64,000 bases of DNA from Ophioderma brevispina (Eukaryota; Echinodermata; Ophiuroidea; Amphilepidida; Ophiodermatidae). Where the stretch lies: contig JAMKCH010088206.1 of NCBI GenBank assembly GCA_023653785.1, forward strand, positions 1-64,000, in the 5' to 3' direction. A program made the translations under genes and the position numbers. Each line of letters opens with the position of its first letter. The stretch's first letter is position 1. Of this stretch, positions 1 to 64,000 are shown one piece after another. Below the pieces are notes generated by a model. It was given only the letters and a program-made list of their open reading frames with translations. It made no database searches and had not been told where the DNA came from.

Positions 1-2776
1 CGAATTTGGGTTCGCTATTCATCAGCTTTCATTGTGTGGGGAAAACTGTTTTGTCTTATTTGTGGGGGACGGGCCCTTCAAATAGTGTTACCTTTCACCT
101 CAATATAGTTATTTATTTGGAAAATTATGTGTGAACTTCGAGAGGTCAGGTAAAGAATCCTCATTGACATGTCGGTGTTTTAAGATAAATATCTATCAAA
201 CCTTACAGGGGAAAAAAGTCGCCAGAGTACTTAGGAGAAAGAGATCAATTAAACTTGTGTAAAATCAATAGAAAAACAAAAGTACTTTTAAGGCATATAT
301 TGATTAGGGTATGGACAAAAAGGAAGTTGCAATGGTTTACGGTTGGACATCTTTAAGCTTGTTTCTAGCATTTTAAATCTGCACACATATCTCAAAATGC
401 AATTTTCCGACTTTATCCGCGGTTTCGTGGGAGCATGGCACAAGGTCTAAAGCGGGAGTGATGCTGCCTCTCCTGCACAAATGCAGAATATAGGATAAAC
501 AAAAAGTATGAAAACATGAAACTCGGACGCAGAACGTAAAGATAGATAAGGTGAAAGCGAATATAGATCGAAAGAAAACTAAAAAAGAAAAGATAAATTT
601 GAAATACAAAGATAGATTGTACGTCGAAGTGATCATATAGCACAGAGGTGATTGCTGGGGTCGATACTCGCTGGTCACGCAATACTCAGAGATACGCACC
701 TCAGACGTGCGCTTATTCTGTGTTTTTTGGCAGCGCTATACGCACTAAGATGTCGCAAGGGGTTCATTTTTTCAAGAAAAATAAGGATTTTCACATGAAT
801 TTCTCAAAAAGGGACCTCGGTAACCCCCATGTTTTTTATTGTTTTATTAAAAGCTGACATGAGTGCGCAACTTATATTTAAACTCATAACAAAATTATGG
901 CTAAATTTGTAGCTGTAACCAAAAAATGTCTTCGAAAAAATGATTTTTCCATAGAATTATGTAGTTAATTTGGCGAAAAATGTGGTATTCCTGTTAATGG
1001 TTTTACCTCAAAAGTGACATCGGTGACCCCCAATTTTTTTCTTTAATTTTTTCGTTAGATCGTGAAAAATTATTTGTGCGAAAGTTGAAAGGAAAATTAG
1101 GGCGGGGAAGTCAATATGACCCAAAACCCCTTAAGCAAGCATTGTATTTTGGGAGGGGAAAATGCATATCCTGCTGTTAAGAGTCGATGAGCACCTCAAA
1201 GAACTTAGCAATATGTTAACCCACCTGTGATAGGACTATAAGCCACCATAATCCCACAGTGAGTATAACAGCTGATGGCCACAATTGCTTATGATTTTTG
1301 AGCCAATCGGGAACATGGTAAGAACAGTGGTTTGGACTGAAGTTGACTAGAGCTTAAATATTGGGGAGCTGCATATTCAATTGGTTATTGAATTGAATTT
1401 GAGTAAAAAAGCAAATCAAAAATCATGTGGTGCAAACAAGGTCATAAGGCAAAGCTGCTATGTGCTGCCATATATTATATTTATCTTTCTTGCGTCAGTG
1501 GCTCTTGAAAGGGTATTCGGACTGTGGTGCTTGAAGAACCATTTAAGAGCCACTGACCAAACTTGGCAAGAAGCAAGTGAGAGTAGGAGGGTTGGGTGAG
1601 GATGGGCGATGCATGAAATGGGTGTAGGAGGGAGGTAAGGGCAGTTGCTGCGAGGTGGAGGTGACTTCCGGATATCCTCGTTGGCTGGTGACAAAACCGG
1701 ATTTAAAACTTTGGATTTATACTACCTACTGACAAAGACTTGGCAAATAGTTTGTTTGATGGAATTTCTGACAACTGGCAGTATTGCACTTACGACTTTG
1801 TTGAACTCACATGATGAAATGCTTTATAAGAGTTAGGTAGTGTCGGGGGGTTAATAAGAGTGTGAGAGCATGAAAATAAATTGGGAGTTATAAAAATCTA
1901 ACGTGGACAGTACTTCATTGATAAAATCCGGACAGATACGGTTGTAATTTGTCCAGAAATGTCAGGATTCATGGACAGATCCCAATAAGGCTTTTAAAAA
2001 TGTCTTTTCAAAGGTGTCTTAACATTCTTTTCAGCAAGTTGATTTTTTCCTTTCAAAATTTTTTCCAGCACAAAATCTGTGAAAACTTGGGTTCATTCAG
2101 TTCAAAATGTTCATTTTACTGTAAACTAAAGTAATGTGGTAAACACCGCCAAGTATTGTCCTGCCAAACGGATGTGGAAGGCGGCTATGAAATTATCAGT
2201 GTATGGATAAATATCTGGATGGATGTCACAAAATGTAACTCAAAAAGCTAATCCTCCTGGTTCCAGTCATTGTAGATCTAATACTAATTGAGTATTTCAA
2301 AAGACTTGAAGGGAATGTAGCTTTGTAAGTACAAAATAATGTGAGGTGAAATTTAGGTAATCCGGGGGCATGTGAGTAGAGGGAATCTAGCACTGTCGAA
2401 TTCTCCAGTTTCCTTGTTTGTTTTGAATAACTTTGATGGAATGCAAGATTTTTTTATTAATGTAAGAGAAACCAAAGCATTCTGCATTGTGACCTTGGTA
2501 TACAGACTCCCTTTTAGGGAGTTTTTAATTCTTCAACTTAACCAAGACTAATGTAATTATCAAAAAGGAATTCTTAAGGTTCTCTTTTTTCCCAAGAGAC
2601 TACAATTTGTATAAGTTGTGTTAGGACACGTCACTATAACCTTCCGCCCAGTTTAAAATATCACAATATAGACAAGGTATTATGCACTGAATAGTGAAGT
2701 TATTTGAAGGTTAATAAAATAGGATTCTGTTTAGAATGAGAATGATATACTAAGATTTTACAGCTCATTCTTCCTC
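1..2776. other. No gene recognised
   Basis: AT-rich DNA. A diverged direct repeat around TCGGT.ACCCCCA (near 811 and 1015) and the small hairpin at 1494-1557 are the only structures seen. No exon-like conserved frame on either strand. Confidence 0.5.
1494..1557. repeat. 13-bp-arm hairpin
   Basis: GTCAGTGGCTCTT and AAGAGCCACTGAC, 38 bp apart. No stronger interpretation. Confidence 0.6.
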
Positions 2777-2780
2777 TTAG

Positions 2781-3137
2781 AGGTCCATGGCCCGCTCGCT
2801 AATAGCCTCGTCTCCAGGGACACCAGATTTTGCCGTAAGTGTCAAAATTTTGCGGTATCTGAAGGAAAAGCTGCTATTTTTCTCTTTACCTGGGAAAATC
2901 TTGGGGCTAATAATGTTGGTGTTGTGATTTGAGTGAAAATGTGCCCTTTTGGTGGACAAAATGTTAGTTTTACACAGTATGCTATGGCGCTAACAAAGGT
3001 TTTCAGCTCCCATATCAGACCAGGTTGAAATATTGATGTAATACTCTAGATATGAGGGTATTTGGGTCAAGATCAATTCATTCAAGATCAATTCATTACA
3101 AGATCAAAATTTAGTATATGAAATCGGGCCTCCCCTT
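2781..3137. mobile_element. TTAA-type MITE, family B
   Basis: Left TTAG/AGGTCCATGGCCCGCTCGC, right GAAATCGGGCCTCCCCT/TTAA at 3138. Same family as 43239-43592. The TTAA on its right also serves as the left flank of the next repeat, so two elements share one target. Confidence 0.7.
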
Positions 3138-3141
3138 TTAA

Positions 3142-4263
3142 AGCGGCACTGACACATTTTACAAACTGAATTTCTTCAATTTGCTTACAAATGATAGTTT
3201 AGCCATTGGAAGAATAGAGATACATTTTACACATAAAAAACATACTTAAAAAACCGATAGCCCTGGACGTTAAGAAGAGGTTAAAGACATCCAGGTAATT
3301 TGACAAAACGTTCAAATAAATTAATCTCAATTATTTTAAAAAAAATGTGTATATTAATGAATACATAGACTAGTATTATGATATTAAAACCACAGAGTCA
3401 CAGACCGGTCAAACAGGGGCATGCCCTGGAACATTGCATACGGCGTAAGTTTACTTGTGTTAAACGCCATTCCGTGTGCTGAATAATGTCGCCGGCGACA
3501 TAATTATAAAAAGTTATGTTTATATCATTTGAACCACAGGCCTATATATGTATTAAATAAATTAAATTATTGATTTTGAAAAAAATCTTGTGGGCGCACT
3601 ATTTTTCAACCGTGCCAGTGTCTCTTTAAATAATGTAATGCCAGTTTCAATTCATAGTATATTTTTTAAAAATCTGTTTTTTACTCTAAAATAGCTTCTC
3701 AGGAAAGGAGAATGTAGACAGTTGATAAAGATCCATAATAGTATTTTCAACAAAATCCAATCGCCAATATGAAATTAGTAAACAAAAGGCAAAACCAGCT
3801 CGTAATTTGACATGGTTTAAAAAAAAACTGGTCTAGAAAGTGAGAAGGTGGGAACATGTACGGCGTACGTTTACTTGTGTTAAAGCCATTTCCGATTGTC
3901 TGCTCGCATTAATGTCGCCGGCGACATAATTATAATAGTTCTGTTTCCATAAGGAAGCCGATTTGAGTCATGTATTCATTTCAAAATATTGATTTTGAAA
4001 AATATTGTGGGCGCACCAATTTTTCAAACGTGCCAGTGTCGCTTTAATAATGGTATGCCAGTTTCAATTCATCATAGTATTATTTTTTAAAAATCTGGTT
4101 TTTTTAAATAGACTTATCAAGGAAATGAGTGTAGACAGTTGAGAAAGATCCCATAATGTATTTTTCAACCAAAATCCAATCGCAATTTTGAAATTAGTAA
4201 ACAAAAGGCAAAACCAGTCGGTAATTTGACATGTTTATAAAACTGGTTCAGAAGAAGTGGGCA
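3142..4263. repeat. TTAA-type repeat with approximately 410-bp tandem duplication
   Basis: Left end AGCGGCACTGACACATTTT after TTAA; inverted counterparts CGTGCCAGTGTCTCTTTAA near 3608 and CGTGCCAGTGTCGCTTTAA near 4028. Copy 1 is about 3430-3851 and copy 2 about 3852-4263, clearly homologous (ATGTCGCCGGCGACATAAT and AGTAAACAAAAGGCAAAACC in both) but diverged by small indels. A related left end is at 58161. Confidence 0.65.
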
Positions 4264-6157
4264 CTGTACGATTGGTTGCATGGATTGCAAGCATTTGCTA
4301 TGGTGAACTACTTCCACTCAAGCATGCTACAACAAGCAAGCTGGTAATTCCAATTATCAGTGGCTATACATTTAGGAACAGTTGCATATTCAATACATAC
4401 GGTACTTAGGAGAATAGGATTCAATTTCCAAATATGAGGCAAACTGAAAATGTTCAAAAGTGAAATATTTATGTATCACAATTACTAGGTCAAAGTTGCT
4501 CTCTATGTAGCTCATATAGCACCTTGCCAGTGAATTTATACATATGAGTACGTGGATGAGCGTAAGTGTGTGGCCTAAAGGTTCGTAGCATTTGATGACT
4601 GCACTGCTGCGGACCTCACTTACTTGGATATCCGGAGTGGATAGCACTATAGTTTCTGGGTTACTGTCGGCACAGACAACGTCGGTTTCTCCCAATGTAT
4701 GGAAAGCTGATTTATGTACCAAAATGGAATGATGAAATGCCCGGTGTTTCTATATTTCATTTCGCTACTTGTATTGTGTATTCAACATTTTAAGACTTGG
4801 GGCAATATTCTTTGTGCAGTGTTTTGTGGTATTCCTTTATAACAGTATATCCAGTCTACAGCCATCACACGTAATGCATTTTGACATGATTGCTCAACCC
4901 TTAAAAAACGGCACAGAATAAGTGTCGAAAACAATTAGAGAACACAGCAGAGCATAGAGCTTGCAGCCGAACATATGACATTCAAGTAGGCAGGAGAGGT
5001 TATATAGAAGATTGGCGTCCGTGTATTATTCATAACAACAGGTGAATTGATATCAAACAGGGGCCAATCTACCCATTTTGTTATCGGAAAATAATCTAGG
5101 TTTAAGAAATAAATAACTTAGTTTTGGGTGGTGTTAATGAAGACTTTGTTCAGTGGATTATTTTTTGGGAGATTTGTTATCGTGACATGTTGTATTCTTA
5201 GTCTTCAACTCAGCTGCCTTGCAGGATAGTTAAATTTCAAAATAGCTGCATTTTACAGTATTCTTACGGACTTTTCCTCAGTGGTTAGAGAGTCAATTTG
5301 CTGTCTACTGAAGATGTGAAACACAGTCAAGCTTGAATATCAGAACAATGACAAAGGGAGCGGTTGCAATTTGTAGGTAGGAAGGGTACACCACAGTTTG
5401 TAGTGGCATCTTAATATCTCAATCTTTCCCAGATTTAGGCACCTCTACCCTACACTAGTAGATGACAAACCAACAATCCTGGCAACAGAGGTAGAAGAAT
5501 AAGAGCTATACAGCGAGAAAAAAGGATGAGAGAAGAGGGAAAAAAGAGATATTGTAATGTGGCTCTAGCATTTAGGATTAGTGGGGAAACCCATACAAAG
5601 ATACGTTGGCAATTTAGGTACATCCCCCATATCTCAGATGTGCTTGTATTTTTCTTGCAGTATTGTCAAATTACAAGAACTTTATTCAATGTTTTAACTT
5701 TCTCACAATGTAATGCATGTACAGCCATTTACATTTTGTTGTCTATTTATTAAATACATTTTAAAATTGGCATACAGTGGAATTTGTTTACTTCAATGCA
5801 ACATGCGAATTGCTCTAATTTATAAGGGAAGTATGACATTTTATGATAATCTGTTAAAATAATAAGTAGTCGCCAAACAAAAAAATTGAGTGGAAGTATG
5901 AAGTAAACAAATAGGCTACACCAGGCAAACTGGTGTTGTCGTAAGGTTAAGTCAATATCCTAAGGGTTTGTTTACACTGTACATACGTAAGTAGTGTGTG
6001 TACTACTTTCACCTTGCCATTGAACATGGGGGGATTTGCTCAAATGCAATGTTTCACTAGTGTTGTATTTTAGTTTTAATGAAACACATAGGCCGAGTTA
6101 GTTGTCAATTAGACATGTGTTCATATGGTTATTCAGTTAATAACATGAACATAGTAC
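4264..6157. other. No gene recognised
   Basis: The longest frame (minus, 4722-4390) has no recognisable domain, low coding character and no splice context, so it is treated as chance. Confidence 0.5.
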
Positions 6158-6489
6158 ATTAAAGGTGCTGTTCTTATTTTTGTGTATCATGTTCTCTACT
6201 TGATATGAGAGCTGACCTTGTACACACTGACCATAAAGTACCGTGGGAAACAAACTTGCAGTTTTGGTGCTAGATGCGATATGCATAGTGCAACGCCCAT
6301 ATTCACTATGTGATAATTATTGAGGTAACCACTAAAAATGGTAGTTTTTTATCTGTATCTGAGAAAGAAAAGCTGAAATTTCAGGACAACAATGAGAAAA
6401 ATACGGCTTTTCACCTGATATCAAAATTGATATATTCCCGGGTATATCAAGGGGGGTCCCAAAAGTGATCAGAAACACGCACCTTTAAT
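6158..6489. repeat. Probable decayed TTAA-type MITE
   Basis: Left TTAAAGGTGCTGTTC and right CACGCACCTTTAATG are inverted, and the interior has AGTACCGTGGGAAACAAAC, similar to the middle of family A. Confidence 0.5.
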
Positions 6490-7891
6490 GCAATCACAGA
6501 CAGGGGGGTTTAGTGGTTGAATGGGATAGAGTACCACTGATTTCAGTTTACTGTGTAGCGCAGGTAGAATTCATAGGTGTGCAGTGTGTTTCAAACCCAC
6601 CCTTTATATAAAAACACCCTTTATATGTGAAGTCATAACCCACCCTAAGCCTTTTTTGCTTTGGAAAGGGAAATGACGAACCCGATCCGTATGTACCGAC
6701 ATCTAATTCTGATTAACCATTAAAAATGGAAAGTCCATGCTGCATAATATGTAGGGCACATTAGTCTATACCAAATATACAATAATCATGATCTCCATGT
6801 AGGTTTTTCTTAGATTTTGGGAAACTTTTCAGAGGCTTGGGTGGCCATGCCTAGACTCAGTCCCTTATCAAACCCTAACTCTGCAGGCTGTATATTGTGA
6901 GCACTTACCTCAGATCACAATATACCACAAACTATTCATCCTACTTGCACTTCCATAGACCACAAACTACCACAAATTTGATTGTGGTATATTGTGGTGT
7001 ATGTTAGTAGTTGGATAAATAATAACTATACCAAATTGGAGTAACTTAACATATGGCTACAATATACCACAGAATAAAACCACAAAGAGCTGCACCATAG
7101 GCCACAATGTACAGGGTTGCCAAGAGAGTTGCGGCTGGCTAGGGAGCCTTGGTGTTATAGGCTTACATGTACATGGGCGCGGGTCGGGGGCGGGATGTAC
7201 GTGAATGTACACACTTTATATGTCACTGATAAGATTCACAACCACAAACTACCACAAATATTGCAGGTCTGTAACTCTCATATACCACATAACCAATATT
7301 ACCTGTGGGCTTTTTGTGTGTGTAGAGCCTTGTTAGGGTAATGACATGCCCACCATAGGAATAGCATACTGATACAGTAACTTCTTCAGAAGTGAGTCTA
7401 AGTTTGAAAAACAAAAAATCAAAGTTGCTCTATCAGCCTGCAGTTGGGGGGATACGATCAATTTGACTATTTCTTACCAGAATGCAATCGGTTTAATTGG
7501 AAATTCAATAATATACATTTAACAGCACAAATATGCCAAGAAACATCAAAAAATGTTACCGACTTCGGCACCTTGACAAAGCGAATTCGCACCCGGAAGT
7601 ATAATAATCGCTCTATCTTTGCTACCAAAAAACACAAATTAAATTTAGTAAAGGCACCATTACACTGAACCAAACCACCATTATAATGAAACACACGCTA
7701 AAATGTTGCATTTTTCTAAGAAAGTCTATAGAGCTACGGTAATCGTGATACCAGTCGGCATCTACGTGGTCGTCTTGTTACGGCGGCCATGTTGGAAACG
7801 ATTGCCCACTGAAAGCTGGGAATTATTTCACACCGTCGATTGAAATTGCGGGAAATCTCAAGCGTGCTGGTATTCAAAAATCACATCTAAT
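6490..7891. other. No gene; ACCACAAA-rich repeat
   Basis: Between about 6910 and 7290 the motif AATATACCACAAACTA and its complement TGTGGTATATTGTGG recur several times in both orientations, indicating a fold-back repeat with unclear ends. Confidence 0.45.
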
Positions 7892-7982
7892 TGTCCCCGC
7901 CGAACGAGTTCGGGAAGGGGACCTAAAAATGGTCCGTCCGTATGGTCAGTAGTATGTCAGTATGTAGGTTCCGTAGTTGTCC

Positions 7983-8043
7983 GTATGTATGTATGTATGT
8001 ATGGATGTCTGTATGTATGTATGTTGTTGCTGATGTATGTATG
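7983..8043 (+). repeat. TATG microsatellite
   Basis: Imperfect (TATG)n with interruptions such as GGATGTC. Confidence 0.75.
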
Positions 8044-8287
8044 TGATAAAAAATGTTAACCCTGAAACATTTGGTCATATCTTTTTTTCTGGATGAGTAG
8101 AGTAGCCAAACTTGGTATATTTAGGTGGGGAAACCCCCTACTACTGTCATTCATACCACCCAGGGTCCTCCCTGGGTTGTGGGGTGGGGAAAAGTAAAAA
8201 AGGAAAAAAGCGTCCACTTACACAGGAAATGTCAACATGTTGAGACAATATTGTGTACATTATCTGGAGTTCCATGAGGGATACGAT

Positions 8288-8533
8288 GATGTAACTTGGT
8301 GGAAAGAAGCGGGGTGATGAGTTCTCGACCTTATTAGATTTTGGGTGTAAAATATGCTAGTTAAATATCTAATTTGCATAATTTATTAAAATTTTCCCGC
8401 AAAGCTTGTTTACAAGTTTTCTAGAGTTCCGTAAGGCGTATAATGATGTAACTTGGTGGAAGGAAGTGGGCTGAGAAGTTCTCGTCCTGATTAGATTTTA
8501 GGCGTATTTCGGGCAAATTAAATATGCAAATGA
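8288..8533 (+). repeat. 246-bp direct repeat, copy 1
   Basis: Nearly identical to 8680-8925 (same GATGTAACTTGGTGG start and CAAATTAAATATGCAAATGA end). Each copy itself has two related halves with GATGTAACTTGGTGG and GAAGTTCTCGTCCTGATTAG-like motifs. An A24 run follows copy 1. Confidence 0.8.
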
Positions 8534-8679
8534 AAAAAAAAAAAAAAAAAAAAAAAAGCGCACCGATTTAGCTAAATTTTGATACCAAAATTATGGGGTG
8601 TTTCCGAGCTACTTTTCGAGCTACGTCCAAATATATTATATAGTCAATACATAGCAAAATATTTAGAGGTCTGCTACCT

Positions 8680-8925
8680 GATGTAACTTGGTGGAAAGAA
8701 GCGGGTTGATGAGTTCTCGACCTTATTAGATTTTGGGTGTAAAATATGCTAGTTAAATATCTAATTTGCATAATTTATGAAAATTTTCCCTCAAACCTTG
8801 TGTACAAGTTTTCTAGAGTTCCGTAAGGCGTATAATGATGTAACTTGGTGGTAGGAAGTGGGCTGAGAAGTTCTCGTCCTGATTAGATTTTAGGCGTATT
8901 TCGGGCAAATTAAATATGCAAATGA
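8680..8925 (+). repeat. 246-bp direct repeat, copy 2
   Basis: Second copy of 8288-8533, 392 bp downstream, only a few substitutions apart. Confidence 0.8.
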
Positions 8926-9377
8926 GCTAATTGATATGCAAATATCAACGTCAATGCTAGGTGGATGGGGGAAAAGTATACCACAACAAAGGTATTAACA
9001 TATATGTAGTACCCATGTTTTCATTGAAAGGTATTCTTTTTAGTTTTGGTTGTTACACTTGGTCAGTCTTTTGGGTTGCCAGCCTGTTTACATTTCTTGG
9101 AAAATGTGAAATATACGGTGTTTTGCCCCTTTCTAGACCTCGTTTGGGTCCCCAATTTAAAATGTGGTCACATGATTTTTTCAAAAATAGTGTTGCCAAA
9201 TTGAATTTTTACTAAATTTAGTGAATTTTCAGGGATTTTTGCATGCTGAATTTTAAGATTTCTTGAGTCATTTCACCAAAAGGTAACAATTTTTTTCGAG
9301 CTAGTGGTGGCCAAAATTAAGAGTGGACCTGTGCTATTTTAGTCATCACTTAGTGATCGCGATATACGGCGGGGACA

Positions 9378-11046
9378 TATTTTACGCAACACGTAAATAC
9401 GAGTTCGCCTTGTTTAGTATTATCTTGAGAAAAATATGCAAAGTAATTATACAATCACTACAAAAAATATTATTTTTCTTCATTTGATAATTGACATGAC
9501 GGAGTGTATAGTACAGATTTACAGTTACAAAAAATACGCACAACTGTTCCTAGTTCGCAAAGAAATACGGAAAAAAATGAGCGGAAGTCGGCTGATTTCA
9601 TTGGTTTCAGAGCTTTTCAGCTAGGTACAGATGCGAATTACACGCTTCTTATTTTTTTGCACGCTTTTTAAGAATACACGCATTTTAGTTTCAACTCTCC
9701 CAAACCCACGCTTTTTGAGGATTTGGTGATTTTTCAAACCCACGCTTTCTAAAGCGTCCGATGCACACTATGGAATTTATTGCTCACTGTGCATTTTAAC
9801 AGTATATTTCAAAAAATCTATGATAAACATTTGTGACAAATATCTTGTACCTACCTACTTGTAGCCTGTACTTTTGAATTACCACAAATTCTGTAAATAT
9901 TGAGACCTCTTTGGGGAATTTTATGAAATAATGTGAAATAAAGGAAAGGTAAACAAACATTGTGGACAGTCTGTAGGCCAGTTGTGACTGGCTGTGTGGC
10001 GGACTAGGGGAGAAGTGATGCAATATGTCTCACTAGGCAATGCAAATGTGTTTGTACTCACAAAACTAGGATTTTTATGCCTTAAAGGCTTTGCCAAGGC
10101 AAAATTATGTGATAAAAAAATCAATATTTCCATTGGCTATGTTGTGTTCATGTAGGGCAAAGTACCATGGCAGTTCAATGCAGTAGACATGAGTTTATCA
10201 ACACAACAACACCGTTAAACATGATCACCTTGCTTGGTAAATAATCATCATATTTTGATTTCACACTGACAAGACAGATTTATAGTAGATTTCAAATTAA
10301 GTGAGAGTTCTTGCATATTTCCATGGGGGGTAGATAATTGATATGAGGGTTCAGTCCGTGGCCATGTGGAGATGGGCCTTCGTTGCCATTACAAAACACA
10401 TTGTGGCCATGGTACAAAGTTACTGCACTGATTGGGCTTACCCACCACACCATAGAATCGATCAGTTACCATGTATTCTTAGGCCATGGAAAAAATAAAG
10501 TTGATTTCAGAAACACATGAATTGCCTGAAAGTAGATTTGACAAATGTGGCGATGCAGTCAGCCATTTTGGCCTAAAAAAAGAATATGTGTAGCAGCAGG
10601 ATGCAAAAAGTGGACAAAATGTACAAAAAAAAAACCCAAAAATGCCGCATAGGTTTATGCGCAAAGTTTCTGAAGAATTGTTTTTTTTTTGTTGCCTTAA
10701 TGCCAGAGTAGTGTTATTTTGTGCAATAATATTATAAGGAATATATTCACGGGGATACACAACAGGTGACAGTTGGCAATATTGTAGAGAAAAAAAACAA
10801 AGGATGAATGTGTGGATGTTGTATTTCTGGGTAATAGAGCCTTGGTGCGAGATTGAATGTAATGGTCCAAGAGGAAAATTTACTTTCTCGAGTCAGCCCA
10901 GAAAACAGCAATGATCATATATAAATCATTTGACCATGGGTTAGCACGGTTAACCAATGATTGAAGGATGTCAAAGTTCTCTTTAGGAATACAAGGTCAA
11001 TGGAACTTGATTTCAGTGTTCTGACAAGGATTATTTAGGATTAACA
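9378..11046. other. No gene recognised
   Basis: AT-rich DNA without a convincing exon or bounded repeat. Confidence 0.45.
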
Positions 11047-11470
11047 CCAGGGGGCCACTCACATATGAAATGGATGTGGGTGCAACTCTGGTGCTTTCAA
11101 ATTAAGGGCATTCGGTGACAGAGGACTCCAAAAATAGGGGTCTTTGAGCGAGAGACGGCCATATTGCCCCAAAATAGCCCTGAGTTTTTGAAATGACAAA
11201 TTTACAAAATTTTCCAAAAAATGGGATCTTTGGGTGAGATTTTATTCAAAATTTTCTAGAAATAGTGGTCTTTGGGTAAAAATTTTCAAAATTTCCCCCA
11301 AATTGGGGTCTTAGGGTGACAGTGGTAAAATTTTCAAGAAAATGGGGTCTTTGATGAAATTTTTAAAAATTATCCATGGTCTTTGGCTGACAACGATGCT
11401 GAAAATTGGGGGTCTTTAACAGCCTCACATATGTGTCACTTCCAAAATGGGAGTGCCCCCCCTTCCCAGG
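11047..11470. mobile_element. Repeat element with GGGTCTTTGGG internal tandem repeats
   Basis: Left AGGGGGCCACTCACATATG; right CACATATGTGTCACTTCC then GGGAGTGCCCCCCC, partly inverted. Between them is a degenerate 50-60 bp tandem array around TGGGGTCTTTGGGTGA and AAATTTTCAAAATTT. No ORF. Confidence 0.55.
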
Positions 11471-12977
11471 GGTTAACAGTTATTAATAACTTTATTGTGT
11501 GATTGATGAAGTAAATTTCATTGGATTCTTGTAAAAAGGACAGACTATTTATTCTCACCGTCTCACTGCACAATGTTTGCTGCAGTGTGACCTGCCATTA
11601 TGTGACCCATTGCGCTAACTGTGCATTCTGGTAGAATAACTCTCCCCCCCCCCTAAAAAAAAACCTGAAGGAGTCCACTGCACCTCAAATTTTCTTACAG
11701 TATATAAAATCTTATACTTTGTAGACCCTGACCACAACAGCTGACAGTACATATGTACACAGTACATGCACAGGTGGTGCATGTACAGGTGGTTTGGTCT
11801 TAAGAGTTTCCGATTGTGCTTTCATCATCTTGGAATATTTTCAAATGGCGTTCGGCAATATCCCTATTTTTGAATAGAGATGTGGTGGGTAAACCCCGCA
11901 TGACCCACAGCATTTTGCTGTATTTTTGTTAATTTTTATGCATCCCAGAAAGTGATTTTATTTACCCAGACAATATTTGGCCACAGTAATTAAATGCTCT
12001 GTAAGCACTATAATTGTAATATAACTCTTGTGGTCTCAAACTCGCCATGAATGCATAGATCAGATTGAAGCTATTTATGTTATTAGTATTAAACAATAAC
12101 CGGTGGATTACATACTGAGTTGACATCAGGAATTTAATGTTTTATGCTGGTAAATTACACGATAGATGATTCAATGAATTGATCTGGACTAAGTGAAAAA
12201 CTTGAATCTGCACTGAAATTCAAGAAACATTGTCATCAGACTAGATCTGTTGCATCCACTTCAAGTGCACACCCCCACACACAAATGGTGATGTACAGTG
12301 AATACGCACCAAGACTACATTCAACTTTTCTTGTAATTTACTTTTATGAACAAGATTTTCTCCCTCTTGATCTTGTAATGAGGAATTTTGGGGTCAATTT
12401 TGCAGCTAAATTATTGCATGTTTCACTCGGGTTCTGTATCATTGATGAAAAAAATGAACAGCATAAGACGGTGAAATCAGCTAGCTTAAAAAGAGGGTCA
12501 TTTTATCTCACTTCAATACCCTTATAGAAATTAACCTAGTGAAAATAAGTTTGTTATAACTGTCAAGAGGCAGCTGCATTCAGATGTATGTTGCTTGTTT
12601 ACAGGGAAGAAGTTGGTTATGTCAAGCATGTGTTAGAGAATTGTATCTTGAAACACTGGTCATGGGTGTGCAAGAGGTTATGGTTAGAGTTTAGAGTACC
12701 CAAGGAAGTCCTTGCAGACACAAAAAGTTTTGGACTCCTCAGATTTTCAAACCTAGTGTAAACCATGCACAGGTGATTTCCTTTTGTAAAATCTCAGTAT
12801 AACATTGACTCAAGACTGGCATGTGTGGACAAGAATCCATGGCTGGAGAAATGTATCTGCTATTCTTTTTGCCACCTAAATAAATTTGCTCCCAAGAATC
12901 GCTGATGTCTGATGTTCTTTACAAATTTGTGTAGCATGGAATGTTGACCCGATGTCTTGCGTATGCTTTTCACACAG

Positions 12978-24739
<11,762 letters not shown>

Positions 24740-26262
24740 GTTGTTGTAGGGAGAACTACTAGAAATCTTGGGAGGTAAGTCAACTCTACCGCAATTCTCC
24801 CCTTCCCTCTCCCTAGGAAACAATGATGACCAATCTCTCTCTCTCTTTTTAGCACTGGCTCCAAGATTTGATTATCTTCTGGCAAAGCATGTACAAGGCA
24901 TTTAATTTACATCTATATTAAAAAGGAAATGGTACTGCACGCATGTTCATACTTGCTTTGATATTTTTTCCACGTGAGCTCTGACCATTCAATAGTAGAG
25001 AGAGTGAGAGATTAGAAGAAGGACTCGTCACATGGTCAATTCACCGTACCTGCATTCCACTGTATGTTGGGTGGTTACAACTCAATAATGAAATATTAAT
25101 TAATGTTCAGTATTGCCTGACAAGTAAAACTATCTTTGAAAGGTCATGGACATTGTGTTATAGAAGTCTGAATGGTCTGTGGGGGATGCGTCAAGTCGCG
25201 CTGTGCAGGATAACAGTAGCGCATTTGATCGGTGTTGATAGCCTCCAAGATGCGTGAATGGCGAGAGAGATGTTGTGGTGAGGAGATTGAGTCGCATGGC
25301 GATCCGAAAATCCCTGTCAATTATCACCTCCGATTTTCAAGGCAGGTGTTATCAGTATAGGCAACATAACTGTCGGTATTGGCTGGTAGAGAATTGTAGG
25401 AGGGGGAAATTTATTAAATTGTGAGGGAAAAAGGGATCAGCTCAAAATAGAAAAATGTAGAAACTGTTTGTATGAGAGATACGATATGAGATGGTGGATG
25501 AGTCAAAATATGGTTTATTTTCTAAAAAGAAAATATTGTTAATGTTGTTTAAGGACAGTGTCAACCATGATTTCCGCAGTATTATTGGTTGTACTTTGCC
25601 GATATTCATATTGTATGTAAAAGTATACTTTCTAGAGAAAGAACATTGGACGATGAACCGATGGTGGCATCAGTTAATTGTAAAATTTTCTGTTTTTGAG
25701 AAAAATAACTAAAAAACCAGATTTTGCCCCCCCCCCCAAAATTTTTCAGAAAGCATAACAAAACAATTTGCAATTTTCCACATTTCTTATGTTATTTTAG
25801 AAACAAGGACAAATTGTTTAGGGACTTTTTTTTCATTTTTTTTAAAAATAGAGCTTTTTCGAAATATAAGGAAAAATCTAAAAAAGTGTGATTTACTTTT
25901 CTTTTCAAAAATTGAGTAATATTGGAGAATATCTTAGTTAGAAATCGAAAAAAATGAAAAATGAGAAAAAAACCGTTCCTAGAGGAGACCGATGGCCTAT
26001 CGTAGGAAAGTTAACCTTACGTTTTATTCGGTATTTTTGGGGAGTAAGTAATCTTGTCTGAAAATTTGCCCAAATTTGACGAAAATTTGAACATTGAGAA
26101 AATCTGTGTTTTAGTAAAAAGGATTTTCACGCCATTTTTTCAACGCTGTCTTTTCTCAAATAACTTTATCTTGACCTTCAAAATTGAGTATGTTGGGCAA
26201 GTGATGAAAATACATCTTTTTGCAACTTGGCATATTTGAATCAAACGTCTTTTGCTTCTAAT
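24740..26262. other. No gene recognised downstream of the last PPP2R5 exon seen
   Basis: Searched by eye for the next B56 exon (VAELLEILG, GSIINGFALPL) on the + strand; not found here or further right. Confidence 0.5.
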
Positions 26263-27293
26263 AGAGGTGGGCTATAGAAGGTCAAGTTTCAAATCACTTC
26301 AAACACAGGCTCATTTGATGACTTTAATAACCCTGATCACACAACTTGCGAGGATAAAAATGAAAAAAGTGCGAAAAAACCACGGGTGCCCCATCGAAAA
26401 CTCAAAATGGCCGCCAAATTGTCAAAAATTTGATTTTTGACATAAATCCGTTATTTTTGATATTGGCTTATTTTTGTGGCAATTACCATGTTTTTGGGGT
26501 ATTGGACATCATGCTTATCACTTTATCTCACGATTAGCCTTCGTTTTCCTGAAAATAGGTTTTTCTTAAAATTGAGCTCTGAGGGCGCTTTCCATAAATG
26601 CGCATCGGAATGATATATTGATTTTAGCATTCAAAAAGTTGAACGAGAGTTTCATTATGAACACTTGCAGAAATTTGACTTGCGTGGTGTTTTTTGTGTG
26701 CTGGTTACAACTGTAGGCTTTTAATGGTCATAAAAATGCCCGCCATTGAAACCCACACGTAACAAAGTTCGTTGACCCCTGTGTATTCCAATGAGAGTGT
26801 TTTCGTCTCAAATTTTAAATTGATGCCACGAGAAAAATGGTAAGTGTTACACAGCTCTAATCGTCAAAAAATGATGAATCAACAATTCTGATGATGGCCA
26901 CGGTTAAAATTGAAAACTTTTGGAACGATATGTACTTTTTGGGGAGGAAAGCGCCCTCGCAGTCCAATTTTAAGCTAAAATTGCCATATCGAGAAAAACG
27001 AAAAGTCGTGGTGAGATAGAAGTTGCATAGAATGATCCTTGCATGCCAAAACAGGGGTATTGCACAAAAATGAAGGTGAGTTCACAAAGCTTATCAAGTT
27101 ATGGTCAACAAATATGGAGTTTTGGCAAATTTGGGCGGCCATTTGGATTTTTTTTCGTTGGGGCACCTGGTTTTCGCACTTTATTTTTTTTTCGGCGAAA
27201 ATGGGATAAGCATCATTAAAGTCATCTTATAGCCTGTGTTCGAAGTGATCTGAAATATTGACCCAATATGACCTTCTATAGTAGCCCACCTCT
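26263..27293. mobile_element. Large fold-back element with arms of about 330 bp
   Basis: Left arm starts AGAGGTGGGCTATAGAAGGT; right arm ends with its complement ACCTTCTATAGTAGCCCACC. Pairing continues inward through CTTCAAACACAGGCT, AATGGCCGCC and GAGGGCGCTTTCC, with the facing copy GGAAAGCGCCCTC at about 26947. The unpaired centre is about 26600-26940. No coding frame. Confidence 0.75.
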
Positions 27294-27999
27294 TATCTCT
27301 AACTCCAGAAATCAGAAGAGAAAAGAAATTGAAATTTGCATTGGTAGAAATTAGCGCTTGTTTACATTTCCAATATTTTGGTTTTCCAAGATGCGTTCGC
27401 GCAAAAGTACATAAATTAAAACCCGCGCCATGCTCATTACGCAGCAACAATTCCTGCGTGACGTGATGGTTAGAGCGCCTGGGCCTGACGGCGTGAAAAT
27501 TGTGCTTAACTTCTCGCCGTTAAGACCATGCGGTTTTTGTGACTTTAAATGTCAAATAGCGATTCTAAATCGGGCCAAACACTACATCTCAGGATTGTCT
27601 TGCAGTGGGATAACCTTTGTTGGTTAACGATAGAACACAGAAATTTGTGTAAAAGAAAAGCACCGGGTTGACACTGCCCCTAATGAATCTAATATTGCTA
27701 AATTTGTGGGGGGGGGGGAGGGAAAAATGGGGGATAAAAATATTTTGGGGAGAGCACCTTGGTCCCCCCACCAATCTGGTGTGCCACTGAATTTGGTTTA
27801 TGTCCAGCTCTACTTGAACCAGAAAGAGTTGTAATCTTATTTCGTAAGATTAAAAGAAGATTTGAGAAGAAAATAATTTTAATGTCACAACTGCTGCATA
27901 TCTATCAACATGAACCTTCTATGCTGCCATCAATATGCAGGGGGAATGAAGGAGTAGTAACACATTGCTGAAAAATTTGAGTTGTTTTGAATTAAAGTT

Positions 28000-28253
28000 T
28001 AAGTTTATTCCCGATCTTGCGGTTTTTGGTATGAGTAAAATGATTGTTAACCACGGTCCATAGGCCACTGTGATACTGTTGATGTTGGTGTTTACGGACA
28101 GAAAATACAAATGCGGAAAGTGGTAAACTAGATGCGACCGAATTTGCACGTCGATTAGGGCACATGGATTAACGAAGGCGAAAGTTTCAGATGCTATAAA
28201 AATCTAAACTTTTTGGGACAGTCGGGGGACGAGGTGTGGATCACGACATGCCC
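28000..28253. mobile_element. Family A MITE, left end decayed
   Basis: Right end GTGGATCACGACATGCCC/TTAA; interior TTTACGGACAGAAAATAC and GCGACCGAATTTGCACGT match the family. Left boundary approximate. Confidence 0.65.
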
Positions 28254-28257
28254 TTAA

Positions 28258-30871
28258 GATTTGTGCAGAAAAAAAGCCTGAGATTGATAATGTTATTAAA
28301 GAATCACCATGATAAATTCATAAGAAAACCTCAAACTATTAATAAAGACCCCGCCTGCAGAAACTAATCATTCCTGTGTAATCCAAAAATATGGTTGCAC
28401 ATCATAAATAATAATCATTTACAGTATTTCTTAATGTAATATTTGACTGTGGTTGTGGACTGAGTAGTAGTTATACCCAATTTAATTTTCACGTCCTTCC
28501 TTGTGGAAGGAGATGATGATGACTAATATCAGAGGAGACAGTATGACCAGAAAAATTTTGAGGGTATTGAGGATGTCGTATGAAAAGAGAAAGTGCAGAG
28601 AAAATATACTGAAAACATGTAAACCAATGTGGCGTAAGATGGACACCCGACGTAAAATTATATCTCCCACACAATGAGGATTATGTGCATGTTAGACACA
28701 ATTCTCACCAATAAAAGACGATCTGTGAGAAGTTTACGACGATAAACAAAGGCGGTAGATTCAGTGTTAGACTAGATTTACGTCGTGGGTTTACGGCGGC
28801 TCCCAATTTTTATTGGGCGACTTTTCGCTTGGCTTGATTTTGTTCCATGTGCTGGCGATCAGTCAAAGAGAGGTAGGGGACAGCCAATTATGACAAGCCT
28901 TCAGTCCGCTGAGAGTCAGACAGCGATGTAGATATAGTGGAGCCGCCATCGTAAAACCAAGGTAATCAATATGGCAAGGTGAATGACTGATAATGCGATC
29001 AATGGATGTTCGACCATGCGCGGGGGGTTATCCCACGAGTGACACGTGCATGCAAAAAATGCTATCGAAGTATAACTTTCCATTTTGTTTAAGAACTAAA
29101 GCTTCGCACTTCTCGTTACCGATGTTCGCGAGTATAAGGACTGGAGATAAACGTTTATTATAATAATGTCAAAACAATTTAAATGGTCACTAGCAAGAAA
29201 ATGTTTCGGCGCTTATTAATTTTCGATTAATAACGCATTAATAAAAAAGGGCCATGGGTTGAAATGATTTTGATTTATTACTTGTGTGTAAGAATTCTAC
29301 CATGTGTAGCGTCGTGTATCTGTCCACCGATTTCAGGAATATTTTCGGTGAACTATAAATTATATTATACAATAGAAAATAAAAAATCTGCTTTAAAAGT
29401 CTTAAATCACCAAGCCTACTTGTGTGATTTACAATTAATAGTATCTTATGTAAGTCTGCGCTCACCGTATTCTCGATTAGTGCTACCAAATTCCTCTGTA
29501 CAATAACATTTGTTTGGTTTGCTTTTGAAACTTTTTTTAACTGTTTTTGGGTGAAGCAGACAGGAGCCATGCAAGCTAATGGGAGCGCGGGGGTGGTTCC
29601 GGTCGATCTTGCCAGGATATTGACGTGGCCTCAGTGTCAGATATATGCTGTAAACTATAGGTTTCGATTATAGAGCTACTTTGTCAGCGGGTTATAATTT
29701 TTGCCAGTAACGTTCAAGATTCTCTTTTAGGTTATTAATAGGTCCTTATAGGCTATATTCCATGGATCTTCCGTGGAGCTGCCGTATGTATGTCTCGGGA
29801 TGATGACAAACATTTTTGCTTATGAAATCGTTAAAAAAATCAACCGTTAATATTTATTACAACAGAATGAAGGCATAATACCGTGGGAAAATATCACCCG
29901 TGATTTTCATTTATGTAGCCTATGCCTTATTCACATAATGAAAGCCCTCGCTTGGAAGTACATTTTTATTAAATCGTTAAAAAAGGGGAAAAAATCCCAC
30001 CCGTTATTTTCACATATTATAAGCAGTGCGTTGTGAAGCAAGGGAAAGCTTAGTAAAACCTATAACGAAGGCAGTACAACGTGGAAAAGGTACACCATTT
30101 CTTCCCGGAAGTTTCTACATTTACCGCGGGGTTTTAGCTTATAAGGATGCGGCTCTCCGTATAGTATTAAAACAACAGCGTCAACCCGGACGTCAAACCC
30201 AAAAGGGAAAGGTAAAAATTGGTTAAAGAATATTATACTGCATGCACATTCACGTTTCCATCCAACGGAAATGCTGGAAACTTTTTGGGTGTGGTTGCGT
30301 TGTTGTTTGTGTTGTGTATAAGCGATATACAAGGTTGTAAGTGGTGGTGCGGGAGAGTATTAAAACATTAATGATTAACCTTTCCCTGGACATGTTTGGT
30401 AGCACATCACGGAACCTCACACACCAGCCGACATCAGGGTTTGCACGTTTCATGATACGGCCTCGGTGAGACACTCTGGATAGAAATCTTGGGCAGTATG
30501 CGTTCAGAATTCGATAGTATATGGTTAAGTGACGGCCTAAAACAATGGGAACCGCTGAAGCACTCTGGGCCTAAGCAGTTCTTGGTTGGGGTGTCACAGC
30601 ATCCATAAATAATGAATTTCTCACCAGATTTTTGTAGGGAAATTGTTCGCTTGTCACCATACTCGGGGTGCAAACATTTTAAAACAATTTTTAAACTTCA
30701 TAAAGAAATCAGCAAAACAAGTTTGTTAATTGACACTTTACACTTGTTTTATGTTATAAATATAAGGGTAGAAGTGTATTCAACATGTCTTGTAGATGTA
30801 ATAATTGAAATGACAGTAACAAATGTGAATGAAATAGAAAAATAATGACATCAGACCTCATCACTAGTTAC
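28258..30871. other. No gene recognised
   Basis: Mixed AT-rich DNA; short frames at 29238-29570 and 30026-30332 show no conserved features. Confidence 0.45.
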
Positions 30872-31204
30872 AGGTGCATTTCGTGATTTAAGAGTACATT
30901 CTATTTTATTTTAGTCAATATCTATCCTTCAGCAAAAGATATTCATTCACAAACATTTGAGCGCCCACATATTGGCGTTTGGTGTAGGAGCAATGTTGTT
31001 CCCACGGTCCCATGGTGCTGTCATTTCTGTCCGTGACGGGACAGAAAATACAAAATTGCGAATATTTTTACAGATACGATGAATGTGCACCGTAAGATTA
31101 GGTAAACGGGGATTACTAATAAGTCCAGCGGTTCAGTTGATAAAAAAATCTCAACTCTTTGATGTAAATCGGGGGGACGAGGTTTGTGTGATCACGAATG
31201 GCCC
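30872..31204. mobile_element. Family A MITE copy
   Basis: Left AGGTGCATTTCGTGAT after TTAC, right ATCACGAATGGCCCT before TTAA. The interior has the family A block CCGTGACGGGACAGAAAATA. One mismatch in the left target copy suggests age. Confidence 0.75.
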
Positions 31205-32448
31205 TTTAAAATCTCAACAGGAAATAACTATCAACTTCCATTGGCCTTATTGTATTGTATACTCCTTTAAAAAACTGCTTTTGGTATAGTGGTTATTATT
31301 ACTATAGGCGAATATATAAATTGTTTGTTTTAAGTTAGCCCCTGTAATTGCAATCCAGGGAATGGGAATACCCAAAATACCTTATTCATCGGTAGTTACC
31401 ATAGTCGTTACTAAGACTTACTGCCTTCACTTTCAGGAAAATCCTGCACGAGGCCTGTACTAGCAGCCGCGGATGCCAACACGGACCTCCCCCGCAAGTT
31501 TGCCAGGGGTTGGACCCGGAGCCTTGGACGGGTCAAGACATTTCTCCGCCTTTTCATTTTAGCGTAGTTTTAAACCGACCTGGTGTGGCACAATACAAAT
31601 GTTTATGTCGATACATCTTATATAGTCGATATACGCAGGGCGGATCTAGGGAGGGGGGCCGGTGGGGGCGAGCGCCCTCCGGTAATTCTGCAAAATAAGA
31701 CCCATTTTTGGGAAGTTTCAGCAATTCAGCCCCCCCACGGTAATTTTAATCGTTTTTCCAAATTATGAACCGCCCACCCCTGATAATCAAAGGGGTATAA
31801 CTACATCTATGATAAAATTGAGATTATATCACACATTTTTTTGCTAAATAATAGTTCCAATGCGGTGCAGTTGCGGCAATGAGCCGTCCTATCACCGTTT
31901 GAATCTGTAAGCTATATGCAGTAATATACTGCCAATAATGGTGCACGAAGTGGCGCGATGGCGTCAATTAATTTTCAAAAATCTTCTGCCTCTGTGCCGC
32001 TGCCGCGTCCGTTTTGGGAATTTTCATTCCGGGGAATTCTGCATTTTTCCATCCCTGGGTGTGCAACAACTACACTGAAAACATTACCTTGTCATGGAAA
32101 GGGTCTTACTTGACCAATTAAAAAAAATTGTCATGCCATTTAATTTTTTTTATCATTCAAGCAAATAAAGCTCAAAATGTTTTATAATGGTCCATTTACA
32201 ATTATAAGCTGTTAAAGTTAATTTTTATCATCACAGATATTTTCGTGACTTTTTAAAATGCATGACAAATTAAAGAATGACGAAATTGTCGTTCATTTCC
32301 AGTGTAATCAATAAATAGAGAGATTCGCATATCCACTATCTCATCCTCCTTTCACTTAACAACTCCGTTGTTAATGTAATTTTTCCCCGGGAAAAGGACA
32401 AGTGCGTTGCCTGCAATCTGTTTTTAAAACTAAGTAACAGCATTTTAA

Positions 32449-33722
32449 AGGCCGACTCAGAGATTTCGAAATATAATTTTTGTTTGCAGGCCTAGTTATT
32501 AAAAAAGAGTCGTCTAGAACTAAAGTCACCTAAAATGCTTAATTCCAAAGTCTGAGATCCGGGGGGGGGGGGGGGCACTTGTATTCAAAGGTGGATATGA
32601 TGCGTGAACATGGACTTACAAAATACCCTAAACAAGTATTTTTGTCTGTTTTGCTACACTAAAGAAGTATTTTCGTCACTTTTTGCAACCCTAAAACAAG
32701 TACTGTACTCAATAGGGCTGTCTACGCTGACGTCACAGTTCGGCCATTTTGAGGTACGGGGAAGTTATAGAGCGGCCATTTTGTGGTGATGATTCCCATA
32801 GGCCGCCGTGCATGTAAACTTGCATAATATGCGCTATTTTTTTTTTTACCCGAAGTGATAGCAAGAGACTGGAATGGTAGCCGCTAGTTAGGAAACAACA
32901 TGCACATTTTAGAATGCCTATAGTTAGTTATCGTTTCACTTGCATGGTAGAAACAATCCAAAGAAATGGTCATAAAGGGTGCCAAACGCAAACGGCCCTT
33001 TTGACACCCTAATCAACGTACGCACGCACGTACATCGCATGTTGGAAAATAGACACCCTTTTTACGCGTTTTCTTGTTCACGCATCATATCCACCTTTGA
33101 ATACAAGTGCCCCCCCCCCGGTCTGAGATGAATCGGATTTTTCGTTTTCATGCAGTAAACATATTTATGCACAGCAGGCATATAAGAGTGCCATAGGATA
33201 CCGTGTATAACAAGAATTCCAGATCCGGAATTTGTAAGGCGTATGAAAGTCGATGTTATGTTTCCCGTAAACCCGCCCGCGTTACGATTTTCTGCCCGTC
33301 ATTATTTTGTATTTTAAAGAAAATATCAAGGTTTCTTCTTGTGATCACATCTTGTGAATGTGATTTTAGTTGATTTTAAATTAAAGAACAGTTGCAAAAT
33401 CATTTTTAAATGTAGGGGGTGGTGGTTTGACACAATATTGTAGCTATTAGAGTTTGCCGAAGGTTGGTGAAATGGCCGTTTCTTCTAAATTACGAATAAT
33501 GAAAAATGAAATAGTTGCCTCATTATGATTTGCAAAAAATGTTACGGGAAACATAACATAGACTTTCGTTGGCCTAAAGTTGTGATTTTCTATATGAAGG
33601 ACTTCGATTTGAGCGTAGTTATTTCACACATTGCTGGACAAGCATTAGGCATATGTATATACGTCAAAAACACGATTTCTTTAAAATTGAGTGCGACCTC
33701 ATCGGGAAATCCGAGTCAGCCT
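32449..33722. mobile_element. TTAA-flanked MITE, family C, interrupted
   Basis: Ends AGGCCGACTCAGAGATTTC and GGAAATCCGAGTCAGCCT form an inverted pair, flanked by TTAA (32445-32448 and 33723-33726). About 700 bp without the nested hAT-like MITE. Relatives occur at 19391-19715, 42835-43054 (truncated, ends CCT/TTAA at 43054) and near 61554. TTAA targets suggest piggyBac-type mobilisation. Confidence 0.78.
32559..33121. mobile_element. hAT-like MITE with G-run ends and 8-bp TSD
   Basis: 563-bp element with inverted termini of about 50 bp: CCGG then a long G run, then CACTTGTATTCAAAGGTGG and ATATGATGCGTGAACA, complemented at the right end. It is flanked by TCTGAGAT at 32551-32558 and 33122-33129. 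The 8-bp duplication is typical of hAT. It is inserted inside another MITE (32449-33722), which gives relative ages. Confidence 0.85.
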
Positions 33723-34094
33723 TTAAGTATATGTGACGTTCCGGTAAATTAAATCATTTTTTTGAGTGATTGACTGGGTTTTTAATATTTCCTCTTCTGC
33801 GATGTTTGACACTTAACTTGGGTTAATTGTTGAGTTGCCAAGTAACCCATACATAGTATACGCGGTGTGAAACTGCAAGAAGTGTACACACTAAAAACGC
33901 CAAGCCAACTATGCACCGACTAAAAAATGGGGTCAAAGTTACGACCACAAAAAGGGTCATTTCACACGTTTTTGATCTCAAAAGTAGTCAACCTTTTAAC
34001 CCAATTTTTATTCGGTGCATTAGTTGACTCAAGACCCCGTTGTTGAAAATATTTTCACGGTTGTAAACTGTTGACAATTTGAACTGTTTAAAAA

Positions 34095-34475
34095 GTTCCG
34101 TAGTAAAATTAAGGAAAACAGATTTTTTTTTTCCGTAAATTTACGGGGAAAATTTGTTTTAGAAAACAATAAAATAAAAAACAAAAAAACATAAAAAATA
34201 GCTTAAAAATGTTAATTTAACGGAATATTTCAAAAATTATGGGCAGCAAATTTCCGGACTTTTTGTTTTTGTTCCGTGAATTTTAAATTACGGAAATTAA
34301 AAAAAAATTCTGTTAAAATACCATATTGTTTTCCATAATATGAGACAAATTTCTGTAACATTACTGTCAAAATGTTCCGTTAATTGACAGAACATTCTGT
34401 AAATTTACCCTAAAATGACTGGAAATACTGCTGCCAGAAATTCCGTAAATTTACGGACATTTTTTACCAGTGTAA
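34095..34475. repeat. TTCCGTAAATTTACGG-rich repeat
   Basis: The palindrome TTCCGTAAATTTACGG occurs near 34132 and again near 34440, with several TTCCGT half sites between, ending in TTTTTACCAGTGTAA. A similar ending is near 61462-61498. Boundaries uncertain. Confidence 0.45.
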
Positions 34476-35346
34476 CCATTATGAACATGTTCTGAAAGCG
34501 TTTTAAGTGTTCATGATCACACATGAAAATCCAAAACACCTTAAGTATGATACGCGTTCAGAACATGCATCTGAATTTGAACACGTTCTTGAATACCACA
34601 CACCGGGACCGTGTTCTGAACAAGTCCTGTTTTCTGCACTTTTTACAATTTCTTCGTTTTTCATATAATTTGCTTGTGATTTCTTTCAAACGAAGGGAGT
34701 ACTAATGTAATTACAACAATACAAAACAATTGCAGCACCAGTGTTTTTGTTTTTTTATTACGCATATCATAAATGTACATACAAAATCCATGAACATATT
34801 ACCTGGGCGTATTAAGTGCACCTAACGGCGATAGGCTCCCATTAAAAGGTGCAACGAGAGATTTTTGACATACCAGTTGTCCCTAAAAATATTGAATCCT
34901 AAATTTGGCAGTAAATTAGCTTTTCTCAAAACATTCTCATCTCGTGAGTAAGCTGAGAATTATTTCTTTTGGTACAAAAATATAAAAAAAAATAATAATT
35001 TCATATTAGAACAAATACAAAATGCAGCTTGTTTTAAATTCATATGTTAAAAATGTTATACGCATGTTTTAATTTCATATTGGAGCAAATACGAAATTCA
35101 GCTTGTTTTATAGTGAAAAAATGAACTCAAAATCACCTCTAGGCCGAATACAAGGCAAGAAATCTGTTGCGATTCTACTCTAAATGAAATCACCATACAT
35201 GCACGTGACACCACAGCATCCCTTGAAATCTCTCGTTGCACCCTTTCTATAACGACATTAAGAAATCCGGTGATGATTTTCAAGTTTGTTTCTTTCCCGT
35301 ATATTTCTTCATAAGACAACAAACGTAGTGTGGCAAAAGCTCTTAA

Positions 35347-35697
35347 AGGGGCATTTCGTGATCCACAGCCTCGTTTCTTCTCCCGACTTTCTTAAAAAAG
35401 TTGCAATTTTTATATCATCTGAACAGTTGGCCTAAGTATATACTAGTGTGTGTGCCTATATAATCTTACATGTATAAATTCGATCTGTTCCTTAAAGAAA
35501 TAGCAAGTTTGTAAATTCTGTCCGTAAATAGACGAAATTACAACACAGTGGTATACGATGCTTGTATCAGCATTTGCACACAATAAAACGCACCGTCAGA
35601 ATCAACTGATTTTTTTTTTAAATTACCATTTCACGGTGATACTGATATAGTAAACCGTAAACTAAAATCAGGTGCTATAGGATCACGAAATCCACCT
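35347..35697. mobile_element. TTAA-flanked MITE, family A, complete copy
   Basis: 351-bp element, ends AGGGGCATTTCGTGATCC and GGATCACGAAATCCACCT, flanked by TTAA at 35343-35346 and 35698-35701. This is the clearest copy of the most frequent repeat in the window. Other copies or pieces: 14778-14921, 28000-28253, 30872-31204, 40735-40900, 56560-56728, 59960-60254. Confidence 0.85.
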
Positions 35698-36599
35698 TTA
35701 ATTTTATACAATAGTCCTATTAGTTGTCTTTAAAATAATATCTTTGAGTTGTTAATTATATTTACGGGGCATGTCCCTGTGCTGATGCTGTTTGGTAATC
35801 TTCATCAGGGACGGAGGGCGATACCAAGGGTAAATCCGCAAATTATTAAATTCACACACACATGCTTTGTGCACAACCAAAATCCGTAAATAAATGTTTA
35901 ACTCCATTTCTATCCAATATCAATTCAACCGCGTTGTTTGGACTAAAATTAATGCAGTAAACTTAATAAATTCCGCGTCAGTTTTCACATTTCCTTAAAT
36001 GGTATACTTGCAAATCAAAAGAGAAAAATACTGAAGGAATTCTGAAGTAAAAATTTGTTACAGCTTTGTCTTCAGGGCAAAGTTTTCTCTCTCTAATGCA
36101 TATGTGCTCTGCAAGTCATACAATTTATCCTCAAGAAACTATGAACTAGTCTGTAATGTTAACATTCAAAATGTCAATAACAGCTCAGCACAATATTAAA
36201 TACAGGGTGGTAGATGCATTGGCGGTAACTGTATGATACCTGCACCTGCATGTACATTAACAGGAGCTAATGCAGACATGTACATAGTGAATGATCCTAT
36301 GAAGTATCAATTTCAAATTCAAGAAAAGAATTAGACAATGAAAAAGTGCTCTATTTGCAATTCAGAATTTTAAAAGCTTGTAAAAGTTGTACATCTATGT
36401 GGATTCATTCATCACCGTTACTCTACTATGCATTACATCTATGCTCATTACGGTTAATTAAAAGAAATTGCAAAGTTCATATAATTTAAAATAATTATTC
36501 TGCAATTCAAAAATTATTAAACAAGTAATGTTTAACTTATGTACACAGGAAAACATTAGTAACAAGTAAAATTACACTCTATCTGCATAGATTCCCATT

Positions 36600-36693
36600 G
36601 CAAATGTACACACCGCAACCGCATTTACAGTTTGGGGTGAAGTCCATTCTATCAAGATAGAAACTTCATCTACTTAAATCGGGCCATCTCCCT
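36600..36693. mobile_element. Family B MITE, right end only
   Basis: TTTGGGGTGAAGTCCATTCT, ATCAAGATAGAAACTTCATC and CGGGCCATCTCCCT/TTAA match the right part of 43239-43592. Confidence 0.55.
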
Positions 36694-36709
36694 TTAATTT
36701 GCGGATCCC

Positions 36710-37800
36710 TATACGACATGGTTTCACAATTGACTTAGGTTTTAGTGCCAAAATGTGAAAAAAAATCATATCGAAGCAAAAATAACCGTGTTTAATTTTT
36801 AAGATGTCCTTTCTAGGGTAAAATTGTTTGTAGATGAATTTTTAATCGAAAACCCTGTATCATACACCATTTTGCTACAAAATATTGATTTGTGGCCGAT
36901 TTTGTCTGAAAATCGCACTTTTCGGGTGACAAAAATTTTCACCTACCAACTTTGAATACTTACAGAGTCTACAATATATGACCCTCTATAATGTTAATAT
37001 ATCAGTTAAAGGTAGTAACTTATGGATTCAAGTATTTGTTTTATCAATCATTTCATAATTTGCACACCAGAACCATTCAAATTTGACATGTCCCGTGACA
37101 AACGACATTCCAAATTTGGCACTTTCGAACACATCTCTGGAAAGGGAGTGTTTACAGTGATGATTTACCTGTCAGTTTATGGAGAATTTAATAAGCTTTA
37201 AATTGATACCTAACTTGCTTCAATTCAAGTATAGGAAACATTCTAAAAATACAAAAATGAAAAAAATATTGTTGTTCAATAAAATTGGAATTACGAGAAA
37301 ACTAAAAGAGCTATAGGCTTCAAAATTTAATCGATTATGCCCAAAGCAGGTCCCTACATAGTTATTGTATTATCTTTTTTTCACCCTGTCTAAAATTTGA
37401 GAATTTTTTTTATCAATTTGCGGGATCCAAATTTGACCTAAAATTTGGCGTTTGAGAACCCGCGAAAAAAACGAAAAAGGGTGACATTGTTGAAAAGTTA
37501 ATCGATTATGCCCAAGACATTCCCACAACAATAGAGTGCATAATATTTGAGAATTTTTTCTTTATCAAAACAAGATGCAATTATCAGCAAAATTGCATAG
37601 GTTTCTATGGGATTCGGCATTGCGCAATACCCCAAAATGCGATATCTCGGAACGCATCCAACATTTTGCATTTTTTACTTCAGATTTGGATTCTACACAA
37701 AATTTTAACCTATAAAACATGTTTTGTTTCAATGTTAAAGCACCTTCACATTTTTACACTTTTGGCAGTAAACCTAGGTCGAATCTGAAACCATGTCATA
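36710..37800. mobile_element. TA-type MITE, GACATGGTTTCA ends
   Basis: Left TATACGACATGGTTTCACAA then TTGACTTAGGTTTTAGTGCC; right end is the complement of CTGTATGACATGGTTTCAGA with CGACCTAGGTTTACTGCC. About 1.09 kb, non-coding, with LINE-free AT-rich centre. Ends directly against the next element. Confidence 0.68.
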
Positions 37801-38596
37801 CAGTGTGAGTCAAAATGATTGTTCCCGATGAAACAAAAAATATTAAAAATGTAATCTTTTTAGAATATTATTATATACCTTATACTAACAAATATTTACT
37901 TTTCAATCATCATGTCAAAAATCCCGGGATTCATGCATTTCATTTTCAAGTTATGGCCTCGTTTTCAGAGGGCTCCCAAAATGCCGCGTGTACAAATTTA
38001 GTCCAGTAAACATGTTAACAGTGTAATTTTACAAACCAGGATCCAGAAAAACGAGATAGGCAAAGAACTTTCTTGTTTGTTGCATTTATTCACGATAGAG
38101 ATATTGAAGCACGAAATTATAATATTTATCATGAAAGAAAATTGTTCCAAAAAGGTCTGACCTTTGGCCAACAAAGATGTATCACTTAAATTGAAACATG
38201 GTTTTGGTGTGTACTTTTCAATATCTTTTTGTTTTGCCTTAGTTATAGTTAAAAACAAGTTCATTCCAAACCTTGAAGAATTCTGAACAGTCAAAATAGA
38301 ATTGCACTTGTTGCATTATTAATCATAACTTAATAACTGGCCTGTGTTATACTCATTGGGCATTTATTACCATTTATCCACCAGTGTGTAAAGTATGCCC
38401 ACTTGAAATTTGCGCTTCAATAACCAAATCAATAGAATCTTGTACAAAGGCAAATCTGAGGGCCTTTATTTAAATGAGCGCAGATATTGCTATTTAAATG
38501 TACCTTTGGGGTATTTACAATTTTAAGAGCTACCTTGCACAGTTTGACAAGAAAAAAAATCTGATATTTGGGGAACAATCATTTTGACTCATACTG
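37801..38596. mobile_element. Tc1/mariner-like MITE with TA duplication
   Basis: 796-bp element. Left CAGTGTGAGTCAAAATGATT then GTTCCC; right GGGAACAATCATTTTGACTC then ATACTG, flanked by TA at 37799-37800 and 38597-38598. CAG-type ends plus TA target are typical of Tc1/mariner. Ends about 60 bp from the stop codon of the minus-strand gene. Confidence 0.8.
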
Positions 38597-38658
38597 TAGG
38601 ACCCCCTTTTCCGCTTAAGTGTTAATTAGGGCTTTCATTTTCGCCCTTGTTTTCAAAT

Positions 38659-39441
38659 TCACAAGTAATATTTTTGTTCATATAATTTAAATAATCTATC
38701 TACTTCTTCCCTGTGTTCTACATTTAACATGTGGGAACGCCCACAGACGGAGGGTGAAAGTACGATGTTAGTTTTTAAAATTTGTAGAGTTTCGGTTTCC
38801 CACGTCTTTCCCCAAATAAATGTACTATCGGATTTTTCTTTCATATATTTTACTTTTAGTGTGCTCTTATTTATACATTTCGTCACCGTTCCAATGCTCC
38901 ACCCCTCTTCCCATGCCACCGCGATGTAATCACCCTCACGAACAACTTCGGTGTCTGGGAGCCAGTCTGGTTTGGGAGCTACGGGTTCTGGGCGGGATGG
39001 CCTGCACTTGGGACTGGGTTGAGGGTTGGGTTTAGGGCCAGCTGGGAGGGCGATTTTTCGCCGAGATGTAGGTTTACATTTACGTTGAGTGGCTTTGGGG
39101 CGGGATGCAGGGGTAACTTCAGGCGGGGCTACAGCAGTGGCCTTTGGGCGGGATGAAGGAGCGGGTTTTGGGCGGGATGAAGGAGCAGGTTTTGGGCGGG
39201 ATGAAGGAGCGGGTTTTGGGCGGGATGAAGGAGCAGGTTTTGGGCGGGATGATGGAGCGGGTTTTGGGCGGGCTGCAGGAGCGGGTTTTGGACGGGCTAC
39301 GGGAGTAGATTTTGGGCGGGTTGTGGGAGTAGGTTTTGTGCGGGATGCAGGACTGCGTTTGGGTTGGGATGCAGGGCTAGGGGTATGTGGAGATGCGTCT
39401 TCTTTTACTCTGTCGCCGTGCCACATAACTGCGTCCCCAGT
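38659..39441 (-). CDS. Last exon: PKPAPSSR repeats plus Tudor-like module
   Basis: Terminal exon of 783 nt; acceptor ttaactacag. It begins TGDAVMWHGDRVKED and ends at a TGA at 38661-38659. About 110 residues are basic and Pro-rich and include a tandem array of the octamer PKPAPSSR. The rest is a folded-looking domain: EVVREGDYIAVAWEEGW, IGTVTKC, LKVKYMKEKSD, FIWGKTWETETLQIL, then a basic/hydrophobic tail. The GDY-V/I-A-V-aromatic-x2-GW-x2-G-x-V pattern resembles small beta-barrel Tudor/SH3-like modules common in invertebrate transposon proteins; this is pattern-level similarity only. No clear AATAAA follows the stop; a TA-flanked MITE starts about 60 bases downstream of it. Confidence 0.75.
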   Translation of the reverse strand, partial: TGDAVMWHGDRVKEDASPHTPSPASQPKRSPASRTKPTPTTRPKSTPVARPKPAPAARPKPAPSSRPKPAPSSRPKPAPSSRPKPAPSSRPKPAPSSRPKATAVAPPEVTPASRPKATQRKCKPTSRRKIALPAGPKPNPQPSPKCRPSRPEPVAPKPDWLPDTEVVREGDYIAVAWEEGWSIGTVTKCINKSTLKVKYMKEKSDSTFIWGKTWETETLQILKTNIVLSPSVCGRSHMLNVEHREEVDRLFKLYEQKYYL

Positions 39442-42400
39442 CTGTAGTTAAAAGATAAAAGATAAATTATAAATGTCAATACATTAAACCACCGATAACG
39501 TATGGGCGGCTATTACTGTCAAAAGTATCTCAAAGACTAAACAAGGTCTCAAATACAAAGAAAGACGTCAAATAATTATGAACAAGGTCTCAACTACAGA
39601 AAAAGGTGTCAAATGCAGAGAAACATGTCGAAGGTCAAAAGTATCTCAAAGATTAAATTAGGTCTCAAATACAATGAAGACGTCAAACAATAAGTCTAAA
39701 CAGGTACAGTCGTCCGCAATTCCAAAATTTGAATTTAATGATTCATTTGAGGTGAATTCGAATAAGTCGTATTAAATTGTATTACGACTTTTGTGAGTGT
39801 AAGCGAAAGTCGTTATCGATTTCAAGTTCACCAAGCATGACACCCGACTCGAGGCCGTACACTTCGGCTTATATCACCAAGCAATGCGAATTCACAATCA
39901 GTGCTTAGTGTAATCAATTGCAACACAAATTAATTAATCCTTATATAGTTATTTTAGAAAAAGTGAAATCGATAACGACCTTTGCTCAGTGTTAACGCCA
40001 TATTAGTTTGTAAGAAACCTCGTACACTCTAAATAGAAGTGTTAATGATATGGCTAACAGTTATTTAACACTTCAACTTGTTAAAACAAAACATCACTTG
40101 ACCTCTTTGACTAGGTTAAAGGTCGCATAGGGGTCAATACCATATGAATTGACACTGTCTTAGTCAATGATGCATGAGACCAAGTTTGGTCAAAATACAG
40201 GAAAGAATGTGAGTGCTAAAAAGTAATTAATTTGATTAGGCCTAACACTAAAACACGTTTACATCGAAATATTAACATGTTGCCTGATAAATTATGAACA
40301 CTGCAACATGTTTGTTAGTTGAAATAAGGGATGAGCGACACACTATAGGGCCTACATGCTTTACTTAACAGATTTTAATCTTTGTTAACGCTTTGTCGAA
40401 GTAAGAGATTTTGCTGGTGTGTACGGGTTCATAGATATCACTCTCCATTCAATTACGTATTTTGTGTCCTTATACGGAAAGTAATTACTAAAATATTAGA
40501 TTTTTTTCTTATAAGGCTGCGCTTTTGGTATTATGTTAGGATACCCATGCTTGTTACAGGAATGCAAAAAGCTGATTTTTTTTGATTTAGCAAATCACTG
40601 ATATAATGCCTTTAACTCTAGTGACGCCTTACTTGAGCATGTTTGAAATGCAGGTCTATAGGCTTTATAGATCATCAGATCAAGATGGGTATGCAATGCA
40701 TAAGAAGTTGAGCAACGATACCTCATCGGGTGTAAGGTGTATTTCGTGATCCTCAGCCTCGTCCTTAAAAAAATGGTTAGGTTTTTGCATCACTTGAACT
40801 GAAGGCGTAAGTATAGATTTTGGAAATAACTTTTTTCTCGAGAATAAAAAAAGTGAAGCACAAACACAAATTATGGTACTGGAATCACGAAATGCATACC
40901 AACCAGGTTTCTCAATCTGGTAATTTTATCGGCAAGTTGACGTTCGTAAAATTCAGATATCGCTTTCTGTTAAGTACATTGAAATACTGTTGTGCTACCT
41001 TACATGCATGCATCATTGAAAGATTCACTTTTTCAATTATCAGGAAAGAAATGTTAAAATGTACCACTAAGACCCCAATTTTGAAGAAAATGCACACTTT
41101 ATTCTTGAATAGAAATGTTTAAAAAGATCATCTTTCTAAGGTAATTGACCACTTCTCCAATGCAAAACATTTTTTTTAAATTCCACATAATGAAAACCGC
41201 CGCACCTCACAAAGTCAATGGCTAAACGGATACAATCATTTTAATAGGCCAATATTCCTTCAATTAGTATAAGTCTTTTCGATGTATTAGCAGCAACGTC
41301 ATGACTACACAAATAAATGCATAAACAAATAAACAAGGAGAACTTACCTTAACACTTTTCCAGTTCTTACCATCAACCATGGCTACACCGTCCTCTCTTA
41401 GCTTTTTTAAAACCATGACTGTGCAATGTTCTGTAAATTGAATTTAAATGATGATTAGGCCTTGTTTCCTTATCACAATAAGGAAAATAGCAATATTAGT
41501 ACCCCTGCAAGCTTATTAGCTCGCTGTATGGCTTTGTAGATGAACTTAATAATAGCTACTCTTCATCACACATGTATGTTGTTTTCAGAATCACATCTTC
41601 TCCACTTATATCCCTAACAATTTGTTAACTGCATTTAAATGCACTCTTGAAAAAAAATCACGGAGTGGACCCCTGCCTTTGTTAGAAATTGTCCTATAGA
41701 TTGGCAAGAAAATACTGCTACCTCTTTTTTTTTAGGTAATCATCATATTTTCCTATAGGGACGTTAGGGGTATATGCAACATCAACCTATAAAATGACAT
41801 TTAAGTATGCATGGTTATTACTATACTCCCCGCCTAAAAAAAATCCGAACGATGTTGAAATGGCGTACAACTCGCCTAATACCTAGTATGTCCTCCGTGT
41901 TTGTTGACGCATTCAGTCATTCTTCTGCCCATGCTAAGAAACAGTCGTTGGACATGATGGTGAGGTCAATAAGCAAACTCATAACGCTAACAACGCTCCT
42001 GGCATTTATTATTATAATTCACCTATACCTACATACCTTTTAATACAGAATTTTATATCGTTCGGATTTTTTAGGCGGGGAGTATATTAGACTTTATTTC
42101 AACACGGAGGCCCAATTCAACATAAAGCTGTTCTTCCATGCAAAACAGAAACACGCGCATACATTGTACATAAATTAAAAATCATATCTTAACCAATATA
42201 GAAGTTAATTACATTACATGTACAAATTTGGAGGAAACCTGAGTATATACAGTATGCAAAGTTACAGTAAAGAAACTTCTTTTTAGCTTATCTTTGAAAG
42301 TGTAGAATGTTACACAGTTCTGGATATTGCTTTCAAGCTTGTTGTCCCCATCGAACTTTCTTAATATTTACACCATTTATATTGTTATCTTGTCTACATT

Positions 42401-45400
42401 TACCTTAAAAGATCTGAGTCTTTGTCTAGAACCTATTAACATGAATTCTGTTTTATCAGTATTCAGACCAAATTTATTACTTTGCAAACTATTATAGTTA
42501 CAGCTTTTAAATCATGTATACATTTCATTGTAAGGGGAGTTAGAGGCATAATAAACGACAGTGTCATCTGCATACACATTAATTTACAATGAGAGACATA
42601 ATTGGGCAGATCAGTTAGCATTCCTCAAAGCAGTAAGTTAAATTATATCATTCAATTATTCAATCGAAAGTCTAAAAACAAACAACGGCATACTCAAGAA
42701 AATAAAATTGTGATAAATACTAGTATGACAATTACTTTTTGGCGGTTTTCAAACAAATTGTGTTTTTTTTGCATATACATAATGCTTTTCCATATACTAA
42801 TGACTGTGTGAAATAGCTAACGCTCAAATCGAAGTCCTTCATAAAGTTCATATACAAAAAACACAACTTTATTATAAATTTCCGGATCCGGAAATTTTGT
42901 TTATACACAGTATCCTATGACACTGTATACTACACAAAATTCGATACATCTCAAACTTTGGAATTGGGCATTTTAGGTGACTATCTATAGTTCCAGTTGA
43001 CTTTTTTCAATAAATGCACACAAAATTATATTTAAAAAATCTCTGAGTCGGCCTTTAAATTTAAACTATAGGTATGGGGCTAGTTTAAGAAGTGTTTTTA
43101 ATGTGTGTTTTTAAAAGTAAACGGTTCACTGTACTGCCCAGCAGCTGTAGCAGTAGCGCATAGCGTTCCCGGCCAGTTGGTGTAAAACATCTTCTCTGGT
43201 TTAAGTAAGAAAATTGTTAAAAACGTGTTTTTGCTTAAAGGTCCGATCGCTAATAGCCTCGTCCCCAAAAGCTCCAGATTTTACCGGAAGTGGTCAACAT
43301 TTCGGTATCAGAAGAAAGCTACTATTTTTCTCATTCACCATGTGAAATCTTAGAGCCAAAGGAGGTTTGGTTTGGAATTTGGATTTTGGATGTTAACAGC
43401 GAAAATGTGCACCATTTTGGTCGACTAATATTAATTTTACACAGTACTCTATGGGGCTTACAAAATCACGTTTTTAGCTCTTGCATTAAAACGGATTGAA
43501 ATAACGGCGCGAAACTTTACAGATGGGGTTTTGGAGTGAAGGCCAATCTATCAAGATGAAAACTTCATTTCCTTAATTCGGGCCATCCCCCTTTAAACGC
43601 AATTATAAAATACGGCGATTTTAAGGTAAAATCGCGCTTAGTTAAACAAGTTTTGGAATACGGGCCATAATGCCGTCACAAAGTCTTAAACTTACCCCGA
43701 TTCATTGCACCAGGCAGTCCAGGGGGAAGTAGCATGGTGGCATGGGCTACTCTGTTACCCTCTCCATCCAGGAGAACAATCTTTGAACTGTATAAGAACA
43801 ACCAACACGAAATTGATAATAATCATCTAGATATTATAAATAATTGTGAAAAGTGGTTAAAACAAAATCCAATATTTACTGATTATAGAATAATATTAAT
43901 TTGTATTTTAATTTTGTTGGTTAAACATGGATGGACACTACGACGCAGGGGACAAACAATATGGTTAATGTTGCAGACTATAGCTTGCTAATGATAATAA
44001 TACAATTAACATGATTAAACGCACATCATGATCTTCATCTTACCCCAAAAGAATTGCATGATCGATAGGAATATACTGCGTGGCCCAAATAAAAAATAAT
44101 TTGACCTATTATAAATCAAATATAAACACCTCAAAACAAGGTATCAAAACACACGAATCAGACCTCAAAATTAAAAAAAAAATGTGCATTGAACACATGT
44201 GATTGCAAATAAAATATTCTTTCGTAAATTTCGGTTAATCATTACGAAAACGATAGCCTACCGTTGCATAATTAATCATTTGAATGTCTGATCAAAGGTG
44301 TAATTTCAAACGATGATGACGATGAGTATGAGGAGGGGATGAGGTAAAAAGATGAGGAGGGGATGGGTGTAGAGGGGGAAGGAGGAGGAGATGATTGTTA
44401 TAAATTACTCACGTACCTGGGCATTATTGTTCCCGACTTTTGTAGCACCTTTTGAGACGGCGTGTTCACGGATACAAGTGGAGATGACAGTTCTTGTGCT
44501 CGAGCAGGCGAAGTTATAGTCTTAGTAGGTGCAGCAGCCAGCTCTTCTTGAAGGGGCGATGCGGGGGGCGATGCTGGTGGTGGTGACATGTCTGGCTGTG
44601 TAAGATCCGCTAACGAGCCGGTAACAGATAAAGGTGGGGGGGATAGTGCTTGTCCTCGACATGACGAAGCAGGGGAGGATGCGATGGGGGAAATAGGCGC
44701 AGTTTCCAACTCTTCTAGTAGGGAGGATGCGGAGGGCGATGTAGATGGTGGTGGCATTTCTTGCTGTGGTAGAGCCGGTAAGGGTGACAGTGGGGTTCGA
44801 CACACACGGCGTGATGGTTGTGGGGACCTTGGTGCTGACTCGCGAGCTGGAGACTCAGGCGGCGGCGGAGGGGGAGGAGATAGATCGGTGTAAACCTGAT
44901 AATACGGCCACTGCCATTGCGACATATAGTTCATCCAATAGTACGGAAAATATGAGTACGGCCAGGGTGTTGGTGGCCATGATGCCGGTTGTTGAGACGA
45001 CGGCGAAGGGTTTTGGGGTGGCAGTGCTGCAGTTGGTTGAGGTTGAAATGGTGGTGTTCCATGTACCAGATGTGCCTGTGATGGTGGTGGTCCAGGCGGC
45101 AAGGGTGGTTGGGTTGAGGTTGCTGGTGTTCTTTGCATAGTTTGTGCATGTGGTTGCGGCTGTGGTGTTGAAGCCGTCACCTTCAAGGCTCTCCTGCACG
45201 TCCTGAGATAACGTTGCACTTTGGTGTCAAGTAGGCTCACCAGGTCCTCTCTAGACTTGTGGTGGTCTAATATGCCTGGACACAGCGTTATTACCTACAA
45301 AAAGCGGAAAATTGTGATTGGTAGTTAAAACAAAAAAGTAGTACTTAATGTGAATAAAATAATAACACACAGCAAAAGTAATTTTAATCTGACGGTTTGA

Positions 45401-45765
45401 GCTTAAATTACCTTGCTCACACAACCCGATACAAGCACGACCCGATCACCGGGGAACCCGTAAAATGATGGTTATTTAAAGAGACATGAGGACATTTCCA
45501 GAAAGTTTTTTTTTTTTTCATATTTGGAATGCTTACCAATGTATTAGATCAACTAAATTAGCCGAATACGCCGTCTTTATGTAATAAGATGATGATTTAG
45601 TAATTTCTGTCGTAATTTGTAATTATAATTCTCATTGCACTGAGGAGCATTAACTAATAAATAAATGCGAAACTGCAGTATGCGGAAAATTGTAAAACGG
45701 ACTATTTGACTATTTCACTATATATTTCTGCGTTGAGTACTCTTCCCGACCTCTAGAGTACTCAA

Positions 45766-45799
<34 letters not shown>

Positions 45800-45958
45800 T
45801 ATTACACGATATTAATCATTCAGTATCATTACTCGGAGTTTCACGCAGCTATACACCACGATCTTCAGATGATTTTGAATGTTTATCATCTGAAGATCGT
45901 GGTGTATAGCTGCGTGAAACTCCGAGTAATGATACTGAATGATTAATATCGTGTAATA

Positions 45959-46037
<79 letters not shown>

Positions 46038-48480
46038 TTATTTTCCGGAATATATTAGTATAATTTAGCAAGTTGTAAAATATTTCATTTTTAGCAAGGA
46101 CATCGCCAAAACACTGGCACGCAATCGTATAAATTAACTGAAAATCATCCTTATCGTTCTCACAGTGACTCCCACTCACCTTTCTTACAACACCTTCCAT
46201 GAATTCGTCAACCTTTGTCAAGTTCACCGTGCTTAAGTGGCCGGGCAAACATCGCAATACAGTATCCGTTGCCCAACGATAGGATTTCTGTAAGAAAGTG
46301 ACAAAAAATAATATAATAGCGTATACGATATTTAAAAATAATTGAAATGTATCGCTCGAGATATTCAAAGGTGTATGTGCACGATGCTAACAATTTAAAA
46401 TACATCCGGGAAACACTACTGGAATCATTTATAGTTGGTGCTATAATTCCAAAATGAGTGGTAATTATTCAAATTTTATAACAGATTGTAAATGTCGAAC
46501 TAATTTCGTATATCCTGCGAGTAAAAAATGGGGCAAGATAACAGTGGGTGTTTTGACTGGTCTTATGATAATGGACGAGCTTTTAGTGTTTTGGTGACCA
46601 TTTTGAATTTCTGCGTTTCTTCGAAAATGTTCATTAATGTTTCTGTTTGGCACCCACAACAGATTCAGCAGGAAAAGCCGTTTTAGAAACCGGTGAAAAC
46701 ATGGGTATTTCCGTAAATTACGGCACCAACTTGAGAGATTTTGAGAGAAAAAATTCTTGAACAAATATATGGTAATACCATTCCTCATTAAAAAAATAAT
46801 CAAATTAGTCAAAAGTACTTTCAAAAACTTAAAAATATTGCAATAAAACTGCAATCCGGTTCCCCGTGTAAATGGGACAACAAACCAGTTTTCTGATTTT
46901 TTTTAAAGATAAATTTAATTACTGTGTGATACATATAGTTTTATATGTACATTCTGCAATCTCGGCCAAAATTGTTGGAACACTTTATATGTCTTATTAT
47001 AAACCGATCCCCCTCTCCCCTGATCAATGTTGAAACATGTCATTTTTTCCATGCGCTCTTATGACCACCCAACATTGATTGGTGGGGAAGGGGAGGGGTC
47101 AAGTGTTAGGGTTTGTTTCAAGCTTCGCAATAAAAGTTAGTTTTTTTCAGTGCGATCTCTATGGCCCATTTAGGCCTTCATTGCATTCGAAAATTACCAC
47201 GGGTGTTCCAACTACTTTTGGCCGGGATTGTGGTTATGAGAGGGCACAATAATGTTAATAGTACAAATGGTCATGCCTGCATATAAAACAATGTTTTTCA
47301 GGCACAAGAAAAAGACAAAATTAAAAAAGTGGCACCTAATCATGAAATGGGCCATAGACCGAGATAAGTCGTTTGGATCAAGTAGTCTGTTTTGCGCTCT
47401 GTTCAGCGAAGGAAATCAGTGTCCAGAAGAAAATCGGGCTATTTATCTTGAGGACCACTTCTACTATGCCTAGAAGTATCACAATAAAAGATTTGTCAAA
47501 ATGCTGGCAACTAAGTTTGAAATTCTGATGAAATTTGATTGTCCAAATCTGACCAGCACCAAACTCCTTCAAAAAGTAAAGTGTAAAGAAAGCAGAATAA
47601 ATCACTGATTTTTCTGAAAACAATTACCCCCTGCATGTTCAGTCTTAAAAATGGATAGAAGAGATAGTAAGGATAATCATGATAATACTATGCGATGGAT
47701 TGATGGTATATACATCATTTTGGTTGCATATGCTGCTTGAAAATGATTGGAGAGCTGAGTGCAGTAGACTTGTTAAATGCTAACCAATTACACATAACCT
47801 TTTGTGACTACACATTCAGTGATATGATAATGACCAATGTTAAAATAAATGTCAAATGTGTAGTCACAATTATTGGGACTACCGTTTGGCGTGCTATATC
47901 GGTTTGACGAGAAATGGAAATAAAATCTTTTATTTCGGTAATGCTTGATGTAACCTCAACACAATTTCGGTTAAAAAGAATTGATTTTTTTTATCCAATC
48001 AAGTTCAGACGATATATTGGCCAACTTTATTATGGACATGATGAGGATGAGAAACAAATCCAATACATATTCCAGCCATTCTCATGTTTATAACAAATTA
48101 AACAACAAAATACTGTTCAAATAAACATTCCATGCATCTCCGGTTCTGTGAACTATAGACGTTCAAACGAAAACATTTGTTATATACTTAAAATTTATAA
48201 CATATCCAAGATGTTTAAAAGTCATATTCATAAATATTATACTTACAAAGAAATGATTCCGTGGGTCTAGACTGCACAACCTTTTTCGAACCCGATCTCT
48301 TCTCCATTGTGAATATATCCGTTACATGTTCAGCCGTAAATTGCAGTGGCATAGGTCTGTGAAGCACTTTCTTACGGTTCTTGATAATGGCCTCAATCGT
48401 TTGTTCATAAGGTACATTCTTCCATGAACTTGTACAGTTATAACTGCAAGCGGTGTTCGGACTGCTGTCGACTGTGTTGC
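38659..48480 (-). CDS. Proline-rich protein with Tudor-like C-terminus, probable accessory gene of a CACTA transposon
   Basis: Multi-exon minus-strand gene, unnamed. Exons in transcript order: possible 48480-48247, then 46287-46180, 45294-44417, 43787-43696, 41430-41348 and 39441-38659. The last five join in phase at GT-AG sites into one open frame of about 640 codons. Order of parts: a helical-looking N-terminal block (KSYRWATDTVLRCLPGHL, then VITLCPGILDHHKSREDL and KVQRYLRTCRRALKV); a Pro/Ser-rich low-complexity block of about 225 residues; a compact beta-looking module over the next two exons (KIVLLDGEGNRVAHATMLLP, HCTVMVLKKLREDG, TGDAVMWHGDRV); a PKPAPSSR tandem repeat; and a C-terminal module (REGDYIAVAWEEGWSIGTV) with the look of a Tudor/SH3-like fold. 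It lies divergently from a CACTA transposase gene 5 kb away. The role as a DNA-binding or accessory transposition protein is inference from that position. It could instead be a host gene. Confidence 0.62.
39137..39345 (-). repeat. Coding minisatellite, 24-bp unit
   Basis: About five near-perfect plus several degenerate 24-bp units encoding PKPAPSSR in the last exon of the minus-strand gene. Unit number is likely variable. Confidence 0.85.
39518..39690 (+). repeat. Approximately 118-bp tandem repeat
   Basis: GTCAAAAGTATCTCAAAGA starts near 39518 and near 39636; both are followed by GGTCTCAAATACAA and GACGTCAAA. Intronic. Confidence 0.7.
40735..40900. mobile_element. Family A MITE, internally deleted short copy
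   Basis: Left AGGTGTATTTCGTGATCC, right GGAATCACGAAATGCATACC, only about 165 bp apart. The interior keeps the CTCAGCCTCGTCC block. Confidence 0.62.
41348..41430 (-). CDS. Internal exon HCTVMVLKKLREDG
   Basis: Exon of 83 nt. Acceptor ttacag, donor AAG/gtaagt (strong). With the split Glu codon it encodes 27 residues, HCTVMVLKKLREDGVAMV then DGKNWKSVK, in phase with both neighbours. It forms the second half of the beta-looking module that ends in TGDAVMWHGD. Confidence 0.72.
41824..42084. mobile_element. Deleted Tc1/mariner element retaining transposase C-terminus
   Basis: 261-bp element with inverted ends TACTCCCCGCCTAAAAAAAA then TCCGAACGAT, complemented at the right, flanked by TA. It lies in an intron of the minus-strand gene. 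The interior keeps a short coding remnant on the minus strand. Confidence 0.82.
41876..41950 (-). pseudogene. Tc1/mariner transposase C-terminal remnant
   Basis: Minus strand reads RLFLSMGRRMTECVNKHGGH then TRY and a stop at 41878-41876. The ending matches the usual C-terminus of Tc1/mariner transposases, where a basic M-P-R-R-like stretch leads to GGHTKY/GGxTxY and stop. A TGA lies upstream in frame, so only the last 25 or so codons survive. Confidence 0.72.
42835..43054. mobile_element. Family C MITE copy, partial, reverse orientation
   Basis: Contains TTCCGGATCCGGAAATTT and CTCTGAGTCGGCCT/TTAA at its right end, matching the family C element in reverse. The left end is missing. Confidence 0.6.
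43239..43592. mobile_element. TTAA-flanked MITE, family B, complete copy
   Basis: 354 bp between TTAA (43235-43238) and TTAA (43593-43596). Ends AGGTCCGATCGC and GGGCCATCCCCCT. The interior includes AGCCTCGTCCCC and TTACCGGAAGTGGTC, also seen at 55544-55690. Lies in an intron of the minus-strand gene. Confidence 0.8.
43696..43787 (-). CDS. Internal exon KIVLLDGEGNRVAHATMLLP
   Basis: Exon of 92 nt; acceptor ttatacag, donor CGGG/gtaagt. It carries one base, 30 codons and one base, so both split codons (Ser and Glu) are restored. Content: KIVLLDGEGNRVAHATMLLP followed by PGLPGAMNR. Confidence 0.72.
44417..45294 (-). CDS. Large internal exon, Pro/Ser-rich
   Basis: Exon of 878 nt. Acceptor tttttgtag, donor CCCAG/gtacgt. 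It starts VITLCPGILDHHKSREDL and KVQRYLRTCRRALKV, then becomes Pro/Ser/Gln-rich with runs such as PPPPPPPESPARES. Repeated blocks of the type PPSTSPSASSLLEELETAP, MSPPPASPPASPLQEELAAAP and ISPIASSPASS suggest an approximately 45-residue imperfect internal repeat. The last bases join the next exon in phase. Shadow frames on both strands are open because of the biased composition. Confidence 0.75.
45729..45769. repeat. 15-bp-arm palindrome
   Basis: TGCGTTGAGTACTCT and AGAGTACTCAACGCA around an 11-bp loop, directly next to an AT microsatellite. Confidence 0.85.
45770..46034. repeat. AT microsatellites flanking a 78-bp-arm perfect palindrome
   Basis: (AT)n at about 45770-45796 and 45962-46034. 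Between them, arms 45796-45873 and 45885-45962 are perfect complements around the 11-base loop TTTGAATGTTT. In an intron of the minus-strand gene, just downstream of exon 46287-46180. Confidence 0.9.
46180..46287 (-). CDS. Internal exon KSYRWATDTVLRCL
   Basis: Exon of 108 nt, 36 codons, phase 0 to phase 0. Acceptor tttcttacag, donor AAAG/gtgagt. It encodes KSYRWATDTVLRCLPGHL, then STVNLTKVDEFMEGVVRK, and joins VITLCPGILDHHKS of the next exon. The other two frames of this exon contain stops, so this is the coding frame. Confidence 0.66.
46955..47233. mobile_element. MITE with GGCCAAAA..TTGGAACAC ends
   Basis: Left CAATCTCGGCCAAAATTGTT then GGAACAC; right GTGTTCCAACTACTTTTGGC then CGGGATTG. 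An inner inverted pair CCCCTGATCAATGTTG / CAACATTGATTGGTGGGG is also present. Tc1-like ends, no ORF; lies in the suspected long intron of the minus-strand gene. Confidence 0.65.
47801..47869. repeat. Small fold-back GTGACTACACATT
   Basis: GTGACTACACATT and AATGTGTAGTCAC about 40 bp apart. Confidence 0.7.
48247..48480 (-). CDS. Possible 5' exon of the Pro-rich protein gene
   Basis: Stretch with one open frame up to a strong donor (TTT/gtaagt at 48247-48241) reading SSWKNVPYEQTIEAIIKN, then HRPMPLQFTAEHVTDIF and MEKRSGSKKVVQ. The ATG at 48483 is in a different frame that soon stops, so either this exon is internal, with an acceptor among the ACAG/GCAG sites near 48465-48475, or translation starts at the Met in RPMPLQF. 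It ends in phase 1, whereas exon 46287-46180 needs phase 0, so an undetected exon of length 3n+2 should lie in 46288-48246 if both belong to one gene. Confidence 0.38.
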
Positions 48481-49028
48481 CATCTTAACGGTTAAAACTA
48501 AACTGACAGTGGGTTAACTTTCGAAATGTTCAAGTTCTACCGTATTCGATGTCAACTGATGAAAGAAATTTAGCGAATTATTCTCAAATAATCGATTGTG
48601 TAATCGAATGTGTGTGATTGGCTGGCTCTTCCACGAAGTTATTATACTATACTAAGTTGAATTACTTGTTGGTCCTTTTAAACCACTTATGTTAGCACCT
48701 TCTTGGTCCTTTTTATCCACGATGTTAGCACCTTTTAATGCTATTGTTTATTTCTAGAAGATACCTGGAGAAAGCAATTACGATTCCTCGCCTGTTTAAT
48801 TTTCTTTTCAATATATTCAATGTGGGATGCTAATCTTGGTTAATCTATTTTGGATTAACCAATATCACATCCCAAGTCTTGTGGCAAAGGTATTGTCTAC
48901 TTAACGTGTTTATGTTGTATTGTTAGGAAACAAAGACAGGCATGTATTATGGTAGCTAGGATTCAGACCATAGTTGGTTTGTGGTGAGTGCCGCTATTGA
49001 CTTTGACATCGGCGGCACCCTCCCAGGG

Positions 49029-49037
49029 TATAAATAG
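49029..49037 (+). promoter_or_regulatory. TATA box, candidate promoter of the transposase gene
   Basis: Sequence GGGTATAAATAGAGG with TATAAATAG at this position. A CTTCACAG initiator-like start site lies about 30 bases downstream, near 49061. It is on the + strand, upstream of the transposase coding exons, in the divergent intergenic region. Alternatively it is a relic promoter from an LTR or other element. Confidence 0.45.
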
Positions 49038-49060
49038 AGGAGTACTCGAGTGCATGCTTC

Positions 49061-49348
49061 ACAGCTTCACAGACATCCACGATTATAAAAATATTGAATT
49101 ACTCAGTTTTCTGGCTTCGAAATATAAATCTGTATCCCGACGACTTCTGAACGCTCACTTTGACCACGATTTTCGCTCGCTGTTTTGATTTACTTTGGAA
49201 TATACGCCTACTCTCTGACGACTTAGGAACACTCCCTTTGACCACGATTTTCGCTCACTGTTTTTGATCGACTTTGGAATAAATATCAAGTGTACACGCT
49301 GACGACTTCGGAACTCTCGCTTCACCACGATTTGCGATCACTACTTTA
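49061..49348 (+). other. Candidate untranslated first exon with three tandem repeats
   Basis: From the initiator to a near-perfect donor TTTA/gtaagtat at 49349. Splicing to the acceptor at 53697 would place the transposase ATG six bases into the second exon. The 3' two-thirds is a degenerate tandem repeat of about 90-100 bp, three copies, each with the motif CGACTT..GAAC.CTC.CTT and CCACGATTTTCGCTC. No long coding frame is required. Inferred from promoter and splice signals only. Confidence 0.38.
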
Positions 49349-49439
49349 GTAAGTATACTCAAAAGCTTATTTTAATATACGCTATTTGTATTCATGTCGA
49401 AGTCGATAGGACGACGGTATCGTTCCCATAAAGCTTGAT

Positions 49440-49630
49440 ACTACAGGGCCCACTCCAAAAGAGTGAAATTTCATACCTTAAAAAGAACACTTTTGGGGTC
49501 AAATTTGATCTTGATAATTGACAAAATGATATCATTTTATCATTTGTTAAATTATCAAGAGTAAATTTGACCCAAAAAGTATTTTTTGAAAGATGTGAAA
49601 TTTCACTCTTTTTAGAGTGGACCCTGTAGT
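49440..49630. mobile_element. Fold-back MITE with ACTACAGGG ends
   Basis: 191 bp; left ACTACAGGGCCCACTCCAAA then AGAGTGAAATTTCA, right its complement with few mismatches. The interior is itself inverted (TTTGACCC blocks). The ACTACAGGG / CACTCCAAAAGAG ends are compatible with a CACTA-type terminus but no clear 3-bp target duplication was seen. The unit CACTCCAAAAGAGTGAAATT recurs at 49632-49660. Confidence 0.6.
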
Positions 49631-49660
49631 CACTCCAAAAGAGTGAAATTCACTCTTTTG

Positions 49661-52480
49661 CATACATACATATTTGTATTTAATATAGTATGCATTAAAG
49701 ATGTAAAATCTTCCAAAAATTGACATGTGAAAAAATATAGATACATGTATTTAGATATGTCAATTTATATCTATCCATCTATCTGTTGTTCAGTTTACCC
49801 GTTAAACAACTTGTTTAAACTTTCAAACAACTGTATAAACTTTTTAACAGCGTTTTCTCTTTGTAATATTTTTATAGTCGATTTTCAAGAAAACGGTACA
49901 TTTCCAGGTATTTTGTGTCTTTGAATAATAACACTTTTAAAGAATGCTTTATTGGAACAAATTGGTAATATTTTGATAGGAGCCGTTGAGCTACATTTTG
50001 GCATATAGCCTGTCATGCTTTCTATTATCTTTTCTATGAGATGTATGCCTTACATCAAAAAATTGGCGAAAATTGATGTCCAAAACACAACATCGAAATT
50101 ATAAAAAAAAAATACTTAGCAACTTCAATTCTTCCGAATATCAATGTTTCTTGTTGCCAAACATGTGTAGAAATTATGTAATGTTTTTCCTTGTATTCTC
50201 AATTTATTTTTATATTTTCGAAATACAAACATAATGTCCGTGAAAACTTGTTTACGTTATCCTTCATAAAGCATTGCTATAAGTTTGGTAAAACTTCTAC
50301 TAAGATATACTATTTCAAGGTAAACATAATGCGGCAGTTGGAAATAGTGTTTCCTTCAGTTCACAATGACTATTAAAAAGTCTAAGAAATGTTGAACCTT
50401 TTTAAAAATGCGACCTTTTTAAGGAAGTGTATTACGTTATCCACATTAAATGTGCTGGATCATGAAATGCACCTTTAAAAATTACATAATAGCTGCCATA
50501 TAACTTTATACAGATTTTAAAATGCACTATATTATGAGAATGTCTTGTCTAAGATTGTAACGCTATATAATACTATACGTATTCCAGTGTACGACGCACA
50601 AGGCTCATACCTTTGTATATTCATATAATTAAATACCATTTCTTGGGCCGGTTCTGGGGCCCAATATATCAAGCGCTTTAGAAGGTACATCGACAAAATG
50701 GGTGTTAATACATATTAATTAGCTCAAATTAGTCTTTATTTTTGTAAGTTTCCCGTTAGGTAATTGGTAATTAAATGCTATGTATTTGATATTGTTTGTT
50801 TTTTCTGGAAAAAATCAAAGCATTGAAAGCCTTGGATTCTGTTGTTTTAAGTTACCCACGAGACTACAAAGACTTTAAATTTTAAACATAAAATAATGTG
50901 TTTTTGCATTTTTCATTCAAAATGGCTGTGAAGATATATGCAGAGCATGCAGATCTTGTCAAGTGATAAATGGTCATTCAGTCATGGAATTATTAATTCG
51001 GTTGAAAAGTTTAATGACGATGGTTTTGAATAATTTAAAGGGCCAAGTATAAACATTTTTGATGCCGTTTGTCAACAAAAAAATTCTAGACAAGGATGAA
51101 GCTTTTAAATCGCATTTGGATTTCGCATCACTTGGTGATTTAGATTTTGATTTTGGACGTTGGTTATCCGAATTAGCTAACATGAGTCAAATATTTTCAG
51201 CTCAAAATGTCAAGTCGATTTTTTACAGTTCCAAAGGGGAACAAGGGGCATTTCGTGATGCATATCATCTTCCCGGTGTGGCAGGAGATATAGTCCTCGA
51301 GACTCATAGTCCGCCCTACAACGGTGAGGAATAGGGCACTCGATTCAGTTGACTCTTCACGTAACATTAGTTTCACGCTTTATTCCGTTGTCATGGAGCC
51401 CGGCCTGTGGTTCCTACCGGACCATATCTCCTTTTACACCGGCTTATCCCTCACAAGAGCGGAGGGTTCTTGTATCAATATGTATCATCTAAGAGTTACT
51501 GCAAAAGCCCTACAATGGGTGCTATGCTTTAATTTGGGGGAAATACCAATACTGTAATTATTGTGCCCAATTCTCCAAGCCTATAACGACTATTTAAAAG
51601 TTGACTTTTTCGAATTTTGATGAGTACTAGTTTAGGCCTATATCAACATTATATACAATGTAATGAATAATTATACGAATATACTAGTATAAGGTCGGCT
51701 GTTTTGACAGGAAAAAATGATGTAAATTTTACAGTAAATCTTGGCAGCCAGCAATTCTGCTAACAAACCCACCAAATCAGCTTTTATACGTCTTCATTCA
51801 TATTCACTGCATGTATTTTACAGCAAACTTTAAATTTCAGTTGATATTTGTGGATAGGCCTTCTAAAATCTGTTAAGTGTTCGTCAGTGTCTCTTATTCT
51901 CTACACATTCACAATCTCTGTATGCTCGTGAGCTTTTTTATTACATTAATTATTAAAGTAAATGATTTTTACTGTAATTTTTTGGCAGAATTGCTGTCAG
52001 TAAATTTTACAGTATTTTGTTACAGTGTAACACAAAGTGTAGATTGAACGCGGAGTCTACTTTGATTTTCTGTCGTCCACGGACAGAAACTACAGCATAT
52101 TTGGTCTATGAGATATTTTGATGCGAATGTTTTCATAACGCCAAAACACATCAGAATCAAGTAAATTAAAATCTTGAAAGTAAGCTTTCTCAAGATATAT
52201 AATGAACCTTAAGTAAAACAGGGTATTCAAGTCATTAAATGCACCTTTTTTGTTAAATAGGCTACGGTGAGTTTTGATTTTGTGTGCGTTTATATACGTA
52301 TGGACAGGATGAGAAACACCCAAATTTGCTGGCGGGTTTTCCTGAAATAATACGCATTTTTTTACTTAAAATAAATGCAATTCTTAAAGCTATTTTTAAT
52401 TAATACGAGTTTATTTTTGATTATTAGTGTAAGTTTATTTTAACGGTTAAAGTCAATATGCTTCCTGAGATAGGGGTAAT
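49661..52480. other. Divergent intergenic / first-intron DNA, no gene
   Basis: Contains remnants of family A ends (near 50460 and 51245). The frame 51059-51334 overlaps one of these remnants and has no known motif. Confidence 0.45.
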
Positions 52481-52838
52481 CTCGATATTCCGAAGGTTGG
52501 TTATTCCGAAGGTTCGCTATTCCGAATCTTAAAAAAGGTTCGCTTTTCCGAATCTTAGAAAGGGTTCGCTTTTCCGAATTTTAAAAAGGGATAGCTATTC
52601 CGAATACTGAAAATGGTTCGATGTTCCGAAACCAAATATCGTGTTCGTTATTCCGAGCTTTTTAGAGGTTTGCTATTCCGAATTGTTTTTTTATTGGAGC
52701 AATGAACATGGTGACTTATGGATAATTTTGAGCCATGCAGCGATGCCACGAAAATAGTTACCACTATTGTAGTATGAGGTATTTGATTTATTTTAATTTT
52801 GCTCATTAAAAAAAAAATGAAACACTATAAAGGTAAAA

Positions 52839-53055
52839 GAGTGAAAATCACTCTTTGGAGAAGTGATTCTACAGGGACCAGTCTTTGTTAGAGTTAAATT
52901 CCCCTCTTTTGAGAGTGAATGTGTCAATTCTTCTACTCTATGAGAGACAATTCCACGATGAAGAGTAATCTAAAATAAAATTCACTCCAAAGAGTAAATT
53001 TAACTCCAGAAAAACACTGGTCCCTAGAGTCATTCTTTGAAAGTGATTTTCACTC
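52839..53055. mobile_element. Nested fold-back, GAGTGAAAATCACT ends
   Basis: Left AGAGTGAAAATCACTCTTTG then CTACAGGGACCAGT, right ACTGGTCCCTAGAGTC then AAGTGATTTTCACTC. Related in motif to 49440-49630. Confidence 0.65.
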
Positions 53056-53147
53056 AGGCTTGTATTTAAAAAGTAAAACAAAAATTGTCACACCACACTT
53101 AAGTTCCCTATGTTTTTGGTGGTGATGACATCAAATTGTTTGGCATG

Positions 53148-53243
53148 CAACCTTAACCCTGACCTAGACCCTAACCCTAAACCATGACCCTAAATCCTAT
53201 CCCTATAACTCTATCCCTTAACCCTATCCGTAACCCTAGAAAC
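53148..53243 (+). repeat. Degenerate CCCTAA telomere-like array
   Basis: Runs such as ACCCTAACCCTAAACCATG and ATCCCTTAACCCTATCC: about a dozen imperfect CCCTAA units inside the fold-back element. Confidence 0.7.
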
Positions 53244-53697
53244 TACTTCAAATCAATTGTTCCCTTTAAAAGAATCGGAGTAGCGAACCCTTCAGCTTAT
53301 TCGGAAAAAATAACCTCCTTAGTATTCGGAATAACGAACCTTTTTTGAAATTCGGAATTGCGTATCCCTTTTAATATTCATAATACCTGCGAGCCTTATT
53401 TTCGGAATAGCGAATCTTTTACTTGCAGAGTATGTTATACTTGATAGAGAATACACGCTCCACAAATATCCAAAAATCACTGAGTTACATGTATGATTTT
53501 TCGTTAGATTTTGAGATTTCACATCGCAACGCTTTGTTGACGGCCATAAATGTTTGACAAGACGTCCAACACCAGAAAGCCAACTACTTTAATTGGCTTT
53601 ATACTAACAAAATACGAGTGAGAGACTTCAGGTGTACGTTGTGGAACGCAGTATTATTAACTTTATTTTCTGTAACTTTCATAATTTCTATTTGTAG

Positions 53698-53811
53698 GAA
53701 GCCATGGATAGAGAAGCAAAAATAGCGTGTCCGTGTAATTCGTGCGCAGGTACGAAAATGGTCGCTGAAAGAACATATCGGAGGCATATGCAGAAACAGT
53801 CAGTTGCAGAG
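53698..53811 (+). CDS. Transposase first coding exon, CPCNSC motif
   Basis: Acceptor ctatttgtag; ATG at 53704; donor GAG/gtaatt. It encodes 36 residues: MDREAKIACPCNSCAGTKMV, then AERTYRRHM. The CxC-x2-C followed by a His about 14 residues on matches the zinc-knuckle-like transposase-associated domain at the start of plant and animal tnp2 proteins. An acceptor just upstream of the ATG implies an untranslated exon further 5'. Confidence 0.75.
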
Positions 53812-56800
53812 GTAATTACTAAATCTGTAATTTGTGATTCACAAGCACTGAGTTGAAAGACTTTAAAAAAAATGCTCCTTAGCCCAAATTGTTGGCCTAA
53901 ACGCTTTTCAAACTCGAACGTTAGCATTTGGTTCAAAGCGAATAACTCGCAGTAAATGCTAACAAAAATAGCAATTGGAAGGATATAGGAGACGTCACAC
54001 CAGTTGGTCCAATGTTTGTGTATTTTAATCAATAATATATATTCTTGAATTGGGCACATTAATGTAGATATTCATAAGCGAACTGTCGCAGTCGCGACAA
54101 ATTTATAGTTTTTCTTCGTTTGTAGAACAATATGCGGTAGAATAATAGACTGTTAGAACGCCGCGTTCTGACATACCGACACATGGGAAAAGGCCGTTTT
54201 GAGAAAATTAAGTGTTAAATTCTGGCAAGATGTATTTTTTTTATGCAATTTGTTTTTCAATATCAAATTGTAAGATAAGTTATTGTAGACATTCATTTGC
54301 ATTACTACTAAAGTTCGCCCCTTGCCTGCCTGCACTACTGATTACTTATGTCTGCACGTCACCTTCACTAAAGTAACAAATTAAACTTAACTAGTGTCAA
54401 AAGTCCCTCATGTGCCAATATGTCAGAACGGAATAGTTCAAAACATTCGGCTCTTCACACAATTGCTATATAGTGGCAACATTATCACATGTTGGTACAT
54501 GGTGTTTGTCTCATAGATTTTGTAGGTGCAGTATCCGGTGCAGTATTTTTAGTTTTAAGATTATTTTGGTGGCAAAAGTTTTTGGAAAATAACTGTTTTG
54601 GGTATTCGCCGCAAACTATTTTTAACGAGAACCTTCAAGTGCACAATGTGGCAATTGTATAGAGCCGATAAAAACTATTCTTGTATCAGACGCGTTAATC
54701 AGGGATTACCTGGAAGACCTTTCGATGAGCTTGAAAGAGAAGAGTGTTAGGAAAAAGTTTGACATGTCGACGGAATGTTTATCAAAGGCCCGCAAATCGA
54801 TGGTCTATATGTCAATCATCGCAAATCGATGGTCCATTATGTCAATCATTTTCATTAAAAGGAAGTTACAAGTCATGTTCAATAGCGGTACCCGCAATTA
54901 ATGTTCCTAAAGTGACAATTAAGTAGCTTGAAGTTGCCGTGCAATTGCTAAGTTTTCATTCATTCTGGGGGTTTTACTCAACAAACACGGCCGAGCTTCA
55001 GAAGATAACTCTTCCTCGCGGCACCGGCTATGTTTACGGCAATTTTGTCTATAGGGATGTGGGATAGCAACTGTCTTAAATGTTGGCGCATATTGGGGCG
55101 AGAATCATTGGTTGGCGCATATTGGGCCGGACTCATTTTTACAGTGTGTCAAAAAATTCACTTCCGTATGACGTCATCAAAATACGTTTTCTGATTGGGT
55201 GGGCAATATTTTTTGCAACACTTTGACAGACACACACACACCGATACATGAAACACGTAGGGTTTCTTGGACGCAGAAACCAATGGAGCATTTTCAATTT
55301 TCTCTGACGTCATCTTAATACTGTTTTTTCTGATTGGATAGGCAAATGTCCATTGTAACACCAACGATGTAAGGAAGGACATAGGCAATTATTACACAAA
55401 CTATTAAACCAGAGTTATGGGGTTTCGATAACAATGGAAGCATTTTTGAATTTCTCTGACGTCATTTAATACGTTTTCTGATGGATGAAGCTACTAGTAT
55501 TGTAACACCTAGATAGTCATATTACACTGCAGGTTATTTTTAAAGGTCCATGGCCCGATCGCTATAGCCTCGTCCACCAGAAGCCCCAGATTTTTACCGG
55601 AAGTGGTCATATTTTGTATCATACGAACGCTACTATTTTTCCCATTTGCCCTGTGAAATCTTAAGACTGCCTTTTTTGGTGGCTGCTTATGTAATGCTAG
55701 AAGTAGGCTAATAGAAACAAACAATAAAACAGCAAAACATTTTCTACTAACATGTTAGATGTCACGGCGATAACAGTTAACACCAACATTTTCTTAATTA
55801 GTGTCCTACAACAATACCTATGGTCCAAATTAAAGGGCAGTTTAATTAGCTTTAATTTGAATATATAATTCAAATAATTAAAAGATCGTTAAGATAAAGA
55901 AACACTAATACCGAATCTTGTATTCTCCCATAGACTTTACACGGTTACCGCGCGTCCCGAGGTCGCGTGTCCCAATTGCTCCACCATCCTTCGTTTACTA
56001 CTTAGTCCTTCATTTTAATTACTGAAGTCTGATCAAGATAATTTAGGTATCAACTTATAGCTAACTAAATATGCTTTACAATGAGTACTTATTTGAAGTT
56101 TCACCACAGGTTTAACAATTTCTAATCATTATAAACATGTCGATTTCTCTAAAATTCACAGAATGTAGCTTTTCATCACGTTAATGTGTTTTGTATTTGG
56201 GCTACTTACATGTAAGAATTGTATTCAGCACTGTATGTTCACTGCAGTTTCCTTTCAAATTCACAACACAGTTTTTAAAAGTTGAGTTTTTTTCTTTGGG
56301 GGGGGGGGTGATTCCAGGCCCAAATTACGGATTTTCCCATGTTCATGGGGGTATATGGCACCTTTAAAACTCGGAAAAAATTAAATATCAGTGAAAAAAT
56401 ATTCTGTAGGATGTTTTGATCACCAAACAAATTAAAAAAGTTTAAAATCTCACATTGCTAAGTTTGATTTTTGGCACACTTCGAAACAATTCTGGCCCAC
56501 TGTGCGGCGTAAACAAGCATGGGTGTAAATGTTGGGTGACATTTTATGTGCAGGCCGTGCGGAAAGAAGTACAAATAATATTGATAAGTGCCTACGTCTA
56601 CCGACCGAATGGTGAATGTGCACGTAAGATTAACATGGATTACTAATGTTTTACGTTTTCAGAATGATATGAAAATCTCAACTTTGAAGTATTTAAAGTC
56701 GTTGGACGCTGTGGATCACGAAATGCCCTTAAGTTAAATACAAATACAATTCGCCAAGGCCTTGATTACTCATTTCAATTTAATACGAATTTTACAACGT

Positions 56801-59800
56801 GAAAGTGACATGTCTGATGTTAATTTTCTTGGTGAATGTTTGAAATGAAAATGCATGTCGCATTTTCTGATGTTTCTTTTTTGTCTTTGTACAGGGCGAA
56901 AGCTCGACAAAACGCCCACGGACAGAAGAATCGGTACAGGAAGGCCCCCTTCACGAAATGACAGAAATTACTGGATTTGTGTTGTGCTTGAGACTTTTAA
57001 TGATTTATAACGCGTTTTCTGGGGTGACCCAGCAATGCATGAACCAAATCATACGGCTTATCACCGATTTGTTGGGAGGATTAGTCCCTAATAGTAAGCT
57101 ACCAAGAGACTTCAAGTCCATAAAACACATAACAATTTGATAAAATTTGTATGACACCGATGGTGGAAATTACAGCGTGTCCCAAGAGTGTGAACTGTTT
57201 ATGTAGATGTGCAGAAATGTCACCAAAGAAGAATGTCTTGGAAAGGATAGCGTCAAAAAATATTTCTATCTTCCATTGATTCCACGTTTGAAGCAGCTAT
57301 ATTCGAACAAAGAAGTATCTCAGAATCTGCAGATTCACGGCACCCAGCTGCCTTCCCACAACCCACAGGACATTAGGGATTCAGCGGCGTGGAGAGAACT
57401 CTATGGTGAAGGTGGGGAGTTCGATGGAGATTATAGGGCTCTCGCACTCGAATTTAGTGCTGATGGCTTCCAGCCTTTTCACCATACTACCACCAAGCCC
57501 TACTCCATCGAACAACAAGCCTCTGTAATTCTAAACCTACCACCCGAAATGAGGACCAATCCAGGATTGTTCACGACAAAACGACTGATTTCAGGTAGGT
57601 AAAATTGACTATCGGTATTATTTGGGGAACTCCATTGTGACTGACGCGACAATTTTAACCAACTTGTGTTTCTTTTTAACTGTTGTGAGTCCCATGCCAG
57701 TTAAAATGACTTTTTTACTATCATTTTTAACAGTGTCGAATTACAAGACGACAGCACTTTTAAAGTCCTTTAAACTTACTATTAACTTGGTATCAGAAGA
57801 AAGAATATAGCACATGGAGTACTGTATACACTATTTTCCGGTTACTGTAAACACACCATATTTTAAGCCTGTAGCATGATTGATAAAAAAATAGGAAAGA
57901 AGTCAGTCAAATATTACGCAGACGAGATGAGAAAAATACAAGTTTTCTAACCCGGGCATTCATGTATTTTCCCGGGTATTTTCTTTTCAGCAACACAACT
58001 GACTTCGAATGGCCGCTATCAAAAAAGTTTAAAATAGATTTGGTCATGTATATTTTTGTTGGATTTCGCGTTGTTACCAACTTTTAAATTGTTAAAAATA
58101 CGAGTAATCTGGTGGATATTAGTCTAAACTAGCATGCTAAGCTCGGCGATGGTTGATATTAAAGGGACACTGGCACATTTGAAAAAAAAAACAACTCTAT
58201 GCGCGTATTTTCACTTGGCAAGAAAAACACCCTATCAGTTTTTGGGTTGAATTTCCTATGATGTTTTGTGTGTTTGCAACAGGTCCACAAACCCCGAAGG
58301 AGGAAGCATTCAATATTTATTTGAAGCCGTTCGTTGACGAAGTGGAGCTGCTGGCAACGGTTGGGGTAGACGGTGTGTGGGACGCCTACCGTGAAGAACA
58401 TTTTAAACTGAAGGCCAAGATATTGTTGCATGTTCACGACTTCCCGGGCCAGTCGAAAATCTTCCATGGGGCTGGATGTGGAGGAAAACACCCGTGTCCA
58501 AAATGCTTGGCAGAAGGTATGTAAATAATTTTAGGGACTTCACATGATGAAGATCACAATATATTTATATGGACAATATACTCTTTAACTGGTTGCTTAA
58601 AAGTGAAATTGAGGCCTAATTAACATTCTGCTATACGCCCCTCCCTTTCCTTGGCAGTAGAGATCTAGATTTGCTTTTAGCTGAACTACCAAGCCCTTTA
58701 AATGCCCTCAATCCGGACCCTCTGCACTCCCACTTTGAAGGAAAGCCCACTTCAGAGTAAGATAATAGCAGAGTTTTACGACAGTGCAAAATAAAATACT
58801 GCTGAGCCGTTGCCGAAGCCGTATTTTTGCGCGGGAAGCCCACATATTGCTTTTGTCGTCGAAGTCGAGCTGTCTCACATAGTGTAGCATTTTGTTTACT
58901 AATGCTTAGGTATAAGACCACATAAATTGTCAGGACTTTGTAGGGATGATAGAAACGTGATATAGAAGGGAAAGGTGATTTGAATCAATATGCAATATAT
59001 CGGAAATCTGAATAAAATGTTCCAAACATCGGAATTCTTAAGTGATTTTCAAGAGATCTTGTAGCAGAGAATGTGTTTTTGAAGAAGGAATCATTCTAGT
59101 TTGTTTTACACACACCGTACCCTATACCCTAGGGTGGTAATAAAAATGTTGCAACAGCTAGCGCAGTAAATTTTACACTTATTTGTTTTACAGGTACTTA
59201 CTCGCGCCAAATGAACAAAATGATATTTCGAAGTGGCCGTGAGTTCCTAGAGGAAGGTGACCCACTTCGTAAAGACACACGCTTACCCGGAGGGGGGATT
59301 GAGGAAGGCACACCAAAAACGAGAGATTTCCAAGAGGAGACGGTAATGGCTGCTGTCAGTGGGGTCCTGGCTGACGTTGTCCGGGAAAGTCAACCAAGGT
59401 CAAAAGAGAGAAGGTATATAAGTGAATTGATATTTCCACGTCTTTAATGTTTCTGAAAGTCGTTTTCCAGCTAATATACCTAGTCTAACACCCAGTCAGA
59501 TATATACACACACCGTACCCCTACCCAACCCCACACACTAGTGTAAAGAGAGCGTTTTGGTGCAAATGAGTTGTTGGGTTTTAAACATGTCAAATTTCTG
59601 AACTGGCATCAGATACCGTCAATTGTGAACATAACATTTAAAGAAATATTAAAAAAAATACGTTTATAAAAAGTGCTATAAGATATAACAAATTGTGGTG
59701 CAAAAGAAATAGAAATGAGTCTCTCTCTCTCTCTCTCTCTGACTCTTTGATTTGTAGCTTTACATGCTTTATGACAATGTTTTTCTTTTACAGGAATGCA

Positions 59801-62800
59801 AACGCCGTGCACGCGGCAATCATGGCACATGGAGGGCGAAAACGCTGCAGTGAGTTTGATCGCTTAGGTGACAAAGAAGCGAGCAAGATCGTAGTGGAGG
59901 GGATGCACACTATTCAGGTACGTCAGTATATGGTTAGGCCTATCCTGCCAGATAATATTATACACATCTCAAACTTGAGATTTTTTATATCATCTGAACC
60001 GTTAACATTAGTGTACCTAATCTTACGTGCAAATTCGGTAGTATCTGTGAGAAATTCGTAATTTTGTATTTTGTGTCCGTAAACGGACAGAAATTACAGC
60101 ACAGTGGCTTATGGGGCCGTGGGAAACACGCAATCGCTCATAATACAAAACCGCAAGCTCGGGATCAACTCAAACTTTATGAATAAGCTTTTCTGAAGGA
60201 TATCTAGCGGACAATGAATAAAACAGAACGGTGCTAAAATCACGAAATGCACCCTTAATTGCCAAACACATTTTATTATACCATAACCCTGTTGTGTACT
60301 CTCGGCGGAATGATACATATGGAAGAGATTGAAGCGCAATGCGCGTTTGGATTGTTGTTAAAAGCATGTATCATAAACGCCTAATGTACGTATTTTCAAT
60401 TTTATTGGTGCAGGGCGTCGGTAAGAACCTCCACGGTCTCATCAACGGGCACAAGGACAGTAGCAAGGTTAGAGCGCACGAACATGCAATCAACCGTTTC
60501 CAGGGATGCAGTGGTGAAGATGCAAGGTAATTTAAACATGGAGATTAAAAAAATGGTAGGGGCTCCATTTCGGAGCGCCGAAATGGAGGGGATTATAAAA
60601 AAAACCTGCTAATTAAAGTATGATTTTGAAGTATTGTATAAATTTGTAAAGCGCCGTTTTTGTATAAATTTGTAAAGCGCCGTTTTTACTTAAGGTGGGT
60701 GTTAAGGCAGAAATTCAAAGGAACTTTTTTTGCATATCTTTTCCAACATAGATAAAAGTATACATATTTGAGAAGGAAATGACTCAAGGTATCCAAATAT
60801 GATAACCTTTTTTCCCAAAAATGTGTAATTGTTGAGAAAATAATGAAAAATGGTGATGTTCACTCAGTTTTTTTGGTTCCTATAAAAATATAGAAAATTA
60901 TATGAAAATGTTTCTTGTTCATTTTTGTATCCTAGAGTCATAGTTCTAGGGTCGGTATTTCCCATTTCTATCAAATTGTTCACTATATTTCAGATTACTT
61001 GCCAAAAAAGTCAAAAATCCGCGTGCGTCAATTTGGAGCAACGCCAAGATTGTTCAAAGTTGGGCCTAAATCACGATGCATTTCATTTCTTACCTGTTGC
61101 TCATATGAATTTTGTCCAAATTTTGTTCCGTTTCGCTAGAAAATATGGCCTTATTCCAAAAAACAAGCGCTTTATCTCTTATTCTTCACACTGCTTCTGC
61201 ACCAGAAATTTTACTTCATATGGGTTCTTATGATCAAAATCCAACTTCTGTAAATTAATGGACATCAAATTTGCGGGAAATGTTTTCTTAAATTCACTAA
61301 AAAAACAAAATTTGTATAAGAAATGCCTCTTGAACTCTTTCAATGTGATAATTTATTTGGAGTTTTGATATTACGCGCCATGAAATTGACAAAAGCTTCT
61401 AATGTTTTACGGAAGAGTCTGAAAACTTACTGAAAACGTCTGGATATTTCGCTGCCAAAAATTTCCGTAAATTTACAGATGTATTTTTAACAGTGTATAC
61501 GTCTGCTGTACATATTAATCACCGTGTGAAACAGCTTCCTCTGGGTCGGCCTTTAACAAAAAAGCGATGTCTTTTTGCTATTTTAGGGGACGTTTAAACG
61601 ACGCACCGTTCACACACTAGAGACGACATGGCCAGAGCTGACGAGCGCGTAGCCTGCATAACCGTCCCACCAGAGAAAGGCTCTTTGCCAGCAGCCATTT
61701 TTAATGTGTGCCATTCCATGAAGAGCCATACATGGCATTTGGTGAGTATCATCTCCAAATTATATAAGTAGAACAATTGAAACATTAGGCCTACACTCCC
61801 TCGATCCGTACGTCTTGTAGGTCTAGAAGTACTTTAGAGGGGTTGACTCGATTTGTCAATAATTTTTACAATTGATAGAATGGCTTTCATCTCAAAACCC
61901 CACACACATTAATTTCATTTCTCCGTTTTGGACCCTTTAGACCCTTGGCTACCAACATCTCTATTTTTCAATAATTTATAGCTGTATTAAAATATCAGTG
62001 ATTTTCAGCGATTATAGGAGATTTTTAATATTATAGAAAAAGAAATAAGGTGAACTCTGAAAGCTGCTATATGTATAAACGCGAGCCTCTGCGAGTGAAT
62101 TTAAGGTATTTTCAATGTTTAATAGAAAGAGCATTCCTTGAAATCCTTTTTTCTACGGAAACTAAATTAATCGTCATAAAAAATGAAATATCTTACAAGT
62201 TTTCCGCCCAATTCCTGCGATTTTTTCAAGGGAAGAGCGTTATGTAAAAACGCGAGTCTCTGAGACTGATATTAAGACATTTTCAATGTTTAATAGAAAG
62301 AGCATACCTTGAAATACTTTTTTCTACGGAAACTAAATTAATCGTAAGATATTTCATTTTTTATGACCGGTTTTCTGCCCAAAACCTGCGATTTTGCAAT
62401 GGGAGAGCGTTATATAAAACGAATTCCAACACATTTCATATGTAAAAACGCGAGTTTCTGGGACTGAATTTAAGACATTTTCAATGTTTAATAGAAAGAG
62501 CATACCTTTAAATACTTTTCTCTACGGAAAGTCAAATTATTGTCCGTAAGATATTTCACTTTTTATGTTTTCTTTTTCACTCCGTTCATATAATCTTGTG
62601 CGAAATTTTTGGGACATTTGGTCATAATGACCCTTTCCACGCTCCCCTATATCAATGTTGGCTGATATTGGTACCTGTGAGTGATGATGCTGTATGTTTA
62701 CCTCAAGATCGTTTAGCCAATAAAATGTGTTAAATAACGTCATTAAAATATGCAAAATCTTATTTTCCCTTTTATTTAAAAAAAAAGTTTTAAAAACTCT

Positions 62801-63188
62801 TGTAGAACTCGATTCCTGCTCTTTGTATTATACTTATTTAGTTTAATTTGAAAAAAGGGGAGTACACATATATATTTTTACGGCTCCAGTTATTTTACGT
62901 TCTGCACGTTGTGAGTCCCAGCTGCCAGTCAAAACGCGGTTTTTTTACACGTTTATTTTTAACAGTGTACTGTTCTTACGTGTTTTACAGGTGCTTACGA
63001 AGGGAGTATACCTGTATGCGTTAAGGGGGCTACTTGGCAGGTCACAGCGTGTGGCATTATTTGCGTTTTGCCATATAATGGGAATTGTTTCGGCAAAGAC
63101 GGTGTACACTGACCTGATGCCGATGATACAGCGACATCTTCACCGGAGCATGGTCATCATGGATCGTGAATTTCCAGAGACGCTAAAA
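53698..63188 (+). CDS. CACTA/EnSpm transposase (tnp2 / Transposase_21 plus DUF4218), partial, with in-frame stops
   Basis: Gene for a DDE transposase of the CACTA (EnSpm) superfamily, which cuts and pastes elements with short CACT-type ends. Coding exons 53698-53811, 56895-57594, 58283-58516, 59194-59413, 59794-59917, 60414-60526, 61621-61741 and 62991-63188 all join in phase. Order: N-terminal Cys motif CPCNSC with downstream His, as in transposase-associated domains; helical block ending KLPRDFKSIKHI; tnp2 core with FYLPLIPRLKQLY, LALEFSADGFQPFHHTTTKP, LISGPQTPKEEAFNIYLKPF, HDFPGQSKIFHGAGCGGKH and CPKC, and VEGMHTIQGVGKNLHGL; then MKSHTWHL and LRGLLGRSQRVALFAFCHIM, typical of the DUF4218 start. 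Three stops (57138, 57141, 57204) interrupt the frame without a frameshift. The Asp of the family's DxMH motif is Glu-Gly here. The C-terminal half is not seen. Superfamily call is strong; activity is doubtful. Confidence 0.85.
54789..54848 (+). repeat. 30-bp tandem duplication
   Basis: CGCAAATCGATGGTC..TATGTCAATCAT occurs twice in tandem. Confidence 0.8.
55158..55475 (+). repeat. Three-copy repeat with TGACGTCAT motif
   Basis: Three units of about 145 bp, each with TGACGTCAT, AATAC.GTTTTCTGAT and GTAACACC-like parts at about 55164, 55307 and 55458. TGACGTCA is a perfect CRE palindrome, but a regulatory role is not shown. In a transposase intron. Confidence 0.6.
55544..55690. mobile_element. 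Family B MITE, left end only
   Basis: TTAA/AGGTCCATGGCCCGATCGC at 55540, then AGCCTCGTCCACC and TTTACCGGAAGTGGTC. The right end is absent. Confidence 0.6.
56560..56728. mobile_element. Family A MITE, partial
   Basis: Right end GTGGATCACGAAATGCCC/TTAA at 56729-56732, with GAATGTGCACGTAAGATTA inside. Left end not seen. Lies in the transposase intron before exon 56895. Confidence 0.6.
56895..57594 (+). CDS. Transposase exon with N-terminal helical block and tnp2 start; three in-frame stops
   Basis: Acceptor tttgtacag, donor TTTCAG/gtaggt. 700 nt in one continuous frame: a KRPRTEE basic linker, MTEITGFVLCLRLLMIYNAF, KLPRDFKSIKHI, then stops TGA-TAA at 57138-57143 and TAG at 57204-57206, then NVTKEECLGKDSVKKYFYLP, LIPRLKQLYSNKE, DIRDSAAWRELYGEGGEF and LALEFSADGFQPFHHTTTKP. 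The frame before and after the stops is the same, so they are nonsense changes or lie in a short intron. A 99-nt intron 57116-57214 (gtccat...gtgcag) would remove all three and keep the frame, but its donor is poor. Confidence 0.72.
58283..58516 (+). CDS. Transposase exon: GPQTPKEEAF to DFPG and CPKC
   Basis: Acceptor tttgcaacag, donor GAAG/gtatgt; 234 nt. It encodes GPQTPKEEAFNIYLKPFVDE, corresponding to the family GPK-SP...D-YLQPL-DEL block, then HDFPGQSKIFHG, GCGGKHPCPKC. The DFP aspartate lies where the first catalytic Asp of the CACTA DDE triad is usually placed. The closing Cys pair belongs to the insert between the first and second catalytic residues. Confidence 0.85.
59194..59413 (+). 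CDS. Transposase exon YSRQMNKMIFRSGREFLEE
   Basis: Acceptor gttttacag, donor GAGAAG/gtatat; 220 nt. It encodes YSRQMNKMIFRSGREFLEE, DPLRKDTRLPGGGIEEG and TVMAAVSGVLADVVRES. This is the variable segment between the Cys motif and the D/ExMH motif. Confidence 0.8.
59794..59917 (+). CDS. Transposase exon with EGMH motif
   Basis: Acceptor cttttacag, donor ATTCAG/gtacgt; 124 nt. It encodes NANAVHAAIMAHGGRKRCSE and VVEGMHTIQ. In tnp2 proteins the corresponding motif is usually Asp-x-Met-His and supplies the second catalytic Asp; here Glu stands in that place. Confidence 0.82.
59960..60254. mobile_element. Family A MITE, partial, inside a transposase intron
   Basis: Contains TTATATCATCTGAACCGTTA, ACGTGCAAATTCGGTAGT, CCGTAAACGGACAGAAATTA and the right end ATCACGAAATGCACCC/TTAA. 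Left end decayed. Confidence 0.65.
60414..60526 (+). CDS. Transposase exon GVGKNLHGLINGHKDSSKVR
   Basis: Acceptor ttggtgcag, donor GCAAG/gtaatt; 113 nt. It continues the MH motif with GVGKNLHGLINGHKDSSKVR and HEHAINRF, matching the family pattern H-x2-x-G-V-x-K-N-L after MH. Confidence 0.82.
60643..60689 (+). repeat. 28-bp tandem duplication
   Basis: GTATAAATTTGTAAAGCGCC followed by GTTTTT occurs twice, head to tail. Confidence 0.75.
61621..61741 (+). CDS. Transposase exon ending MKSHTWHL
   Basis: 121 nt. The in-phase acceptor is cacacactag at 61611-61620, which lacks a good pyrimidine tract; the better-looking acceptor at 61577-61586 gives a stop in every useful frame. It encodes DDMARADERVACITVPPEKG, LPAAIFNVC and MKSHTWHL, with a donor TTTG/gtgagt. 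MKSHTWHL matches the K-x-HDxH start of DUF4218. The acceptor choice is the least secure part of the model. Confidence 0.65.
62075..62560 (+). repeat. Three-copy tandem repeat in transposase intron
   Basis: Units start near 62077, 62247 and 62446 with AACGCGAGTCTCTG-like sequence followed by TTTTCAATGTTTAATAGAAA and TTTTCTACGGAAA. Units are 170-200 bp, diverged. Confidence 0.72.
62991..63188 (+). CDS. Transposase exon, start of DUF4218-like region
   Basis: Acceptor gtgttttacag, donor CTAAAA/gtatgt; 198 nt, phase 0 to 0. It encodes VLTKGVYLYALRGLLGRSQR, VALFAFCHIMGIVSAKTVY and IMDREFPETLK. The family pattern is LLPVALRGLLP...R..I..LC.FF..LCSKV...LE..FPP. No later exon was recognised before the window ends. 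Confidence 0.83.
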
Positions 63189-63267
63189 GTATGTTGATCT
63201 GAAAGTGTTAAACACTTTATTTATTGCCAAAAATGATTGATTTATTCACTGCCGAAATGATCACATT

Positions 63268-63284
63268 AACATGGTATGCTTTGC
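63268..63284. repeat. Target-site duplication, left copy
   Basis: 17-bp direct repeat AACATGGTATGCTTTGC, identical to 63725-63741, flanking the retroposon. Confidence 0.85.
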
Positions 63285-63724
63285 CAATATAAACGAAAAT
63301 TTTGTGCTAGATCTAAGTTTACCCTCCATATTGTTAGGTGTAAACTTGAATGAAAAGCATTTCGTTTAATGAATTATATCATTAATTATGCATTATTTTG
63401 TCATCTACAAATGCATAATTACTCGCAATTTTCAAGATTCAAGAGATTAAAAATAGAGCAAACATTGAATTATGAAGAAAAGCTAAATCACGATATTTAT
63501 CATTTGCTGATTTAGATAAATTGTCAATGCTCTTTTAAATTATCACTTTATTATTGTCATTTTTATGTATATTTTAATTTGTAAAAATTTGTTGAACGTG
63601 TATGCACTTTGCTAATGTGTTTATCTTGTAACATTTGTTGAATGTAATTTTAACTTTGTCAATGTTTTGGTAATTTTGATATCATTGTTAATAAACTACG
63701 CTCTGAAAGGGCCGAATAAAAAAA
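63285..63724 (+). mobile_element. Short non-LTR retroposon insertion with oligo-A tail
   Basis: The 17-bp sequence AACATGGTATGCTTTGC occurs at 63268-63284 and again at 63725-63741. Between them lie 440 bp that end GGGCCGAATAAAAAAAAA, an oligo-A tail with an AATAAA-like signal. Target duplication plus A-tail is the signature of target-primed reverse transcription. No ORF is present, so it is either a 5'-truncated LINE 3' UTR or a SINE; no pol III boxes were noticed. Confidence 0.8.
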
Positions 63725-63741
63725 AACATGGTATGCTTTGC
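63725..63741. repeat. Target-site duplication, right copy
   Basis: Identical to 63268-63284; immediately follows the oligo-A tail. Confidence 0.85.
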
Positions 63742-63961
63742 AAGAAAACCAAGAGTATTGTAGTCCATATAGGCAGTCATGCTTTCACAATATTATTGAA
63801 AATCTTTCTGCATCCAAAATTCCAAATAATTTAAAAACTAATTCAATGCCTATACTGCATGTATTGCAATTATATTATTTGTCGCATGCTTAGTGGACCC
63901 TTTAAGTCGAATGAGAAAACAAACATAACCTGATTTAAGACTGTCATGTTCAGTCAGTATG

Positions 63962-63983
63962 ATCGGCTTTCGCGCTCGCTATA
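63962..63983 (-). repeat. End of the GGGCCGCC-family repeat at the window edge
   Basis: CGGCTTTCGCGCTCGCTATA is the complement of the sequence at about 23334-23353. The element continues beyond the window. Confidence 0.6.
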
Positions 63984-64000
63984 TAGGCATATCAAAGAAT

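Follow-up and report, generated by a model that had tools for sequence, protein, structure and literature searches.

Among the plant CACTA elements, Spm/En, Tam1 and Tgmt* produce their accessory protein from transcripts that overlap those of the transposase, and proteins of the TNPA type are reported to diverge fast (available sections of PMC2613891 and PMC8195511). In the animal element SmTRC1, according to the available text of DeMarco et al. (PMC1636069), the accessory-like proteins come from one gene by alternative splicing. No description of a CACTA element with two divergent genes was found in the literature searched, which was covered through titles and the openings of abstracts.

The locus considered here lies in a 64-kb window (the term denotes the whole stretch of DNA that was analysed) and comprises a tnp2-type transposase gene on the plus strand and a gene for a Pro-rich protein, hereafter the partner, on the minus strand (Table 1). 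The original prediction had placed the two genes divergently and about 5 kb apart, in agreement with the 5.2 kb found between their most 5' coding exons (48484 and 53698). The locus resembles the plant CACTA elements (En/Spm, Tam1, Tgmt*) in the tnp2 transposase with its Transpos_assoc-like N-terminus and DUF4218-like C-terminal part, in its large and intron-rich structure, and in the presence of a nearby second gene without detectable relatives. It differs from them in that this second gene runs on the other strand, in contrast to the overlapping transcripts of Spm/En, Tam1 and Tgmt*, in that the scanned pieces of the partner carry neither a Transposase_24 nor a TNP1 domain, and in that CACTA ends were not seen. 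With the animal SmTRC1/TRC elements it shares the Transposase_21 domain; unlike in these, the TRC box A is missing from the partial and damaged protein of the window, and SmTRC1 has a single, alternatively spliced gene as the source of its accessory-like proteins. The character of the sequence suggests an animal host. PIF/Harbinger elements consist of a transposase gene and a Myb-like partner gene. The likeness to these two-gene DNA transposons with a separate accessory protein is an analogy of layout only, and their transposase belongs to a different family. Co-domestication in PIF/Harbinger is treated in the available part of PMC9710019.

Table 1. Positions of the exons, candidate features and repeat copies of the locus in the window
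Feature	Position	Strand	Basis and remarks
Minus-gene exon F, with stop	38659..39441	-	262-aa ORF; 24-bp in-frame RPKPAP repeats; C-terminal domain weakly Agenet-like
Minus-gene exon E	41348..41430	-	Splice sites, phase; own frame best of six
Dispersed-repeat copies, intron between minus-gene exons D and E	42747..43596	.	42747-43059 and 43240-43596; further copies in 1-38 kb
Minus-gene exon D	43696..43787	-	Splice sites, phase; own frame best of six
Minus-gene exon C, Pro-rich	44417..45294	-	298-aa ORF
Minus-gene exon B	46180..46287	-	Splice sites, phase; own frame best of six, narrowly (4.8 vs 4.2)
Candidate 5' exon A, longer open frame	48247..48484	-	Phase 1 at GTAAGT donor; no join to exon B
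Alternative 5' exon, other frame of the exon A stretch	48376..48483	-	ATG at 48483 to GTAAGA donor; phase 0 join to exon B
Candidate transposase promoter and 5' UTR	49026..49350	+	GGGTATAAATAG (49026-49037), three ~80-bp tandem repeats, then GTAAGT; weak
Transposase exon 1	53698..53811	+	ATG at 53704; Transpos_assoc-like cysteine motif; splice sites, phase
Transposase exon 2	56895..57594	+	N-terminal region with damaged cysteine cluster; first portion of tnp2 domain
Damaged stretch within transposase exon 2	57138..57206	+	TGA and TAA (57138-57143), TAG (57204-57206)
Transposase exon 3	58283..58516	+	tnp2 core, second Asp, CPKC; PF02992, motif scan
Transposase exon 4	59194..59413	+	tnp2 domain ends; PF02992, splice sites, phase
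Transposase exon 5	59794..59917	+	Splice sites, phase; aligns with P0001
Dispersed-repeat copy, transposase intron	59964..60253	.	Further copies in 1-38 kb
Transposase exon 6	60414..60526	+	Splice sites, phase; aligns with P0001
Transposase exon 7	61621..61741	+	DUF4218-like part begins; aligns with P0001
Transposase exon 8	62991..63188	+	DUF4218-like; gene runs on beyond window end

The transposase gene and its damage

The plus-strand gene is spliced as had been proposed: its eight exons span 53698-63188, and all seven junctions are GT-AG and in phase. In Pfam, the tnp2 domain (PF02992) is matched by exons 3-4 (E 2.4e-18; 66.5 bits, cut-off 28.6) and by the portion of exon 2 that lies 3' of its stop codons (E 9.5e-7), and the Transpos_assoc domain (PF13963) is matched below threshold at the N-terminus in a scan of exon 1 together with the beginning of exon 2 (E 2.9e-4; 21.4 bits, cut-off 27.7). 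Exons 7-8 have no Pfam match of their own, and matches of the transposase to Glyco_trans_4_4 (E 0.051) and Zn_Ribbon_YjdM (E 0.17) were treated as chance.

A search of the transposase against 5.8 billion proteins returned 6995 candidates, three of them relatives at E ≤ 0.01: P0001, a Capsicum protein and a Solanum protein. P0001 (872 aa, ENA), which is annotated with tnp2/DUF4218 (DUF4218 from precomputed annotation), aligns with the window transposase at 27% identity over 584 columns, reaching into the DUF4218-like part; because it extends about 240 residues past the aligned part, the transposase gene is cut by the right edge of the window. This alignment and the two tnp2 matches uphold the predicted class, and at the level of sequence the assignment of the transposase to the CACTA/EnSpm (tnp2) type is supported. 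When genome contigs were scanned with the transposase alignment, one match (L001) emerged from 53 pattern matches, on a 5-kb contig that is filed under a bacterial MAG yet encodes a tnp2 gene of plant-like type, whose identity to the Solanum protein P0003 is 36% and 42% in two segments; the contig is probably contamination in that MAG, and it carries no partner-like match (best E 0.28). The corresponding scan of viral contigs gave 66 pattern matches and no relative. Within the 64-kb window there is no second copy of the transposase or of the minus-strand gene; a weak tblastn match of transposase exon 1 at 13667-13602 (E 0.13) was taken as chance.

The transposase copy is damaged, with the splice sites of its eight exons intact and three in-frame stops within exon 2 (57138-57140, 57141-57143 and 57204-57206) that sit at the position of the cysteine cluster of P0001-P0003. 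On reading, an alternative frame of the damaged stretch resembles the cysteine cluster better, and a disruption of the frame is therefore suggested. Intron pairings that would excise the stops from exon 2 were also tried by reading, and were out of phase or devoid of a pyrimidine tract.

The CMC motifs of CACTA/EnSpm transposases include two catalytic Asp residues and a C(2)C motif (PMC12730594, available sections). A motif scan found both Asp residues and the C(2)C in the spliced window protein, where the first Asp motif DGFQPF is at 226 and DFP...CPKC at 322. The full motif I (DG...WP) is missing from this protein in the same scan, the WP being absent; the motif I pattern is matched by P0001, P0002 and the plant-like contig L001, and P0003 has the WP and deviates from the pattern at the F/Y position. 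Motif I is present in most, not all, elements according to the available text of DeMarco et al. (PMC1636069), and the missing WP is read here as damage or divergence. The scan for the last catalytic Glu and for H(3-4)H returned a single H(3,4)H match, at 531, with no Glu assigned, and the eumetazoan box A, [LVI]-D-x-[LM]-H-x3-L-G, has no match in the window protein, which is cut by the edge and damaged in exon 2.

The minus-strand gene

All exons of the minus-strand gene had been predicted to join in phase. This proved right for exons B, C, D, E and F (46287-38659), which form a frame of 647 codons plus stop free of damage, in contrast to the broken transposase, and wrong for the longer open frame of exon A, which is in phase 1 at its donor whereas exon B is open in phase 0 only. 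Neither the length of the 298-aa ORF in the exon C region nor that of the 262-aa ORF in the exon F region was reached in any of 300 dinucleotide shuffles, the shuffled maxima being 235 and 234, respectively. Frames were scored with a codon model trained on the window transposase, which gives exon C 32.3 bits in the proposed frame versus 44.0 and 44.6 in reverse frames, and exon F 2.6 bits versus 25.0 in a reverse frame; the higher-scoring reverse frames of both exons contain stops. The gene model might then be wrong and made of low-complexity ORFs and chance splice joins, as the preference of the codon model for reverse frames over exons C and F and the out-of-phase join of the longer exon A frame to B would allow. 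Set against the two ORF lengths beyond the reach of shuffling, the four in-phase junctions (B-C, C-D, D-E and E-F) and the frames of B (narrowly), D and E that are best of six, such an error appears very improbable, and the minus-strand gene is probably real.

For the 5' end of this gene there are two candidate exons. The longer frame of exon A reaches 9.4 bits in the codon model, above the 99% quantile of 6.7 for 48 open background windows, and the alternative 5' exon scores 2.9 bits over 36 codons, where 547 open windows have a 90% quantile of 2.6 and a 95% quantile of 4.4. When additional 5' exons with a donor score of at least 7 were sought by script, four internal candidates and one initial candidate emerged, none convincing (best 3.7 bits over 26 codons). 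An additional exon, a different donor or damage may also be involved at this end.

A Tudor/SH3-like C-terminus had also been proposed for the partner, and a weak hit stands behind this label: the sole domain match is Agenet below the cut-off (E 0.028-0.063; 14.2-15.3 bits, cut-off 27), PDB yields nothing for the C-terminus at E values up to 10, and its last 105 residues gave no usable fold with AlphaFold2 (pLDDT 33). Additionally, the domain pieces of the minus-strand gene outside its Pro-rich middle gave chance-level matches only in Pfam, NCBIfam and PDB. Those treated as chance comprise NfeD (E 0.043-0.11), V-ATPase_C (0.035-0.1), DUF6927 (0.019) and ACAD9 (0.2) on exon A, and the PDB matches of exons D-F (best E 0.39). 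Protein searches returned 20 candidates with residues 325-410 of the exon B-F product, none at E ≤ 1, and 1574 candidates with a composite of the non-Pro-rich parts of the partner, none at E ≤ 10; viral contigs scanned with a 149-aa part of the partner gave two pattern matches and no relative.

Exons D and E and the start of F may carry a pattern like that of the plant TNP1/En/Spm domain. Neither Transposase_24 nor the TNP1/En/Spm domain is among the Pfam matches at E up to 1 or 10 of the partner's domain pieces outside the Pro-rich part, a negative result for TNP1 that is tempered by the HMMER filters, which drop weak matches, and by the Pfam copy used, which may not include the TNP1 model. 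P0002, a plant protein annotated with Transposase_24, showed nothing meaningful against the partner (best E 0.37). It is rather improbable, in our judgement, that this is a non-plant CACTA element of two divergent genes whose accessory protein would combine an Agenet/Tudor-like chromatin reader with a domain, spread over exons D and E and the beginning of F, that is homologous to plant TNP1/En/Spm. If true, the architecture of transposase plus accessory protein would predate the plant elements, and the partner would target chromatin. A TNPA-like role of the minus-strand gene is a guess from the gene arrangement.

Age of the locus and relation of the two genes

Dispersed repeats were scored by blastn as copies separated by over 2 kb. 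They cover 2768 of 38658 bases in the left flank of the genes (7.2%), 737 of 9826 in the minus-gene span (7.5%) and 657 of 9491 in the transposase span (6.9%); they are absent from the gap between the genes (0/5213) and from the sequence right of the transposase (0/812). The exons, exon A included, are likewise free of them (0 of 4006 bases), so that all dispersed repeat inside the genes is intronic, and since the gene spans reach the repeat density of the flank, the introns look like ordinary resident DNA. We infer that the locus is long-resident, old enough to have gathered insertions, and the copy is probably immobile; an ancestral active copy may already have carried repeats in its introns. 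The repeat argument is silent on a joint arrival of both genes, because the gap between their coding exons holds no dispersed repeat.

Another possibility is a domesticated pair, in which both genes would be retained host genes derived from a transposon and the transposase would be spliced around its broken stretch. The intact splice sites of all eight transposase exons, the repeat-free exons and the resident-looking introns are compatible with it, and domestication is raised for animal copies without ends by DeMarco et al. (PMC1636069, available text); nonetheless, the stops inside exon 2, for which reading revealed no convincing in-phase intron, and the absence of WP from motif I make this history unlikely.

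Hallmarks of CACTA/EnSpm elements are CACT-type terminal inverted repeats and target duplications of 2-3 bp; TRC elements have CCC ends. Because the transposase gene extends beyond the window on the right, terminal repeats flanking the two genes together cannot lie inside it. At the left, the CACT[AG] pattern occurs at five sites in 30001-38660, all of them in 30862-33889 and none within 4.7 kb of the minus-gene stop, and neither shared ends nor target duplications were seen within the window. By reading of the ORFs themselves rather than by Pfam scan, the 26 listed ORFs of at least 90 aa in 1-37 kb are all shorter than 140 aa, and Rfam (gathering thresholds) and a tRNA scan gave no matches.

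The reading favoured here, with confidence evenly divided, is that of an old and immobile copy of a CACTA/EnSpm-type (tnp2) DNA transposon with the minus-strand gene as its accessory second gene. The divergent gene would encode a Pro-rich accessory protein that binds DNA of the element or chromatin and assists the transposase, as TNPA and TNP1 in plant elements; transcription of both genes would start in a central region and proceed outward, and the ends of the element would lie beyond 38.6 kb on the left and beyond 64 kb on the right. Whether both genes form one element at all is, in our estimate, close to a balanced question. For a single element speak the partner directly adjoining the transposase, few other coding signals nearby, and a partner whose scanned parts match no known host-gene domain above cut-off. 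Against it speak the lack of ends, target duplications and second copies within the window, a partner without a detectable relative or a match to plant accessory domains, and a divergent layout unlike the overlapping transcripts of Spm/En, Tam1 and Tgmt*.

The two genes might instead be unrelated neighbours, that is, the relic of a one-gene tnp2 element beside a gene that belongs to the host or to another element. The intact exons B-F of the partner next to a broken transposase would fit a host gene, shared ends were not seen, and further proteins are made from one gene by alternative splicing in SmTRC1 (PMC1636069, available text). The distance of at most 5.2 kb in a stretch poor in other coding signals, the richness of the partner in low-complexity and tandem repeats and the lack of a host-gene domain above cut-off in its scanned parts run counter to this explanation, which we regard as possible though on balance doubtful. 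As it stands, the window contains a tnp2 transposase that is damaged and, beside it, a gene of no assigned class; if two-gene copies exist, they would represent a second, divergent gene on a CACTA element, probably outside plants, and a system for studying the function of accessory proteins.

Regarding the gap itself, two of the five plus-strand occurrences of the TATA pattern in the 64 kb lie between the two genes. The three tandem repeats of about 80 bp 3' of GGGTATAAATAG have a mean column identity of 79%, and the GTAAGT after them scores below the donor listing threshold of 7. Together, GGGTATAAATAG, the tandem repeats and GTAAGT could be the promoter and a 5' UTR exon of the transposase, as a weak candidate. 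If the candidate promoter at about 49.03 kb is real, the 5' ends of both genes lie within about 0.6 kb of each other.

Dispersed repeats and left-flank duplication

The seven copies of a dispersed repeat, which occur in the DNA left of both genes as well as in introns, look like a single family, and a core resembling GGTGCATTTCGTGAT was recognized on reading in several of them. The direct duplication, also in the left flank, is evidently recent.

Repeats of the window
Feature	Positions	Structure
Dispersed repeat copies	14762-14901, 27993-28268, 30873-31209, 35341-35551, 40733-40799, 56614-56734, 59964-60253	both orientations
Direct duplication	14481-14777 and 14922-15218	297 bp, near-perfect (99.7%)
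Long-armed inverted repeat	36709-37803	53-nt arms, ~1 kb between arms, 74% complementary
Short inverted repeat	37800-38599	~28 bp, TACAGTRTGAGTCAAAATGATTGTTCCC; TA flanking each side (by reading)
Perfect inverted repeat	45769-45989	105 nt, spacer 11 nt, (AT)n on flanks
Unit arrays	52509-53420	TATTCCGAA units, oppositely oriented, spacing ~0.7-0.8 kb

Inverted repeats around the minus-strand gene

The short inverted repeat, one end of which was read ~60 bp away from the stop codon of the Pro-rich minus-strand gene, resembles a Tc1/mariner-type MITE, and the long-armed repeat is likewise MITE-like. The perfect inverted repeat is possibly an assembly artefact or a hairpin. The oppositely oriented arrays, located in the gap between the two genes, resemble a fold-back element.

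A tnp2 transposase in a bacterial record

A 5-kb contig matched in the profile search with the transposase alignment (CAMDZK010000104.1) encodes a plant-like tnp2 transposase at 551-3145, in a record assigned to a Peptostreptococcaceae MAG, and is probably plant DNA contaminating a bacterial genome record.
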